Of a stretch of DNA of 64,000 nt, positions 1 through 64,000 are shown piece by piece. The notes below the pieces were generated by a model. The model had not been told where the DNA came from. It did not search any database and saw only the letters and a list, made by a program, of their open reading frames with translations. This DNA comes from Bacteroides congonensis (lineage in GTDB: Bacteria; Bacteroidota; Bacteroidia; Bacteroidales; Bacteroidaceae), in assembly GCF_900130125.1 (NCBI RefSeq), contig NZ_FQXY01000006.1, forward strand, positions 186,001 to 250,000, in the 5' to 3' direction. The stretch's first letter is position 1; each line of letters starts with the position of its first letter. The position numbers and the translations under genes are program-made.

Positions 1-427
1 TCGTCTTGTCCGTTTCATTGATTCTACCGGCAGACTCTCCTATCATGAACTTGGTAATCAGCGGTTTGTCCGGTTCCACGGAAATCGTATAGTTCATGAA
101 TACATTGCCATTGGTGACTTTCACTACCACCGGCATGGTAAAGTTGACAGGTTTGCCACTTTCGAGACTTGCCGAAGCGCCTTCGGACAAAGTGAATACA
201 GGCACCAGGTTAGTTATGTCAGTATCGTCCGTCACATGTACCTTTATCGTTTTCGCCTGATTATCCTGTTCTATGATAAAGCGGTCGTTTCCCTGGATAC
301 GGAAAGAAATAATCCATGCATCACCGTTCAAGGCAAAAGAAGTATCATCGTCATCACTGCATCCGGTTGCGGAGAAAGCCAGCGCAACCAACAGCATCAT
401 ATATATTTTATTAATCAAAGTCTTCAT
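1..427 (-). CDS. Surface glycan-binding lipoprotein, fructan locus (C-terminus beyond window)
   Basis: The reverse strand encodes a lipoprotein whose first 142 residues are visible; the gene continues past the left edge. The N-terminus has a signal peptide ending in a lipobox-like SATGC followed by an Asp run (CSDDDD), the usual Bacteroides surface-export signal. After it come immunoglobulin-like modules of the DUF5018 type: a stretch beginning WIISFRIQ, a TDITNLVPVF segment, and a second module starting ITKFMIGES. It begins 13 nt after the SusD stop, so it sits in the third position of a susC-susD-lipoprotein operon. In the B. thetaiotaomicron levan locus this place is held by the surface binding protein BT1761. 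A role in holding fructan at the cell surface is inferred from position and the resemblance of the neighbouring SusC to BT1763. The start at 427 is the ATG directly before the signal peptide. Confidence 0.7.
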   Translation of the reverse strand, partial: MKTLINKIYMMLLVALAFSATGCSDDDDTSFALNGDAWIISFRIQGNDRFIIEQDNQAKTIKVHVTDDTDITNLVPVFTLSEGASASLESGKPVNFTMPVVVKVTNGNVFMNYTISVEPDKPLITKFMIGESAGRINETDKT

Positions 428-440
428 CGTTTCCTGTTTA

Positions 441-2150
441 TTAATTATCCCAACCATTATTTTGCTGATACAAACCACCGCTATAATTTATCTGTTTCTG
501 CGGTATAGGCAGATATTCATTCTTTCCGGCCGTGAAGTTTGCGTTCGAGTAGTATGAACGGCGACCGGCTTCCGAATGGTAATACTGATTCATGACCGTT
601 GCGGCGTCTCCCCAGCGAACCAGGTCGAAGAAACGGCTTCCTTCCAAAGCCAATTCCAGACGGCGTTCCCATTTAAGGTCCCTCATTGCGGCGCTTTTAT
701 CCGACCAGTCGGCTACCGTATAAGGGGCTACATTGAAATTTGCTCCGTAATCAAAAACAAGCGTTGTGCTACGGGCCGCACGGTTACGTATATCGTTGAC
801 CAGCGGCAGGGCTTCCGACAGCCGGTTCAACTGAATCAGGGCTTCAGCACGCATCAGTACCACGTCTGCATAGCGCAATACGATACGGTTCATCGAGTTA
901 GCTACAAAAGGAGAGTTTACTTTCTTCAAGCAAGAGCAGTCGGGGTCTACGTTTTCTTTCAATGAAGAGTAGAGTCCGTAGTATTCCTGGTCGTTGCGTG
1001 TCCATGATTTGTCGAAAGTATAGTTTACGTTATACTTATAAGGGAATCCGGGGATGGCTACCGTGTGGAAGAGACGGGGGTCGTATTCACTTTGGGCATC
1101 GTAGTTGTCCTTGGCGTTATAGCTATCGAACAACGGTTTGCCGCTTTCGGTACGGAAAGCATTGACAAGATTCTGGCTCGGTTTCTGAAAGTCACAGCAT
1201 CCGAAGTATTGGGGAGCTGTCAGTTCATTCCCAAAATTCAGATTGCCATACATCGTATTGTCATCCTGTGAGTACTGGACTGCCCAGATGGATTCTTTTC
1301 CGTTTTCGTATTGCGGCAGGAAGTTGTAGGCGAAATCTTCTTCCAATCCGAAACCGCCGGCAGTCATGATGGCGTTATCGGTATAAGTCAATACCGCTTT
1401 CAAGTCGTCTTCGTTAACTTCGGTCACTTCGTTCTTTTCGTTTTGGCGGTAGGCTTTATAAAGCATGGTCTTTGCCAGGTAGGCGGAAGCGGCGGCTTGT
1501 GTGGGACGGCCTTTCTCTACTTGGGTGTCGGGCAGATGGTCGTAGGCGAACTTAAAGTCATCGGCTATCTTTTGCCAAAGCTGGTCATTGGTGTACTGGC
1601 GGTTGGAAATCTTGGTGTAGTCCGTGGTCGGGATGGTTTCGTCCACATATACGATGTGCTTGAACATTACTTTCAGCAGGAACATATAGTGCCCGCGCAG
1701 GAAACGCATTTCACCGATACGTTCGTTTTTCTTCGGGTAGGTGGCTTCGTCCATTCCGTCCAGTGATTTCAAGGCGGCGTTGGCACGTGCTACGCCCGAG
1801 TAGAGGCGATACCAGATATCATCAAAAGCCCAGTTGTCGGTAGTCATGCCTGTGGCTATCTCCAGAAAGTGGAAATGAGAGCCGTCTTCGGAGTTCGCTC
1901 CGCCTTTGTAAGCGTCGTCCGCACGGACATTGCCGTAGGGCCAAAGGCTGAAAGGGCTGTTCATGTCCTCGCCGGAAACCATGTGGGCGTAGGCGGCAAT
2001 CACAAGATTGTCTACATTCTCGGGGTTGATGGTCTGCCCTTCGTCAGAACTTCCCTGCAAATCTCTGTTCAGGAAATCGTCGCAACCGGTAGTGCCTATC
2101 AGAGAGGCGGCCAAGAGCAAAGAGGATATATATAGTTTCTTGATTTTCAT
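441..2150 (-). CDS. SusD/RagB family outer-membrane lipoprotein, fructan type
   Basis: A 569-residue SusD-family protein: the lid lipoprotein that sits on a SusC channel and binds the oligosaccharide. The signal peptide ends in the lipobox LIGTTGC, followed by DDFLNRDLQG, a typical SusD start. The N-terminal TPR-rich half contains DDIWYRLYSGVARANAAL and RFLRGHYMFLLK; the C-terminal half contains RIVLRYADVVLMRAEALIQ and WERRLELALEGSRFFDLVRWG, both hallmark SusD/RagB motifs. It starts 27 nt after the SusC stop and ends 13 nt before the next lipoprotein, so the three are cotranscribed. Substrate assignment to fructan rests on the SusC partner resembling the levan transporter and on a GH32 relative nearby; it is an inference. 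Confidence 0.93.
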   Translation of the reverse strand: MKIKKLYISSLLLAASLIGTTGCDDFLNRDLQGSSDEGQTINPENVDNLVIAAYAHMVSGEDMNSPFSLWPYGNVRADDAYKGGANSEDGSHFHFLEIATGMTTDNWAFDDIWYRLYSGVARANAALKSLDGMDEATYPKKNERIGEMRFLRGHYMFLLKVMFKHIVYVDETIPTTDYTKISNRQYTNDQLWQKIADDFKFAYDHLPDTQVEKGRPTQAAASAYLAKTMLYKAYRQNEKNEVTEVNEDDLKAVLTYTDNAIMTAGGFGLEEDFAYNFLPQYENGKESIWAVQYSQDDNTMYGNLNFGNELTAPQYFGCCDFQKPSQNLVNAFRTESGKPLFDSYNAKDNYDAQSEYDPRLFHTVAIPGFPYKYNVNYTFDKSWTRNDQEYYGLYSSLKENVDPDCSCLKKVNSPFVANSMNRIVLRYADVVLMRAEALIQLNRLSEALPLVNDIRNRAARSTTLVFDYGANFNVAPYTVADWSDKSAAMRDLKWERRLELALEGSRFFDLVRWGDAATVMNQYYHSEAGRRSYYSNANFTAGKNEYLPIPQKQINYSGGLYQQNNGWDN

Positions 2151-2177
2151 GATTCTTGTTGTTTAAAGATGAATGAA

Positions 2178-5100
2178 TTAAAAGCCGATGTTGAAGCCGA
2201 ATGTCAAGTTCAAGGGGATTGGATAGCCGAAGTTCGGATTTTCGGGATCCATGCCGGTGAAGTTCTTGCTCTTGATGGTGAGCAGGTTCTGTGCGCTGAA
2301 GTAGAATCGCAGGCGTTCCATCTTGATTTTCTTTGAAAGTTCCGTCGGCAGTGTGTAGCCCAGTTGCAGATTACGGAGTTTCAGGTAGGAACCGTTTTCG
2401 ATATAGTAGCTTGAGATTCTTTTTTCGTTATTCAAGTCTTCAAGGCAGACGGCGGGAATGTTCGAGTTCGGATTCTCCGGTGTCCATGCACCCAGCAGGC
2501 GGGTTCCGCGGTTGGCGTTCATGTCGCCTACCGACCAGAAGTCGGTGTTCTTCTTCACTTCGTTGTAGACATCGACGCCTTGTACGCCTTGCCAGAACAT
2601 GGTGAGGTCGAAGTTTTTGTATTCCAAATAAATATTCAAGCCGTAGGTGAAGTCGGGATTCGGGTCACCAATCCATGTCTGGTCTTTGGTGTCGATGACT
2701 CCGTTATTATCCAGGTCTTTGTAGCGGATACGTCCGATGCCTTTTCCTGTCTGGTCGGCATGGTTATCTACTTCTTCCTGAGATTTGAAAATACCGTCGG
2801 CGATATAGCCTGCTCTCATATTGATGGAATGTCCGATAATATTCATCACCCCGTCACCGCCGAAGTCACCGGTAGAAGCTACTTCACTGGGAACGAACAG
2901 GATTTTGTTGCGATACAATCCAAGATTCGCATTTATGTCATAACTCAATCCGAAAGCTGTTTTGTTACGATAGCCCAGGTGGAATTCGAAGCCTTTGTTC
3001 TCCATCGAACCGGCATTCCGCCACTGACCGCCACCTTCGCCAAGAATAGCGATGTAAGAGGGTTTAATCAGAATGTCTGTCGTTTTCTTGTAGTAGTATT
3101 CGGCAGAGCCGTACAAGGTTTGGTTGAACAGGCTGAAATCAAGACCGATGTTGGTTTGAGTGGTTGTTTCCCATTTGATGTCGTCGTTTCCTATTTGAGT
3201 GCGGACAAAGCCGGAAGGGAGCAGTCCGCCGCCGTTGTTGCCGGTAATATCATAAGAAGTGCCGTAAGTGGGGGGATTACCTGTGCCGTATTTGGATTCG
3301 TAGATGGAATAGCGGGCATAGTTCTCAATATCCTGATTACCAGTCTGTCCCCATGCGGCACGAATTTTCAAGTCGTCAATTACACTTCTGGTCTTTTCCA
3401 TAAATGCTTCTTCGCTGATACGCCATCCCAGGGAGACGGAAGGGAAAGTGGCGTATTTATTGTTGCTACCGAAACGAGAAGAGCCGTCACGGCGGAGCGT
3501 AAATGAAAGCAAATATTTGTCAGCGTAGGAGTAGTTCAGTTTTCCGAAGAAGGAAACGAGAGAGAAGCCGCCTGCACCACCGCTTGCCTGTGATTGTCCG
3601 ACGCCTGCGGACGGATACATATAGTCGGGAGTCAGGATGGCAAATCCTTCGCGGTAGGCAGCAAAGTTGATGTCGTCTTCACGGTTCAGCTCCATACCAG
3701 CCATGACGTCGCCACGGTGTTTGCCTATCTCCAGTTCGTAGGTGGCAACGGCGTTCCACATCCATTTGGTGAAGTGTTCCTGTTTCATTTCCACTGCGTC
3801 TTTGTCACTGTTCAGAAAGCCGGTGTTGTAAGGGAGCGTGAAGTTGCGCTGGTATTTCTGTGCGTAGTCCAAGCCGAAGGTGGAACGGATATTGAGTCCT
3901 TTCAAGGGGTTCAGGTTGACGTATGCGTCACCGAAGATACGCCAGTAGGTATAGCGGTTGTTGCGGTTGTCGTAGACTACACGCGCTACGTTCTGGCGGT
4001 CGGGCATGGTGCTGTTGGGGCCGCCCCAGTTAGTTCCGTCTACCGTGCGCACGGGAATCATCGGAAGGGCAATCATTGCGTCGCTCATTATATTACTTGG
4101 GGCTTGCACTTCGGTGGTACGGTTGAGGGTGAAGTGTTCACCGATGGTCAGGAGATTACCTATTACTTTATAATCGCTATTGATACGGGCGGAGATGCGG
4201 TCGAAGTCGGTGTACTTTATCAGACCGTCGTTCTTATAATATCCTAAAGAAAAGAAATAGTTGCCGCGTTCCGTACCGTTACTCAGCGAGAGGTTGTATT
4301 GCTGGATAAAGCCGGTACGAGTGATTTCGTCGAACCAGTCCGTATCGCCGATGGCGATTGTATTGGCTTCATCTATGAATTTGGGGACGTAGATGTTGTT
4401 CAGTACGGGACGTCCTTCGGCATTGTATCCCCAGTCGTATTGATAGCCGATAGAGTTGGCGTTCGGATTATTGCCGCTGTTCACGTTGGCTTGCCATAAG
4501 GTACGTCCGTATTGTTCGGTATTCATCATATCGAGTTTGGACTGGTACATGGAAGCGGATACTGAGGCGTCGAAGTTGATTTTGACTTGACCTTTCTTGC
4601 CTTGTTTGGTGGTGATGATGATTACACCGTTAGCAGCACGCGAACCGTAAATTGAAGCGGAAGCAGCATCTTTTAATACTTGGATGGATTCGATGTCGTT
4701 TCCGTTCAGTTCGTGCATACCGGCTTTGGACGGTACTCCGTCGATAATATAAAGAGGGTCGTTATTGTTCAGCGTACCGATACCGCGGATGCGGACGGTG
4801 GCGGAACCGCTCGGGTTACCATCGGCTGTAATGTTCATACCGGGGACACGTCCTTGAAGGGCTTTCACAGGGTTGTTCTCACCTTGTTTCTGAATCTCGT
4901 CTACCTTAACGACGGAGACTGCTCCGGTCAAATCGGCTTTGCGCTGGGTGGTGTAGCCCGTCACTACGACTTCATCTACCATCTGTGTATCTTCTTCTAA
5001 TAGTACACGGATAGAAGCAGCCGCTTTCACGGTCATCGGTTTATAGCCGATATACGAAATCTTTAAGGTTGAACTGGCAGGAACGGAAAGGGTGAAGTTA

Positions 5101-5282
5101 CCGTCAAAGTCGGTAATTGTTCCGTTGGTCGTAGCTGTGGTTTCAATGACGGAAGCACCGATAATCGGCTGTCCATCCGTCTTGGAAGTAACGTTTCCCT
5201 TCACCGTAATGCCTTGCCCCCAAAGACTAGACATGAAAGCAAACAGGAAACAAACGCTGCTAAGAAGTTTTTTGTTCTTCAT
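2178..5282 (-). CDS. SusC-family TonB-dependent transporter, levan/inulin type
   Basis: A SusC-type outer-membrane channel of about 1,034 residues. The order is signal peptide (ending SSLWGQ), a carboxypeptidase-regulatory-like domain (GNVTSKTDGQPIIGASV to YIGYKPMTV), a TonB-box region (MVDEVVVTGYTTQRKADL), a plug domain (GRVPGMNI, NNDPLYIIDGVP, DAASASIYGSRAANGVI) and a 22-strand barrel ending in NLTFGFNIGF with the terminal aromatic. The text is strikingly close to the BT1763 levan SusC as I recall it, for example KADLTGAVSVVKVDEIQKQG. The start at 5282 (MKNKKLLSSV) is chosen over an ATG four codons upstream because the signal peptide begins there. It is the first gene of the susC-susD-lipoprotein operon; its regulator is not in the window. 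Confidence 0.95.
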   Translation of the reverse strand: MKNKKLLSSVCFLFAFMSSLWGQGITVKGNVTSKTDGQPIIGASVIETTATTNGTITDFDGNFTLSVPASSTLKISYIGYKPMTVKAAASIRVLLEEDTQMVDEVVVTGYTTQRKADLTGAVSVVKVDEIQKQGENNPVKALQGRVPGMNITADGNPSGSATVRIRGIGTLNNNDPLYIIDGVPSKAGMHELNGNDIESIQVLKDAASASIYGSRAANGVIIITTKQGKKGQVKINFDASVSASMYQSKLDMMNTEQYGRTLWQANVNSGNNPNANSIGYQYDWGYNAEGRPVLNNIYVPKFIDEANTIAIGDTDWFDEITRTGFIQQYNLSLSNGTERGNYFFSLGYYKNDGLIKYTDFDRISARINSDYKVIGNLLTIGEHFTLNRTTEVQAPSNIMSDAMIALPMIPVRTVDGTNWGGPNSTMPDRQNVARVVYDNRNNRYTYWRIFGDAYVNLNPLKGLNIRSTFGLDYAQKYQRNFTLPYNTGFLNSDKDAVEMKQEHFTKWMWNAVATYELEIGKHRGDVMAGMELNREDDINFAAYREGFAILTPDYMYPSAGVGQSQASGGAGGFSLVSFFGKLNYSYADKYLLSFTLRRDGSSRFGSNNKYATFPSVSLGWRISEEAFMEKTRSVIDDLKIRAAWGQTGNQDIENYARYSIYESKYGTGNPPTYGTSYDITGNNGGGLLPSGFVRTQIGNDDIKWETTTQTNIGLDFSLFNQTLYGSAEYYYKKTTDILIKPSYIAILGEGGGQWRNAGSMENKGFEFHLGYRNKTAFGLSYDINANLGLYRNKILFVPSEVASTGDFGGDGVMNIIGHSINMRAGYIADGIFKSQEEVDNHADQTGKGIGRIRYKDLDNNGVIDTKDQTWIGDPNPDFTYGLNIYLEYKNFDLTMFWQGVQGVDVYNEVKKNTDFWSVGDMNANRGTRLLGAWTPENPNSNIPAVCLEDLNNEKRISSYYIENGSYLKLRNLQLGYTLPTELSKKIKMERLRFYFSAQNLLTIKSKNFTGMDPENPNFGYPIPLNLTFGFNIGF

Positions 5283-5572
5283 AATACTGAGCACTAGTTT
5301 AATGTTATTAATTTAAAAGTACGAATTTTCTTTTTATCGATGATGCAAATTACGGTTGATTTATGTCAATCGGCTGAAAGAAATGTTTCAAAGGCTGTTA
5401 TTTTTGTTGCATGTGCCCTTATTTTTAGGGTTTTATGAGTGTTTCTTCTTGCAGTGAGAATTCTTGAGATTATATTCCCTTATAATACCAGAAAACATTA
5501 TCTTTGTATAGTGATATGAGCCCCCAAAAGAACGACTCTTCATTTAATATTAAACTCTAAAAAACAAAATTC
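5283..5572. other. Divergent intergenic region between fructan susC and the Bro-N gene
   Basis: An AT-rich stretch holding promoters for both directions. For the plus-strand gene a perfect -7 element TATCTTTG lies at 5499-5506, about 67 nt before the ATG. For susC I see only an imperfect candidate around 5346-5353 (GTAATTTG on the minus strand). TTAA words at 5299, 5308 and 5313 are not in 11-bp register, so the operator found in the large locus is absent here. Confidence 0.5.
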
Positions 5573-6421
5573 ATGACTAAGCAACAAGCTTTAAAGCTCT
5601 TTGAGGAAAGAAGAGTGCGTACGGTATGGGATGACGAACAGGATAAGTGGTATTTTTCGATAGTAGATGTGGTGGCTGTTCTGACGGACAGTGTTGATTC
5701 TACGGCATATTGGAGAAAACTCAAACAGCGTCTAAAAGCAGAAGGAAATGAAACCGTGACAAACTGTCACGGTTTGAAAATGCAGGCAGCCGATGGCAAA
5801 ATGAGACTTACCGACGTCGCCGATACCGAACAACTTCTCCGCCTTATCCAGTCCATTCCTTCTCCCAAGGCAGAACCTTTCAAGCTATGGATGGCTAAAG
5901 TTGCCAGCGAACGACTCAACCAGATACAAGACCCCGAATTATCCATCGACCAGGCCTTAATGGATTATAAGCGTATGGGGTATTCCGACAATTGGATTAA
6001 CCAACGTCTGAAATCAATAGAAATCCGCAAAGATTTAACTGATGAATGGAAGAAACACGGATTGCAGGAAGGTGTCCAATTCGCCACACTCACAGATATT
6101 ATTTATCAGACATGGTCGGATATGACAGCCAAAGAGTATAAACAATTCAAAGGATTAAAAAAAGAAAATCTACGGGATAACATGACCAACAAAGAGTTGG
6201 TACTGAATATGCTTGCAGAACTTTCGACGAAGGAAATCTCCGAAGCCAACAATCCGGAAAGCTTTAACGAACATATGGATATTGCCCATCAAGGCGGAGA
6301 AGTAGCACGCAATGCACGATTGGAACTCGAAACCAAAACCGGGAAGAAAGTAATCTCTCCCCTGAATGCAAAAAGTGGTATTCTCTTAAAAGACGAATCA
6401 AAAGAAAAATCCAACAAATAA
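5573..6421 (+). CDS. Bro-N domain protein (antirepressor/DinD-like)
   Basis: A 282-residue protein with an N-terminal Bro-N domain at about residues 8-115: RTVWDDEQDKWYFSIVDVVAVL, the YWRKLKQRL helix and IPSPKAEPFKLWMAKVA are characteristic. The rest (LDEWKKHGLQEGVQFATLTDII-like region, then NKELVLNMLAELSTKEIS) matches the long chromosomal Bro-N proteins common in Bacteroides, resembling DinD. Bro-N domains occur in phage and baculovirus proteins and can bind DNA; the role of the chromosomal form is not established. There are no other phage genes around it. It ends 10 nt before the epimerase gene, so the two may share the promoter at 5499-5506. No signal peptide is seen; it is cytoplasmic. 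Confidence 0.8.
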   Translation: MTKQQALKLFEERRVRTVWDDEQDKWYFSIVDVVAVLTDSVDSTAYWRKLKQRLKAEGNETVTNCHGLKMQAADGKMRLTDVADTEQLLRLIQSIPSPKAEPFKLWMAKVASERLNQIQDPELSIDQALMDYKRMGYSDNWINQRLKSIEIRKDLTDEWKKHGLQEGVQFATLTDIIYQTWSDMTAKEYKQFKGLKKENLRDNMTNKELVLNMLAELSTKEISEANNPESFNEHMDIAHQGGEVARNARLELETKTGKKVISPLNAKSGILLKDESKEKSNK

Positions 6422-6431
6422 GTAAAATGAT

Positions 6432-7304
6432 ATGAAGACAATCTCCAACGAACAACTTACGATTCAAGTATCTCCGCATGGAGCTGAACTTTGCAGTATC
6501 TTTGCCAATGGAAAAGAATATCTATGGCAAGCCGACCCTGCATTTTGGAAACGCCACTCCCCTGTCCTGTTCCCCATTGTAGGAAGTGTGTGGGAGAATG
6601 AGTATCGCAATGAAGGTATTCCTTATATACTTACTCAACATGGTTTTGCCCGCGACATGGAATTCACGCTTGTTTCTGAAAAAGAGAACGAAGTATGTTA
6701 TCGTCTTACCAGCAATGAAGAGACGTTGCAGAAATATCCGTTTCCATTCTGTCTGGAAATAAGTTACCGTATTCATGGGAAGCAAATTGAAGTGATATGG
6801 AAAGTTAAGAATACCGGTGAAAAAGAAATGCATTTTCAGATTGGCGCGCATCCTGCTTTCTATTGGCCGGACTTTGATGCTGCCACTTCGGAAAGAGGTT
6901 TCTTCGGATTCGATAAGAAAGAAGGGTTGAAGTATATTCTTATCTCTGAAAAGGGATGTGCAGACCCTTCTACTGAATATACGTTAGAGCTGGCGGATGG
7001 ATTGTTACCACTTGATATACATAGCTTTGATAAGGATGCTTTGATATTGGAAGGTGAACAGACTCATAAAGTCACGTTATATAATAAGGAGAAGAGAGCT
7101 TATCTAAGCCTGCATTTTGATGCTCCAGTGGTAGGTCTTTGGTCACCGCCTGCAAAGAATGCTCCTTTCGTATGCATCGAACCCTGGTATGGGCGTTGCG
7201 ACCGCGCACACTATACAGGTGAATATAAAAATAAAGACTGGATGCAACATTTACAGCCGAGTGAGATATTCCAAGGGGGATACACGATTGAAATAAATGA
7301 GTAA
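6432..7304 (+). CDS. Aldose 1-epimerase family protein (LacX-like)
   Basis: A 290-residue cytoplasmic protein of the galactose mutarotase fold. Family signs are the N-terminal ISPHGAELCSI-type motif, the HSPVLFPIVGSVW segment, QHGFAR (His near 70), GAHPAFYWP (His near 140, the usual catalytic pair with a later Glu) and the C-terminal CIEPWYGRCD containing that Glu. It most resembles the LacX/YeaD-like branch rather than classical GalM. These enzymes interconvert alpha and beta anomers of sugars or sugar phosphates; the exact substrate is unknown. It starts 10 nt after the Bro-N gene and is followed by a strong hairpin at 7348-7377. It may serve the sugar catabolism encoded on either side, but the sequence does not show this. 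Confidence 0.88.
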   Translation: MKTISNEQLTIQVSPHGAELCSIFANGKEYLWQADPAFWKRHSPVLFPIVGSVWENEYRNEGIPYILTQHGFARDMEFTLVSEKENEVCYRLTSNEETLQKYPFPFCLEISYRIHGKQIEVIWKVKNTGEKEMHFQIGAHPAFYWPDFDAATSERGFFGFDKKEGLKYILISEKGCADPSTEYTLELADGLLPLDIHSFDKDALILEGEQTHKVTLYNKEKRAYLSLHFDAPVVGLWSPPAKNAPFVCIEPWYGRCDRAHYTGEYKNKDWMQHLQPSEIFQGGYTIEINE

Positions 7305-7347
7305 TTGATGAATAGCCGACAATATTCGAACCATATCATACCTAAAA

Positions 7348-7377
7348 GTAGCTGCCGGATTCGTATCCGACAGCTAC
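7348..7377. terminator. Bidirectional hairpin terminator
   Basis: Arms 7348-7360 and 7365-7377 are complementary over 13 bp with one mismatch and enclose the loop TCGT. It lies between the convergent epimerase and GH32-like genes and can serve both. Confidence 0.7.
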
Positions 7378-7408
7378 CCACACCTAATTCTAATCAACAA
7401 AACCTAAC

Positions 7409-8836
7409 TTATAAACCTAATCTATACACTTTTAATGAATCAACATTGAATGCTCCCCCTTTACTGTAGAAACACATACGGTTGTATGGTTCCGTCGGAA
7501 AAACGAGGTTAGTCATAGCTATCTTTCCCCCATTCAGAAAGACTTCTACCGAACACTTATCAACAAAAATATCCAAAGTATATTTATTCTCTTTCCTTAT
7601 AGGCGCCCATGTAGCCAACGCAAAATCATCCATATAATTAATCGAAATCGTTTTTCTACGGTCATGGGCTTCCAGTTCATGGGGTACACTGTTCTTTCCG
7701 AAATCTACAATACCGCTTTTTGTACGGTCCATTACGAGTTTCTTCTCCGGAAGATTGAAATAGACGTCAACCTTTTCACCTTTACCATTAAAAAGGCTGA
7801 ATCCCATAATCTCCGCTTTCCCGGCAGTAACATCCAGTACAAGTTCATAAGAACCTTCATTATCAGTTAATAAAGAATCAACATGATAATCTTTGGTAAC
7901 GGCGAAAGCGGGAATCTCTTTACTTTCTTTCCGCAACATCTTTACTTCCGCTACCGGAGTGGCGGAAAGATAAATGTCATCGTCTTGTGTGTACAATCCC
8001 AATTCACGCGGCAATGCATTGGCACTGCGGAATTGTTTCGTTGGAACAATGTGGCAATATTGCCGGTTATTCATCCAAGGGACGACAATCACCCGTTCTT
8101 CTGTATTTGAGAAGCAAGCTGTAACATAGTGGTCTTTTCCCCAATCCAGCCATTTGGTGACATTAGGCTGATTGTCACAAATAAAATTCGTCCCGTCAAA
8201 GTCTCCTATAAAATACTGAGTTGCACTACCGCCGAAGTAACAGCCCGGATTTACATTGACTACCAAAGCCCATTTCTTACGACCGATATCTCCATCTACG
8301 GGAAGTTCCACCATATAAGGATATTCAAATAGACAAGGCTGAACTCCGTATCTTTCCCCGAAGCTGCTCATATACTTCCAATCCTTCTTATCTTTGGAAT
8401 CATAAAAACTTATTTCTTTACCGGCAGACACGATCATCACCCATTTGTTCTCCGATGCATACCAAAAGACTTTGGAAGCGCTGAATATCTCCATGTCGTC
8501 GGAAAAGATGTGTTCCAACGTATCACGGGAAGCAGCCGGCACCAAATACTCCCAATGCATAAGGTCTTTGCTTACAGAATGTCCCCAATACATATTTTCC
8601 CGTTTGGAATCGGGGAAATCGTATTGAAAATAGATATGATACTCTCCATCTTTATAGGATAATCCGTTAACATCGTTCATCCAGCCGTAAAGGGGAGCAT
8701 GATGGTAGACAGGACGAAACTTATCAGTATCGGCTGTATCTAACGTACCGTTTGTGTGGCAACAGGTCAGTCCGCAGGAAACTGTCAACACAAGTAGCAT
8801 ACCTTTACATAGTTCTATCCAAGGGGTTGTTCTCAT
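7409..8836 (-). CDS. GH32-like lipoprotein lacking the RDP motif (degenerate fructanase)
   Basis: A 475-residue lipoprotein with a GH32 five-blade propeller and a C-terminal beta-sandwich (LDIFVDKCSVEVFLNGG is the classic sandwich motif). GH32 enzymes hydrolyse levan, inulin or sucrose with an Asp nucleophile, an Asp in RDP and a Glu acid/base. Here the first is present (WMNDVNG, Asp55, with Val replacing the usual Pro) and the Glu is probably Glu171 in FEYPYMVEL, aligning with the family WECPDLFEL. The RDP triplet is replaced by SAS (residues 119-121, before KVFWY), and the block normally between IFSGS and FRDP is missing: IFSDD runs straight into MEIFSASKVFWY. I confirmed this reading from the DNA. 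The protein is therefore likely inactive or a binding protein. It has its own -7 element (TATCTTTG, 8881-8874 minus). Confidence 0.85.
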   Translation of the reverse strand: MRTTPWIELCKGMLLVLTVSCGLTCCHTNGTLDTADTDKFRPVYHHAPLYGWMNDVNGLSYKDGEYHIYFQYDFPDSKRENMYWGHSVSKDLMHWEYLVPAASRDTLEHIFSDDMEIFSASKVFWYASENKWVMIVSAGKEISFYDSKDKKDWKYMSSFGERYGVQPCLFEYPYMVELPVDGDIGRKKWALVVNVNPGCYFGGSATQYFIGDFDGTNFICDNQPNVTKWLDWGKDHYVTACFSNTEERVIVVPWMNNRQYCHIVPTKQFRSANALPRELGLYTQDDDIYLSATPVAEVKMLRKESKEIPAFAVTKDYHVDSLLTDNEGSYELVLDVTAGKAEIMGFSLFNGKGEKVDVYFNLPEKKLVMDRTKSGIVDFGKNSVPHELEAHDRRKTISINYMDDFALATWAPIRKENKYTLDIFVDKCSVEVFLNGGKIAMTNLVFPTEPYNRMCFYSKGGAFNVDSLKVYRLGL

Positions 8837-8873
8837 AGCAACAAAGCATTCTTTATTTATACAAACTTCTAAT

Positions 8874-8881
8874 CAAAGATA
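8874..8881 (-). promoter_or_regulatory. -7 element of the GH32-like gene
   Basis: On the minus strand the sequence reads TATCTTTG, a perfect match to the Bacteroides -7 consensus TAnnTTTG, 38 nt before the ATG at 8836. No 11-bp hexamer array lies upstream, so this gene is probably outside the large locus regulon. Confidence 0.55.
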
Positions 8882-8920
8882 AGACGAAGGCAAAGATAGG
8901 GGGTATCTTTGCCTTCGTCT
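8882..8920. terminator. Perfect 17-bp hairpin after the esterase gene
   Basis: Arms 8882-8898 and 8904-8920 pair perfectly over 17 bp around a GGGGG/CCCCC loop. It follows the esterase stop (8933) on the minus strand and would end that operon. Each arm contains the octamer CAAAGATA/TATCTTTG, identical to the -7 element of the next gene. Confidence 0.75.
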
Positions 8921-8932
8921 ATAAACTTTGTT

Positions 8933-10432
8933 TCAAAGGATGTCAATTTTGATACAACCGGCAGGCAGCTTATAATAAAACCCGACACTAAAATTATACA
9001 GCGGATATGCCTTATCATAAATGATTTGTCCCGATTCATCCTTAGGTTCATAGTCAGGACGGAGAGTCGTTTCGAATTCCTCACGCGGATAAACATAAGA
9101 ACCATCCTCATTCTTTTTATCCAAGTCTATATAGGTATAAAAAGCTTTATAAAGGTCGCTGTCCCGCAAATTGCCATGTCCCTGCAAATGATTCTTGCCA
9201 TGCTCCTGCTTGTCAATATGCGCTCTTGTCCCGGCATACATGATGATAACTTCTCCTTCCAAAGATTGCTGACAGGTCAGTACAACTTCATCTTTCTCGA
9301 TAGCTATGTTTGTTATCGTCTGACGATTGTCCGGCCGATAGTCATTCAGATACACTTCAAAACCATAATCACGGATTTTGGGTAATGTATTCACGTCAAA
9401 CACCAAAGGCGGCACAGGTACATGAAACTTGATACGTATCTGATTGGGCTGACTTGTCCGCTTTATTGCCACCGGTTGTAAAGGTTTGAATTCCTTCTTT
9501 TTGATTTGCGTCTGATAATAAACCTTACCCAACATCTCCCCGTACCAACGATAACCATTCGCATCGAGATGCCCGCCCCTGTCTGTCATCGGATAAATGG
9601 GGCCCGCACAGATAATATCCGGATTTTCGTTAGCCGCCTCAAGTTGTGCCATAGAAATGGAAAGCGTATCCCGCATATATTGCGCACCGGTCTGATAGGT
9701 TATAAATACCGGTTTCTTCTTCTGTCCGTATCGTGACAATATATCATCCTGCATGTTGTTTTTCAACTGCAACAACAAAGCTTTGTATTCTTCCTTGTCT
9801 GTTGTATTCGGCACATCGGCACGCATTCCCTTATCTTTATTCGGACTGTAATTAAACTCACCCTGCATCCAAAAAATAACCGGGCAATAGAGATTGCTAT
9901 TCTGGTTTCGGGCAACTTCAGCACCATAATCCAATGAACGGAGAAAGTCCTTATAATAAGAACGTATTTCCGACTCTTTCGACAATTCTTCCACACTGGC
10001 ACCACTGACGCCTACCGAAGTCGCCAAAATTTTATCCATCTTCGGTCGCTTCAAACGGATATGATTGACAGCCGCCAATAACGGGCACTCGGCTATCGTT
10101 CCTGCCGAACGGCTCTTTACATCGTTTCCGGTGCGAAAACTCGAAGCGATATTGCCTGTCAACGGATTAAACACATATTCCCGGGAATTTCCATAGTTTA
10201 TCCATACCTGATTGCCAATCATATAATTACCTTCCACATTCTCCGTAGAAAGTACCGGATAAGACTGGTGCCCGGTAGACAAACTCTGCCCGTTCATTAT
10301 TATATGAACATAGGTATCTTTCTTTTCCGTGCCCGGCACTACCGCCTTTTCAACAGTAACCGCTGAAACTAAAGACGGACAGTAGCCAAAGAAGACAAGG
10401 CTTCCCGCTAAAAACAAATTTCGTATTCTCAT
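8933..10432 (-). CDS. SGNH-type carbohydrate acetylesterase (SASA domain)
   Basis: A 499-residue secreted protein with a signal peptide (LFLAGSLVFFGYCPSLVSA). The SGNH/sialate O-acetylesterase-like fold is shown by the nucleophile block MNGQSLSTG (Ser50), the SGASVEEL block, WMQGEFNY (Gln190-Gly-Glu192) and GGHLDANGYRW (His288 of the catalytic dyad or triad). A C-terminal beta-rich part from about residue 320 looks like an accessory sandwich. These enzymes remove O-acetyl groups from polysaccharides, opening them to glycosidases. It starts 56 nt after the GH43 stop and shares the operator at 13087-13114 with that gene. The exact ester substrate cannot be told from sequence; acetylated mannan or xylan side chains would fit the neighbouring enzymes. 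Confidence 0.82.
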   Translation of the reverse strand: MRIRNLFLAGSLVFFGYCPSLVSAVTVEKAVVPGTEKKDTYVHIIMNGQSLSTGHQSYPVLSTENVEGNYMIGNQVWINYGNSREYVFNPLTGNIASSFRTGNDVKSRSAGTIAECPLLAAVNHIRLKRPKMDKILATSVGVSGASVEELSKESEIRSYYKDFLRSLDYGAEVARNQNSNLYCPVIFWMQGEFNYSPNKDKGMRADVPNTTDKEEYKALLLQLKNNMQDDILSRYGQKKKPVFITYQTGAQYMRDTLSISMAQLEAANENPDIICAGPIYPMTDRGGHLDANGYRWYGEMLGKVYYQTQIKKKEFKPLQPVAIKRTSQPNQIRIKFHVPVPPLVFDVNTLPKIRDYGFEVYLNDYRPDNRQTITNIAIEKDEVVLTCQQSLEGEVIIMYAGTRAHIDKQEHGKNHLQGHGNLRDSDLYKAFYTYIDLDKKNEDGSYVYPREEFETTLRPDYEPKDESGQIIYDKAYPLYNFSVGFYYKLPAGCIKIDIL

Positions 10433-10488
10433 ATTTTGCTCTATTTAATTCTCAAACAAGCTCAACTATACTTATTTCTTTCTATTTC

Positions 10489-13002
10489 TTATCGAAATTC
10501 AAACCAATCGATGTTCAAGGCACTGAGTATATGAATTTTCATCGTATGAGTGCCGGGAGATAATTGTACATTCGATACTGTAAAGTCATTATAAGTATTC
10601 CAGTTCCCCGTAGTTGTGGAAACGGCATCCAACTGCGTCCCGCCATCAAAAGAGAGAGCAAACTTACCGCCATTTTCTGCTGCCGCGCGAACCTTGACAC
10701 TGGAAATTTTCTCCTGAACGTTAAACGTATATTGAATCCAGTCGCCACCGGAAGTATTACTGATATGGACAACATTATTACTTGCACTGATAGCCACCCC
10801 CTGGTCGCTCCTGTAAGATTTGAAATTGCCGGACGAACCGTTCTTGAAACTATATTGTCCTTCGTCAAAATCCTCAGCCTGAATGACACCGGGCACCTGG
10901 CTGTGTCCCGCACCGAACTTTATCCAGTCCATGTCAATATCCCCGCCCTTAATACGGAAGTCGATATATTGCTCGCCTGCTTCCAGTTCAACAGGGTATA
11001 CAAAAGTCTCATTCCATACACCGGCAGAACCGCTCAAAGAAATTTCACCCGTTTTATATACCCCATTGATGGCAATACGGAATTTACCGCCCGAACGCTT
11101 CTGAAACATTCTGCAAGTGATGCCATAACGTCCCGCTTCCCTGACATTAATCGAATAACGTACCCATTCACCGGACTTCATTCCTTTAAGATACGTAACC
11201 CCATTTTGTGTCTCCTGCTTCATTCCGCCTTCCGACGGATTCTTATGATACCCATAATGTTCACCGCCCGCATTATAGTCCTCTGCCTGAATCACCACAG
11301 ACGGCGACATCTTTACTTCCACGGCCTTTCCACTGCGGGGAATTCCCCAATTCCGTACCATTTTCAACTTATTATTCTGGTCATATTCAATCGGGTCTAC
11401 ACAGACCGAACGTAAAGCTCCTTTTCCCGAATGATTAGCCGTATGGTAGAACGAATACCAACGCCCGTTATACTCAACAATAGAACCATGCGCCGTTTCT
11501 TCACCATGAGGATACATATATGCACCACATGGAGTATACGGGCCTAAAGGATTGTTGGACATAGAATACTGCATCCGGTTACCGCCCTGACTGGCCGCAT
11601 GATTGTCCGAATGGCTCAAATAGTACTTACCTTTATATTTATGCACCCAAGGAGCTTCATGAAAATCGGTAAAACCGGTCAGAGGAGTCATTACGCCGTC
11701 CAGTTTCGTCCAGTCATCCTTACGTAATTTGGCGCCCCAACAACCTTTGCCGGCACCGCTGGTATAAATATAAGGCTGTCCGTCGTCATCGACAAATACG
11801 CAAGGGTCAATCGTAGAAGGAATACCGTCAATCACTCCTTTCACCCTGAACTTCGCGGCAGGTTCTTTGCTCGTTGCCACAAAAATGCGCCATGTATTCG
11901 CGTCAATCTTATGAGGGAAATAAAAATAGTACAATTGGTCTTCCTTATTATACGCACAATCAGGAGCCCACATAAAGCCGTCGATACCCATGCCTACGTG
12001 CGCTTTTACAGTAGCCGAGTTCATTATCTCTCCATGGTCTGTCCAGTTTTTCATATCCGTAGTAGAGAAAACATGGTACCTGTCCATGCGGTCACATCCC
12101 TGTGTCGGTTCCATGTCGTGTGAAGCATAGACATACAGTCTTCCGTCCGCCCAAACATGTGCCGAAGGGTCGGCTGTATAAAGCGTTCCCGTAAATGAAT
12201 TCTGAAACATCTGAGAGGAGAAATTGACGAACAACGGATTATGTTCATAATAGCCGTATCTGGGATACTCAAACTGAGAACCATCCACTTTATCTCCTGT
12301 ATATTCTCCGGTACGTGTAAATACGAACTTATCCAGATTAATGCTGCCCGTAGTGTACCACCTCAATACATGCTTTCCTTCGCTCAACTGCACATTCGTC
12401 ACCTTGACCGAATGTGAAAAGACGCTCCAGTCATCTTCCGGCGAATCGACTATCTGACCGGCGGATTTCCCGTCCACCTCAAAATAAAAACTGGTCTTTC
12501 CGCCACCCGACACACAATATGTTTCAATAGAGTAAGCCCCTGCCTGAGTGACCTGCAATGTATAGCAAAGCCAGTCACCATTATTGATATTACCAATATT
12601 AATGACCGTTCCGCTCTTGCTGATGGCAACTCCCTTTTCTGTACGATAATCCTTGTAGTTTCCAGCCGTGCTGTTTTTGAAGTTGAAAGAGATGTCCTGT
12701 CCGCCGTCATCAAAGTCCTCGGCTTCTATCGTAGCGGGGACTCCCGAAATCACAAACAAACTATTTCCTTCCTGGTCTTTCTTAAACGGAACTCCCCGAT
12801 AATTGGCCAAGTATTCCTCGCAGCTTATCCCATTATCATAACGGTCGTCCACGTACTCATATTCATCATCACTATCCCCATCTTTCCCGGAATCATCATT
12901 GATGGATGAACGTTCTTCCTTACAAGCAACATTCAAGACGACTAATCCGCTAAAGAAGAGCGGAAGAAAATATCTCAAAGCAAATAATAAATTGTGTCTC
13001 AT
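10489..13002 (-). CDS. GH43 glycosidase with three CBM6-like modules
   Basis: An 837-residue surface lipoprotein (lipobox before CKEERSS, then an acidic Asp/Glu-rich linker). Order: CBM6-like module at about 88-235 (TIEAEDFDDGG to INLDKFVF), GH43 propeller at about 275-590, a second CBM6-like module at about 605-705 (VIQAEDYNAGG to IDMDWIKFG) and a third at about 710-837 (VIQAEDFDEG to NIDWFEFR). GH43 catalytic residues are visible: the base Asp in YTADPSAHVW, the Asp in TIDPCVFVDDDG and the acid Glu in FHEAPWVHKYKGKYYLSHS. GH43 enzymes act on beta-xylosides and alpha-L-arabinosides. The catalytic domain is closely related to that of the fusion protein at 47424-49532. It is the first gene after operator D and heads a two-gene operon with the esterase. 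Confidence 0.92.
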   Translation of the reverse strand: MRHNLLFALRYFLPLFFSGLVVLNVACKEERSSINDDSGKDGDSDDEYEYVDDRYDNGISCEEYLANYRGVPFKKDQEGNSLFVISGVPATIEAEDFDDGGQDISFNFKNSTAGNYKDYRTEKGVAISKSGTVINIGNINNGDWLCYTLQVTQAGAYSIETYCVSGGGKTSFYFEVDGKSAGQIVDSPEDDWSVFSHSVKVTNVQLSEGKHVLRWYTTGSINLDKFVFTRTGEYTGDKVDGSQFEYPRYGYYEHNPLFVNFSSQMFQNSFTGTLYTADPSAHVWADGRLYVYASHDMEPTQGCDRMDRYHVFSTTDMKNWTDHGEIMNSATVKAHVGMGIDGFMWAPDCAYNKEDQLYYFYFPHKIDANTWRIFVATSKEPAAKFRVKGVIDGIPSTIDPCVFVDDDGQPYIYTSGAGKGCWGAKLRKDDWTKLDGVMTPLTGFTDFHEAPWVHKYKGKYYLSHSDNHAASQGGNRMQYSMSNNPLGPYTPCGAYMYPHGEETAHGSIVEYNGRWYSFYHTANHSGKGALRSVCVDPIEYDQNNKLKMVRNWGIPRSGKAVEVKMSPSVVIQAEDYNAGGEHYGYHKNPSEGGMKQETQNGVTYLKGMKSGEWVRYSINVREAGRYGITCRMFQKRSGGKFRIAINGVYKTGEISLSGSAGVWNETFVYPVELEAGEQYIDFRIKGGDIDMDWIKFGAGHSQVPGVIQAEDFDEGQYSFKNGSSGNFKSYRSDQGVAISASNNVVHISNTSGGDWIQYTFNVQEKISSVKVRAAAENGGKFALSFDGGTQLDAVSTTTGNWNTYNDFTVSNVQLSPGTHTMKIHILSALNIDWFEFR

Positions 13003-13046
13003 AGTTTTTCATTTTTATCAAATAACATTTATCATATCTGTATTTG

Positions 13047-13054
13047 CAAAGATA
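13047..13054 (-). promoter_or_regulatory. -7 element of the GH43-esterase operon
   Basis: Minus strand TATCTTTG, a perfect -7 match, 45 nt before the ATG at 13002. Its first base is exactly 38 nt downstream of the proximal hexamer of operator D. No TTG is present about 20 nt upstream, which fits activator dependence. Confidence 0.8.
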
Positions 13055-13086
13055 AATGGAGCCGGTTTCCTACTTTATTAAAACCG

Positions 13087-13114
13087 GATTAACCGGAGAT
13101 TAAAAAACAATTAA
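13087..13114 (-). promoter_or_regulatory. Operator D: three hexamers at 11-bp period
   Basis: Read on the minus strand the hexamers are TTAATT (13114-13109), TTAATC (13103-13098) and TTAATC (13092-13087). A further TTAAGC at 13123-13118 is out of register (9 bp). The proximal hexamer starts 38 nt before the -7 element at 13054, as at the four other operators in this locus. Confidence 0.8.
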
Positions 13115-13274
13115 ATCGCTTAAAATGCCGTTTTTCATCTAAAATCCACCCGGACAACAGATGGAAACCAAAATAAAAAACATTCTTGCCCACAAGTTTT
13201 TTTAGTCCCGCAAAGTTGACAACCAAACCTTGCTTTTCTTCATTATTTTGAAGAAAAACGAGCGTTTTGTGCAA

Positions 13275-13302
13275 TTAATCACTTTTTAATCCCAGATTAA
13301 TT
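13275..13302 (+). promoter_or_regulatory. Operator A: three hexamers at 11-bp period
   Basis: Hexamers TTAATC (13275-13280), TTAATC (13286-13291) and TTAATT (13297-13302) are direct repeats with exact 11-bp spacing. The proximal one starts 38 nt before the -7 element at 13335. The arrangement is that of a SARP-type activator site. Confidence 0.8.
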
Positions 13303-13334
13303 CTTTTCCTTCCCCCTTTTTAATGCTTTTCCCT

Positions 13335-13342
13335 TTACTTTG
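13335..13342 (+). promoter_or_regulatory. -7 element of the GH2-GH92 operon
   Basis: TTACTTTG, one base off the TAnnTTTG consensus, 41 nt before the ATG at 13384. The same octamer is used at operator E. No TTG is found at the -33 position. Confidence 0.7.
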
Positions 13343-13383
13343 CCACAAACTAATAATATCAGAAAAACTATTAATGTATAAAT

Positions 13384-16300
13384 ATGAAGAAGAATCTAAT
13401 CCTATTGTGCAGTCTGCTGGCTAGTTTTACCTTACAGCCCATACAGACGAATGCACAAACAGTTACTAACGGACAAAAGTTACTTTATCCCTACCCTTTT
13501 GCTCCCAGCGAGGGCTTAGTGAATAAAACCGAGAAAGAACACCGTCAAGAAATTTGCCTGAACGGCTACTGGGATTTTCAACCTGTTGCTTTACCGAAGG
13601 ACTACAAACAAGGGAAAGGAACAGCTCCCGAATTGCCACTCCCGAAAGAAGGCGACAGTTGGAGTGCGACACGCATCAAAGTTCCTTCTCCATGGAATAT
13701 CAACTCTTTCGGTTATCGTGATTTAGAGGGGCCCGACCATCGCAACTATCCTTCTTACCCGAAAGAATGGGAACAGGTAAAAATGGCATGGATGAAGAAG
13801 AACATCACCATCCCCGCCAACTGGACAGGTCAGCAAATCAAACTTCACTTTGAAGCCGTCGCAGGATATTCCGAAGTCTATGTCAATAAGAAAAAGTTAG
13901 GCGAGAATTTCGATTTGTTCCTGCCTTTCAGCTTCGACATCACAGATAAAGTGACTCCCGGCGAAACTGTGGAAATACTTGTAGGAGTACGCAGCCAGTC
14001 CTTATTTGAAGATAACTCGACTATCGGACGCCGTATCGTACCAGGTGGTTCTATGTGGGGGTATCATATCAACGGTATCTGGCAAGATGTATATCTGTTG
14101 GCATTGCCCCAAATACATATAGAAGATGTATATGTGAAACCGCTGGTTTCCAAGAATACATTGGAAATAGAAGTAACCCTGAAGAATAAAACCACCCAGA
14201 AAGCCAACATACAACTGCAAGGCAATGTAAAAGAATGGATAAACTGTGCCGGAACGGACATTAATTCCGCTCCCGTTCCTGCTTGGACATTGGGTACGGA
14301 AGCGTTACAGGTAGCTCCGCTCAAAGTTTCGCTGGCAGCCAATGAAACACAGAAAGTAACTTTACAAGTACCTGTCGGCAAGAATACGCTCCAATACTGG
14401 ACTCCCGAACAACCGAACCTGTATGCCTTGTTACTTTCCATAAAAGACAAAAAACAGACTGTCGACACGAAATACGAACGCTTCGGCTGGCGTGAATGGA
14501 CATTGCAAGGAACTACACAATGTCTGAACGGCGAACCTTATGCATTGCATGGAGACTCCTGGCACTTTATGGGTATCCCGCAAATGACACGCCGCTACGC
14601 ATGGGCATGGTTCACTGCCATTAAGGGCATGAACGGAAACGCAGTCCGTCCGCACGCACAGGTCTATCCCCGCTTCTATATGGATATGGCCGACGAAATG
14701 GGTATCTGCGTACTGAATGAAACCGCCAACTGGGCAAGTGACGGCGGACCGAAACTAGATTCGGAACACTTTTGGGAATCATCAAAAGAACATCTGAAAC
14801 GTTTTGTCTTGCGTGACCGCAACCATGCTTCCGTCTTCGGATGGAGTGTCAGCAACGAGAATAAACCTGTTATCCTGCATGTATATAACCGTCCCGAACT
14901 AATGCCCACCCAACAAAAGGCATGGGAAGAATGGCGCGACATCGTACGCCTATATGACCCTACCCGTCCCTGGATTTCATCTGACGGTGAGGACGACGGC
15001 AACGGCATACTACCCGTAACCGTAGGACACTATGGAGACATCAACTCCATGAAAAACTGGATTAACATCGGCAAGCCTTGGGGTATCGGCGAACACAGCA
15101 TGGCTTACTACGGAACACCGGAACAAGTATCCAAATACAATGGAGAACGTGCTTACGAATCACAGGAAGGACGTATGGAAGGACTGGCAAACGAGTGTTA
15201 CAACCTGATAGCCAACCAACGCCGGATGGGTGCTTCATACACCACTGTCTTCAATATGGCATGGTATGCACTGAAACCACTCCCACTCGGCAAGAGAGAT
15301 GTAACGAAAACGCCTTCCGTGACGGAAGACGGCGTATTCTTCGGCGAATACAAAGAAGGGGTTCCGGGCGTGCAACCCGAACGTGTAGGCCCTTATTGCA
15401 CGACATTCAATCCCGGTTACGACCCAACCTTGCCACTCTATCAGGAATGGCCGATGTATAGCGCCCTGCGGGCCGCCAATGCTCCGGGAGAACCGGCATG
15501 GTCACCTTACGCCACAATCGACAAAGAACAATACAAGGCCCACGAAGCCACAAATGCAACCGGGAATTATAAAGAAGTAGTATACGTGGGCAATCCGGAC
15601 AGCAAAGTAAAACAACTGATGGACGCACAGGGAGTAACATTCGCTTCAAAAATAACTACTCCTTCCTCACTGCTTTATATAATAGACGGTAGCCGCGCAT
15701 TAGATGCCGCCACCCAAAAAGAACTGCAAAAGCAGCTTGCCAAAGGTGCAGATGCATGGATTTGGGGAATTACACCGGAAACCGTAGGAAGATACAACGA
15801 GATTCTGCCGCTTCCGGTAGCCTTAGACCCGCTGAAACGTTCTTCTTTCCTACCTGTGCAGAAAGCATGGATGCATGGACTCAACAACTCCGACTTCTAT
15901 TTCTGTGAACTTCAAAAGGCGGATGCTTCCGAGTATTCACTGAAAGGCGCATTCGTAGAAGAAGGCGATGTCCTACTGAACGCCTGCAAGACAGACTGGC
16001 GCAAGTGGAACAAACGACCGGAAGAAATCAAGACAGCCGGAACAATCCGCAGTGAATACGAATGTACGTCCGCCACTCCGGTGTTTGTCAAATACCGGGA
16101 AGGCGCTTCCACTTTCTATTTAAATACACTAACCGAGTTCGCCAATTCAGAAAAAGGATACAATACCCTGAGCGCTATCTTGAAGAACGCAGGAATCCAG
16201 TCCCAAAAGCCGGAAATCGACATTAACGAAGTCTTTTTCCTGCGCGACGAGCAGATGAACTTCCCGGTAGCCACCAAAGATAAATTCGTGAAGGAGAATG

Positions 16301-16626
16301 ACAGCCGGACATTGGAATTTTATGTATTCAGCCCGCGTCCCCTGGACGACCTGTTGATAGAGCCTAATATGCCGAAACTCTCCCTGATGTTGAAAGCGAA
16401 GAAACGCGAACTGTTCATTAATGACAAGCCTTATACAAGCGTATCGCACAATGGGCGGAATGAAATAATCTATAAAGAGCTTCCTCTATTGCAAGGCTGG
16501 AACAAGTTTATCATTAAAATAGGAGAAGGCGACCGGAACGACTTTACCGGATTCTTCAAATGTGACAACAAACAGGATTTTCTTCCGACTTTAAAGGCTG
16601 CCTTCATCAACCCGGAAGACAAATAA
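13384..16626 (+). CDS. GH2 family beta-glycosidase
   Basis: A 1,080-residue exported enzyme (signal peptide ending IQTNAQ). The N-terminal jelly-roll sugar-binding domain (LNGYWDFQPVALP, residues about 45-240) is followed by an Ig-like domain and a TIM barrel. Both catalytic glutamates are present: acid/base Glu492 in GWSVSNENK and nucleophile Glu570 in GIGEHS. Unlike classical LacZ the barrel has a HGDSWHFMGIPQMTRRYAWAW region and the protein has a long C-terminal extension of about 400 residues. GH2 covers beta-galactosidases, beta-mannosidases and beta-glucuronidases, and I cannot decide among them; a glucuronidase role would fit a glucuronoxylomannan substrate. It heads an operon with GH92 (36-nt gap) behind operator A. 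Confidence 0.88.
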   Translation: MKKNLILLCSLLASFTLQPIQTNAQTVTNGQKLLYPYPFAPSEGLVNKTEKEHRQEICLNGYWDFQPVALPKDYKQGKGTAPELPLPKEGDSWSATRIKVPSPWNINSFGYRDLEGPDHRNYPSYPKEWEQVKMAWMKKNITIPANWTGQQIKLHFEAVAGYSEVYVNKKKLGENFDLFLPFSFDITDKVTPGETVEILVGVRSQSLFEDNSTIGRRIVPGGSMWGYHINGIWQDVYLLALPQIHIEDVYVKPLVSKNTLEIEVTLKNKTTQKANIQLQGNVKEWINCAGTDINSAPVPAWTLGTEALQVAPLKVSLAANETQKVTLQVPVGKNTLQYWTPEQPNLYALLLSIKDKKQTVDTKYERFGWREWTLQGTTQCLNGEPYALHGDSWHFMGIPQMTRRYAWAWFTAIKGMNGNAVRPHAQVYPRFYMDMADEMGICVLNETANWASDGGPKLDSEHFWESSKEHLKRFVLRDRNHASVFGWSVSNENKPVILHVYNRPELMPTQQKAWEEWRDIVRLYDPTRPWISSDGEDDGNGILPVTVGHYGDINSMKNWINIGKPWGIGEHSMAYYGTPEQVSKYNGERAYESQEGRMEGLANECYNLIANQRRMGASYTTVFNMAWYALKPLPLGKRDVTKTPSVTEDGVFFGEYKEGVPGVQPERVGPYCTTFNPGYDPTLPLYQEWPMYSALRAANAPGEPAWSPYATIDKEQYKAHEATNATGNYKEVVYVGNPDSKVKQLMDAQGVTFASKITTPSSLLYIIDGSRALDAATQKELQKQLAKGADAWIWGITPETVGRYNEILPLPVALDPLKRSSFLPVQKAWMHGLNNSDFYFCELQKADASEYSLKGAFVEEGDVLLNACKTDWRKWNKRPEEIKTAGTIRSEYECTSATPVFVKYREGASTFYLNTLTEFANSEKGYNTLSAILKNAGIQSQKPEIDINEVFFLRDEQMNFPVATKDKFVKENDSRTLEFYVFSPRPLDDLLIEPNMPKLSLMLKAKKRELFINDKPYTSVSHNGRNEIIYKELPLLQGWNKFIIKIGEGDRNDFTGFFKCDNKQDFLPTLKAAFINPEDK

Positions 16627-16662
16627 GATAGGATTAGAAACAACTAAAAATAAAAAGTAACC

Positions 16663-18924
16663 ATGAGAATTACACATTTCTTCGCTGCCGCAACAATCGT
16701 TGCCATATTAAGCGGATGCAATGGCGGACAGTCGCAGAGCTCCAACAAGGAGCCTGTCGACTATGTCAATCCGTACATAGGTAATATCAGCCATCTGCTG
16801 GTTCCTACATTCCCTACCATCCAACTACCGAACAGTATGCTCCGCGTCTATCCCGAACGCGCCGACTATACAACCGAGTTGTTAAACGGACTGCCTCTGA
16901 TTGTTACCAATCATCGCGAACGTTCCGCGTTCAACCTCAGCCCCTATCAGGGAACGGAGCTCCGCCCCATCATTACTTACAACTATGATAACGAGCGTCT
17001 CACCCCTTACTCATACGAAGTAGACCTGGACGACAACCGCATGAAAGCAGAGTATGCCCTTTCCCATCAATCCGCCCTTTACCGGATAACCTTTGAAGCG
17101 GACAAACCTGCCTATATCATTGTCAACTCCCGCAATGGCTCTATACATGTAGGGGAGAACTTTATCAGCGGACATCAGCAACTGAGCGACAACACCAATG
17201 TATATGTATATATCGAACCGCAGGAAAAACCGGTAAGTACAGGTATCCTGAACGACGGTGTCATCGAAGCCAGCAAAGACAATGCAGAAGGCATAAATGC
17301 TTGTGCAGCATGGCGTTTCGCCGACGGAACAACGACAGTCAACCTTCGTTACGGCATTTCTTTCATCAGCGAAGAACAAGCAGAAAAAAATATGCGCAAC
17401 GAACTGAAAGACTACAATATAAAGAACCTGGCAAAAGCCGGGCGCCAACTGTGGAATGAAACCTTGGGACGCATCAAGGTGGAAGGCGGTACGGAAGACG
17501 ACAAGACCGTATTATATTCCTCGTTCTACCGTACTTTCGAACGTCCTATCTGTATGAGTGAAGCCGGCGGCCGCTACTTCAGCGCCTTCGACGGCAAAGT
17601 ACATGACGACAACGGTACACCTTTCTATAACGACGACTGGATTTGGGACACCTACCGCGCCGCCCACCCGCTTCGCACACTCATCGACCAGAAAAAAGAA
17701 GAAGATATTATCGCTTCTTTCCTGTTGATGGCGGAACAGATGGGAACGATGTGGATGCCTACCTTCCCCGAAGTGACAGGCGACTCACGCCGTATGAACT
17801 CCAATCATGCCGTCGCCACCATAGCCGACGCCCTTGCCAAAGGCTTGAACATAGATGCGGCAAAAGCCTACGAAGCCTGCCGGAAAGGAATTGAAGAGAA
17901 AACTCTCGCCCCTTGGTCGGGAGCCGCTGCCGGATGGCTGGATGAATTCTACCGTGACAACGGATATATCCCCGCCCTTCGCCCGGACGAGAAGGAAACC
18001 GACCCGAACGTGCATCCTTTCGAGAAGCGCCAACCTGTTGCCGTCACATTGGGAACCAGCTACGACCAATGGTGTCTTTCACGCATCGCGGACGCATTAG
18101 GCAAAAAAGACGAAGCCGCCCACTACCTGCAATGTTCTTACAACTACCGGAATATCTTCAATAAAGAAACAAGTTTCTTCCACCCGAAAGATAAGGAAGG
18201 CAACTGGATTACTCCATTTGACTACCGTTATTCAGGCGGTATGGGTGCCCGTGAATATTATGGCGAAAACAACGGCTGGGTATATCGTTGGGACGTCCCC
18301 CACAATGTAGCCGACCTCGTCAACCTTATGGGCGGAAAAGAACAGTTCATCGCCAACCTCGACCGTACTTTCAGCGAACCGCTGGGACGCAGCAAATATG
18401 AATTCTATTCAAAACTCCCCGACCACACAGGCAACGTCGGACAGTTTTCCATGGCAAACGAACCGTCATTGCACGTACCTTATCTTTACAACTACGCAGG
18501 TCAGCCCTGGAAAACTCAGAAACGTATCCGCCAAATGCTGAAAACCTGGTTCCGCAATGACCTTATGGGGATGCCGGGAGACGAAGACGGCGGTGGCATG
18601 ACTTCATTTGTAGTTTTCTCCTCACTGGGTTTCTATCCTGTCACTCCGGGAATGCCCGTCTACAATATCGGGAGTCCTCTTTTCACCAATGCAAAAGTGA
18701 CCCTCAGCAACGGTTCCGTATTTGAAATCGAGGCTCCGGACGCTTCCGAAGAAAATAAATATATCCAGTCGGCTACACTGAACGGTCAGGAATGGGAGAA
18801 ACCCTGGTTCAGCCACGATGATTTGAAAAACGGTGGAAAATTAGTATTGAAAATGGGCAATAAGCCGAATAAGGCATGGGGCAGCGGAATCAATGCCGCT
18901 CCACCCTCAGCAGACAGTAAATAA
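16663..18924 (+). CDS. GH92 family alpha-mannosidase
   Basis: A 753-residue lipoprotein (lipobox before CNGGQSQSS). GH92 enzymes are calcium-dependent inverting exo-alpha-mannosidases. Family marks: DYVNPYIGN at the start of the mature protein, DDWIWDTYRAAHPL, the acid-bearing YGENNGWVYRWDVPHNV (Glu near residue 535), and near residues 638-665 MPGDEDGGGMTSFVVFSSLGFYPVTPG followed by YNIGSPLF (given here as separate motifs around GDEDGGGM). The length is normal for the family. It follows GH2 by 36 nt and precedes a strong terminator. It implies alpha-mannose in the target glycan; the linkage (1,2, 1,3 or other) cannot be read from sequence. Confidence 0.93.
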   Translation: MRITHFFAAATIVAILSGCNGGQSQSSNKEPVDYVNPYIGNISHLLVPTFPTIQLPNSMLRVYPERADYTTELLNGLPLIVTNHRERSAFNLSPYQGTELRPIITYNYDNERLTPYSYEVDLDDNRMKAEYALSHQSALYRITFEADKPAYIIVNSRNGSIHVGENFISGHQQLSDNTNVYVYIEPQEKPVSTGILNDGVIEASKDNAEGINACAAWRFADGTTTVNLRYGISFISEEQAEKNMRNELKDYNIKNLAKAGRQLWNETLGRIKVEGGTEDDKTVLYSSFYRTFERPICMSEAGGRYFSAFDGKVHDDNGTPFYNDDWIWDTYRAAHPLRTLIDQKKEEDIIASFLLMAEQMGTMWMPTFPEVTGDSRRMNSNHAVATIADALAKGLNIDAAKAYEACRKGIEEKTLAPWSGAAAGWLDEFYRDNGYIPALRPDEKETDPNVHPFEKRQPVAVTLGTSYDQWCLSRIADALGKKDEAAHYLQCSYNYRNIFNKETSFFHPKDKEGNWITPFDYRYSGGMGAREYYGENNGWVYRWDVPHNVADLVNLMGGKEQFIANLDRTFSEPLGRSKYEFYSKLPDHTGNVGQFSMANEPSLHVPYLYNYAGQPWKTQKRIRQMLKTWFRNDLMGMPGDEDGGGMTSFVVFSSLGFYPVTPGMPVYNIGSPLFTNAKVTLSNGSVFEIEAPDASEENKYIQSATLNGQEWEKPWFSHDDLKNGGKLVLKMGNKPNKAWGSGINAAPPSADSK

Positions 18925-18942
18925 GCTACAACCGGTTTATAT

Positions 18943-18997
18943 GAAGATGTCGCAAAATAGAATTTTCATTTCCTGCATTCTATTTTGGGACATCTTC
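18943..18997 (+). terminator. Terminator of the GH2-GH92 operon
   Basis: Arms 18943-18951 and 18989-18997 (9 bp) and inner arms 18954-18963 and 18977-18986 (10 bp) form a long stem with one internal mismatch, followed by a T run. It separates GH92 from the regulator gene. Confidence 0.78.
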
Positions 18998-19099
18998 ATT
19001 TTTCATAAAACGTATGATAGATAGTAATGCCAAATGTTTGTTTCAAAGTATTGCCCCATAAATAACTCCCATTTCTTGGGGATATCATACAGTTTTTTG

Positions 19100-19107
19100 T
19101 ATTTTTG
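19100..19107 (+). promoter_or_regulatory. -7 element of the regulator gene
   Basis: TATTTTTG matches TAnnTTTG; a TTG at 19075-19077 lies 22 nt upstream as a possible -33 element. There is no hexamer array here, so the regulator is probably made constitutively. The element lies just upstream of the ATG at 19126 and rules out an earlier start. Confidence 0.55.
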
Positions 19108-19125
19108 CACTATAAACAGAGTACT

Positions 19126-21708
19126 ATGAAATATCAACTGCAAATTTTGCTCTTCGTCCTGCTTTGCACGGTAGGTAAAGTGGACGCATCTTCTTTGTAT
19201 GATTATGGTCTTTCTCTCAAATCCCATACAGTGCCGGGAGTAGAGAGAACCACCTTGTACTTGGATGATAACCAACCTTTCTCTATAAAAAACGACTTCA
19301 TCATTTCCTTTCAGATGTATGTACGGGCAGGCGAACCCGACTTTGGTTCCATTCTCCATCTGCATACAAATACGAACCAGTTTATCCGCTTCTCATTTGT
19401 CGCAGGTGAAGAAAGGCATTTCCCGGCATTGGTGCTCAACGAAGGTATCGTGAACATAAACAGCCCCATAGAACGGGAAAAATGGCTGGATGTATCTTTG
19501 CACCTACGCCTGAAAGACAACGTTATCGAAGTAGATTACGACAACAAGAAAATATCGGCAATGGCTCCCCTGCAAGGAGTGAAAAGCGTAACGGCTTCAT
19601 TCGGACAGATGCAACAATACCTGGCAGACGTAGCTCCTATCGACCTGAGAAACATAACCATCACACAAGATGGAAAACAGATACGAGAATGGAAACTGTG
19701 GAAACACAATGACGATGTCTGCTATGATGAAATAGAAGAGGCCGTGGCACGCGCAGTCCATCCTCTATGGCTGATAGACAATCATATTGAATGGAAACTT
19801 ATCCACCAGGCTAAAATTCCGGGAAAACTGAACATAGCCTTTAACGTCCGCGACGCCTTGTTTTATATCGTCAAATCCCAGTCTATTGATATTTTAGATG
19901 AAAACGGAGTCCTTCAAAAAGAAGTAACCATACGCGGCGGTTATCCGGCTGTCGAGTCTCCCAACCATCTTATATACGATACGTTAAGCAACCGGTTAGT
20001 CTCTTATTTCCCGAAAAAAGGCACAACTTCCAGCTTCTCGTTCGATACGGAGAAATGGAGCAACGAGGTACGCAATACGGAAGAAGCCTCTAACTACAAC
20101 CATGCCAGGGCATTTAATCCGGCAGACTCTTCTTTCTATTTCTTCGGAGGCTATGGTTTCTACCAATACCGCAATGACCTCTATCGGATGAAGTCCGGCA
20201 GCGGCAAAGTAGAACAGATAGAATACGAACGCCCCCTCTATCCCCGCTACTCGGCAGCTATGGCGGTGGTAGGCGATGAACTATATATCTTTGGCGGCAG
20301 AGGATACAAGTACGGCAAGCAGGAACTAAGCACTCACTACTATTGGGGCTTGTGTGCCATCAATCTGAAAACCAAGCAATCACGTATCGTCTGGCAAAAA
20401 GACAATCCCAAAGCGGACGGCACAATTATGGCTTCATCCATGTATTTCGAACCATCGGACAGTACCTTCTACGCCGTCTCGACAAATAAAGGGGGCGTAT
20501 TGTGGAAGATTTCGATGAAAGACTCCGTTTACACGGAAGTCTCCAAGCCTATTTATAACGAATCGACCTATCAAGACTGTGATTTCAGCCTTTATACCTC
20601 TCCGTCGCACGGAAAACTGTTCCTGGTATTAGATAAGATACTAAGCAACCATACTCACGATGTAGCTATCTATTCCATCAATATGCCACTCGTGAACGAA
20701 ATGGATATCCGGCAGTCCACGGCTGAAGAGGATACCGGCAGTTGTTGGTATATCTACGTCACCGGTATCATCCTGCTTGTCTTAGGTGGTTTCGTATTCT
20801 ACCGCTTGAAATGCAAGAACAAGAAGGAAGAAACACCTGCCCCCAAGAAAATCGCAGAAAATCCAGCTATGACAGAAACCGGAAATACCCAAAAACAACT
20901 GGAACCGACAGAGTACAAGGCGGCATCGAGAAGAGAAATAATGCAAGACACAGAGCCCGTTTTCACTGAAACGATGAACTATTACGACCGTAGCCGTGCA
21001 TCAATTTCTTTACTGGGCTGTTTCAACGTACGCGATAAAGATGGGAATGACATCACTTCCAACTTCACCCCCCGCTTGAAACATATGCTTATCCTGCTGA
21101 TACTCCATACAGAGAAAAATTCCCAGGGCATTTTAGCATCCAAGACAACGGAAATACTATGGCCGGACAAGGAAGAAACAGCCGCCCGCAATAACCGTAA
21201 CGTAAACCTGCGCAAGCTACGGGTACTCTTGGAAAGCATCGGAGACATGGAAGTAATGATAGAAAACAATTTCCTGCGTATCAAATGGGGAACAGACGTT
21301 TTCTGCGACTACCATACCCTGATTGCCTGTACCAAACAATTCGAGCAGGAGAAAAGTGAAGAACTATTGAACCGAATCCTGGAATTACTATTATACGGCC
21401 CCTTACTCCCCAACACGATTCTTGATTGGCTGGACGACTTTAAGGACGATTATTCCAGTTATTCCATCGACTTATTGAAGAACCTGCTGGACATTGAAAT
21501 CAGCCGGAACCATCAGGATATGATTATCCGCCTTGCCGACATCATGTTCCTGCACGACCCGCTGAATGAAGAAGCATTGGCAGCCAAGTGTTCCGTACTA
21601 GTCGCACAAGGAAAGAAAGGTATTGCCCGAAACCTGTACGACCGCTTCTGCAAAGAGTATCATGACTCCATGGGTGAAACTTATAAAGTCCCCTTTGCCG
21701 ACTTATAA
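19126..21708 (+). CDS. Membrane-spanning SARP-type regulator with LamG/Kelch sensor
   Basis: An 860-residue predicted one-component regulator. Signal peptide (LQILLFVLLCTVGKVDA); a LamG/concanavalin-like region at about 20-190 (FIISFQMYVRAGEPDFGSILHL); a Kelch-like propeller at about 240-520 (SFYFFGGYGFYQYRNDLYRM and DELYIFGGRGYKYG); one membrane helix at about 541-561 (VTGIILLVLGGFVFY) followed by a basic stop-transfer KCKNKK; a charged linker; a winged helix of the SARP/OmpR type at about 624-728 (SISLLGCFNV, then TEILWPDKEETAARNNRNVNLRKLR split around the recognition helix); and a BTAD-like helical domain to the end. It would sense a glycan outside the inner membrane and bind DNA inside. 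It lies between the GH92 terminator and the susC operator of the locus whose five promoters carry 11-bp direct repeats. No kinase or receiver domain is present. The start at 19126 is the ATG before the signal peptide. Confidence 0.88.
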   Translation: MKYQLQILLFVLLCTVGKVDASSLYDYGLSLKSHTVPGVERTTLYLDDNQPFSIKNDFIISFQMYVRAGEPDFGSILHLHTNTNQFIRFSFVAGEERHFPALVLNEGIVNINSPIEREKWLDVSLHLRLKDNVIEVDYDNKKISAMAPLQGVKSVTASFGQMQQYLADVAPIDLRNITITQDGKQIREWKLWKHNDDVCYDEIEEAVARAVHPLWLIDNHIEWKLIHQAKIPGKLNIAFNVRDALFYIVKSQSIDILDENGVLQKEVTIRGGYPAVESPNHLIYDTLSNRLVSYFPKKGTTSSFSFDTEKWSNEVRNTEEASNYNHARAFNPADSSFYFFGGYGFYQYRNDLYRMKSGSGKVEQIEYERPLYPRYSAAMAVVGDELYIFGGRGYKYGKQELSTHYYWGLCAINLKTKQSRIVWQKDNPKADGTIMASSMYFEPSDSTFYAVSTNKGGVLWKISMKDSVYTEVSKPIYNESTYQDCDFSLYTSPSHGKLFLVLDKILSNHTHDVAIYSINMPLVNEMDIRQSTAEEDTGSCWYIYVTGIILLVLGGFVFYRLKCKNKKEETPAPKKIAENPAMTETGNTQKQLEPTEYKAASRREIMQDTEPVFTETMNYYDRSRASISLLGCFNVRDKDGNDITSNFTPRLKHMLILLILHTEKNSQGILASKTTEILWPDKEETAARNNRNVNLRKLRVLLESIGDMEVMIENNFLRIKWGTDVFCDYHTLIACTKQFEQEKSEELLNRILELLLYGPLLPNTILDWLDDFKDDYSSYSIDLLKNLLDIEISRNHQDMIIRLADIMFLHDPLNEEALAAKCSVLVAQGKKGIARNLYDRFCKEYHDSMGETYKVPFADL

Positions 21709-21925
21709 CCTGGACGACAAGCTATTTTTTAATTAAATTTTCTCTCCCTTTTCCCTGAACCACCGATAAACTTATCAAGATTTAGAGAAAGGGGAGTTTC
21801 TTTTCATACATTCCACACCACAAGCCTGAATAAACCGAGTGATATTCCTCTTTGCTCATAACTTTATTTTCACTTAATACAAAAGGTAAGCATCTGTTTG
21901 TGAAGGATTATAAGAAAAAAAAGAC

Positions 21926-21964
21926 TTAATTCACATTTAATTGTTTTTTAATCCCCAATTAATC
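21926..21964 (+). promoter_or_regulatory. Operator B: four hexamers at 11-bp period
   Basis: Hexamers TTAATT (21926), TTAATT (21937), TTAATC (21948) and TTAATC (21959) are spaced by exactly 11 bp. The proximal one starts 38 nt before the -7 element. It is the only operator of the five with four in-register copies and controls the transporter operon. Confidence 0.82.
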
Positions 21965-21996
21965 GCAAACACCACGCTTTTTTTATCGGTTCACAG

Positions 21997-22004
21997 TTCT
22001 TTTG
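21997..22004 (+). promoter_or_regulatory. -7 element of the susC operon
   Basis: TTCTTTTG, one base off TAnnTTTG, placed 38 nt after the start of the proximal hexamer of operator B. It has no TTG at -33. Confidence 0.65.
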
Positions 22005-22147
22005 CTGAAAATTAATCTTAAAAACAGAACTGTATTATGAAAGAAGAAAGAACACCTTAATCTAATTCGAATGATGAAGCCTATAATAAAAACAGGTTCC
22101 CTCATCCGACTGATTCTTAAATTTAGTGATTATTCAAAAATAAATTC

Positions 22148-25100
22148 ATGAAAAGCATGAAACAACGATTTTCTCAGCACATGAGATACTATGAAAGAAG
22201 TCTCATTTTAGTTTTAATGCTGTTCAGTGCTTCGGTGATGCAGGCGCAGAACCGGACAGTTAAAGGAACAGTATCCGATGCACAAGGTGAGCCTATTATC
22301 GGTGCTAATGTAGTGATAGTAGGTGGTACAAAAGGTGTAATAACCGACCTTGATGGTAAATACTCTATTCAAGTCCCGGAAAACGGCGCCGTGTTGAAAT
22401 TCTCCTATATCGGTTTTAAGACAAAATCATTCAATGTAGTAAAAGGAAAAAATGTATTGAATGTAACCCTGGAAGAAGACGCCGTCATGTTGGAACAGAC
22501 CGTAGTAACAGCTATGGACTTGCGCCGTGATGAAAAATCACTTTCCACCGCTTTCCAGAAGATGGACGTGGAAAGCATGACCGAAAACCGGGATGCCGGA
22601 TTCGTAAACATGCTGGCAGGTAAAGTAGCGGGATTACAGGTTATCTCCAATGGTGCCGCCGGTTCGGCTACCGTGCGCATCCGTGGCGCCAACTCCATTT
22701 CAGGTAACAACCAGCCACTTTATGTTATCGACGGTGTACCTATTATTAATGATGTCACCGGCGGCGAAATTGACTACGGTAACCCTGCCAACAGTATCAA
22801 CCCGGACGACATTGAAAACATCGTAGTCCTGAAAGGTGCGAACGCTTCCGCCCTCTACGGTTCGGATGCAGCCAACGGTGCCATCCTGATTACCACCAAG
22901 AAAGCCGGTCAAAGAAGCGGACTGGGAGTTACCTACTCCACAAACGTGCAGTTCACCGAGTTTTCCCAATACCCCATCTATCAGAATATATATGGGGGCG
23001 GACATATCAACCGTTTTGAAAACAACAAGGCTAACTCATTCAATGGTGACGTCAAAGTGCCCTACGACCCAAATCTGCCTTACGGCATCCAACGGATGGG
23101 CGGTTATGACAACTCCCGTTCATGGGGCATGCCCATGTTAGGCTTCCAAGTAGTGGGACGTAACGGAGAACTCAAATCCTACGTTCCTACCCCGGCAAAC
23201 ACCACCTCCATGTATCAGACTGCTTACTCCTGGACGAACAGTGTTTCCATAGAACGCGCCACCGAACATGTCTCCACCCGTATCGGCTTCACCAACCTGC
23301 GGAGTGACGACGTATTGGAAGGATTGAACAACCTTACCCGTAACGCTTTCAACGTGCGTTCCAATGTGAAACTGACAAAGTCACTGGACGTCGACCTGAA
23401 CGGTCGCTATACGCACGAGAATGTAAAAAACCGTTCTTACCGTAACAATTCCGACCGTAACCCTATCTATACACTTATGGATATGCCCCGTGACCTTTCC
23501 ATACAGGAAATGTATCCCTGGAAAGACGAGAACGGAAAACCGACCGCCCTTCAATTCAAAAGCCCGGTATGGATGCTGAACGAGCTTTCCAACCAGGATA
23601 AGAAAGAATGGTTGCTGGCGGACGTAACGGTCAACTACAAAATCACCAAAGACCTGAAACTGCGTTTGAAAGCCGCCCTCGACCTGAATATGAAAGAAGG
23701 ATACGAATTTCGCAATATGTACACTCCGGGGGATGCCGACGGATTCTACAAGGAGTTTACCGAAAAATCACGCAACTATACTTACGAAGCCATGCTTTCT
23801 TACAACAAGACCTGGAAAGACTTCAACATATCCGCCAGTGTGGGTGCCAACTCGCAGGACTTCCTGTTCAAGAAACAAAACTCGGAAATCGGCACATTGG
23901 CTACTTCCGACTTTATCTCTCTCACCAACAACGGTGCTACTGTCAAATCATGGCCGGAGTATAACGCGAAGAAAAAGCAGGCTGTCTACGGAACCGCCAG
24001 CATAGGTTACAAAGATTTCATCTACGTGGACGTAACCGGACGTAACGACTGGTCGTCTGCCCTGCCTTCCGACAACCGTTCTTATTTCTACTCCTCTTAC
24101 GGTGTCAGCTTCGTACTGACGGAGCTAGTGAAGAGCATTCCTAAAGACTGGTTATCCTATGCCAAGATTCGTGGTTCTTACGCCAAGGTAGGTAACGATA
24201 CCGGCTTCGACCAGTTGCTGAACGGATTCAGCTACAATACTTCTTATCTGGGAGACATGGCATGGTTTGAAAGCGAGAACAAGAGAAAGACCAACTCATT
24301 GAAACCGGAAAGCACTACATCTTTCGAGACAGGTTTGGACCTTCGTTTCCTGAAAGACCGCGCTTCCTTAAGTTTCACCTACTACAACAAGAACACCAAA
24401 AACCAAATTCTGACTTCCACCATCAACGGTGTAAGCGGCTATGGAGAAGCCTTGTTCAATGCCGGTGAAGTTAAGAACTGGGGATATGAAGTAACACTAG
24501 GCGTCGTTCCTTTCAGAAACAAAGACTGGGAATGGAAAGTAGACATCAACTGGGCTAAAAACAACTCGGAAGTGGTTTCACTAGCCAACGGTATGGACTA
24601 CATGACACTGACTACCGTACAAAACAGCGTGGAACTGCGCATTGTGAAAGGTGAGCCGCTAGTCAGCCTCTACTGCCGCGAGCCGTGGAAGACCAATGAC
24701 GAAGGACAAGTGTTGGTGGGAGCCAACGGCCGTCCCTTGTCAGGCGAAGCTAAATTCCTTGCCAGCGTAGAGCCGAAATGGACAGGCAGTATCCGTACTT
24801 CCCTCCGTTGGAAAGATTTGACTTTCTCCGCCATGTTAGACATCCGTATGGGCGGGCACGTATGGTCGGAGACAGCTTTCCAGTCTTCCCGAAACGCGCA
24901 ATCCATCATGTCACTAGGCGGACGTACCGAACACCTGTTCTCCGACTTGATTCTGAATGAAGGCGACCAGACCGGTTACCTCGGTATTCTCGACCCTAAA
25001 TACGTCCCCAATGGCAAGAACAACATCTACATGGACGCTTCGCGCCCGAAAGGCATGAATATTCCCGGAGCCGTTTATGACAGTTCCGTACCGGGATTGG

Positions 25101-25435
25101 CGGGACAACCTTGCCAGGCTTGGATTAAACCGATTGACTATTGGACCAACGACAGCGGTAAAAACGGCGAACTCTATCTGTACGACGCTTCTTACGTGAA
25201 ACTGAAAGAAATTTCTTTAGGGTACAACATTCCCAAGAACTGGCTGAGAAAGATAGGGTTCATACAATCCATGAGAGTTTCCGCCGTAGGCAGGAACGTA
25301 GCTATCCTTCATCAGAAAACGCCGAAAGGAATTGACCCGGAAGCCACTTCTTCCATGGGAATCCAACAAGGTTTGGAACGAGGCTTCAACCTGCCCACTT
25401 CCAGTTACGGTTTCGATTTTAAAATAACTTTTTAA
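22148..25435 (+). CDS. SusC-family TonB-dependent transporter of the large locus
   Basis: A 1,095-residue outer-membrane SusC protein. Signal peptide (LILVLMLFSASVMQAQ), carboxypeptidase-regulatory-like domain (VKGTVSDAQGEPIIGANV to YIGFKTKSF), TonB-box region (LEQTVVTAMDLRRDEKSL), plug (LAGKVAGLQV, NNQPLYVIDGVP, LKGANASALYGSDAANGAI) and a long barrel ending YGFDFKITF. It is of a different subtype from the fructan SusC at the left edge. It imports oligosaccharides cut at the surface into the periplasm, powered by TonB. It is the first of five genes (susC, susD, three lipoproteins) behind operator B. Only 5 nt separate its stop from the SusD start. Confidence 0.95.
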   Translation: MKSMKQRFSQHMRYYERSLILVLMLFSASVMQAQNRTVKGTVSDAQGEPIIGANVVIVGGTKGVITDLDGKYSIQVPENGAVLKFSYIGFKTKSFNVVKGKNVLNVTLEEDAVMLEQTVVTAMDLRRDEKSLSTAFQKMDVESMTENRDAGFVNMLAGKVAGLQVISNGAAGSATVRIRGANSISGNNQPLYVIDGVPIINDVTGGEIDYGNPANSINPDDIENIVVLKGANASALYGSDAANGAILITTKKAGQRSGLGVTYSTNVQFTEFSQYPIYQNIYGGGHINRFENNKANSFNGDVKVPYDPNLPYGIQRMGGYDNSRSWGMPMLGFQVVGRNGELKSYVPTPANTTSMYQTAYSWTNSVSIERATEHVSTRIGFTNLRSDDVLEGLNNLTRNAFNVRSNVKLTKSLDVDLNGRYTHENVKNRSYRNNSDRNPIYTLMDMPRDLSIQEMYPWKDENGKPTALQFKSPVWMLNELSNQDKKEWLLADVTVNYKITKDLKLRLKAALDLNMKEGYEFRNMYTPGDADGFYKEFTEKSRNYTYEAMLSYNKTWKDFNISASVGANSQDFLFKKQNSEIGTLATSDFISLTNNGATVKSWPEYNAKKKQAVYGTASIGYKDFIYVDVTGRNDWSSALPSDNRSYFYSSYGVSFVLTELVKSIPKDWLSYAKIRGSYAKVGNDTGFDQLLNGFSYNTSYLGDMAWFESENKRKTNSLKPESTTSFETGLDLRFLKDRASLSFTYYNKNTKNQILTSTINGVSGYGEALFNAGEVKNWGYEVTLGVVPFRNKDWEWKVDINWAKNNSEVVSLANGMDYMTLTTVQNSVELRIVKGEPLVSLYCREPWKTNDEGQVLVGANGRPLSGEAKFLASVEPKWTGSIRTSLRWKDLTFSAMLDIRMGGHVWSETAFQSSRNAQSIMSLGGRTEHLFSDLILNEGDQTGYLGILDPKYVPNGKNNIYMDASRPKGMNIPGAVYDSSVPGLAGQPCQAWIKPIDYWTNDSGKNGELYLYDASYVKLKEISLGYNIPKNWLRKIGFIQSMRVSAVGRNVAILHQKTPKGIDPEATSSMGIQQGLERGFNLPTSSYGFDFKITF

Positions 25436-25440
25436 CAGCG

Positions 25441-27435
25441 ATGACGATGAAAAAGTACTTATATACACTATGCACTGCAGCCCTGTTGGGACTGGCTACA
25501 TCTTGCGTGGATAGTTTCGACGCAACCAACCAAAACCCCAACAAGCTATATCTGGATGAGATTGACATTCAGAAGATATTTCCGGGCACTATCTACAAAT
25601 CCCTGGACGTATTATCCGAAATGAACTATAACTACTACGCCTACATGGCACGTTACGTAGTTTCCTGGACAAGCCCGCAAAGTTCGGACAACGTAGGCGA
25701 CAGATTCTATAACTTCTACAAGAAAGTCCTGGGCGACGTAGCCATCATGGAACAAAAATATAACCGGGATACCAACGGCAACTACTGGGCGATACTGACC
25801 ACTTGGAAAGCCTACCTCTACTCCGTACTGACCGGAACTTGGGGACCTATCCCTTTGGATTCTGCCTGCAAAGAGACTTACGGAAACGTATATTACTACA
25901 ACAGCGAAGCCGAAGCATATATGCAAATACTCCGCTGGCTGGATCAGGCAGTGGAAACTTTCGACCCGAACGGAACGAAAATGCTGAAAGACCCGTTCTA
26001 TCCGTCTGCCGGTGGCGACAGCGACATTGATAAATGGCGCAAGTTTGCCAACTCCCTGCGTCTGGACGTAGCTATCCGCATGATGAACATGAAGAAAAGT
26101 CCCGAAGCCATCTCCATGGCACGTGAACAGATAGAAAAAGCATTGAATGAAACAAACCGCAACTACCTGTTCAGTTCCAACAGCGACAACGCAGCCGGAC
26201 GCTACGGAACCGACCCCAATGCCGACGTATCCTTATATTACAACCGTATCCTGAAAGAGTTCGACCTAGGTACGAAACTAGAAACAGAGATAGGCGGCCT
26301 GACATACCCGGCAATGAACGAATACTTCTTCTGCTATATGCGTTCCTACAAAGACCCTCGTCTGAGCAAGTACGCACAAACATCACGTATCAACGAGAGC
26401 GGTGACTACCGTGCTGTAGTAAGAGATTCCCTGTGGTCCGTAGCAGAGCAGAAATATATTCAGGTATCCTACAGAGTACCGTTCCTGCCCCGCTTCGAAT
26501 TGAAACAGACTCCAACCGGATGGATTGTAGGCAAGGATGAGCACAATAACAACCTCCAGAGCCTTTACTCCACAGCTTCCGTCAGCATCGAGGGATATAC
26601 ATACGCCTTGATTCATCGTGACTTTATCAAGCAGAACGCTACGGTGAAACTGCTGACGTGGGCGGACATAAACTTCATGCTCGCCGAAATCCAATTGCGT
26701 AAAGACGAATGGGGATTGAACGTGGCATTGCCACAGAGTGCCGAACAATACTACTACAACGGTATCAGTGCTTCCATGAACGAATATGGCGTCACCAGCG
26801 GAGTATCCGGATACATCGAACGCAACGGTATCAAATGGAATACCAACGGACTGGGATGCCGCGACTACCGTGCCTTCTATAAAGCCGACATCAACGGAAA
26901 AGGCGGTTACAAGAACAATCTGGAACAGGTATGGAAGCAACGATACATCGCCGACTATTTCAACGGATTCGCCGGATGGACATTGGAACGCAGAACACGT
27001 GTGATGCAATATCCGCCTATCTTCTACAACGGAACTCCGAACAACTACGGAACCTATGGTGCCAACCAGTTTGACCCTGTGCCCGAACGCCTGCAATATC
27101 CTACGGACGAACGTAACTGGAACATGAACTATTACCGTGAAGCCTGCCGTATGCTGCAATCCACTTCACTCGTACCCCGTTCCGACGGTAACTATAATGA
27201 TAATTTCTTCACTCCGTTGGGCATCGGCGGTCCATACAACCAGGAAGGCTTGTACGAACGTTGGAAAGGCGGCCAGTTGATGTATAACAACGAAATGGTA
27301 GCCCATTGGTATGGCGACACAATTGAAGAGTTTGTCGAAAATGTACTCGAGGACTATCCCGAATACGCTTCCCTGCAAGGAGAAGAACGCTTGGCGGCAA
27401 GTATCAAGTGGGTACGCATAGAAGATAATAAATAA
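25441..27435 (+). CDS. SusD-like outer-membrane lipoprotein (SusD-like_2 type)
   Basis: A 664-residue lipoprotein with lipobox LGLATSC then VDSFDATNQNPN, the opening seen in the SusD-like_2 branch. Further family segments are NYWAILTTWKAYLYSVLTGTWG, a DPFYPSAGGD-type stretch, WRKFANSLRLDVAIRM and, near the C-terminus, EQVWKQRYIADYFNGFAGWTLERRT (here split). It forms the substrate-binding lid of the SusC channel encoded 5 nt upstream. It is longer than most SusD proteins (usually 500-600 residues). An alternative ATG two codons downstream (25447) is equally likely. Ligand unknown; see the locus context. Confidence 0.92.
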   Translation: MTMKKYLYTLCTAALLGLATSCVDSFDATNQNPNKLYLDEIDIQKIFPGTIYKSLDVLSEMNYNYYAYMARYVVSWTSPQSSDNVGDRFYNFYKKVLGDVAIMEQKYNRDTNGNYWAILTTWKAYLYSVLTGTWGPIPLDSACKETYGNVYYYNSEAEAYMQILRWLDQAVETFDPNGTKMLKDPFYPSAGGDSDIDKWRKFANSLRLDVAIRMMNMKKSPEAISMAREQIEKALNETNRNYLFSSNSDNAAGRYGTDPNADVSLYYNRILKEFDLGTKLETEIGGLTYPAMNEYFFCYMRSYKDPRLSKYAQTSRINESGDYRAVVRDSLWSVAEQKYIQVSYRVPFLPRFELKQTPTGWIVGKDEHNNNLQSLYSTASVSIEGYTYALIHRDFIKQNATVKLLTWADINFMLAEIQLRKDEWGLNVALPQSAEQYYYNGISASMNEYGVTSGVSGYIERNGIKWNTNGLGCRDYRAFYKADINGKGGYKNNLEQVWKQRYIADYFNGFAGWTLERRTRVMQYPPIFYNGTPNNYGTYGANQFDPVPERLQYPTDERNWNMNYYREACRMLQSTSLVPRSDGNYNDNFFTPLGIGGPYNQEGLYERWKGGQLMYNNEMVAHWYGDTIEEFVENVLEDYPEYASLQGEERLAASIKWVRIEDNK

Positions 27436-27457
27436 TATAATAAACAGATAGACAGTT

Positions 27458-28819
27458 ATGAAACTAATGAAATACATTACCGGATGCTCCGCAGCCTTAC
27501 TACTTCTTGCAGCATGCAGCAAGGAAGAAGGTCCGAGTGTCGATGACTACTTCCTGAACTACGAGATTCCGGAAATTCCTGTCACCGAAGATTATCAGGT
27601 GGGCATCTTCTACTACAAGGGGAATGACATCACCACCAGACCGAATGGTGACGCTAATTTCACCCGTTGGGAACTTCTGACGCTGACAGACAAGGAACTG
27701 AGCGCCAAGAGCGACTACAACAACCTGACACCACAAGTAATGCCCGAATCACAAAAGGACGGCTATTTGCAACCGGACGCAGGAAGCCAGAGTTACCGCA
27801 TGATACCGATGGTACAGCAGCACGTGGACGACTGCATTGAAGCAGGAGCGAACTTTATCATCCTGCCCGAAGTGGGCGCTGACTTGGGCAAGGGCCCCGG
27901 TACGGAAATCAACCAGGGAGATTCACTGTTCGTCACAATGATGCTGGGACGTTCCGGCAGAGGTGGCAAACGCCTGCCGATGCCACACCTCGGTCAACCG
28001 GGAGTAGACTTCGTAGACTTGAAAACAATGAAAATAGTAATTTCGGTCAACTGGAACAACATTGTCGATCTGCCTCCTACCCTTTCTTCAAGCAACTGCA
28101 TCGAGACTGCTGCCGGAAAGGTATATGACGGTGTCACCTACACCCGCCAGCAACTACTGAACAATTTCTTCAGCAAAATCGGCTGTTACTTCTCGGACGA
28201 CCGCTACTACAAACTAGGCGGCACACGCCCGGTAGTTTACATCAAGAACAAGACAGGCGAAATCTATGCGCAAGAATCCAAAGCAATGTATGACAGCATC
28301 CGCAAAGCGGTGAAAGAAGCTACAGGTTACGACATTTACATCATGGTGGAAAGCGCTGATGTATGGTGCAACCAGATGCGTTACCAATACTTCTACATGG
28401 AAGGTTGCGTAGACGCCGTAGCCAGTCGCAATATGTACGACCAGTCGGAAATGAGCCGTTCCTATATGTACCCGCAGATGATAGACCAAAACTGGAAGTA
28501 CAACCGTGAAACAGCGTTGCCCGCTTTCGGCGACGGCAGCATGGAGTTCGTTCCTTGCGTCGGTCCGGCATGGAACAAACTGGTGCAAGACGGTCGCGGT
28601 TCTGTCGGCAACTCTCCGATTGTGAAGAAAGACGCTGCCACCTACCGCACCATGTGCAACGTAGCCAAGATGAATGCCGGACGCAACCGGTTAATTCTTA
28701 TCGACTCCTACAACAAGTACAACTTCGACTCCTTTATTGAGCCGACAGTAGAAGGGTACGGCAACGGATACGGCCGGACTTATCTGGACATCACCCGTCA
28801 GCAATTCAAGAAAAACTAA
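27458..28819 (+). CDS. GH99/WbsX-like surface lipoprotein without the catalytic Glu pair
   Basis: A 453-residue lipoprotein (lipobox LLLLAACSKEE). After residue 45 it has a GH99/WbsX-like TIM barrel feel: YQVGIFYYKGNDITTR at the first strand, ARRAY-like MVQQHVDDCIEAGANFIILPE, RPVVYIKN, and a final RLILIDSYNKYN then FIEPTVEGYG and YLDITRQQF. In GH99 enzymes the last strand carries an E-x-x-E-G motif holding the catalytic residues; here the corresponding residues are Lys420 and Phe423 in NKYNFDSFIEP, so the pair is missing. It may be a surface glycan-binding protein built on an enzyme fold. It sits 22 nt after SusD, the usual place for such a protein. The fold assignment is mine by eye and moderately sure. 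Confidence 0.65.
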   Translation: MKLMKYITGCSAALLLLAACSKEEGPSVDDYFLNYEIPEIPVTEDYQVGIFYYKGNDITTRPNGDANFTRWELLTLTDKELSAKSDYNNLTPQVMPESQKDGYLQPDAGSQSYRMIPMVQQHVDDCIEAGANFIILPEVGADLGKGPGTEINQGDSLFVTMMLGRSGRGGKRLPMPHLGQPGVDFVDLKTMKIVISVNWNNIVDLPPTLSSSNCIETAAGKVYDGVTYTRQQLLNNFFSKIGCYFSDDRYYKLGGTRPVVYIKNKTGEIYAQESKAMYDSIRKAVKEATGYDIYIMVESADVWCNQMRYQYFYMEGCVDAVASRNMYDQSEMSRSYMYPQMIDQNWKYNRETALPAFGDGSMEFVPCVGPAWNKLVQDGRGSVGNSPIVKKDAATYRTMCNVAKMNAGRNRLILIDSYNKYNFDSFIEPTVEGYGNGYGRTYLDITRQQFKKN

Positions 28820-28849
28820 GATTGTAAACTCTTTAATGATAGAAAGAAT

Positions 28850-30679
28850 ATGAAAAATAAATATTGGAAATACATTTGTCTGCTGGGCTTGGGCGCTTTC
28901 TGCTGGACGTGCTCGGACGACAATCCGAATGACGGACCGGACGGTCCGGGTTCTGAAGGCGGACAGGGAACAGAACAGGAAATCGTACGTTCCTACAAGA
29001 TAGGTACACTGGCAGGATTCGAAGGTAACCTACGCCAAAAGATGGACAAGCCCAGAACCGACGTTTCCACCATGCACAACCGTTCATTATTCTGCCGCTA
29101 CGTTGCTTCCGCTTATCCGGAAGCACAGGACGACAAACCTTATCCCGGTCCGATTACCGAAGATGACTGGTGGGATAACTTCGTAGAAGAAATCGCTTAC
29201 AGCGGTCAGGATTATGTTGCTATGAACTGTCGCGGTGAAGCCAACAAGGATATTGACCACGGACGTCCCGACAAGCTCCACGACCTGATGGCAGCTATCA
29301 AGCGTAAAGGTGTGGAACACGAGTTCAAAATCGCCATCTTCGATGATACGCCTGCTTCATGGTCGGCTGCGCGTAACGCGCACAAAGGCTACGGTTATGA
29401 CAACAAGCCATTCAAAAACGGTAGCCGTGTAGAAGGCTCACACTATCCGTTGCTGTTCCTCGACCCCGAGAAAGAAGATATGAAAGGGGCAAACAACGAT
29501 TTCCGCAAGGAAGTGTACTACTACATCTGGGATGCAAACCTGAAACCCTCGTTCGAAAACGTGCCACGCGACTACTGGTTCGAGATAGACGGACGCCCGG
29601 TTATCCTGTTCTGGAATCCTAACGGCTTCCTGCAGGACAGTTACCTCAGCGAACTGATGAAGAAAGACCCGGCAAAATACAAAAGTACGACCGGGCTTGA
29701 TGAAACAAAATCGGATGCCTACAACGGCAAGTTGAGCTATATCCTGAAGTGTATCAGTGACGATTTCAACAGTACGTTCGGCGTGCGCCCGTTCCTTATC
29801 ATTCAGCGCGAATGGACCGACCGCGACTTCTCACTGGTAAACTGTCCCTATCTGGACGGTATTCACAACTGGTTTGCAGTTCCCACTATGGATATGTCAG
29901 AGGAAGTGTACAATGAGAACTTAATCTACAACACCTATATCTCCGCCTACAACTTCAAAGGTTTCAGTGTAGGCAGCGGATGCCCGGGTTTCGTGCAAGG
30001 TGACCTCGCCCGTCCGAACTGGCAGTTTATCGACTCCGACCACGGTCGCTACGCAACCAAGATGATGGAATCGTTCTTAGCTAAAAAGCCTGACCTCGTA
30101 TTCCTGGAAGGATTTACTGACCTTGCCGAAAACGCAGCCTGGTGGCGCAGTTCGGATAAAATCTACTACGACTATCCCAACCAACGCATCAACCTGCTCC
30201 GCAAGTACAGCAACCGTCCTTTCCCGACCAGACAGAAATTGGAAGCGGAAGCCTGCGACTATTGTTTCAACGGTTCGGTTTCGGGAAGCAAGATAGAGTC
30301 GCTGTTGATGGAAGTAGAAATGAACAATGCTCCCGAACAGGGCGTGGTGAAATACAGCGACGATACGAAGTACAACGGCGGTTGGCACGCCAACCTCACT
30401 TCCGGCGGTCTGAATACGCTAAGATGGAAAGAGATTCCTTTCCGAACCGGAGCATCCACCATCCGCTTCCGCTACTCCAGCAATGGTGCAGCCAGCGTAC
30501 GTTGCCAGATTGGCGACACGATGACCCAAAGCGTAAGTCTCCCGGCCACAGGCGGCGCATGGGAAGAAGCCGAAGTAGCCGTTTACTCCCGTGAAGCACG
30601 CGGATATGCCGACTTCAACCTGATAGTGTCCGAAGGTGACATCAGCCTGAACTACGCGGAAATTATCGCAGAGAAATAA
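28850..30679 (+). CDS. DUF5010-like GH99-fold lipoprotein with C-terminal CBM-like domain
   Basis: A 609-residue lipoprotein (cysteine in FCWTCSDDN, then a Gly/Pro/Asp-rich linker). Residues about 50-465 resemble DUF5010, a family related to GH71/GH99 barrels: MHNRSLFCRYVASAYPEAQ, DYVAMNCRGE, FKIAIFDDTPASW, RPVILFWNPNGF, FLIIQREW and FLEGFTDLAENAAWW. The last motif has Asp and Glu at the spacing of the GH99 catalytic E-x-x-E, so activity is possible. Residues about 480-609 form a CBM6-like sandwich (IESLLMEVEMNNAPEQG to DISLNYAEIIAEK). A surface endo-acting glycosidase or binding protein is the best guess. It is the fourth gene of the susC operon. Confidence 0.65.
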   Translation: MKNKYWKYICLLGLGAFCWTCSDDNPNDGPDGPGSEGGQGTEQEIVRSYKIGTLAGFEGNLRQKMDKPRTDVSTMHNRSLFCRYVASAYPEAQDDKPYPGPITEDDWWDNFVEEIAYSGQDYVAMNCRGEANKDIDHGRPDKLHDLMAAIKRKGVEHEFKIAIFDDTPASWSAARNAHKGYGYDNKPFKNGSRVEGSHYPLLFLDPEKEDMKGANNDFRKEVYYYIWDANLKPSFENVPRDYWFEIDGRPVILFWNPNGFLQDSYLSELMKKDPAKYKSTTGLDETKSDAYNGKLSYILKCISDDFNSTFGVRPFLIIQREWTDRDFSLVNCPYLDGIHNWFAVPTMDMSEEVYNENLIYNTYISAYNFKGFSVGSGCPGFVQGDLARPNWQFIDSDHGRYATKMMESFLAKKPDLVFLEGFTDLAENAAWWRSSDKIYYDYPNQRINLLRKYSNRPFPTRQKLEAEACDYCFNGSVSGSKIESLLMEVEMNNAPEQGVVKYSDDTKYNGGWHANLTSGGLNTLRWKEIPFRTGASTIRFRYSSNGAASVRCQIGDTMTQSVSLPATGGAWEEAEVAVYSREARGYADFNLIVSEGDISLNYAEIIAEK

Positions 30680-30723
30680 AGAAATTAGAATAGTAAAATA
30701 TGTATCAAACTAAAAATTTACCT

Positions 30724-33432
30724 ATGATGAACAAAAGAGTATTAAACAGTTTTCTCTATGGAGCACTGTTGTTTTCATTAGGAACAGGAGTTGTTTCTTG
30801 CAAGGATTACGACTCGGATATCGAAGGTCTGAACAACCGCATCACAACGGTTGAGTCCGACATGGATAGATTCAAAGAAAAGATTGAAGCTGCGCTGAAC
30901 GCAAACCTGACCGTACAAAGCTGGTATCCCAGTGAAGACCAGTCGCAATATACCATCGTATTGAGCAACGGAGACGAGTTGTATGTACAGGCTTCCAATA
31001 AAGCCACCCCTTTCTACCAGTTCAAGGTGGAAGAAGGCACATGGAGATATACCAAAGACAAAGGTGCGGGCTGGTATAAAGTGCTGACATTCGGTACCGA
31101 ACAGGAAATCCCAGGAACAGACAAAGACCAACTGTATTATGACAAGAGCAACGGTTACATCTATATCCAGAAAACGGAAGGAATGGTGCAAACCACTATC
31201 ACCGCAGACAAGGATACACCGATTCTGGCAGAAAACAAAGAGAATAAAACGCTCTCTGTCTATATCTACGGTGAAAACTATATTCTTCCCGTACAAGGCG
31301 GCGGTTTCAGCGGTATCAGTTCTATCCTTTTCCAGAAACAATTTGTATTCGAAGAAGACGAGTTCCTGGAAGCAGCCAGCTATACCAATACACAAGGCAA
31401 AGTAGTTACTGCCCATACAGCTACCGCCAAGTTCAAGATTCTGCCCAAAGACATTGATTTGTCCGAAGCTGACTTCCAGTGTGCGGATATTCACGAATTG
31501 AAGCTGACACGTGCGGAAGTGCCTCAATTGTTGGTAAATACAACTAAAAAGTTAGACGAAAACGGCATTTTGAGCGTAGAGTTGACTCCAAGTAACATGA
31601 CTGCTCCTTACTACGGTGCAGTACTGGAAATCACATTGGACAAGACGACTACAAGTTCCAACTACTTCGTAGTGAAACCGACTTCCTACAGTGCCAACAA
31701 CGGCGTGTTCGCTTATCGTGAGACACGTACGGTATATCAGAACTCGGAATCCTTGAAATTCGTCAGCACGGAAAGTCTCGACCTTGCCAGAACAATAGGC
31801 TGGGGATTCGGTGAAAACGAAGAAGTGAAGTTTGTAGACGAACTGGGATTCAGTGAACTCGCAGTTGCAACCACTTATGAATTGACAGAAAACCCGAACA
31901 ATACATTCGAAGTTACTGATAAAGGTGTATTAACTGCCAAAGCTGCTAACAGGTCGGGTAAAATCAGAATAACTTATACCGTTGCCGAAGAGGAATTCTC
32001 TAAAGAAGTATTGATTTATTCACAGGATGAAGCAACCGCTAAGAACGGTATCGAATTAAGAAGTACAACAGTATCGTTGAGTGACATTGAAAGTCTGTAC
32101 AAAGGTACAAAAGTCTTCATTGTACAGAATGCCCAAACAACAATGGAAAATCTCGGTGTCACTGCGTCCAAAGCATGGAAACTGGGTACTCAAGCCAATG
32201 GCGGCAATTGGGAAGCTATCCCGATGACTACCAACCTTGCAACGATTACACAAGACACTGAGTTAGCTAATGGTGAAGTATGCCTTTACTACGATGCCGC
32301 CCAAAAGACCAGTTATCTGTTGGTAGGTCCTCAGGCCGATGGCATAGAAGGTGCTAACCTGTTCGCAATGAATGATGAAGGAACAGACAAAGCTCCTTTC
32401 ACTCTCAATGAGAAAGAAGTGGGATTGTATGTAGGAAATGTAGATACGAAATATGTAGTGGAAGCTCCGACCGCAAAAGAGGAACTGGCTATTCAAATGT
32501 ATGTAAAAGCCGGTATTGACCATCCGGATACTGACCCGAATCAGAATATACGTATATTAGGCAAGAAATTGGCAATCCCCGGTGTGTATGATGAAGAACT
32601 GGGTTACCACTTCAACGAGCTGGATTTGCGCACTACCTTGTATAATTTCAAACCTGCTGACGCTGATTTCAAAATCACATTGAATAGAGACGACCAGAAT
32701 GACAAGGTAAAAGAAAAATGGGGTACTAACTTCAAATGGGATGCCGACAACTATACTTTAACATTAAGTCCGGTATGGGCTCTGTATAACTTCAATTTCA
32801 ACGACAAGAAAGTGAGTGATATGACAGAAGCCAATAATGGTGTCAAATTCTCTTGGACATTCGATGCCGGTAAGGGAGCAACTAACTCTAACGGAAATGA
32901 ACAGTGGTACATCAAAGACCCCGTTCGCCAACCAGGTGAAAACACAATCTACATGGGACTTGACAAACAGCCAAACGCAACGGGCGTCATCAGTACAGAC
33001 TATGAAATCAAAGTATCTGAAATAACGGGCGACCCGGAAAAGAAGAAATTGTCAGATTTGGAAGTAGGCAAAGTATATAAATTCGGAGATTACTTCAAAA
33101 ATCACAATTTCTGGGTAAACGGTTGTTCATGGGATGTTTATGGCGGGCCTGATAATCTTACCGGAAAGAATCTTCCCGTATTAATAAAATATGATTTTGC
33201 CACAAATAAACTTGTGATAACCGATTATGCAAAGAAGTACTTTGGTAAAAGAAGGTGTGAATTAAAGTTCCAACCACAAGGTAATGAAACTACTGCCGGC
33301 TTGGAAATTGACAGTGACGAACAGACATTCAAATTAAAGGTAGTTCCGACAACGACCAATTTTCAAATAAAGATTGATTATAATACCGACTTCTCAAACC
33401 AGAACCTGTTCTTCAGAATTGTTGAGGGGTAA
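30724..33432 (+). CDS. DUF4988-like surface lipoprotein, candidate glycan-binding protein
   Basis: About 902 residues, a lipoprotein with lipobox LGTGVVSC followed by KDYDSDI and a short coiled coil (IEGLNNRITTVESDMDRFKEKIEA), then LTVQSWYPSEDQSQYTIVLSNGD: this opening is typical of DUF4988 proteins in Bacteroides glycan loci. The rest is beta-rich with several repeated Ig-like segments and no enzyme motif that I recognise. Last gene of the susC operon, followed by the terminator at 33497-33545. Its place after SusCD and two barrel lipoproteins suggests a rod-like surface binding protein holding the polysaccharide. In-frame ATGs at 30700, 30724 and 30727 are possible starts; I prefer 30724, close to the signal peptide MNKRVLNSFLYG. 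Confidence 0.72.
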   Translation: MMNKRVLNSFLYGALLFSLGTGVVSCKDYDSDIEGLNNRITTVESDMDRFKEKIEAALNANLTVQSWYPSEDQSQYTIVLSNGDELYVQASNKATPFYQFKVEEGTWRYTKDKGAGWYKVLTFGTEQEIPGTDKDQLYYDKSNGYIYIQKTEGMVQTTITADKDTPILAENKENKTLSVYIYGENYILPVQGGGFSGISSILFQKQFVFEEDEFLEAASYTNTQGKVVTAHTATAKFKILPKDIDLSEADFQCADIHELKLTRAEVPQLLVNTTKKLDENGILSVELTPSNMTAPYYGAVLEITLDKTTTSSNYFVVKPTSYSANNGVFAYRETRTVYQNSESLKFVSTESLDLARTIGWGFGENEEVKFVDELGFSELAVATTYELTENPNNTFEVTDKGVLTAKAANRSGKIRITYTVAEEEFSKEVLIYSQDEATAKNGIELRSTTVSLSDIESLYKGTKVFIVQNAQTTMENLGVTASKAWKLGTQANGGNWEAIPMTTNLATITQDTELANGEVCLYYDAAQKTSYLLVGPQADGIEGANLFAMNDEGTDKAPFTLNEKEVGLYVGNVDTKYVVEAPTAKEELAIQMYVKAGIDHPDTDPNQNIRILGKKLAIPGVYDEELGYHFNELDLRTTLYNFKPADADFKITLNRDDQNDKVKEKWGTNFKWDADNYTLTLSPVWALYNFNFNDKKVSDMTEANNGVKFSWTFDAGKGATNSNGNEQWYIKDPVRQPGENTIYMGLDKQPNATGVISTDYEIKVSEITGDPEKKKLSDLEVGKVYKFGDYFKNHNFWVNGCSWDVYGGPDNLTGKNLPVLIKYDFATNKLVITDYAKKYFGKRRCELKFQPQGNETTAGLEIDSDEQTFKLKVVPTTTNFQIKIDYNTDFSNQNLFFRIVEG

Positions 33433-33496
33433 GTCTTATTCTCTGTACAAACTAGAGTAATGCAGGTTACTTTAGAATAGGGACTCTATCAAACAA

Positions 33497-33545
33497 CCAT
33501 GCCGTGAAATCGCAAGTCTGTTACAGGCCTCGAATTCCGGCATGG
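33497..33545 (+). terminator. Terminator of the susC operon
   Basis: Arms CCATGCCG (33497-33504) and CGGCATGG (33538-33545) are perfectly complementary with a 33-nt loop, and a T run (CTCTTTTT) follows. It isolates the operon from the GH2 gene. Confidence 0.7.
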
Positions 33546-33577
33546 CTCTTTTTACAAAAAAACAAGAGCAGGGACAA

Positions 33578-33605
33578 TTAATCACATTTTAAGCGTACAT
33601 TAAGC
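33578..33605 (+). promoter_or_regulatory. Operator C: three hexamers at 11-bp period
   Basis: Hexamers TTAATC (33578), TTAAGC (33589) and TTAAGC (33600) are spaced by exactly 11 bp. The proximal one begins 38 nt before a perfect -7 element. Confidence 0.82.
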
Positions 33606-33637
33606 GACACTTCATCCTAAAATTTATTGCCGGACGA

Positions 33638-33645
33638 TATCTTTG
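33638..33645 (+). promoter_or_regulatory. -7 element of the second GH2 gene
   Basis: TATCTTTG, a perfect consensus, 30 nt before the ATG at 33675. It lies downstream of an in-frame TTG at 33627, so translation must start at 33675. Confidence 0.78.
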
Positions 33646-33674
33646 TCTCAAAATTATTATTAACTTGTAATATC

Positions 33675-36600
33675 ATGAATAGAATCAGCAAAGTATTTCT
33701 AGCCTGTGCGTGCAGCGCCTTCTGCATGAACGGACAAGCACAAGACAATGCTTCATGGACAAACGACTTCTCCAACGCCGGAGAAACACTGAAAGTGGTG
33801 GGTCGGGGCACATGCAGTATTGCCGACAACGTATTCCGTTCCAAAGGCTCCTACGCCTTATTCGGCAACCCCGAATGGAAGAACTACTCTTTCTCTTTCA
33901 AAGCCCGTGCCCCTAAAAATGCCGAACAGGTACAAATCTGGGCGAGTTTCCGCAATTACAACCGTTTCGACCGCTATGTGGTAGGTATCAAAGGCGGATT
34001 GCAGGACGACCTTTACCTGATGCGCACGGGATATATGGGTACGGATGAGTTTATGGGTGTCCGTCCGTTGGGTTTCCACCCTGTGCCCGGAGAATGGTAT
34101 CGCGTGAAAGTAGAAGTTTGCGGCAACCGTATCCGTATCTTCCTCAATGACGAGAAACACCCCCGTATCGACCTCGTGGACAAAAATGCGAACCTCGTTC
34201 CGTCGGGTGAAGTTGCTTTAGGCGGCGGATGGATAGAAACTGAATTTGACGACCTTGTCGTAACCCCGATGGCGGACGACGCACTGAAAGACGTAAAAGT
34301 AGCGGAATATAAAAAGAAAGCCACCCCTGCGGAAAAAGAAAACAAACGCCGCGAGGAACGTGCCGCCTACGCGCCCGTTCAATTAAAAGCCCTCACCGGC
34401 AGCCGCACGGACATCACGCTAGATGGCAACTGGCTATTTATGCCTGACTATCAACTGGACAACAAGGATAAAGCTATTTCAGCACAAACTGACGACCAAG
34501 ACTGGCATATCATGTCCGTCCCCAACTTCTGGAATCCTATCCGCATCTGGCTGCACGGCGAAACAATGCCCTCTCCCACCGGAGCACAGCCGAAAGGCGT
34601 ATCGGACACCTACTACCAACAGGAAACCGACCGTTGCGAAAACTATACCTTTGATTACCGCCGCGTGAAATACGCCTGGTATCGCCAATGGATGGAACTG
34701 CCCGCCGACGTAGCAGGCAAGAACCTGACTTTGACCTTCGACGCCGTTTCTAAAATTGCCGAAATCTATATCAACGGCATACTGGCAGCTTCGAACATCG
34801 GTATGTTCGGTGAAATCCGGGTAGACGGCAGCCAACTGCTGAAACCCGGCAAGAACCTGCTTACCGTGAAAGTGACTCGTAATGCAGACGGCAACGCTTC
34901 GGCTGACTCCAACTCTATCGACTTCTTCTACTCTTCCGTCCGCGAAAGTGAGAAAGAGGACGGCAAAGTGACCGTAAAGAAAGATATCCTGAAAGACATC
35001 GCACATGGTTTCTACGGTGATGAACCTGCCGGAATCTGGCAACCGGTGAAACTGACCGTTACCGACCCGATGAAAGTGGAAGATGTCTTTATCAAACCCA
35101 CATTGAATGGTGCAACTTTCGATGTGACTATAAAGAACCACGGCAGCAAGAAGAAACAATTCGACCTTTACACGGATATTATCGACAAGGAAACCGGTTC
35201 CGTATTTTACTCCGGCCTGTCCCTGCGGAAACTGAGCCTCAATGCAGGCGAAGAACGAATGGAAACCTACACCATCAACGACCTGAAACCCCGTCTTTGG
35301 ACACCACAGCATCCTAATCTCTACGATTTCAAGTTCCGCCTGGTTGCGGACAAAGGCACTGAGCTGGACTGCCTGACTGAAACTTCCGGTTTCCGCACCT
35401 TTGAAGTGAAGGACGGACTTTTCTATCTGAACGGCAACAAATACTGGCTGCGTGGTGGAAATCATATTCCTTTTGCACTGGCACCTAACGATGAAAACCT
35501 TGCGAATACTTTCATGCAACTGATGAAGGCCGGAAATATCGACGTGACACGCACACATACCACTCCGTGGAACAAGCTTTGGATGAATGCCGCTGACAAT
35601 AATGGTATTGGTGTTTCATTCGAAGGCACATGGTCATGGCTGATGATTCATTCCACCCCGATTCCCGACCAACGCCTATTAGAGATGTGGCGTAACGAAT
35701 TCCTAGGATTGCTGAAAAAATATCGCAATCATCCGTCATTACTCTTCTGGACAGTAAATAATGAAATGAAGTTCTACGACAATGACAGCGACCTGAAACG
35801 CGCTAAAGAAAAATACCGCATTATTTCGGATGTAGTGAAGGAGATGCGCCGCATCGACCCCACTCGCCCAATCTGTTTCGACTCCAATTATCAGGCGAAA
35901 GGCAAAGACAAGAAATTTGGCGCAGACTTTATGAACAGTATTGATGATGGTGACATTGACGATATGCACGGCTATTATAATTGGTATGACTACTCGGTGT
36001 TCCGCTTCTTCAACGGTGAATTCCAAAAACAGTTCAAAGTAGCCGACCGTCCGCTTATCAGCCAGGAAATGTCTACGGGCTATCCCAATAACGAAACAGG
36101 CCATCCCACACGTTCTTACCAACTCATTCATCAGAATCCTTATACATTGATAGGTTACGAAGCTTATGACTGGGCAGACCCGGCTTCGTTCCTGAAAGTA
36201 CAGGCATTCATTACGGGTGAACTGGCAGAAACTCTCCGCCGTTCCAACGACCAGGCTTCGGGAATCATGCACTTTGCGTTAATGACATGGTTCCGCCAGA
36301 CATACGACTATCAGAACATTGAGCCGTATCCTACTTACTATGCCTTGAAACGGGCTCTGCAACCCGTATTGGTCAGCGCAGAGCTGTGGGGACGCAATTT
36401 GTATGCCGGTGAGAAGTTACCTACACGCATCTATATAGTGAATGACCGTGAAGACGGTACGGATTTGAAACCTTCTCTGCTTCGCTGGGAGATACAAGAC
36501 GAAACCGGAAAGTGCCTGACAAGCGGTTGTGAAAAAATTCCTGCCGTGAAGCATTACGCACGACACTATATCGAGCCAAATATCCAGTTACCGACCAACC

Positions 36601-37373
36601 TGCCTGCCAACAAGACAAAAACCAAACTGGTATTGAAACTCACAGAAAACGGCTTACCTATTTCTGCCAATGAATACGAACTACTGCTTGCCCGTAAAGA
36701 GTGGAACGCAGGTCAGGTGAATAACAGCAAAAAGATTGTATTGCTGGATAAGGATAACACGAAAGCTGTATTCGACTTCCTGAATATCAAATACCAGCCG
36801 GTTTCTTCCGTAAAGGAATTGCTCGACAGTAAACAGAAGGCTGACCTTTGCGTCATCTCCGGTCTGACGACTTGCAACGATGAAGAAAAAGAATTGCTCC
36901 GTACTTACCAGTCAAAAGGTGGAAAACTTCTCTTCCTCAACAGCAAGGAAACTGCTAAAACCGTATATCCCGAATATATCACGGGCTGGATAATCCCGAC
37001 GGAAGGCGATATCGTAATCATGGAACGCAATGATGCTCCGGTCTTTAACGACATCGATGTACTGGAACTGCGCTATTTCAATAACAATAAGCGAGAAATT
37101 CCCGTGGCATGTACAGCTACCCTAAAAGCTCACCGCCATAAGAATGTAACAGAGCTGGCAGGACAAATGAAAATCCATGCTTACATCGACGGTGGAAAAC
37201 CGGAAGACCGCATTGAACGAATAGAATCCATGCGCGGGCTGACCATGTTACAAATAGCTGACGGAAAGGGAGAAGCAATCATTTCTACCATGTGCACGGA
37301 AAAAGCGATGACAGACCCGATAGCAGGCAAATTGGTAGTGAATATGATAAACTGCCTGACTGCAAATAAATAG
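33675..37373 (+). CDS. GH2 family glycosidase with N-terminal LamG/DUF1080-like domain
   Basis: About 1,232 residues with signal peptide (MNRISKVFLACACSAFCMNGQA). Residues about 30-190 form a concanavalin-like domain (WKNYSFSFKARAPKNAEQVQIW to WIETEFDDLVVTP), probably glycan binding. A GH2 jelly roll follows (TLDGNWLFMPDYQ, WYRQWMELPADVAGKNLTL), then an Ig-like domain and a TIM barrel with acid/base Glu697 in FWTVNNEMK and nucleophile Glu798 in ISQEMST. The C-terminal 300 residues contain an Ig-like part and an alpha/beta part (LCVISGLTTCNDEEKELLRTYQ). Both catalytic residues are retained. The specificity (beta-galactosidase, mannosidase or glucuronidase) cannot be told. It is a single-gene unit between operator C and the terminator at 37422-37451. 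Confidence 0.88.
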   Translation: MNRISKVFLACACSAFCMNGQAQDNASWTNDFSNAGETLKVVGRGTCSIADNVFRSKGSYALFGNPEWKNYSFSFKARAPKNAEQVQIWASFRNYNRFDRYVVGIKGGLQDDLYLMRTGYMGTDEFMGVRPLGFHPVPGEWYRVKVEVCGNRIRIFLNDEKHPRIDLVDKNANLVPSGEVALGGGWIETEFDDLVVTPMADDALKDVKVAEYKKKATPAEKENKRREERAAYAPVQLKALTGSRTDITLDGNWLFMPDYQLDNKDKAISAQTDDQDWHIMSVPNFWNPIRIWLHGETMPSPTGAQPKGVSDTYYQQETDRCENYTFDYRRVKYAWYRQWMELPADVAGKNLTLTFDAVSKIAEIYINGILAASNIGMFGEIRVDGSQLLKPGKNLLTVKVTRNADGNASADSNSIDFFYSSVRESEKEDGKVTVKKDILKDIAHGFYGDEPAGIWQPVKLTVTDPMKVEDVFIKPTLNGATFDVTIKNHGSKKKQFDLYTDIIDKETGSVFYSGLSLRKLSLNAGEERMETYTINDLKPRLWTPQHPNLYDFKFRLVADKGTELDCLTETSGFRTFEVKDGLFYLNGNKYWLRGGNHIPFALAPNDENLANTFMQLMKAGNIDVTRTHTTPWNKLWMNAADNNGIGVSFEGTWSWLMIHSTPIPDQRLLEMWRNEFLGLLKKYRNHPSLLFWTVNNEMKFYDNDSDLKRAKEKYRIISDVVKEMRRIDPTRPICFDSNYQAKGKDKKFGADFMNSIDDGDIDDMHGYYNWYDYSVFRFFNGEFQKQFKVADRPLISQEMSTGYPNNETGHPTRSYQLIHQNPYTLIGYEAYDWADPASFLKVQAFITGELAETLRRSNDQASGIMHFALMTWFRQTYDYQNIEPYPTYYALKRALQPVLVSAELWGRNLYAGEKLPTRIYIVNDREDGTDLKPSLLRWEIQDETGKCLTSGCEKIPAVKHYARHYIEPNIQLPTNLPANKTKTKLVLKLTENGLPISANEYELLLARKEWNAGQVNNSKKIVLLDKDNTKAVFDFLNIKYQPVSSVKELLDSKQKADLCVISGLTTCNDEEKELLRTYQSKGGKLLFLNSKETAKTVYPEYITGWIIPTEGDIVIMERNDAPVFNDIDVLELRYFNNNKREIPVACTATLKAHRHKNVTELAGQMKIHAYIDGGKPEDRIERIESMRGLTMLQIADGKGEAIISTMCTEKAMTDPIAGKLVVNMINCLTANK

Positions 37374-37421
37374 GCATCAAGTTATGAATCAATAGGTAAA
37401 AGGTAAAAAGGGATAAAGAAA

Positions 37422-37451
37422 GAGGGGCTGTATCGACGAATACAGTCCCTC
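37422..37451. terminator. Bidirectional terminator between GH2 and GH95
   Basis: Arms 37422-37433 and 37440-37451 pair over 12 bp with one G-T wobble around a CGACGA loop; T-rich sequence follows on the plus strand. It lies between two convergent genes. Confidence 0.75.
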
Positions 37452-37511
37452 TCCTTTTGTATTAGGAATAAAAACAATAACTATAAAATGAATATTAAAT
37501 CATTCAATATT

Positions 37512-40106
37512 TCATCTGATAGCATATCTCTTACCTTTCACTGTATTAAAAGCAATCCGGTCATCGGCAAGTACTTTGACCTTCGCACCGGAAACTTTCA
37601 GATTCTTTGCGCCCGGATATTTAATCACACATTCCGCACCGGAATTGGACAAGATTTCAATAGAAGTGATTTTCCCTTCTTTCCAGGTTACATCCACTTC
37701 AAAATTCCCTCTCGCCTTCATTCCTCTAAATGCACCGTCTTTCCAGGCATCGGGCAAAGCAGGAAGCAACTCAATGTATCCACCATGACTTTGCATCAAC
37801 ATTTCTGCGATTCCCGCCGTACAACCGAAGTTACCGTCAATTTGGAAGGGCGGATGCGCATCAAAAAGGTTAGTATATACACCACCGAAACGACCATGCG
37901 GCACAGTCAGTCTCATGGCACTTCTCAATAGTTTATGAGAACGGTTACCATCATGCAAGCGAGCCCAAAAGTTCAGTTTCCATGCCTTACTCCAGCCTGT
38001 CCCTTCATCGCCCCGTGTATTCAAGGTCACTTTCATTGCATTTGCATATTTATCATCCGCCTCGCTCCTTCCAATCACAATCTGCGAACCCGGATGCAGC
38101 CAGAAAAGATGATTCGTATGCCTGTGCCCGCCGTCTCCGGTGACATCTTTCGTCACTTCATCCTTCCATTCCATAAATTGTCCGCCCAAACCAATTTTCG
38201 GACCGGACAGCTTGTTCATGGCAGTTTCTATTTCCACTATCTCCTGTTCCTTATCCCTGCCTAACACCCTAGCGGCTTTTATCATCATATCGAACATCTC
38301 GGCTATCATCGCCTGTGAAGTGGAGCAACCCAATGAAAACTCACCATGTTCGGGAGAATGTGACGGATTTGCCACCAACGTACCGTCCCGCTCATCTGTC
38401 CAAAGATTATCCACCCAGAAAAGAGCCGCTTGGAGCATGACATCATAATATGCTTTCAAAAACTCCTTGTCAAGATTGAACTGGTAATACTCCCAAATAT
38501 CCTGACACATCCAAATGGCTCCTGCCGGAAAATGATGAGGAGTATCTTTCTTGGCAGGAGCCGTATTCCCCCAAATATTGTTTTCATGATGCGTCACCCA
38601 TCCGCGCACATTTCCGCCATCGGGCTTGCAATAATAGTGTTGTGCCGTGTATTTTCCGCGAGGTACCAGACTCTTGATGTATTCAACCATAGGCAGGTGA
38701 CAGCGGGACAAATTAGTCGGCTGCGTAGGCCAATAATTCATTTGCACATTGATATTGGTGTGATAGTCGGCATTCCAGGGATTAGAGAGTTTTTCCCCCC
38801 ATACACCTTGCAGATTGGCAGGCAAAGACCCCTCTCTTGAAGAAGAAATCAACAGATAACGTCCGAACTGGAAATACAACATTTCCAGATATTGGTTTTC
38901 CTGTTCCGAATTGGTACGAGCATCCATGCCCTTCAACAGGCTATCTGTAGTTGCAACGGGAATTTCCGGCAGATTATTGCCCAGATTCAGTTGCATTCTA
39001 TCGTACAATGAATGATAATCTTTCTCGTGGGCAGACAATAATGTGGTATATTTCTTACCGACAGCCTTTTTCAAGGTAGCTTTCACTTTCTCCAACGGTT
39101 CTTCTTTTGAGAAATAATCGTAGGAATCGTCCATGCACTGAACATAATTTGTTGCGGCTGACATCAATACGATTATCTCTTTGGCATTTTCCACTTTCAG
39201 TTTCTTCCCGTCTACAACCGAAATTTTGCCGCCTGTATTTTTAACTAATAATTGCTGCGCGTACTTCAAGCCATTCTTCCAGCTGTCCCCTACCCGCTTG
39301 TCACCACTTGTTGGAGTAGGATAACCCGTCAGGGTGATGGTATTGCCCGAAGCCTCGATAACCTTGTCGGTATGTAAAGATTCCAGTGAAATAATACGTG
39401 AAAGTCTTCCTTTCTTCGAATCCGATGTCAAGCGCATCACCATGACATTGTCCGGATAACTCATGAAATACTCCCGTTTGAAAGTAATTCCATCCTCTTT
39501 ATAAGTCACCAGATGAATGGCATTGTCGATGTCCAGTGTACGGGTATAATCAGAATAGGTAAGCTCGGAAGTAACCGGATTTACAGTCTCTACTATGATA
39601 TTGCTCAATGTCTGGAAAGAACCGAAATGCTCCTTAGTTCCTGCCAGCCTGTCAATGAGATTCCGCAACTCCGTACCTTTGCCGTCTCCCTCATAGTCAT
39701 GAGTAACCAACTTTCCGGTTTCATCCATATAAGCCGGATGATTTGCAGTAAAATCATTCATCTTCTGCTGTAAAAAGACACGAGTTTTATGAAGATAACT
39801 TTTATTCATTTCAGGATTTCCCAAATGTCCCCCATCATAAGACGGGTCTTCACCCGGACCACCCGACCACAAGGAATGTTCATTCGTCTGGATAACATCC
39901 ACACCGACACCGCCGAAAATCATAGCTCCCATATAACCGTTGCCAATAGGCAACGCTTCACTTTCCCAAACTTTTGCAGGCTTGTTATAGGTCGCTTTCA
40001 AAGTTGGCTGACGGAAGTGCCCGGAGCGGGCTTCCATTGTTGTTCCTGCCATTAGGCAGCATAAGAATAGTGCATTTATGCACCGTAAATACTTGTTTTT
40101 CATCAT
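37512..40106 (-). CDS. GH95 family alpha-L-fucosidase/galactosidase
   Basis: An 864-residue secreted enzyme (signal peptide with GTTMEARS cleavage region). GH95 enzymes are inverting alpha-L-fucosidases, some preferring alpha-L-galactose. Family marks: [25 protein letters not shown], the two-Asn motif [30 protein letters not shown], and [14 protein letters not shown] with the catalytic Asp. The length is typical. It is the last gene of the minus-strand cluster, but a 12-bp hairpin (40126-40173) separates it from the GH3 gene upstream and no hexamer array is found before it, so it is expressed either by readthrough or from a promoter I cannot see. It points to terminal fucose (or L-galactose) in the glycan. 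Confidence 0.93.
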
Positions 40107-40125
40107 ACAATAAATTTAAAAGCCG

Positions 40126-40173
40126 GGCTGTGTAAAAAGCGCAGTAAATATACCAATCACCTTTTACACAGCC
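40126..40173 (-). terminator. Hairpin between GH3 and GH95
   Basis: Arms 40126-40137 and 40162-40173 are perfectly complementary over 12 bp with a 24-nt loop. On the minus strand it follows the GH3 stop (40193) and precedes the GH95 ATG (40106). It may be a partial terminator that lowers GH95 expression. Confidence 0.6.
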
Positions 40174-40192
40174 TCAACAAATATGGTAAAAC

Positions 40193-42745
40193 CTATAAAT
40201 TGAATCCTGTCTGTAAACGAATATCCTTGGAAGATGCACCGACCATTATGTCGAATACGCCCTCAGGCATTACAAAACGTCCTTTCGCCGTATCCCAGTA
40301 GCGAAGCTGTTCTTTATCAAGCCCAATGTCCACGGTACGGCTCTCTCCCGGTTTCAAAGGAACACGCCGGAAACCTTTCAATTCTTTTATCGGAACTATG
40401 CCGCCTGTTTCGGGGATTCGCACATACACCTGCGCCACTTCATCGCCTTTTCTCTTTCCGGTGTTCTTCAAGCGGAAAGACACTGTTACTTTATCTGCAC
40501 TGTCTTTTACTTTCAAATCGCTATATTTAAAAGAAGAATAACTCAGTCCGTAGCCAAAAGGATAAAGGACGTCGCCCGTGAAATACTTATAAGTACGTCC
40601 CTTCGTGATATCGTAGTCATCGAACGGCGGCAGTTCATCCAGCGATTTGTAATAAGTGAGCGGCAAACGTCCGGCAGGATTATAATCACCGAATAATACG
40701 TCGGCAACAGCCGTCCCGCCTTGCTCACCCGGATACCAGGCATTCACGATGGCAGGAATATGTTCGTCCATCCAGTTGACAGCCAATGAGCTTCCGGCAA
40801 CGAGAACAACGATAATGTTCGGATTCACTTTATAGATTTCCTGCAAGAACTCTCTTTGGTCTGCCGGAAGCTGAATATCATATCTGTCCTGCCCTTCACG
40901 TTCGATTGACTTATTGATTCCCATCACAGCAACCACCGTTTCGCACTCGCGGACAGCCTTTCCGGCTTCTCCATACAAATCGAGACGGGTAGCTTTTCCC
41001 ACTTGCGGCACTTTCCATTGCAGCTTTGCGATAGCGTAATCCCGGTTATCGTAATATTCCGCTTTTAATAGATACTCTTTTCCCGCTTCAAGATTAATCG
41101 AAGCAGAGTCGGTAGATACCGCATGTGCCGACCAGGCATCAATCAACAACTGATTGTCAATGCTCAAACGGCAACCGTCGTCCGAAGTAAAACTGAATGT
41201 ATAACGACCGGAAATAGTAGGTTTCAGCTTTCCCGTCCAGCGAATAGACAACGGAGATTTTGGCAAGAACGGGTCGGGAGCCTGGTTGGCAGGTTCAAAG
41301 TTTATCCAGTTCTCTGTGCGCACCTTGGGAGTGCCTTTCAAATGAGTGTCTTCAAAATATTCCGCTTTCAATCCTTCGGGGAAGTTCTCTCCCTGAATAA
41401 GTTCCAAGCCATCGGCAGCAGATTTCCAAGGTGCATACACGACTTTCACCTTATCGCCTACCCTGTTTTTGATTCCCTGCAAGATAGAAACGGGTTCTAC
41501 CACCGGCGCACCGCTATAATCGCCGAACTCACACTTGCCCGCATTGATGCCTACTACTGCTATTGATTTCAGTCTATCGACATTCAACGGAAGCATATTC
41601 TTCTTATTCTTCAGCAGGACGATACACTCCCTGGCAGCATCCAAAGCAATCTGTTGATGCTCTTTCGAGCCAATCACCGAGGGGGATATCTTTGTATATG
41701 GATTTTGTTCCATTCCATCGAAAAGCCCCAGTTTCATACGGGCTGTCAGAACGTTATAGGCAGCCGAATCAATATCAGCATCAGATACCATATATTGCTT
41801 ATAGGCATTCAGCAGATATTCGTCATATACATCGTCTCCACATTCCAAGTCCAGTCCTGCTTTAATAGATAAAGTAGCGGCCGCTTCTTTCGTTTTTACA
41901 TATTTGTGGGCGTTTACCAACAGAGACGGCCCCCCGCAATCGGAAACGACATATCCCCGGAATCCCCAGTCCTGACGCAGCACTTTTTGCAATAGCCAGG
42001 CATTCAGCGTACAAGGCACATCGTTCAATGCGTTATAAGCAGTCATGATGGAAGCCACTTTCCCTTGCTTCACACACATTTCGAAAGCTGGGAAATAATA
42101 CTCACGCAATTGTTTCTCCGATATTTGCGGATTACAGACAAAGCGGTTGTGTTCCTCGTTATTGGCTGCGAAATGCTTGGGAGTGGAAACGATTTTCAAA
42201 TAACGCGGGTCGTCCCCTTGCAGTCCTTGCACAAAAGCTGTTCCCATCACTCCGCTAAGGAAAGGGTCTTCGCCATACGTTTCCGGAGTACGTCCCCAGC
42301 GAGGGTCACGTGCCATATTTACGGTAGGCGACCAGAAAGTCAATACATCGCTAAACTGTTCTTTCTGCTCCCTGCCCTGCTCCAGTTCATTCCAACGGGC
42401 ACGCGCCTCATCCGAAATCACGGTAGCCACCCGTTTCTGCAACACAGGATTCCAGGTAGCAGCCAATCCGATGGCTTGCGGAAATACAGTAAAACGTCCC
42501 GGACGGACGACTCCATGCAATGCCTCATTGCCATGATAATACTTATCAATACCCAAACGGGGGATGGCAGGAGAAGTAGCACGCAGCAGACTTATCTTCT
42601 CTTCCACGGTCATACGGGACAGCAAATCCATCACCCGCTCATGTACAGGAGCATTTTCATTCTTATACAACTCTTGCGCATGTATAAAAGGACAAGACAT
42701 CACAGCTAAAACACCCGCCAACAGAATCTTTTTATACCTATTCAT
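40193..42745 (-). CDS. GH3 family beta-glycosidase with PA14 domain
   Basis: An 850-residue exported enzyme (signal peptide LLAGVLAVMSCPFIHA). GH3 N-terminal barrel with nucleophile Asp269 in GYVVSDCGG; substrate motifs DPRWGRTPETYGEDPFL and KHFAANNEEHNRF. A PA14 domain is inserted at about 455-600 (GLKAEYFEDTHLKGTP to AIAKLQWKVP), placed in the second GH3 domain as in known PA14-bearing GH3 enzymes. A fibronectin-III-like domain closes the protein. GH3 enzymes release terminal beta-glucose, beta-xylose or related sugars; with GH43 neighbours beta-xylosidase is likely but unproven. The start lies 27 nt after the GH43 stop; fourth gene of the operon from operator E. Confidence 0.93.
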   Translation of the reverse strand: MNRYKKILLAGVLAVMSCPFIHAQELYKNENAPVHERVMDLLSRMTVEEKISLLRATSPAIPRLGIDKYYHGNEALHGVVRPGRFTVFPQAIGLAATWNPVLQKRVATVISDEARARWNELEQGREQKEQFSDVLTFWSPTVNMARDPRWGRTPETYGEDPFLSGVMGTAFVQGLQGDDPRYLKIVSTPKHFAANNEEHNRFVCNPQISEKQLREYYFPAFEMCVKQGKVASIMTAYNALNDVPCTLNAWLLQKVLRQDWGFRGYVVSDCGGPSLLVNAHKYVKTKEAAATLSIKAGLDLECGDDVYDEYLLNAYKQYMVSDADIDSAAYNVLTARMKLGLFDGMEQNPYTKISPSVIGSKEHQQIALDAARECIVLLKNKKNMLPLNVDRLKSIAVVGINAGKCEFGDYSGAPVVEPVSILQGIKNRVGDKVKVVYAPWKSAADGLELIQGENFPEGLKAEYFEDTHLKGTPKVRTENWINFEPANQAPDPFLPKSPLSIRWTGKLKPTISGRYTFSFTSDDGCRLSIDNQLLIDAWSAHAVSTDSASINLEAGKEYLLKAEYYDNRDYAIAKLQWKVPQVGKATRLDLYGEAGKAVRECETVVAVMGINKSIEREGQDRYDIQLPADQREFLQEIYKVNPNIIVVLVAGSSLAVNWMDEHIPAIVNAWYPGEQGGTAVADVLFGDYNPAGRLPLTYYKSLDELPPFDDYDITKGRTYKYFTGDVLYPFGYGLSYSSFKYSDLKVKDSADKVTVSFRLKNTGKRKGDEVAQVYVRIPETGGIVPIKELKGFRRVPLKPGESRTVDIGLDKEQLRYWDTAKGRFVMPEGVFDIMVGASSKDIRLQTGFNL

Positions 42746-42772
42746 TATTACCTTTTTCTATCTTACATTGAA

Positions 42773-44476
42773 TTAATTGCCATTACCATTCTCATTAAAA
42801 GCAGTTATCGAGAAATAATATTCCGAGTCCCGGTTAAAATAACGGGCTTCGTATTGATTGTCGAACACAGTTACTGCGTGCGTCAACTTATCTTTCTGGG
42901 TTCCCCACCGCAGCACATATCCGGTCGCTCCTTCCTGTGCGTCCCAAGTGAAACGATAGATTCGTTTGTCATCCTTATCCCGAATTGCCCGGAAGCCTGT
43001 CACTTGAGCAGGTGCCACCCCCTCTCCCTTGCCGAATACACGAAAGCCGGACAAAGAAAAACACCCTTCCATATCTTTCGCATTACAAATCCTCAGGTAT
43101 CGGAGTTTCATCGGCTTCTTTAATGTAAACAAGCGATGAGGCTCATCTTTTTCATTTTCCCTTTCGTCAATCAAAGTTACCCATTTCTTTCCGTCTGCCG
43201 AGCCTTCGATAAAGTATTGATAAGCAACCGGTGGATGCGGTGCAAATACTTTAAAATTGTGGTCGGCAAAGTTCACATGCACAGCATTTACTAACATTGG
43301 AGTTTGCAAATCAACTTGCAGCCATTCATCCTTCTTTCCGGTTTGGGCAGCCCACCAGGTTTCAATCTGTTCATCATTAACGTTATCCGGCTCATAAGCG
43401 GTAAGGGACGAAGAAGCCTGCACCGGTTTCCGGTACGATAGCAGGTTCCATCCCATGCTTAAATCAGTTTTCTCAAAGTCCACTTTCCGGTCGGGAATGG
43501 AGAAAGGATAATCCGACCAAGCTGTGTGGGCATACATACCATTGCGGGTAGAAACAACTACCGGAAAAAGCCCCAACCGCCGCTCAAACCAATGACGGAC
43601 AGAAATGGTCATAGTAGCTACATGCCAATAATTTCCATACTTATCCAAGAAAGTATGTCCATGCCCTGCCCCGCCGATGAAGCCACCCGGTTTGAATGAA
43701 AACGGATTGTCTTCCATATATTCAAAAGGCCCCAAAGGAGTATCCCCTACATAGATTCCGTCTCCATAAATACGATATTGAGTGCCCGGAGCCACATACT
43801 GTAAATAGTAACGTCCTTCGAATTTCAACATGCAAGGGCCCTCGTTCCATCCCTGGCGTGGCTCTTCATTATTCTTTCCGGGAACTTCCCAACCGTATTT
43901 ATCACCATGATGCGCTATCAGCGCTTTGGCTTCACCGATTGCACGAAAACCGTCTTTCGGGTCTACTTCCACGCCCATAATCGGTTCTCTATCCGAACAG
44001 CCCCAATACATATATACTTTGCCATCCTCATCTTTATAGAAAGCCGGGTCGTGCAAACGATAAGTAAGCCTGGTATCCACAGCTTCCCAAGTATCTTGTT
44101 CCGGGTGAGCATTCTTGAATATCTGAGTTTTCCCGCTGGAAGTAGTAAAATAGAGCGTGTCTCCTATCGGCAAAATAGTGGGAGCATAATCTTCTAAAGT
44201 AGGGATAGTAGTACAGAGAATATACTCCCAGTTCGCCAAATCATCAGAACGCCAATATCCACCGGACTTGGACGCAAACAGATAGTAATAGCCTTTAAAG
44301 TACTCCAATACCGGGTCTGCCGCTTCACGACGCGATTCGTCCTTTGGCTGAAACCGGTAGTTCAGATTGATGGGATTGGTCACAATTCTATGTCCGGCTA
44401 TCCGCTTTTCCGATGAGCAGGAAGTGATGCATCCTGCCAATACACCCGCTATCAACAGGTTAGTAGCTCTTTTCAT
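42773..44476 (-). CDS. GH43-like glycosidase with F5/8-type (CBM32-like) and FN3 domains
   Basis: A 567-residue lipoprotein (Cys in GCITSCSSEKR). The five-blade propeller at about 30-330 shows the GH43 triad: Asp in AADPVLEYFKGYYYLF, Asp in LHDPAFYKDEDGKVYMYW and Glu in WNEGPCMLKFEGRYYLQY. A discoidin/F5-8 type C domain follows at about 345-475 (YEPDNVNDEQIETWWAA, EWLQVDLQ, LRYLRICNA), then a fibronectin-III-like end (ITGFRAIRDKDD-like segment to SEYYFSITAFNENG). This GH43 differs from the other two in the locus. Specificity for xylose or arabinose side chains is likely. Third gene of the operon from operator E, 38 nt after the GH3 stop. Confidence 0.88.
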   Translation of the reverse strand: MKRATNLLIAGVLAGCITSCSSEKRIAGHRIVTNPINLNYRFQPKDESRREAADPVLEYFKGYYYLFASKSGGYWRSDDLANWEYILCTTIPTLEDYAPTILPIGDTLYFTTSSGKTQIFKNAHPEQDTWEAVDTRLTYRLHDPAFYKDEDGKVYMYWGCSDREPIMGVEVDPKDGFRAIGEAKALIAHHGDKYGWEVPGKNNEEPRQGWNEGPCMLKFEGRYYLQYVAPGTQYRIYGDGIYVGDTPLGPFEYMEDNPFSFKPGGFIGGAGHGHTFLDKYGNYWHVATMTISVRHWFERRLGLFPVVVSTRNGMYAHTAWSDYPFSIPDRKVDFEKTDLSMGWNLLSYRKPVQASSSLTAYEPDNVNDEQIETWWAAQTGKKDEWLQVDLQTPMLVNAVHVNFADHNFKVFAPHPPVAYQYFIEGSADGKKWVTLIDERENEKDEPHRLFTLKKPMKLRYLRICNAKDMEGCFSLSGFRVFGKGEGVAPAQVTGFRAIRDKDDKRIYRFTWDAQEGATGYVLRWGTQKDKLTHAVTVFDNQYEARYFNRDSEYYFSITAFNENGNGN

Positions 44477-44514
44477 TGTGTTTTTCTATTTATTTGTTCC
44501 GGCAAATGATGGCT

Positions 44515-47379
44515 CTACAGAGCCACCATTTTATACTTGGTAGTAAAAGCGACAGGCTGCTTATTGTCCTTGCCCAACTTGAACGGAATCAGTTTTTCTT
44601 CTCCGGCTCCCAGTTCATAATGGATAGCATCACCCACCTTTTTACCGTCAACAAACATTTCTACTTTTCCAATATCCATCAGTGTGCCTTTATTCTTCAC
44701 ACTTACCCATACGGTCTTTTGGTTCTTCGTCAGATTCTCTTCCACTTTCGAAATAGAGAGGTCGAAGTCAGCGCCAAACTCATGAGTATAATCAAGCATA
44801 CCGGATACGCCCTTTTTCTTATCGCTAAAGCCTACACTATGTTTAATCTCATTGTTGGCCTTATAGTCAGGACTCATACCGCCGACACATATCTTGAATT
44901 CTCCTTTTTCCACTACTCTGTCCATGCGGTCATTGAGCAACGAAATATCGTACGGTGTCAACTCAAAAGAGACGTTTTTTGATTCTCCCGGTTGCAAGTG
45001 AATACGCTCGAAGTCTTTCAGTTCCATGACACGGGTCTTTACACTGGCATACATATCCGTCACATACAACTGTGCCACTTCATCACCGGCACGGCTTCCT
45101 GTATTTTTCACCGTTGCCTGAACTGTTATATTTCCATCCGGTTTTTCCTGTATCTTCAGATTAGAATATTCAAAGGAAGTATAGCTAAGACCGAATCCGA
45201 AGCGGTAAAGGGGATAATATTCCATATCCACATATTCATAACGGCGTCCTGAAGTCTTGAAGTTATAATATAATGGAAGTTGCCCAACGTGGCGCGGGAA
45301 AGTCATCGGCAAACGACCGCCGGGATTATAATCGCCAAACAGCACGTCCGCCATTGCCGGACCACCTTCTTGTCCCGGAAGCCAGTTTACAAGAATAGCC
45401 TTACACATTTCGGATGCTTTCAGAATATCATAAGGACGTCCTGCCTGAAGAACCAGAATCACAGGTTTCCCTGTTGCACAAACCGCTTCCAGCAATTCCT
45501 GTTGCTTGCCCGGCAAAATCAAGGTAGCCCAGTCATTATTTTCTCCGCATGTCTTGCGGACGTCGTTGGTGGCTTCACTGGTGGAACAGTCGCCCAATAC
45601 CATTACTACAACATCCGATTGGGAAGCGGCTTTGACTGCTTTGGGGATATTCGTTGCATCCGGATTTGTAAAGTCACAACCTTGTTCATAGAGAACTTTT
45701 GTCTGTTTGCCCACGGCATTCCTTATACCCGTCAGGACGGATTTCAATTGTCCGGGCTGCAATTTCGGAGTGTAATCACCCGGCTGAAGGTCATCTGCCC
45801 CAGGGCCTAATACGGCAATAGTGCGTACGGTCTTGGACAAAGGCAAAAGATTATCCTTATTTTCCAGCATTACAATAGATTCGCGGGCCGCCTGACGTGC
45901 CATTTCTTTATGGCTGTCCGAGTTCCATCCCGGATAGATTTTCTTCCAGTCCAAAGGTTTGCAAGGGTTCTTCTCAAAGAGTTCGTTGCGGAACATGGTA
46001 GATAGCATGGTACGACATACGTTATCCAAGTTTTCCATATTGATACGTCCGTCTTTTGCAGCTTGAATCACTTCCTTATTGTTATAAGTGTCACCGCAAT
46101 TGGTAGCGATACCGGCAGCCAATGCCTGATTGGCAGCTTCAATCTTATCTTTTGCCGTATAATGTTTACGGGCAGTCAGATTCCCGATAGCACCGCAGTC
46201 ACTGACGATAAATCCGTTGAATCCCCATTCCTGACGTAAAATCTGTTGCAGCAGTTCCGTGCTCTTGGCAACAGGAATTCCCATATAGTCGGAGTAAGCC
46301 ATCATCAAAGACTGGCAATCGTAGTTGCGGATAGCATGACGGAACGGAACCAAATGCACCTCACGCATCTCACGCTCGGACAGGCCGATGTCGTGCGAGT
46401 CACGTCCGCCCAACGGAGCGCCATGTCCGCCAAAATGCTTGGGAGTGGTGAACAGGCCTCTGGACTGATAACCTTTAATCCATGCACCGCCTATTTGTGA
46501 AACCAGTACCGGGTCTTCCCCGAAAGTTTCTTCACAACGTCCCCAGCGTGCATCCTGTGCAACATCCAATACGGGCGACCATGCCTGTTTGGTATTTGCC
46601 GCTACAGTCTCGTCACCGATTACCATCGCCACTTCTTCCGTCAGTTTCCGGTTCCAGGTCGCTCCCATCGCCAAAGCCTGCGGGAAAATAGTCGCGCCGC
46701 TTCCGTACGAGAAACCATGTACTGCTTCTACCTTTGTGATAGGCGGTACATACAAATGAGGAATACCGGGAATCCCCCATCCTTCACGAATCAATTCCAT
46801 TTTATCTTCCGGCGTCATTACAGCCAACAGGCTCTCTACGCGTTCTTCTACGGGAAGGGACGCGTCCATATAACGACGGTCGGTTACTTTACCTTTGCTG
46901 TCCTTCAACACCTTTTCCGCTACGAGCACAGAAATCTCCTTAAGAGAAAAAGGCTTATCCAGCTTTCCTGATTTGAAGTTCAGCTTGACATGAGCACCAT
47001 ATTTAGGGGGAAATTTCACTTTCATTTGTTTATCACTCCCCTCTACCTGATAACTTACAGGAGTTCCCAGGTTCATCGGGTCATAAGTGACAAAAATATC
47101 CAATGCATCTTTCAACTCATTTTTGTTGATACCTTGCATCTGAAGCTCCAGCTCGCAGACATCACCGGGTTGTTGAATGGTAAACATCAGCCATTGTTCG
47201 GTCTTTAATGCCTGAGAGGGGATTGTCCACATTGTCTTTGCATTTTTATCAAATGCCAAAGAAGCATTTTCTGCGTTTGCAGAAGCCGCTACCGATAGAA
47301 TATCGCTCTGTTGTTGCGCCATTGCTACTGAACACGACAATAATCCTACTGCCAGCATCCATTTCATTTTGTTTTTCAT
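44515..47379 (-). CDS. GH3 family beta-glycosidase with N-terminal discoidin-like domain
   Basis: About 954 residues with signal peptide (MLAVGLLSCSVAMAQ). Residues about 25-160 form an F5/8 type C-like sandwich (AFDKNAKTMWTIPSQ, LKEISVLVAE) of probable carbohydrate binding. The GH3 barrel shows the ARWGRCEETFGEDPVLVS and KHFGGHG motifs and nucleophile Asp in GFIVSDCGAIG. The second GH3 domain and an FN3-like domain follow (GRLPMTFPRHVGQLP, RFGFGLSYTSFEYS), plus a C-terminal beta domain of about 90 residues. Upstream the frame opens with a TTG codon at 47397; the ATG at 47379 just before the signal peptide is preferred. It starts 44 nt after the GH71/99-GH43 fusion and is second in the operon. 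Confidence 0.92.
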   Translation of the reverse strand: MKNKMKWMLAVGLLSCSVAMAQQQSDILSVAASANAENASLAFDKNAKTMWTIPSQALKTEQWLMFTIQQPGDVCELELQMQGINKNELKDALDIFVTYDPMNLGTPVSYQVEGSDKQMKVKFPPKYGAHVKLNFKSGKLDKPFSLKEISVLVAEKVLKDSKGKVTDRRYMDASLPVEERVESLLAVMTPEDKMELIREGWGIPGIPHLYVPPITKVEAVHGFSYGSGATIFPQALAMGATWNRKLTEEVAMVIGDETVAANTKQAWSPVLDVAQDARWGRCEETFGEDPVLVSQIGGAWIKGYQSRGLFTTPKHFGGHGAPLGGRDSHDIGLSEREMREVHLVPFRHAIRNYDCQSLMMAYSDYMGIPVAKSTELLQQILRQEWGFNGFIVSDCGAIGNLTARKHYTAKDKIEAANQALAAGIATNCGDTYNNKEVIQAAKDGRINMENLDNVCRTMLSTMFRNELFEKNPCKPLDWKKIYPGWNSDSHKEMARQAARESIVMLENKDNLLPLSKTVRTIAVLGPGADDLQPGDYTPKLQPGQLKSVLTGIRNAVGKQTKVLYEQGCDFTNPDATNIPKAVKAASQSDVVVMVLGDCSTSEATNDVRKTCGENNDWATLILPGKQQELLEAVCATGKPVILVLQAGRPYDILKASEMCKAILVNWLPGQEGGPAMADVLFGDYNPGGRLPMTFPRHVGQLPLYYNFKTSGRRYEYVDMEYYPLYRFGFGLSYTSFEYSNLKIQEKPDGNITVQATVKNTGSRAGDEVAQLYVTDMYASVKTRVMELKDFERIHLQPGESKNVSFELTPYDISLLNDRMDRVVEKGEFKICVGGMSPDYKANNEIKHSVGFSDKKKGVSGMLDYTHEFGADFDLSISKVEENLTKNQKTVWVSVKNKGTLMDIGKVEMFVDGKKVGDAIHYELGAGEEKLIPFKLGKDNKQPVAFTTKYKMVAL

Positions 47380-47423
47380 GTTATATTCGTTTTTCAAATA
47401 TTATTAGTATTCCGTTTATCTAT

Positions 47424-49532
47424 TTATTTCGTCTGCTTTACCATTTGTATAGTGCCGTCCTGATTGTAGTATAACTTATCTACACAAATAGAGCGCAACC
47501 AATCATGCCCGGACAGTGTGCTGTTGTGATAGAAAGCATACCACTGCCCTTTGAACTGGACGATAGAGCCATGATTCGTATAGCTGTCGGTCGGTTCCAT
47601 ATAGATACCTTTCGATTCCCATGGTCCCAGCGGGGAGTCACTGATGGCATAACGCATCCGATTATCTCCTTTCACGCCGTCATTCCAGTTCTCATCATGG
47701 TTGTCGGAGTAGGACAGGTAATATTTTCCGTTATATTTGTGAATCCAGGCTGCTTCGTGGAAGTCTTCCAACCCTTTCATCAGTTGCATCGAACCATCCA
47801 GTTCTATCATATTATCTTTCAGCTTGCCTCCTTTGCAGATGCCGCCACCGCCATTGTAGATATAAGCCTGCCCGTCGTCATCCACAAAGACGCAAGGGTC
47901 AATCAGCGGGTCCATTCCCTCGATATATCCCTGCACTTTGAATCCTTCCGCCGGCTTGTTGCTGGTAGCCACTCCAATCTTCCAACTGTTATCCCACGCT
48001 GTCTCACTGGGATGGGGAAAATAGAAATAATAAGTACCGTTCCTGTAAGCACAGTCCGGTGCCCACATAAAACCGCCCTCTTTCCGTCCCCAGGGTACTT
48101 GTTCAGAACTAAGAATCTCCCCGTGGTCTGTCCAGTTCACCATATCGTCGGTTGAGAATACATGATAACGGTCCATCAAGTCACATCCGCGCGGCGGGGC
48201 AATATCATGGGAAGCATATACATACAAGCGTCCGTCTTTCCAGACATGAGCCGAAGGGTCGGCTGTGTACATATGCCGGATAAAGGGATTCGGAGCTGCA
48301 GGATTCAGACTTGTATTCAGTGCTATCGCCTTTTCCTTACGTAAAATCTTACCCGCTTCGCCTACTAATTTCAGATAATGGTCACTTTCCACCCCTTCCT
48401 CGATAGGCACAAACGTACTTTCACCTACCGGAACTTTCTTGGCACACTTAAAGATAGCCGTCCCCTCGTCTATTTCATCAAACATTGCTACATAAATCAT
48501 TTCGGCACCTGCCCGAATAGCTCCCATCAACTGTTCCCAAAGGAAAGAGCCTTTGTTGCGGGGGATAAGTGAATTGTTATCTTTCCCCTTCATATTCGCC
48601 CATGAAAAACCCGGGAAAACCAACGGAGCATAATCAACCTGATTCTTCTTCGCCCACTGAATATCTTCTTCTACGAGTTTCTGATATTTCGGATAGATAG
48701 TCTGATTGTATCGCCCAACAAACCAGGGCATGATAATATCACATTTTCTGATAAGTGCGTGCAACTGAGGGTCTGATTCCGTATCACCTTTCAGTTCGCG
48801 CCACTGGGTAGGCACTCCAAGCATCACACTGAATCCCTGAGATTTCAAGCCATCGATGATACGCGCAGCTTCTTTCAGCCCATAACGTCGGTTATCATTA
48901 AATCCCACTCCCCATACCGTAACCAGTGGCTTGCCGTTGTGATACAGATAGGAAGAATTCTTTGCCCGATTTTTTATGGAATATCGCTGTGCAATCTCCG
49001 CTATGTCTTTGAGCAGGAAGTCTTCCTCACCCGGCTTCATTCCGCTCAAGTCGTACATCACACAGATAGCACGCTCATATTTATTGGCAGCTTTCATTGC
49101 CGAGTTCAGTACTTTATTGAAATGCTTCATCCCACTTTCGTTTCGAATCTCCGTGATAAAACGCTGCATGAATACTCCGTCCAGTCCATACTCTTTCATC
49201 CATTTGAAATGAACATTGACCGTAGACTCATCATAAGAAGAAAAAACAGATGCCTGTTTACCGTCCGCAAAAGTAAACTCCGTTTTATAGAGTTTCTTAT
49301 ATTCCGACACTTCCGGCCAGAAATCGACCGAACAGGAACCCGGACGAAACCCATCACGACCATTGTAATGATGCCAGCCACGACCGGAGCCGTCACCAGG
49401 GGTATTGAACCACCCCTGATAACCAGCCATGACCAATCCTTTGTAAGAATCATACCGCTTCTTGCCGGATTGTGCAGTCGCCCCTATTGAAAACAATAAA
49501 AATACCAATATCCAATCAAACCTTTTTACCAT
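47424..49532 (-). CDS. GH71/99-like domain fused to a GH43 domain
   Basis: A 702-residue exported protein (signal LVFLLFSIGATAQ) with two glycosidase units. Residues about 28-390 are a GH71/99-like barrel (GLVMAGYQGWFNTPGDGSG at the start) whose last strand reads MFDEIDEGTAIF, keeping the E-x-x-E-G pattern (Glu353 and Glu356) of GH99 alpha-mannanases. Residues about 415-702 are GH43: Asp425 in YTADPSAHVW, Asp545 in LIDPCVFVDDDG and Glu593 in FHEAAWIHKY, all retained; this half is a close relative of the GH43 domain at 10489-13002. The fusion suggests that one enzyme cuts a backbone and a pentose branch in concert. First gene of a four- to five-gene operon behind operator E. Confidence 0.88.
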   Translation of the reverse strand: MVKRFDWILVFLLFSIGATAQSGKKRYDSYKGLVMAGYQGWFNTPGDGSGRGWHHYNGRDGFRPGSCSVDFWPEVSEYKKLYKTEFTFADGKQASVFSSYDESTVNVHFKWMKEYGLDGVFMQRFITEIRNESGMKHFNKVLNSAMKAANKYERAICVMYDLSGMKPGEEDFLLKDIAEIAQRYSIKNRAKNSSYLYHNGKPLVTVWGVGFNDNRRYGLKEAARIIDGLKSQGFSVMLGVPTQWRELKGDTESDPQLHALIRKCDIIMPWFVGRYNQTIYPKYQKLVEEDIQWAKKNQVDYAPLVFPGFSWANMKGKDNNSLIPRNKGSFLWEQLMGAIRAGAEMIYVAMFDEIDEGTAIFKCAKKVPVGESTFVPIEEGVESDHYLKLVGEAGKILRKEKAIALNTSLNPAAPNPFIRHMYTADPSAHVWKDGRLYVYASHDIAPPRGCDLMDRYHVFSTDDMVNWTDHGEILSSEQVPWGRKEGGFMWAPDCAYRNGTYYFYFPHPSETAWDNSWKIGVATSNKPAEGFKVQGYIEGMDPLIDPCVFVDDDGQAYIYNGGGGICKGGKLKDNMIELDGSMQLMKGLEDFHEAAWIHKYNGKYYLSYSDNHDENWNDGVKGDNRMRYAISDSPLGPWESKGIYMEPTDSYTNHGSIVQFKGQWYAFYHNSTLSGHDWLRSICVDKLYYNQDGTIQMVKQTK

Positions 49533-49585
49533 GTTATTCCTTTGTTTTTCATGTTATACTTTTAAGTCTTTAAAACTATTTTCAG

Positions 49586-49593
49586 CAAAGTAA
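49586..49593 (-). promoter_or_regulatory. -7 element of the fusion-GH3-GH43-GH3 operon
   Basis: Minus strand TTACTTTG, identical to the element at 13335-13342, 54 nt before the ATG at 49532 and exactly 38 nt after the start of the proximal hexamer of operator E. Confidence 0.7.
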
Positions 49594-49625
49594 AGGGACA
49601 TCCCTTAATAAATTCCGCCAAAGTC

Positions 49626-49653
49626 AATTAATAATGACTTAAAATCGAATTAA
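49626..49653 (-). promoter_or_regulatory. Operator E: three hexamers at 11-bp period
   Basis: On the minus strand: TTAATT (49653-49648), TTAAGT (49642-49637) and TTAATT (49631-49626), spacing exactly 11 bp. Same distance of 38 nt to the -7 element as the other four operators. It marks the right edge of the locus. Confidence 0.8.
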
Positions 49654-49731
49654 TTGAGAAAAAAGATAGAAAGAACCGGGAAAATACACCTTTTTACGGA
49701 GATATTACAAGAATAAAGACAGGCAACCTCT

Positions 49732-49762
49732 TTGTTTTACTGAATTTATTTTTCTACTTTTG
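49732..49762 (+). promoter_or_regulatory. Promoter of the WYL regulator gene
   Basis: TTG at 49732-49734, 20-nt spacer, TACTTTTG at 49755-49762: a full Bacteroides -33/-7 promoter, 24 nt before the ATG. In contrast with the five operator promoters it has a proper -33 element. Confidence 0.7.
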
Positions 49763-49786
49763 AAGCAAATCTTTATTCTTCTGCTT

Positions 49787-50809
49787 ATGCCAGCCAATAG
49801 AAATGCCTTGATTCGTTATAAAACGATTGATAACTGTCTGCGTAATCCTTACCGTCGCTGGACGCTCGAAGATTTGGTGGATGCCTGTTCGGATGCCCTT
49901 TATGAATATGAGGGCATTGACAAAGGAATAAGCAAACGTACCGTGCAAATGGACATCCAGATGATGCGCAGCGAGAAACTGGGATATAACGCCCCGATTG
50001 TAGTGTACGAGAATAAATATTATAAATACGAAGACCCGGAATACAGTATCACGCAAACTCCGCTGAACGAACAGGATTTGAAAATGATGTCGGAAGCGGT
50101 GGAAGTGTTGCGGCAGTTCAAAGGATTCTCCTACTTCACGGAAATGAGCGATATTATCAACCGCCTGGAAGACCATGTGGCTTCCGCCCGAATGAAGACA
50201 ACCCCTGTCATCGACTTCGAAAAGAACGAATCGTTGAAAGGGCTGGATTACCTGGACACTATCTATCACGCCATTGTAAACGAACACCCTATACGGTTCA
50301 AATACCGCTCGTTCAAAGCACGTTCGGCAAACGAATTCATTTTTTATCCTTATCTATTAAAAGAATACCGGAACCGCTGGTTTGTTTACGGAGTAAGGAA
50401 AAGCGGACGTATATTGCAAAATTTAGCTTTAGACAGGATACATTCCTTAGAAGTCCTGCCGCAAGAACACTATATAAAGAATACGTTCTTCGACCCGAAT
50501 ACGTTCTTTGACGATCTGGTAGGAGTCACCAAAAACGCAGGAAGCAAAGCAGAAAAAGTAGGTTTCAAAGTAAAGGCTGACGAAGCGCCTTACATCATAA
50601 CCAAACCAATACACCGCAGCCAGCAATTGATAGAAAGATTAGCTGACGGAAGCGTCATACTCGAAATCGAAGTAGTCATCAACCACGAACTGGAACGGGT
50701 ATTCTTCGGCTATGCCGACGGAATACAAATTCTGTATCCGGAGACATTGGTAGAATTGATGAGCAGGAAACTAAAAAGAGCTGCCGAACAATATACAAAC
50801 TCAAAATAA
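49787..50809 (+). CDS. WYL domain transcriptional regulator
   Basis: A 340-residue cytoplasmic protein. The N-terminal part (ALIRYKTIDNCLRNPYRRWTLEDLVDACSDAL to ISKRTVQMDIQMMR) is a winged helix; the middle and C-terminal part is a WYL domain (IRFKYRSFKARSANEFIFYPYLLKEYRNRWFVYG, with ligand-binding Tyr and Arg residues) followed by a WCX-like extension. Such proteins respond to nucleotides or other small ligands, often in defence or stress. It lies just outside the polysaccharide locus and has its own strong promoter; a link with the locus is not shown. The ATG at 49787 is preferred because an in-frame TTG at 49760 lies inside the -7 element. Its end overlaps the convergent patatin gene by 9 nt. 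Confidence 0.88.
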   Translation: MPANRNALIRYKTIDNCLRNPYRRWTLEDLVDACSDALYEYEGIDKGISKRTVQMDIQMMRSEKLGYNAPIVVYENKYYKYEDPEYSITQTPLNEQDLKMMSEAVEVLRQFKGFSYFTEMSDIINRLEDHVASARMKTTPVIDFEKNESLKGLDYLDTIYHAIVNEHPIRFKYRSFKARSANEFIFYPYLLKEYRNRWFVYGVRKSGRILQNLALDRIHSLEVLPQEHYIKNTFFDPNTFFDDLVGVTKNAGSKAEKVGFKVKADEAPYIITKPIHRSQQLIERLADGSVILEIEVVINHELERVFFGYADGIQILYPETLVELMSRKLKRAAEQYTNSK

Positions 50810-51640
50810 AGCTCGTGCACACTCATATCCTTCCTGATAAAACTCCGTCAGCTTCTGCACATCTTTCTCGATACGGTCTACAGCAACAGGTTTCAACGGA
50901 CGGATAACGATAATCTTTCCCTCGTCTTCCATACGCTCTACCATCTCCAACTGTTCATTATACACGGCGCAGCGACGCCCCAGCGCTTCGCGCAGTTTCG
51001 GATATTTACGGTATACGAATGACGGGACACGAATATCTTTCGAATCTTTCCGATAACCACGATTGCGAGTGAGCACAACAACATTGCGGGTGTAGCCATC
51101 TGAAATAGCACGTTGCAAAGGAATGGAGTCTACAATTCCCCCATCGAGCATCGGGATGCCGTCTACATAAGCAATGGGACAGACAATAGGCAGACTGCTG
51201 GAAGCACGGACAATATCAATCACCCGGTTCTTGTCTTTCTTTTCCTCAAAATAGTTGGCTTCTCCCGTCAGGCAGTTTGTGGTCACCATGACGAAACGTT
51301 CGGGTGAAGCGAAATACGTTTCATAATCATACGGAAGGATATGTTCGGGAAATTCATTGAACAGCAAATCGAAGTCGAGGATATTCCGCTTCTTGAGCAG
51401 ATGTTTCAAGCCGATATAATTGTACTTTTCCAGCAGGTCGATATTGCTGTATTTGGCGCGTCCCCGTTGACGGGAGGCATAAGACAGTCCGTTGCATGCT
51501 CCGGCGGACACCCCTATCGTATAAGGGAACCGGATGTCGCGATCCATCAAATAATCGAGTACGCCGCAGGTAAATACGCCGCGCATTCCCCCGCCTTCCA
51601 ACACTAATCCGGTACATTCATCTATTTCAAAGTTCTTCAT
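50801..51640 (-). CDS. Patatin-like phospholipase
   Basis: A 279-residue cytoplasmic protein of the bacterial patatin family (RssA/YjjU-like). The oxyanion loop GGGMRG, the nucleophile elbow GVSAG (Ser45) and the DGG motif (Asp166 in MLDGGIVDS) are all present, so it should be active as an acyl hydrolase on phospholipids. The start at 51640 follows a purine-rich GGGGGAGATAAGA stretch and is preferred to an ATG ten codons upstream. A -7 element TACTTTTG lies at 51755-51748 on the minus strand. It is convergent with, and overlaps by 9 nt, the WYL gene. Confidence 0.9.
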   Translation of the reverse strand: MKNFEIDECTGLVLEGGGMRGVFTCGVLDYLMDRDIRFPYTIGVSAGACNGLSYASRQRGRAKYSNIDLLEKYNYIGLKHLLKKRNILDFDLLFNEFPEHILPYDYETYFASPERFVMVTTNCLTGEANYFEEKKDKNRVIDIVRASSSLPIVCPIAYVDGIPMLDGGIVDSIPLQRAISDGYTRNVVVLTRNRGYRKDSKDIRVPSFVYRKYPKLREALGRRCAVYNEQLEMVERMEDEGKIIVIRPLKPVAVDRIEKDVQKLTEFYQEGYECARALF

Positions 51641-51865
51641 TCTTATCTCCCCCTTATTTTTATTTATCACTCTCCTTACAGACTCCGTCCTATTACTGTT
51701 TGTTGCATATTTATTATAAAAACAAACGAAAAAGACAGATTATCCGGCAAAAGTAGCAAATATTTAAACAAAATCTTGTTTTTTTGCTTCAATCTATGTA
51801 ACTTTAGGCTAGCTTTATTGTTTAAGTAGGAAAAAATAAAAAAGTCCTGCCCGCAGGCAAGCACC

Positions 51866-52387
51866 ATGAGAATACAGTTTGAGATTAAAGAAAAATTGCC
51901 GGAAATCATTGAAGAAATCATGCATTCCGAGAAATGGCAAACTTCCGTAAAGGAAGAAATCAGCGGTCGGACGACCGTTGTGATTCGTGACCAGGCGTAC
52001 GGTTCTGAAGCTACCGTTGAAATCTATGCTGCATCCATCGAAATCAAAACCGCATGGTCAAAGTACTCCTATCGTATATTTGTCGCCAACGACCTCGTTT
52101 GGTGCGAATATGACGGTGCCTATCGTGGATTACTGGAACAAGTGCTCCTGCCCACTATTACTCCTAAGGAAAGTTTGCTTGATTCTGAAGTAACTGAAAG
52201 TTCGCTTTATGGACGCGAACATAAAAAACTACGGGAATATGCCGAAGGAAACCTGAAACTGAAACAATTCCGCCGGGAGAATTTCGATGAGCAACGGAAC
52301 GGGACAGCAGCATTCGACCATCCGAAACGCGTGTATGATGAGTTTATCAAAGAAGATTATGTGGTTAATCCTCAAAAGAGGGAGTAA
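51866..52387 (+). CDS. Hypothetical protein, 173 residues
   Basis: I do not recognise the family. It has no signal peptide or membrane segment and looks cytoplasmic: a mixed alpha/beta N-terminal half (EIKEKLPEIIEEIMHSEKW, VIRDQAYGSEATVEIYAASIEI) and a charged helical C-terminal half (YGREHKKLREYAEGNLKLKQFR). Codon use resembles the neighbours. It is divergent from the patatin gene and followed by a long hairpin at 52419-52458. Confidence 0.7.
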   Translation: MRIQFEIKEKLPEIIEEIMHSEKWQTSVKEEISGRTTVVIRDQAYGSEATVEIYAASIEIKTAWSKYSYRIFVANDLVWCEYDGAYRGLLEQVLLPTITPKESLLDSEVTESSLYGREHKKLREYAEGNLKLKQFRRENFDEQRNGTAAFDHPKRVYDEFIKEDYVVNPQKRE

Positions 52388-52418
52388 TCCACGTACAGTA
52401 CCCTACAGCGCTAGCCTT

Positions 52419-52458
52419 GTGCCACCCCATTGGCACAGTTGTGCCAATGCGGTGGCAC
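52419..52458. repeat. 19-bp near-perfect hairpin
   Basis: Arms 52419-52437 and 52440-52458 are complementary over 19 bp with one mismatch. The stem is GC-richer than its surroundings and repeats the word TGCCA. It lies between convergent genes and could serve as a bidirectional terminator, but there is no T run on either side. Confidence 0.55.
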
Positions 52459-52479
52459 GGCTATGCCAACGGTGCAGCA

Positions 52480-52812
52480 TTAATATGTAACTCCCAAGTT
52501 ATCCAAGTCCCCCTTCGATATAGTAAATTCATCTCCTGCTTCAATGCGTTCCAAGACTAAATTCCCTACCCGTCGGGCATCCTGCTCTGCACGGAAAGCT
52601 CTTTTTCCGGCAATGACAGGAATGAAAGGCTGAACAATAATCGTACGTTCTCCCTCATAGATTTTATAACCGTATCCGTTCTCTCCGAGTTTCATCACTT
52701 CCAAATGGTAGCGGGCTGCGGGACTTATATTCCGGTAACAGACAAATCCGGTGGCGAGTAACAGGATAAGGCATCCGGTACCTGTTATTATCTTACTTTT
52801 CTTCATATTCAT
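52480..52812 (-). CDS. DUF4907-like small membrane-anchored protein
   Basis: A 110-residue protein with an N-terminal membrane anchor (IITGTGCLILLLATGFVCY) and a periplasmic part resembling DUF4907: YKIYEGERTIIVQPFIPVIAGKRAF and the Gly-Asn-Leu-Val motif GNLVLERIEAGD. The cysteine in GTGC might make it a lipoprotein. Its start overlaps the end of the Kelch gene by 20 nt, so the two are translated together. DUF4907, Kelch and DUF4270 proteins are, to my knowledge, found together in Bacteroidales; no function is assigned. Confidence 0.7.
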   Translation of the reverse strand: MNMKKSKIITGTGCLILLLATGFVCYRNISPAARYHLEVMKLGENGYGYKIYEGERTIIVQPFIPVIAGKRAFRAEQDARRVGNLVLERIEAGDEFTISKGDLDNLGVTY

Positions 52813-53836
52813 AAGGTTTCAACTCCCAGGTGTCGTCATAGTAGGACGAGGAAGTACTACCACCGGTCGTTACAAATCCCCGTGTTCCTGTGGAAAAGCA
52901 AACAGCTTTCGCACGTGCGCTGCCTTCAAAATCGGTCAGGTCTTCACCTTCCCACAAATCCGTAGAAGGGTCGTATATCCAGTAGTTGGTACGCAAGCTC
53001 CCGCCCGCCGTCTGTCCTACTGCCAGATATCCTTTACCGTCAATCACAAAAGCGCAGCCATAGCAGCGTGCGATAGAAGTATAGTCGTCATCATAATCAT
53101 CATCACTGGAATCTTTTATGTCACGCAGTTGTTTCCAGGGATTGGATGCATTCGACGGGTCAAAACACCAAAAGTCCGTGACATCCGAATTATTATTCTC
53201 GCCACCGCAGATATAGGCTATGTCATCAATGACAAAAACCTGTCCGCCCTGTCGCTTCTGCCCGCCGAAGCCATTGATAAGCGTCCATTCTCCCTTATCG
53301 CCCGCCGAAGGGTCAAAGCGGTAAAAATCCTTCTGATAGTTATCATCGTAGCCCGTACCTAGATAACCGTATTGCCCGATGCCGAAAGAAAGTGCGTAAC
53401 GCCGTCCTCCTCCGGGAAAGTCCGCCATCTGTTTCCAATCATTCGTTGCCGGGTCATATTGCCAGCAATCTTTCAGAAACGAACTAGTCTTGGCGTCATA
53501 TCCGGTGGCAATATATCCTTTCGTCCCTACGGCAAAGCCTGTCGCCGCGTTCCGGGCAATGGCTTCTTCACTCATGTCCTTGCATTGAGTCCACCAGTCA
53601 TTATCAATATCATACTCCCAGCAATCTTTCAGGCGGTCTTTGTTGCTTCCCCGGTATCCGCCGCAAATATATCCTTTGTTGCCGATAGTAAACCCTGCGG
53701 CATCATTACGTGCCACGCCATCAAAATCAGAACGGCGGTACCACACGCCTGCCGTATATTCCGTATCCTCCGTACATGCCGCCAATGAGAGCAGTACGAC
53801 CACCATGCAAAGTAATTTATTCATTTTCTTATCCAT
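52793..53836 (-). CDS. Kelch-repeat lipoprotein
   Basis: A 347-residue lipoprotein (lipobox LLSLAAC then TEDTEYT). About six Kelch blades follow, each with a Gly-Gly or Gly-Thr-Gly pair and a Tyr-Asp-Pro-x-x-x-x-Trp motif: GNKGYICGGYRGSN, YIATGYDAKTSSFLKDCWQYDP, GYLGTGYDDNYQKDFYRFDP, AYICGGENNNSDVTDFWCFDP and RGFVTTGGSTSSSYYDDTW. Kelch propellers bind proteins or glycans; this one has no catalytic Tyr-Cys or copper site of galactose oxidase that I can see. A -7 element (TACTTTTG, 53866-53859 minus) lies upstream. An internal ATG at 53824 is an alternative start. Confidence 0.88.
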   Translation of the reverse strand: MDKKMNKLLCMVVVLLSLAACTEDTEYTAGVWYRRSDFDGVARNDAAGFTIGNKGYICGGYRGSNKDRLKDCWEYDIDNDWWTQCKDMSEEAIARNAATGFAVGTKGYIATGYDAKTSSFLKDCWQYDPATNDWKQMADFPGGGRRYALSFGIGQYGYLGTGYDDNYQKDFYRFDPSAGDKGEWTLINGFGGQKRQGGQVFVIDDIAYICGGENNNSDVTDFWCFDPSNASNPWKQLRDIKDSSDDDYDDDYTSIARCYGCAFVIDGKGYLAVGQTAGGSLRTNYWIYDPSTDLWEGEDLTDFEGSARAKAVCFSTGTRGFVTTGGSTSSSYYDDTWELKPYEYEEK

Positions 53837-53887
53837 TAAATATGTCGTTTATTACCCGCAAAAGTAGGGGGCAACGGGCACGGATAA

Positions 53888-53968
53888 AAAAACTATCGAC
53901 AAACAGATATATTCTGTCTACCAACGAAATCGAGGTCGACAAATAGCAAGACTTAGTCGATAGTTTTT
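53888..53968. promoter_or_regulatory. Divergent control region with nested inverted and direct repeats
   Basis: A perfect 13-bp inverted repeat has arms at 53888-53900 and 53956-53968. Inside are the direct repeats TCGACAAACAG (53896) and TCGACAAATAG (53936), 40 bp apart, and a small palindrome ACAGA-TATAT-TCTGT (53904-53918). It lies between the divergent Kelch and DUF4270 genes and looks like a regulator binding region. Confidence 0.5.
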
Positions 53969-54027
53969 GGGGAGACTGCTTAAAAGCTCTTCTTTTGCCG
54001 TCACAAAACCAATCTCATTAGTATGGC

Positions 54028-55352
54028 ATGAAATCAATCTTAGTACTTTTTTCGCTCTTTCTATTTCTTTCTTTTTCCTCTTGCCTGGACGAATCATCCG
54101 CAATAGGCGGAAAATGGGTGGAAAGTTCTTTCCGGAATGTACAGACAGTTGTACCGTATCGCTCAGTACCATCCTTAGTGACTCACTGGCAACTTCGGGT
54201 GATACCGTTTGTCAGATAGGACATCGTAAAGACGAGTTATGGGGAACTATTACGGCCTCATTCTATGCCGAATATGAATTACCCTCTTTCTCCTTTAATG
54301 ACGAGACGGTATATACATTCGATTCCATCACCATCCGGCTTTACTCCTCCGGCAATTATCTGGGAGATACACTGAGCACCCAACGCATCCATATGCACCG
54401 CCTGACGGAAAATATCCAATTGGACGATTACGGGTATCTATACAGTACCACCCGGACATCGTATGAAACATCTCCCCTGACCTCGTTCAGTTTCAAGCCG
54501 ACTCCCGGACAAAGGACAAAAGAACTGGAAGTGCGCCTACCCGATGACTGGGGAGAAGAGTGGTTTGACCTGATGCAGCAAGACGCGCGGCAAATGGAGT
54601 CACAGGAGCTCTTCCATGATTACTTCAAGGGCATCGCCTTTATTCCGGACATCGACAATGACGCCTGCGTCAGCGGCTTCCAGGTAAATGATTCCAGTTT
54701 GTGTATTACGCTCTATTACCATGAACAGGCGGAAATCTCAACGGAAAAGACACTTGTATTCAATGCCAGCAGTTCTCTTATATATAATAAGGTATCATAT
54801 GACCGTACGGGCACTCCGATTGAGGGACTGAAAAGCGGCGCCGACAACGCTCTGCCCACCGCCCGGACAGAACACCAATGTTATCTGCAAGGCATGACAG
54901 GAATGTATATCGCTATCGACTTCCCGCATTTGAATGATCTCTGCGCAGAAGGCGAACTCGTGACCATCGAAAGCGCCACGCTACAACTCTATCCGGTGAA
55001 GGGGACGTATGACGGAATGTACCCGCTCCCGCAAAACCTGACCCTCTATACAACCAATGAGGATAACGTGAGACAGGATGTCATCACCGACCTTACCGGA
55101 AGCTCCGTACAAACGGGCAACCTGGTGGTAGACGACATGGCTTACGAAGAGACGTATTATTCTTTCGACATCACCTCTTTCCTCCAAAGCAACCTGGGAA
55201 CAACCGGATATAACCGGCAGAAGTTACAGTTATTCCTTCCCGACAACTTGTTCTACACCACCCTGCAAGGTGTTATCTTCGGTGACAGCGAACATACGGC
55301 AAATAAAAAGAACACCAAACTTATCATACTCTACAAAACTTATCAACAATGA
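54028..55352 (+). pseudogene. DUF4270-like lipoprotein, frameshifted near the N-terminus
   Basis: The gene reads as a lipoprotein in two frames. The ATG at 54028 opens a signal peptide (ILVLFSLFLFLSFSSCLDESSAIG) that continues to about VESSFRNVQT, then this frame reaches a stop near 54219. The rest of the protein is in the frame one base earlier: TDSCTVSLSTILSDSLATSGD from about 54140, through AELEVRLP-type and SILYNK-like segments, to the stop at 55352. In intact DUF4270 proteins the lipobox, an SSSIG-like motif and a DSCTVSMST-like motif lie in one frame. One missing base (or two extra) around 54125-54155 explains the break. No slippery heptamer is visible in the right frame. It may be a real mutation or a sequencing error. 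Confidence 0.7.
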
Positions 55353-56554
55353 AAAAGATTTTGTTCTGCCTTTTGGCATTCTATACTCCCGCTCACTTAT
55401 TGATGGCACAAAACACAACGAACTCCCCCACTTCCATGTTCGGACTGGGCGAACTCTCTACCGGAGAAGGCGGGCAATATGCCGGACTGGGGGGTGCGGG
55501 GATTGCTCTGCGGGGTAATAATTTTCTGAACAGTGCCAACCCTGCTTCACTCACGGAGCTAAGCGAACAGCGGTTTCAGATAGATGCCGGCATCATGGGG
55601 TCTTATCAGAATTATTCGCAGCGGGGAGCAAACAACCATTCTGTCACGGGGAATCTGAATAACCTGAGTATCGGTTGCCGGATTATTCCGCGATGGTACG
55701 GGGCTATCTTTATGGCTCCCGTAAGCAGCGTAGGATATGCTATCACGTTGGATGAAGAGGTGGCGGGCAGTAACGGGAGTACCGTTTCTTCTTTATTTCA
55801 AGGCGAAGGCGGGCTGTCCAAAATGGGTATCAGCACGGCGTATCTTTTCGGGAAAGGATTTTCTATCGGTACGAATCTCTCCTACGTCACCGGTACTATT
55901 ACGCAGACGGAAACACAGGGCAGCGCGTCAGAAGAAACGAGTTCGTATAAACATACGTTTTATGCAGATTTCGGCGTGCAGTATAAATGGGCAATCGACC
56001 GTGACCGTTCTTTCGTAGCAGGTGCTGTCTATGGCTATTCGCAGGACTTCAAGCAGGAGAATAGTCTATACGTCAGCAGCAGTTCGGGCGGGGATGATAT
56101 TGCAAAAGACCTGAAACGTTACCGGCAATGCCTTCCCCAATTCTTTGGGTTGGGAGTTTCTTACAATAACTTGCGGTGGATGGCAACCATTGATTATAAG
56201 TATGTGGACTGGAGCCGGATGCAATCTTCACAATCCAATATCAGTTTTGAGAATCAGCACCGGCTGTCACTGGGAGGAAGATATACCTTAGGTAATGTGT
56301 ACCGTAATCCGGTCAGCTTGTTGCTGGGAACGGGAATCAACAATTCCTATATTGTCATCCAAAAGAAAAAGGCGACTGAATACTATATGAGTACGGGGCT
56401 GAATCTGGGCTTGCGCAATAATAATGTCCTTTCCATCGGACTGAAATATAAAGGACAAATGAAAGTACCTGCCGGCATGCAACGCGAAAACAGCCTGTCT
56501 TTGTTCCTCAATATCACTTTCTCCGAACGGACTTACCGTGCCAGGATACAGTAA
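55349..56554 (+). CDS. Outer-membrane beta-barrel protein (OmpP1/FadL-like)
   Basis: A 401-residue outer-membrane protein with signal peptide (ILFCLLAFYTPAHLLMAQ). It shows the opening seen in OmpP1/FadL-like proteins of Bacteroidetes: STGEGGQYAGLGGAGIALRG, then NFLNSANPASLTEL, followed by many amphipathic strands (SIGCRIIPRWYGAIFMAPVSSVGY, SIGTNLSYVTGTI) and an aromatic-rich end. Its ATG overlaps the DUF4270 stop (ATGA), so the two are translationally coupled. FadL relatives carry hydrophobic compounds across the outer membrane; the substrate here is not known. Confidence 0.82.
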   Translation: MKKILFCLLAFYTPAHLLMAQNTTNSPTSMFGLGELSTGEGGQYAGLGGAGIALRGNNFLNSANPASLTELSEQRFQIDAGIMGSYQNYSQRGANNHSVTGNLNNLSIGCRIIPRWYGAIFMAPVSSVGYAITLDEEVAGSNGSTVSSLFQGEGGLSKMGISTAYLFGKGFSIGTNLSYVTGTITQTETQGSASEETSSYKHTFYADFGVQYKWAIDRDRSFVAGAVYGYSQDFKQENSLYVSSSSGGDDIAKDLKRYRQCLPQFFGLGVSYNNLRWMATIDYKYVDWSRMQSSQSNISFENQHRLSLGGRYTLGNVYRNPVSLLLGTGINNSYIVIQKKKATEYYMSTGLNLGLRNNNVLSIGLKYKGQMKVPAGMQRENSLSLFLNITFSERTYRARIQ

Positions 56555-56614
56555 TATTCATTCTTTTTTTATGCAAATTGAATCCAAATGGATGGTTTTC
56601 AAGAGAGGAATCGT

Positions 56615-56622
56615 TATATTTG
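56615..56622 (+). promoter_or_regulatory. -7 element of the C1 peptidase gene
   Basis: TATATTTG, a perfect TAnnTTTG, 20-35 nt before the two possible ATGs. It excludes an in-frame ATG at 56588 as the start. Confidence 0.65.
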
Positions 56623-56656
56623 TGCCCAAAACAAATTTAATATGAATGTCATAAGA

Positions 56657-57841
56657 ATGAAAAAAAGTATCCTTATCGCTGCCCTGGGCTTATGTAGCCT
56701 GGGCATGACGGCACAAGACGCAAAACCCCAAGAGGGATTTGTATTCACGACAGTGAAAGAGAACCCGATTACTTCTATCAAAAATCAGAACCGTTCGAGC
56801 ACGTGCTGGAGTTTCTCCACTCTCGGATTTATTGAATCAGAACTGCTTCGTTTAGGCAAAGGCGAATATGACCTGGCTGAAATGTTTGTGGTACACAAAA
56901 CGATGCAGGACCGCGGAGTAAACTATGTACGCTATCACGGTGACAGTTCTTTCTCACCGGGTGGAAGTTTCTATGATGTAATGTATTGCATCAAGAATTA
57001 TGGTATCGTTCCGCAGGAAGTGATGCCGGGAATCATGTATGGTGATACGCTGCCGGTACACAACGAGTTGGATGCCGTAGCAAGTGGATACATCAACGCT
57101 ATCGCCAAGGGCAAACTGAGCAAGCTGACTCCGGTATGGAAAAACGGACTGGCAGCTATCTATGACACTTATTTGGGTAAATGCCCGGAAAACTTCACTT
57201 ACAAAGGTAAGGAATATACTCCGAAATCCTTTGCAGAATCATTGGGATTGAATCCTGACGATTACGTATCACTGACTTCTTATACCCATCATCCCTTCTA
57301 TTCCCAATTCGCTATCGAAATTCAAGATAACTGGCGCAACGGCTTATCTTACAACCTGCCTATCGACGAACTGATGGCTGTGATGGACAACGCTGTAAAG
57401 AAAGGTTATACTTTCGCATGGGGCAGCGACGTGAGCGAACAAGGTTTCACACGCAATGGTACTGCTGTGATGCCGGATGCAAAAAAAGGCGCTGAACTTA
57501 GCGGTTCGGATATGGCTCGCTGGACGGGTCTGACTGCTGCCGACAAGCAGAAAGAAATGACTACCAAGCCGTTCCAGGAAATGGAAATCACTCAGGAAAT
57601 GCGCCAAACAGCTTTCGATAACTGGGAAACGACTGACGACCACGGAATGGTAATCTACGGTATCGCTAAAGACCAAAACGGAAAAGAATACTTCATGGTG
57701 AAGAATTCTTGGGGTAAAGCGGGCAAATACGATGGTATCTGGTATGCTTCCAAAGCATTCGTAGCCTACAAGACTATGAATATCCTGGTACACAAAGATG
57801 CGCTTCCTAAGGACATCGCCAAAAAACTGGGTATTAAATAA
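56657..57841 (+). CDS. C1 family cysteine peptidase (aminopeptidase C/bleomycin hydrolase type)
   Basis: About 394 residues with signal peptide (SILIAALGLCSLGMTAQ), so exported, unlike cytoplasmic PepC. The catalytic set is complete: Gln in KNQNRSSTCWSFST (oxyanion) with Cys50, His329 in DDHGMVIYG and Asn350 in VKNSWGKAG. The layout (a long insertion of helices between Cys and His, an EMTQEMR-like stretch) is that of the bleomycin hydrolase branch. It would trim peptides in the periplasm or at the surface. Start: ATG at 56657 is chosen as that directly before the signal peptide; 56642 is possible. Confidence 0.92.
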   Translation: MKKSILIAALGLCSLGMTAQDAKPQEGFVFTTVKENPITSIKNQNRSSTCWSFSTLGFIESELLRLGKGEYDLAEMFVVHKTMQDRGVNYVRYHGDSSFSPGGSFYDVMYCIKNYGIVPQEVMPGIMYGDTLPVHNELDAVASGYINAIAKGKLSKLTPVWKNGLAAIYDTYLGKCPENFTYKGKEYTPKSFAESLGLNPDDYVSLTSYTHHPFYSQFAIEIQDNWRNGLSYNLPIDELMAVMDNAVKKGYTFAWGSDVSEQGFTRNGTAVMPDAKKGAELSGSDMARWTGLTAADKQKEMTTKPFQEMEITQEMRQTAFDNWETTDDHGMVIYGIAKDQNGKEYFMVKNSWGKAGKYDGIWYASKAFVAYKTMNILVHKDALPKDIAKKLGIK

Positions 57842-57856
57842 GTGTAGCTGCGCTTA

Positions 57857-58585
57857 TTAAGACAGACTCAGTTTTCCGATGTATTCCGTAAATCTTTCCT
57901 TATAATTATCACCGACAGGAATGTAGGTATTCTTATCGAAGATAATACGGAGACGGGAAACTTCGGTAATCTTCCGGAGATTGACAATATAAGAACGGTG
58001 AACCCGCATGAAATGCGTGGGAAGCCGTTCTTCCATTTTCTGGAGACTGGCAAGCGTGATAATCGCCCTGTCTTCTCCTTCCACAAAGATACGTACGTAT
58101 TCACTCATGCCTTCAATATAGCGGATGTTATTCACGTCGATACGAACGACTTTATAGTCGCTTTTCACAAACAGCGAGTCTCCTTTTATCTGCGAAGCGT
58201 TTCCCAATTCGCCCTGTTGTTCCAACAAACGGTATTCAAACTGCTTGCGGGCTTTGTCCGCCGCTTTCAGTAAATCCTGAAATTCAAACGGTTTCAGCAG
58301 ATAGTCTACGACATCCAGTTTAAAGCCTTCTACTGCATATTCGGAATAAGCGGTGGTGAAGATGACAAGCGGCGGGCTAATCAATGAGCGGATAAAGTCC
58401 AGTCCATTCAAATCGGGCATATTAATGTCCACGAATATCAAATCTACTTCTTCTTCGGCTAATACCTTCATTGCTTCGAATGCATCCTGGCAGGACTTCA
58501 CTAAAGACAAAAAAGGGACGCGGGAGATATAATCCGATAATTGCGTCAGTGCCAACGGTTCGTCATCTATTGCTAAACATTTCAT
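57857..58585 (-). CDS. LytTR family response regulator
   Basis: A 242-residue cytoplasmic regulator. Receiver domain at 1-115 with the acidic pair in AIDDEPLA, phosphoacceptor Asp53 in IFVDINMPD, Thr in FTTAYSEYAVEGF and Lys in YLLKPF. LytTR DNA-binding domain at about 140-242 (VRIDVNNIRYIEGMSEYVRIF, MRVHRSYIVNLRKITEV). Its ATG overlaps the stop of the kinase gene (TAATG), so the two are translationally coupled. Target genes are unknown. It converges with the C1 peptidase gene with only a 15-nt gap. Confidence 0.94.
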   Translation of the reverse strand: MKCLAIDDEPLALTQLSDYISRVPFLSLVKSCQDAFEAMKVLAEEEVDLIFVDINMPDLNGLDFIRSLISPPLVIFTTAYSEYAVEGFKLDVVDYLLKPFEFQDLLKAADKARKQFEYRLLEQQGELGNASQIKGDSLFVKSDYKVVRIDVNNIRYIEGMSEYVRIFVEGEDRAIITLASLQKMEERLPTHFMRVHRSYIVNLRKITEVSRLRIIFDKNTYIPVGDNYKERFTEYIGKLSLS

Positions 58586-59799
58586 TATAATAAAGGTATG
58601 ATAAGTAATACATCAAATATTTGTTCTTCACTGGTAATGGAGAACGTATAGTCATTGCCGAACAGAAGCCGCAGGCGTTTGCGGACATTCTCGAGCCCGA
58701 TACCGTGGTGCTGCTCGTCTGCCGAACCGTTATTGCTGTTCGTACAACGGAAAGACAGGCGGTTGTCTTCTTCCAACTGCACGAGGACGCGAATGAAAGA
58801 CTCGTTCCGGTAACTGACTCCATGCTTGAAGGCGTTCTCTACAAAAGAGATAAAGAGCAGTGGGGGAATCTGTACTTCGGGCACTTCGGCAGGGAAGTGC
58901 ATCCCGATAGATACTTTGTCGGTATAGCGCAGGCTCATCAAGCCGATATAGTTTTCAAGAAACTGTACCTCACGTGATAGCAACGTGGTTTTATTGCTTG
59001 CTTCATAGAGCACATAACGCATCAGTTTGGAGAGTTCCACAATCGTACTTTTCGCTTTTCCCGTGTCGATGTCCACCAATGCATGAATATTATTGAGCGT
59101 ATTCATAAAGAAGTGCGGGTTGATTTGATATTTGAGATATTGCAGTTCCGACTGCAAGCGCTGATGTTCGAGTTCCTTCAGCATTTCCTCGTCACGGAAG
59201 GACTTGAAGAATAGTTTGATGGCAATGTTAAACCCTACCATCAGAAAGGCGATGGCAAAATGGATGAGATAACGGATACCAAAGAGCGGATAAGGGAAAG
59301 GACCCGGCTTCGGAAAAGCATCGGGACCGCCTTTAGGCTTTCCCATTCCCATTGGGGGCTTTTCACGTTTAGGCTCATCCCGGTACCCTTCTCCTTCCTC
59401 CCTGCTCTTCTCTCTCATCCTTATTATTTGGTCTCTTGGATTCTCCTTCATGTTGCGGTGTAAACCGTCGCGCCTGAAATCTTTCGGAAAGCGTGTCATG
59501 GAAGGAGACGGAGCAAGCCTGCACATGGCAACTATCAGGAAAAACAATGAAACAGTATATTGCCAGTATTTTTTCTTAAAAAGGAAATAGGGAACCAGTC
59601 CGTAATTGTTCAGTAAAAAAAGCACGAAGAAAGGAAGGATACCCAGCCATGAGTCACGGATAACCGTGCGGACTTCTTCTCTTTCGAGTCCGCCGCTTAG
59701 GGCAAAGTATCCGCCTATCAGCGGAAGAAGAAATATTACGTTCCAAATGGCTCCGTAAATACTCTGCTCCAATAACTGTTGTTTACGCAGTCTTTTCAT
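58585..59799 (-). CDS. LytS-type sensor histidine kinase
   Basis: A 404-residue inner-membrane kinase. Membrane helices at about 15-35, 52-72, 80-97 and 175-195; between the third and fourth lies a charged, Pro-, Arg- and Lys-rich segment (about 100-170, with KPKGGPDAFPKPGPFPYP), unusual for the family. The His_kinase domain has H229 in KYQINPHFFMNTLNNIH and the HATPase N-box ENAFKHG (Asn322) with a GIGLENVRKRL G-box. It passes phosphate to the LytTR regulator encoded downstream. A full promoter precedes it: TTG (59855-59853), 20 nt, TACCTTTG (59832-59825) on the minus strand. Confidence 0.93.
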   Translation of the reverse strand: MKRLRKQQLLEQSIYGAIWNVIFLLPLIGGYFALSGGLEREEVRTVIRDSWLGILPFFVLFLLNNYGLVPYFLFKKKYWQYTVSLFFLIVAMCRLAPSPSMTRFPKDFRRDGLHRNMKENPRDQIIRMREKSREEGEGYRDEPKREKPPMGMGKPKGGPDAFPKPGPFPYPLFGIRYLIHFAIAFLMVGFNIAIKLFFKSFRDEEMLKELEHQRLQSELQYLKYQINPHFFMNTLNNIHALVDIDTGKAKSTIVELSKLMRYVLYEASNKTTLLSREVQFLENYIGLMSLRYTDKVSIGMHFPAEVPEVQIPPLLFISFVENAFKHGVSYRNESFIRVLVQLEEDNRLSFRCTNSNNGSADEQHHGIGLENVRKRLRLLFGNDYTFSITSEEQIFDVLLIIPLL

Positions 59800-59824
59800 G
59801 CTTCATTGTTCCAAGTTAGCAGGA

Positions 59825-59855
59825 CAAAGGTAAGGCCGACGCTATTTTATCACAA
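59825..59855 (-). promoter_or_regulatory. Promoter of the two-component operon
   Basis: Minus strand: TTG at 59855-59853, 20-nt spacer, TACCTTTG at 59832-59825. It has the classical Bacteroides -33/-7 form, 26 nt before the ATG at 59799. Confidence 0.65.
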
Positions 59856-60070
59856 ATAGAATCGACCAAAGGACGGATTTCGACGGTAAACAGGCTTTAA
59901 GCAACCAGCAATTCTGTTCTGTTTTTAAGATTTTGCTATCCGGCAAGAGAGAATAATCAAAGCTAATAGAGAATAAAGCGCATAAATTAATGCAAGAACA
60001 TGCATATTCAAGCCCTTATTATGCATAAACAAGGGATAAATATTTGCTTTTCCGAGGTTGATTATATCCA

Positions 60071-60151
60071 TTCCTCACCGAGAAACACATCGTTCCTCGG
60101 TGAGGAACACTTTCTTACTCACCGACCAAGCGATTATTCCTCGGTGAGGAA
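60071..60151. repeat. Two tandem hairpins from one repeated word
   Basis: The word TTCCTCACCGAG (60071-60082) is followed by its reverse complement CTCGGTGAGGAA (60096-60107), then by a degraded forward copy (CTCACCGA, 60118-60125) and again the reverse complement (60140-60151). Each pair can form a hairpin with a 13- to 14-nt loop; the reverse copies also form short palindromes by themselves. Confidence 0.7.
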
Positions 60152-60537
60152 GCATATTTAAGCCGAAATAGAGGCGGTTTTCGAGCTATTTCACTTCTGA
60201 AACCGTTGATTAACCTGATAACAAATAGCTGCATATCGACAGAAAATCTATCTATTTATTTCCCTTTCACCAGCAAACAGCTCAAAGAGGATTCTTTCTT
60301 CCCAAAAGACTATCTTCTCTCTATTTCCCTAATGTAAATTTACGCACTTTTCTATCCACGTCTCCATATGTCCCTCCATTTAGATAGAGAAAATGCATAA
60401 AACGTTCCATTTTTATGTACAGTCAGATTTTAAGAATATGGGGATTACTGTTCCCGATATTCCTACAGAAACCTCTCCACATATTTACATAAAGACTTAT
60501 TCTAAAACTCTCATTCTTAAAAGAAGAACAATTCATA

Positions 60538-60605
60538 TTAAAAATAGAACATGAATATTTCTACTTCGTTCACTATTTATACCCAAATACTTAAAAATAG
60601 AACAT
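60538..60605 (+). repeat. Two 15-nt direct repeats, 53 bp apart
   Basis: TTAAAAATAGAACAT occurs at 60538-60552 and 60591-60605. Related words lie at 60517-60532 (TTAAAAGAAGAACAAT) and, inverted, near 60404. They precede the promoter of the lipoprotein/TonB operon and may be regulator sites. Confidence 0.45.
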
Positions 60606-60694
60606 CATTATAGAAAAATAGACCTTGTTAATAAAGGATTGTTAGTCGAACTTTGCAAAGATTTATTAAATATGCAATAAAAGCAAGAAACAAA

Positions 60695-62062
60695 ATGAGA
60701 AACTTAGAGAAACTATTTTGGGTGGCTTGTGCCGTTTTTTTCTTTACATCATGTGAAGAGACTTACAATGACAAGCTATTTTGGTCGGGAGAAATCAGCC
60801 GGGAATATGGCTCGTATATTAAGCCATATACGTTAGACCTAACCTACAGTGGAGAGAAATTAATTGGAAAAACTATCAGCTTTAAGACAGAAGACAGTGA
60901 GACGGGAACGTTGACACTGAATGATGTGATTCCGGGAGAGGCTAGTACTCCTATCAATGGCATCAAACTTTATGAGAATGAAGAAAAGGGTAACTACACT
61001 TTCAACGGAACGAATATCACAATGGGCGGCGCTACGGTAAAGTATAGCGGTAGCATTACGCCGAAAGCGATGAAGCTGGATGTAAATGTAACGATGCCGC
61101 AAAACAAATGGAATAAAAGTTATGATTTATCTAACTTTACCAAGGGGAAAAAAATGACCATAGGTACCAGTGGCGGAGAATATGTATGGAAAGAAACAAA
61201 CGAAATCCTGACCGGCGCCTTCTATGTTCACATGGATGATGTGGAGTTGACACAAGCAGGCAGCCAACTTTTTCTTAGAATGAAATTGATTCAAAATGCA
61301 CTTTGTTACTTCATCCCCCAGCTTCTTCAGACAATCACATTGCAACCGGATGGTAATATTATTGCAAATTATACCACAAGTCCGGTCTATATTGGTAAAG
61401 TACCTATTAATGAAATAGATCCGGATAAAGATGTGGCGACTATTGCAATGTTCGTTATGAAATTCATGATAGGTACAATGAGTGCCACCGACATTAACAG
61501 TGCGCTTGCCAATCGTACTTGGGCTACTTCCCCTATTAATCTGCTCACTTGGTCAGTAAATAATGGAAAACTTAAAATAAATCTGAATTTACCAGCTATT
61601 ATCAGTCAGGTAACTAAAGATAGTGAAACACCCATTGACCCAGGACTGATTTCCGGTATCGTGGAAGCTCTTTCCAAATCCGACGCTATTCAACTACAAA
61701 AGCTACTTGGAACTGTAAATGCCGTGCTTGGCAATCAGTATCTCGGTATCATTACCAACATGAATGAGAGTAATTTCCAGCAAATCTTCTACTTATTAAC
61801 TGAAGGTATAACTTTTAATGTTGAAGAAGAAGAGGGACATACCCATCTTTATTTAACTAAAGAGTCTACAACAGCTTTCATTCAGTTATTACCACAACTA
61901 CAACCGGTTATTGAGAATTTATTACCGGAAAATATGGCCAATAACACAACGTTCAAAAATCTACTCGGATATCTCATGGGAACCAATGAAGATAGTCTGC
62001 CAATCCTATGGAATGCAGCTAATACCATTGATTTAGGATTAGACCTTCTACCCCAGGAATAA
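60695..62062 (+). CDS. DUF4925-like lipoprotein, first paralogue
   Basis: A 455-residue lipoprotein (lipobox FFTSC then EETYND). It resembles DUF4925 of Bacteroides as far as I can judge. Segments shared with the next gene are LDLTYSGEKLIGKTISF, LNDVIPGEA, FIPQLLQTITLQPDGNI, WATSPINLLTW, LKINLNLPAII and the C-terminal DLGLDLLPQE. It is mainly beta with a helical C-terminal third. The ATG at 60695, just before the signal peptide, is chosen because an upstream in-frame TTG lies in the -7 region. It stands first in an operon with its paralogue and a TonB-dependent receptor, so a surface role in binding the receptor substrate is likely. The substrate is unknown. Confidence 0.72.
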   Translation: MRNLEKLFWVACAVFFFTSCEETYNDKLFWSGEISREYGSYIKPYTLDLTYSGEKLIGKTISFKTEDSETGTLTLNDVIPGEASTPINGIKLYENEEKGNYTFNGTNITMGGATVKYSGSITPKAMKLDVNVTMPQNKWNKSYDLSNFTKGKKMTIGTSGGEYVWKETNEILTGAFYVHMDDVELTQAGSQLFLRMKLIQNALCYFIPQLLQTITLQPDGNIIANYTTSPVYIGKVPINEIDPDKDVATIAMFVMKFMIGTMSATDINSALANRTWATSPINLLTWSVNNGKLKINLNLPAIISQVTKDSETPIDPGLISGIVEALSKSDAIQLQKLLGTVNAVLGNQYLGIITNMNESNFQQIFYLLTEGITFNVEEEEGHTHLYLTKESTTAFIQLLPQLQPVIENLLPENMANNTTFKNLLGYLMGTNEDSLPILWNAANTIDLGLDLLPQE

Positions 62063-62071
62063 GCACTAACA

Positions 62072-63406
62072 ATGAATATGAAAGAAAAAATGAATATGAA
62101 GAAATTATCTATATTATTGGCAAGTGGTTTCATCGGAATGAGCGGTTTGATGACCTCTTGCAGCGAAGATTACCCGGGACCGGATCCTGTAGATGTAACA
62201 GCTAATTATTCAAATAAACATCTCAGCCACGCCAATTTGGTTCTCAATTATAGTGGTGAAGAATTATTCGGTAAAAGTATTGATTTCAGTACAGTGAAAG
62301 GAGAAAATGCCAATATCACCCTTTACGACATTCTCCCCGGAGAAGCAGTTGTTTCACTGACAAATGTACCCTTGTCAGGAACAGCCAATGAATATACTTT
62401 TTCAGGAGATGCAGCCGGAGCAAATACTAATATCCAATTTCACTATGATGGAAAAGTAGAAAAAGGACATCTTATTTTCAACCTCACGGATATACAAACC
62501 GCCGGTAGTACACAATGGGCAGAAAATTATCTGCTTTCCGAAATCACTAAATCATCTAACGAAACCATTGGTGCAGAGGTTCCTGGGACCGGTGCAGGTT
62601 TTGTTGATACAAAAATGGCAGAAGGCTCTGATTCTGATTACAATGTATTTCTACGAAGTACATTAGCGTACTTCCTACCTCAATTTCTTCATTCTGTCAC
62701 ATTAAAAGCTGATGGAAATATTCAAGTGGAATACTCAACAGGCCCTATTATGATTGACGGCAAAGTACCGGATATGGAAGCGGAAGGAGCCATGATGGAG
62801 ATTGTACAATTCATCTTTAGTAAATTATTAGGTGGGGGAGTTACAAATGAAGATGTAACAGCCGTAATAAAAGACCGTACTTTTTATACTTCTCCTACAA
62901 ATTTAGTTTATTGGTATCCTAAAGACAACCAAGTCAGAATTAAACTCAATTTACCTGCAATAATCACGCTTGTAATGAAAGGGCAGGGAAAAATGATAGA
63001 TGAAAATCTATTGTCTTCTCTTACTGATATAATTTTGAAAATGGATCCGATTCAACTTAAAGGAATACTGATCAAAATAAACGGAACTTTGCAAAATAGT
63101 ATCATCAGTTTCATTACCAATTTAAATGACAAAACCTTCAATACTTTCTTTGAGTGGATCACAACAGGAATCCCAATGAATATAGAAAAAGTAGATGGAC
63201 ATACACACCTCTATTTAGACAAAGCAACCCTGCAACCTATTTTAGATATGATTCCAAGTCTAGTACCAATCATTATAAATATGCTGCCTGAATCGACAGA
63301 TGATTTTTCCAAAATGATGTTAGAAAGTCTGCTCAATCAATTCGCTGATGCTTGGTCAAACGCACAGAAATTCAATATTGGACTCGATTTGGTACTATCC
63401 GAGTGA
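62072..63406 (+). CDS. DUF4925-like lipoprotein, second paralogue
   Basis: A 444-residue paralogue of the preceding protein, with lipobox GLMTSC then SEDYPGPD. Matching parts are LVLNYSGEELFGKSIDF, LYDILPGEAVVSL, YFLPQFLHSVTLKADGNI, FYTSPTNLVYW, VRIKLNLPAIITLV, DGHTHLYLDKATLQPIL and FNIGLDLVLSE. The two share the same order and length but are well diverged, so the duplication is old. Starts at 62072, 62090 and 62096 are possible (the leader repeats ATGAATATGA); the signal peptide proper is MKKLSILLASGFIGMSG at 62096. The gap to the first gene is 9 nt and to the receptor gene 33 nt, so they form one operon. Confidence 0.72.
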   Translation: MNMKEKMNMKKLSILLASGFIGMSGLMTSCSEDYPGPDPVDVTANYSNKHLSHANLVLNYSGEELFGKSIDFSTVKGENANITLYDILPGEAVVSLTNVPLSGTANEYTFSGDAAGANTNIQFHYDGKVEKGHLIFNLTDIQTAGSTQWAENYLLSEITKSSNETIGAEVPGTGAGFVDTKMAEGSDSDYNVFLRSTLAYFLPQFLHSVTLKADGNIQVEYSTGPIMIDGKVPDMEAEGAMMEIVQFIFSKLLGGGVTNEDVTAVIKDRTFYTSPTNLVYWYPKDNQVRIKLNLPAIITLVMKGQGKMIDENLLSSLTDIILKMDPIQLKGILIKINGTLQNSIISFITNLNDKTFNTFFEWITTGIPMNIEKVDGHTHLYLDKATLQPILDMIPSLVPIIINMLPESTDDFSKMMLESLLNQFADAWSNAQKFNIGLDLVLSE

Positions 63407-63439
63407 TATACAAACATTAATATTAAAGAATAAGAAACA

Positions 63440-64000
63440 ATGAAGAAACTATATATACTAACTTTACTTATCTGTCTTACCGGCTTTGGAGCAAGCTTTG
63501 CCCAAACCTTGAAAGGACATATATATGACGCCAAGACCAATGAACCATTGGTGGGAGCTGCCGTTACCTATAAGCTTCACGGTAACCAGGGAGTAGTATC
63601 CAACATTAACGGAGAATATGAAATCAAACTTCCCGAAGGTGGAGTCGACCTCGTATTCAGTTATGTAGGTTATGATGATGTACTGATGCCTATCGTCATT
63701 GGCAAACGTGAAGTAGTCACTAAGGACGTTTACATGAAAGAAAGCACTAAGCTACTGGAAGAAGTAGTGGTCAGTGCCGGACGTTTCGAACAGAAATTGA
63801 GTGATGTCACCGTTTCTATGGACGTTGTCAAATCGGGAGATATTGCACGTCAGGCACCAACCGATATTTCTTCCACCCTTCGTACACTTCCCGGTGTAGA
63901 CATTGTAGACAAGCAGCCTTCTATGCGTGGTGGTAGCGGATGGACTTACGGAGTAGGTGCACGCAGCCAGATTTTGGTAGACGGCATGAGTACACTGAAC
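63440..64000 (+). CDS. TonB-dependent receptor, N-terminal part (runs off window)
   Basis: The first 187 codons are in the window. Signal peptide (LYILTLLICLTGFGASFAQ), a carboxypeptidase-regulatory-like domain at about 23-100 (LKGHIYDAKTNEPLVGAAV, NGEYEIKLPEGG, VFSYVGYDDV), then LLEEVVVSAGRFEQKLSDVTVSM, the TonB box and start of the plug (TLRTLPGVDIVD, SMRGGSGWTYGVGARSQIL, VDGM). It looks like the outer-membrane receptors for siderophore, vitamin or small metabolite rather than a SusC, because no SusC plug signature is seen. It is third in the operon after the two paralogous lipoproteins. Confidence 0.88.
   Translation, partial: MKKLYILTLLICLTGFGASFAQTLKGHIYDAKTNEPLVGAAVTYKLHGNQGVVSNINGEYEIKLPEGGVDLVFSYVGYDDVLMPIVIGKREVVTKDVYMKESTKLLEEVVVSAGRFEQKLSDVTVSMDVVKSGDIARQAPTDISSTLRTLPGVDIVDKQPSMRGGSGWTYGVGARSQILVDGMSTLN

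What the first reader, a model, noticed from the sequence alone, without database searches (positions are those of the whole stretch)
13047..49653. A five-promoter regulon marked by 11-bp direct hexamer repeats at a fixed distance from the -7 element
All five transcription units of the large locus have three or four in-register hexamers TTAA[T/G][C/T], 11 bp apart, and the proximal one begins exactly 38 nt before a -7 element (13275-13302 to 13335; 21926-21964 to 21997; 33578-33605 to 33638; minus 13114-13087 to 13054; minus 49653-49626 to 49593). None has TTG at the -33 position, whereas other promoters in the window do (WYL gene, kinase gene). The sequence facts are seen directly. That SARP regulators bind direct repeats at 11-bp period is established in Streptomyces; the fixed distance fits an activator that replaces the -33 contact.
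Basis: partly seen in the sequence, partly recalled or inferred. Interest (0 to 1): 0.95.

Follow-up and report, generated by a model that had tools for sequence, protein, structure and literature searches.

The report
Membrane sugar sensor with phased operators
In a Bacteroides sugar-degradation gene cluster, five promoters carry evenly spaced TTAA repeats locked to the promoter element, and these are likely the binding sites of one membrane-spanning sensor in the cluster whose inner part is predicted to fold like the antibiotic-gene activators of Streptomyces.

Summary
In the 6.37-Mb genome only these five promoters match three 11-bp-spaced hexamers, 38 nt and the -7 box with at most one mismatch. 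That is the published SARP position, about 8 bp from the -10 element. In 85 stretches around relatives of the locus's regulator, TTAA peaks at offsets 15, 27, 38, 49 and 60; 40 control stretches are flat. The peaks recur in 52 stretches fetched later. The regulator (19126-21708) is predicted to have a kelch propeller outside, one membrane helix, and a cytoplasmic domain whose only strong PDB fold matches are AfsR and EmbR. Spacing class follows the regulator tree. The regulator's own promoter is canonical, without an array. Most likely a membrane-bound, one-component SARP activates these operons in place of the -33 contact. Binding, ligand and activation are untested, and about half of the family shows no such array. 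None of the listings from ten paper searches names such a regulator in Bacteroides.

The parts
19126..21708 (+). Regulator gene, 860 aa (likely start ATG 19126; the mechanical ORF begins at TTG 19105): signal-peptide-like N-terminus and a beta-sandwich (LamG-like by my own reading, named by no call), kelch propeller, one predicted membrane helix (about residues 539-564), low-confidence linker 565-621, cytoplasmic winged helix + helical SARP-type domain (about residues 622-860)
19076..19107 (+). Canonical promoter of the regulator (TTG 19076, TATTTTTG 19100-19107), no array
18941..18999 (+). Terminator-like hairpin between the P1 genes and the regulator (-28.4 kcal/mol, z -7.76)
13275..13342 (+). 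P1: hexamers 13275, 13286, 13297; half-site TTAATG 13320-13325 (15 nt before -7); -7 TTACTTTG 13335-13342; before GH2 and GH92 genes
21926..22004 (+). P2: hexamers 21926, 21937, 21948, 21959; half-site TTTATC 21982-21987; -7 TTCTTTTG 21997-22004; before the susC/susD-like genes
33578..33645 (+). P3: hexamers 33578, 33589, 33600; half-site TTTATT 33623-33628; -7 TATCTTTG 33638-33645; before a GH2 gene
13047..13114 (-). P4: hexamers 13114, 13103, 13092 (descending); half-site TTAATA at offset 27 (13081-13076), none at 15; -7 TATCTTTG 13054-13047; before the GH43/CBM6 gene
49586..49653 (-). P5: hexamers 49653, 49642, 49631 (descending); half-site TTAAGG 49608-49603; -7 TTACTTTG 49593-49586; before the GH43/GH99-like gene
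13384..18924 (+). P1 genes: GH2 (13384-16626), GH92 (16663-18924)
   Evidence: co-transcription inferred
22148..33432 (+). P2 genes: susC-like, susD-like, WbsX-like, DUF5010+CBM35, 910-aa protein with only a sub-threshold DUF4988 match
   Evidence: co-transcription inferred
33675..37373 (+). P3 gene: GH2, with a sub-threshold 3-keto-disaccharide hydrolase match at its start
   Evidence: start inferred
7409..13002 (-). P4 genes: GH43+CBM6 (10489-13002), 499-aa protein without Pfam match (8933-10432), GH32 (7409-8836)
   Evidence: co-transcription inferred
37512..49532 (-). P5 genes: GH43 with weak GH99 match, GH3, GH43+F5/8C, GH3+PA14, GH95
   Evidence: co-transcription inferred

Best explanation
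The five promoters are likely the operators of one membrane-spanning regulator encoded inside the locus (19126-21708), whose cytoplasmic part is predicted to fold as a SARP DNA-binding domain and would bind the in-register TTAA half-sites and recruit RNA polymerase in place of the missing -33 element. Shown by the calls: the arrays, their fixed phase, their conservation, and their co-occurrence with this regulator family. Predicted by model: kelch propeller, one membrane helix, cytoplasmic winged helix plus helical BTA-like domain. Inferred: the outer part lies in the periplasm and senses an oligosaccharide released by the locus's enzymes, and this changes how protomers gather at the membrane. 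Side-by-side protomers then fill half-sites about one per helical turn (60, 49, 38 and, where present, 27 and 15 nt before -7). The promoter-nearest protomer, at 15 nt (TTAA or TTTA; at 27 in P4), sits where the downstream protomer of AfsR sits. It would hold sigma region 4 and the beta flap, so that a promoter with no -33 box, and in three of five cases an imperfect -7 box, fires. The regulator has its own canonical promoter behind a terminator-like hairpin, as expected for a sensor that must be present before induction.
For: Genome-wide exclusiveness: TTAA x3 at 11 bp + 23 + TTWA + 15 + TWNNTTTG with at most 2 mismatches gives 5 hits, the five promoters (4 with 0 mismatches, P4 with 2); reversed control 0. 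Orthologous loci: arrays at 38 nt before -7 for P1-P4 in B. finegoldii (L055, L056), P1, P2 and P4 in Bacteroides sp. GM023 (L085), P1 and P2 in Bacteroides sp. 51 (L087); columns inside the sites invariant at 0.79-0.88, outside 0.33-0.46. Family: 85 stretches, 726 deduplicated -7 candidates, TTAA counts 15:61, 27:37, 38:59, 49:38, 60:31 against a median of 9; 40 control stretches, 650 candidates, 15:2, 27:3, 38:5, 49:4, 60:9, median 5; at least 3 grid sites in 52 of 726 against 0 of 650; 12 shifted grids 0-3 of 726 each. Stretches fetched after the grid was noted: 34 of 424 candidates, shifted 0-2, and 33 of 51 regulators. Genus scan: 86 hits in 21 of 158 genomes against 2 for the reversed pattern; 20 of those 21 have a family match, base rate 68 of 158, hypergeometric P 1e-7 (genomes not independent); 68 of 86 hits within 60 kb of a listed member. 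Fold: domain model pLDDT 95.0; the six PDB matches with E <= 0.001 are AfsR complexes 8k60, 8hvr and EmbR 2fez, 2ff4 (E 1.4e-6 to 1.4e-5, TM 0.63-0.66 by query length). Published SARP rule: passages of PMC10936776. Spacing class on the regulator tree: 6 changes over 44 regulators, 300 label shuffles at least 16. 0 of 78 regulators sit behind an array within 250 nt.
Against: No binding, transcription or ligand data. Sequence-level membership is weak: BTAD 15.7 bits against a 22.1 cut-off, 11 of 21 relatives match BTAD at E up to 1, and a profile search of PDB sequences gave TPR and other unrelated proteins but no SARP. The 15-nt site is TTAA in 2 of 5 window promoters, TTTA in 2, absent in P4. 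32 of 78 regulators (26 of 50 clusters at 80% identity) show no 3-site array in the stretch fetched. In Bacteroides sp. 51 the scan found arrays for P1 and P2 but none for P4, whose place the stretch should cover. 18 of 86 genus-scan hits lie over 60 kb from, or on another contig than, a listed member. Only 25 of 78 regulator genes have a clear TTG-N18..22-TAnnTTTG promoter. Co-segregation of spacing with regulator clade may partly reflect inheritance of whole loci.
Confidence: 0.82

Rival explanations
1. The arrays bind a different DNA-binding protein (another regulator encoded elsewhere, or a nucleoid protein), and the kelch-SARP gene is only a neighbour.
For: No direct binding data; 18 of 86 array hits in the genus lie away from a listed family member, and one array genome of 21, G460, has no listed member.
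Against: No other DNA-binding family was found among the ORFs scanned between P4 and P5; 20 of 21 array genomes carry the family; arrays lie near regulators of several clades and fit the published SARP spacing rule.
Confidence: 0.1
2. The repeats are phased A/T tracts acting as an intrinsically curved or UP-element-like upstream sequence, without a dedicated activator.
For: The half-sites at 49 and 15 are mostly preceded by T (T two bases before TTAA in 25 of 27 and 29 of 42), and 11-bp phasing of T tracts could bend DNA.
Against: The word is TTAA, mostly followed by T or G, with single-nucleotide phase; control candidates of the same genomes with three or more grid sites: 0 of 650; the five promoters have no -33 TTG, so a bare curved promoter would likely be weak.
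Confidence: 0.05
3. The regulator is a repressor that silences the five promoters until a glycan is present.
For: The proximal half-site at 15 nt overlaps the promoter spacer and could block polymerase (inference).
Against: The promoters lack -33 boxes and 3 of 5 have an imperfect -7 box, which suits activation; AfsR with the same placement activates (PMC10936776 passages).
Confidence: 0.07

Closest known systems
AfsR and the SARP family of Streptomyces (PMC10936776, passages seen)
   Same: Predicted fold over the whole 241-aa domain; direct repeats 11 or about 22 bp apart; promoter-proximal repeat about 8 bp upstream of the -10/-7 element; poor -35/-33 element.
   Different: Here the SARP-type domain is the C-terminal, cytoplasmic end of a predicted membrane protein with a kelch sensor; core word TTAA; four or five half-sites in the window promoters; 11-12-bp steps and a 23-bp gap; controls (inferred) sugar-degradation genes in Bacteroides.
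Hybrid two-component systems (HTCS) of Bacteroides (PMC3878776, passages seen)
   Same: Glycan-locus regulators encoded in the locus; direct repeats spaced by helical turns.
   Different: No histidine kinase, receiver or AraC domain found here; HTCS motifs are two sites about 21 bp apart on average, and the passages seen mention no lock to the -7 box.
SusR-like regulators of Bacteroides (PMC3878776, passages seen)
   Same: Regulators of polysaccharide loci with direct-repeat sites.
   Different: SusR motifs are two sites 67 or 77 bp apart; that the DNA-binding domain is of another family is recalled.
EmbR of Mycobacterium tuberculosis (structure 2fez)
   Same: SARP fold, third-best structural match.
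   Different: Carries an FHA domain (PMC10936776 passage) instead of a kelch sensor and membrane helix.

Membership tests
SARP | Winged-helix (ODB) domain followed by all-helical BTA domain | tested here: met
   Domain model pLDDT 95.0; the only PDB matches with E <= 0.001 are AfsR and EmbR chains, over 242-249 columns, TM 0.63-0.66 by query length. A predicted, not a solved, structure
SARP | Pfam BTAD model above its gathering score | tested here: not met
   Window protein 15.7 bits, cut-off 22.1; 11 of 21 relatives match at E <= 1, best 4.6e-6. A statement about one sequence model, outweighed by the fold
SARP | Direct repeats 11 or 22 bp apart | tested here: met
   All five promoters at 11 bp; family grid 15/27/38/49/60, i.e. 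11-12-bp steps, and a 23-bp gap from 38 to 15
SARP | 3' repeat 8 bp from the -10 element | tested here: met
   Family peak of TTAA 15 nt before -7, i.e. 8 bp after a 7-mer. In the window TTAA in 2 of 5, TTTA in 2 of 5, absent in P4
SARP | SARP domain at the N-terminus (large SARPs carry extra domains behind it) | tested here: not met
   Domain at the C-terminus, after a predicted membrane helix. Treated as an architectural variant
SARP | Activates by holding sigma region 4 and the beta flap | not testable with these tools
   Needs in vitro transcription or a structure
HTCS | Histidine kinase, receiver and AraC domains in one protein | tested here: not met
   Pfam scan gave kelch-type matches only; fold searches gave kelch and SARP
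SusR-like | Two sites 67 or 77 bp apart | tested here: not met
   Three or more sites 11 bp apart; SusR spacing from a passage of PMC3878776

The most novel reading that the evidence does not exclude
Bacteroidota use a further class of glycan-locus switch beside HTCS, SusR and ECF-sigma systems: transmembrane kelch-SARP proteins that read a periplasmic sugar and, without phosphorelay, line up on phased TTAA operators to hand the housekeeping sigma factor to promoters that have lost their -33 box. The operators follow a code: an anchor at 15 nt and clade-specific occupancy of an 11-12-bp grid.
Probability: 0.7. Interest if true: 0.87.

Novelty: new variant of a known kind. Interest (0 to 1): 0.82.

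Why it matters
It would give a readable operator code for glycan loci without the textbook regulators: from promoter letters one could name the target genes of a kelch-SARP and pair them with its sensor. It would show that the SARP way of starting transcription, known from Streptomyces antibiotic clusters, also works from the membrane, in another phylum and with its unusual -33/-7 sigma factor. It makes an open question directly testable: how a membrane-tethered protein loads on promoters up to 28 kb away in the same locus (P5 to the regulator).

Tried and rejected
Scanning the two paralogue loci of the own genome for self-similar 11-bp triplets at about 38 nt found nothing, because their spacing differs. 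A scan for any 6-letter word at grid offsets around the 32 regulators without a 3-site array gave degenerate TTAACC/GTAACC arrays for L151, L154, L169 and L130 and a TTAA array out of phase (36, 47, 58) for L072, and nothing for the other 27; the row for L066 was a run of N and was ignored. The single 2-mismatch genome hit (C7:329043) reads on + between two genes into the 3' end of a gene on -, so it is unlikely to be a promoter. Flanks of ten regulators from other families: three TTAA- or GTTA-type repeats at 11-24-bp steps beside five (L212, L215, L216, L220, L228), but only L215 has the 15-nt anchor, so I do not claim the code phylum-wide. A profile search of PDB sequences with the SARP-type domain gave TPR and other unrelated proteins but no SARP; the fold search found AfsR.

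Rows left out: of the stretches fetched near regulators, L022, L024, L026, L083, L084 and L086 were not in the 85 (flanks, overlaps or a duplicate of B. finegoldii). The 85 include overlapping stretches and some without a regulator; -7 candidates over 70% alike were counted once. The control stretches lie at round coordinates that I chose in genomes that carry the family. Regulator counts are not thinned for relatedness; one search gives the thinned count. In one search, 51 member positions were typed; weak fragments were left out.
Full report
What was checked. The five arrays were read out and aligned on the -7 box. Each has three hexamers TTAA[T/G][C/T] exactly 11 bp apart, the last starting 38 nt before the -7 box; P2 has a fourth in register at 71. 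In the whole genome, with up to three mismatches, the combined pattern gives ten hits; those with at most one mismatch are the five promoters. The -7 boxes are TTACTTTG, TTCTTTTG, TATCTTTG, TATCTTTG and TTACTTTG for P1 to P5, so two of five are exact TAnnTTTG.

What was missed. Towards the promoter, P1 has TTAATG and P5 TTAAGG starting 15 nt before the -7 box; P2 and P3 have TTTATC and TTTATT there; P4 has TTAATA at 27 instead. In five orthologous loci compared, P2 keeps TTTAT and P1 keeps TTAAT in 5 of 5; one of the five (L120) is nearly identical to the window. The fuller pattern finds the five promoters and nothing else in the genome with up to two mismatches. Passages of PMC10936776 state that in SARP promoters the 3' repeat lies 8 bp from the -10 element, that repeats are 11 or 22 bp apart, and that the afs box spans -40 to -19.

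The regulator. The gene at 19126-21708 encodes 860 aa. Pfam finds kelch-type matches. The full-length model (pLDDT 82.4) shows an N-terminal helix, a beta-sandwich, a propeller, a helix at 539-564 that I take as the membrane helix, a low-confidence linker 565-621, and a winged helix with a helical domain. Fold search of the whole gives kelch propellers; the domain alone (pLDDT 95.0) gives AfsR in transcription initiation complexes (8k60, 8hvr) and EmbR (2fez, 2ff4) as the only matches with E up to 0.001. Sequence profiles see this only weakly or not at all. One source names a relative 86% identical 'DNA-binding SARP family transcriptional activator'; others call it kelch-repeat, transmembrane or hypothetical protein. 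The regulator has its own TTG-N21-TATTTTTG promoter with no array, and a terminator-like hairpin stands between it and the P1 genes. In the family, 0 of 78 regulators have an array within 250 nt upstream, 67 of 78 have a TAnnTTTG there, and 25 of 78 a TTG at the -33 distance.

Conservation. P1 and P2 arrays stand at 38 nt in five of five loci compared, P4 in four of four, P3 in two of two (L087 entered for P1 and P2 only, as the scan found no P4 array there). Sites are more conserved than the letters between them (0.79-0.88 against 0.33-0.46 invariant columns). P5 has full matches in two further genomes with an orthologous regulator, G384 and G408.

The family. A match at E up to 0.001 occurs in 68 of 158 genomes of the genus, five of them with nothing better than E 5e-5 and some only with fragments; at most six candidates per genome were scored. 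In a phylum sample, 36 of 395 genomes match, nine of them outside this family with a nearly full-length protein. I took 85 stretches around 78 distinct regulators, listed all non-coding T[AT]NNTTTG boxes and counted those over 70% alike once. The offset of TTAA from the box peaks at 15, 27, 38, 49 and 60; forty control stretches, with no ORF similar to the regulator, are flat. The grid was noted on the early loci; the 52 later stretches, which include relatives of the early ones, repeat it: 34 of 424 candidates with three or more grid sites, 0-2 for shifted grids, 33 of 51 regulators. Overall 46 of 78 regulators, or 24 of 50 clusters at 80% identity, have such a promoter in the stretch fetched; 0 of 40 control stretches do. 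So about half of the family shows no array in this scan; a few have degenerate ones.

Co-occurrence. Scanning 158 genomes of the genus with the fuller, class-A pattern at up to one mismatch gives 86 hits in 21 genomes, against 2 for the reversed pattern. Twenty of these 21 genomes have a family match; the exception is G460 (92% complete, hit at base 819 of contig C207). Sixty-eight of 86 hits lie within 60 kb of a listed member. The genomes are relatives, so the P value of 1e-7 is not to be taken at face value.

Spacing code. Classes by occupied offsets: A (38/49/60 or 15/38/49), B (26/37 with 15), C (27/38/58-59), D (15/27/38), E (27/38/50-51). On the regulator tree these need 6 changes over 44 regulators, against 16 or more in each of 300 label shuffles. 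The helix that I take for the recognition helix reads NNR in 21 of 23 class A regulators, 5 of 5 B and 2 of 2 D, and NLK in 9 of 9 C and 4 of 5 E; the base after TTAA at offset 38 is C in 2 of 24 class A promoters and 5 of 7 class C promoters. This last is a lead, not a test.

Mechanism. In AfsR two protomers sit side by side on the two repeats of the afs box and sigma region 4 rests on them. If the -10 element begins at -12, those repeats begin about 28 and 17 nt upstream of it (my arithmetic); our half-sites at 27 and 15 fall within two nucleotides. The simplest reading is the same sigma adaptation with extra upstream protomers. TTG at offsets 22-24 is found in 1 of 52 array promoters and 11.7% of 650 control candidates, as expected if the -33 box is not used; many control boxes are no real promoters, so this is a modest test. 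Sensing by the kelch part, gathering at the membrane and the ligand are inferred; the enzymes (GH92, GH2, GH43, GH3, GH95) suggest a fucosylated, mannose-containing glycan, also inferred.

Literature. Ten searches of the held library were answered. None of the listings shows a paper that by title or abstract treats a SARP regulator of Bacteroides glycan loci; two of them were cut (20 of 158, 10 of 15), and most listed papers were not opened. In PMC3878776, on SusR-like and HTCS regulators, the words SARP and kelch do not occur, nor in the review PMC12632263. PMC7366714 (passages) gives the -7/-33 background and does not contain SARP. Most subscription papers are not in the library, so this is no proof of absence.

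Noticed in passing
G257:C1:4859046-4859113: A 68-nt array promoter identical to the B. finegoldii P5 orthologue lies 869 kb from the nearest listed family member; either a transferred operon whose regulator was not scored, or an orphan target.
   Followed up: no
L023 7574-11560 (own genome, C1): A second full-length paralogue of the regulator, with two promoters that have TTAA at 27 and 59/60 and, by eye, an imperfect copy near 39, but no 15-nt TTAA.
   Followed up: partly
L025 666-3440 (own genome, C11): A third paralogue; the gene after it (an ORF that looks like GH92 by its first letters) has a class B array at 15, 26, 37 before TACTTTTG.
   Followed up: partly
L064, L071, L167, L168: Shorter relatives of about 490-500 aa with the same C-terminal domain; none of the four has a 3-site array, so they may be a different kind of regulator.
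   Followed up: no
window 30700-33432, 8933-10432: Locus proteins of 910 and 499 aa without a Pfam match above cut-off or an NCBIfam match, next to genes behind array promoters.
   Followed up: no
window 57857-59799: LytTR response regulator and histidine kinase pair outside the locus; the kinase gene has a canonical TTG...TACCTTTG promoter.
   Followed up: partly
window 60653-63406: Two tandem DUF4925 genes.
   Followed up: no
L212, L216, L220, L228 (distant genomes of the phylum): Three TTAA- or GTTA-type repeats at 11-12-bp steps beside the regulator, but not in the same phase with a -7 box.
   Followed up: partly
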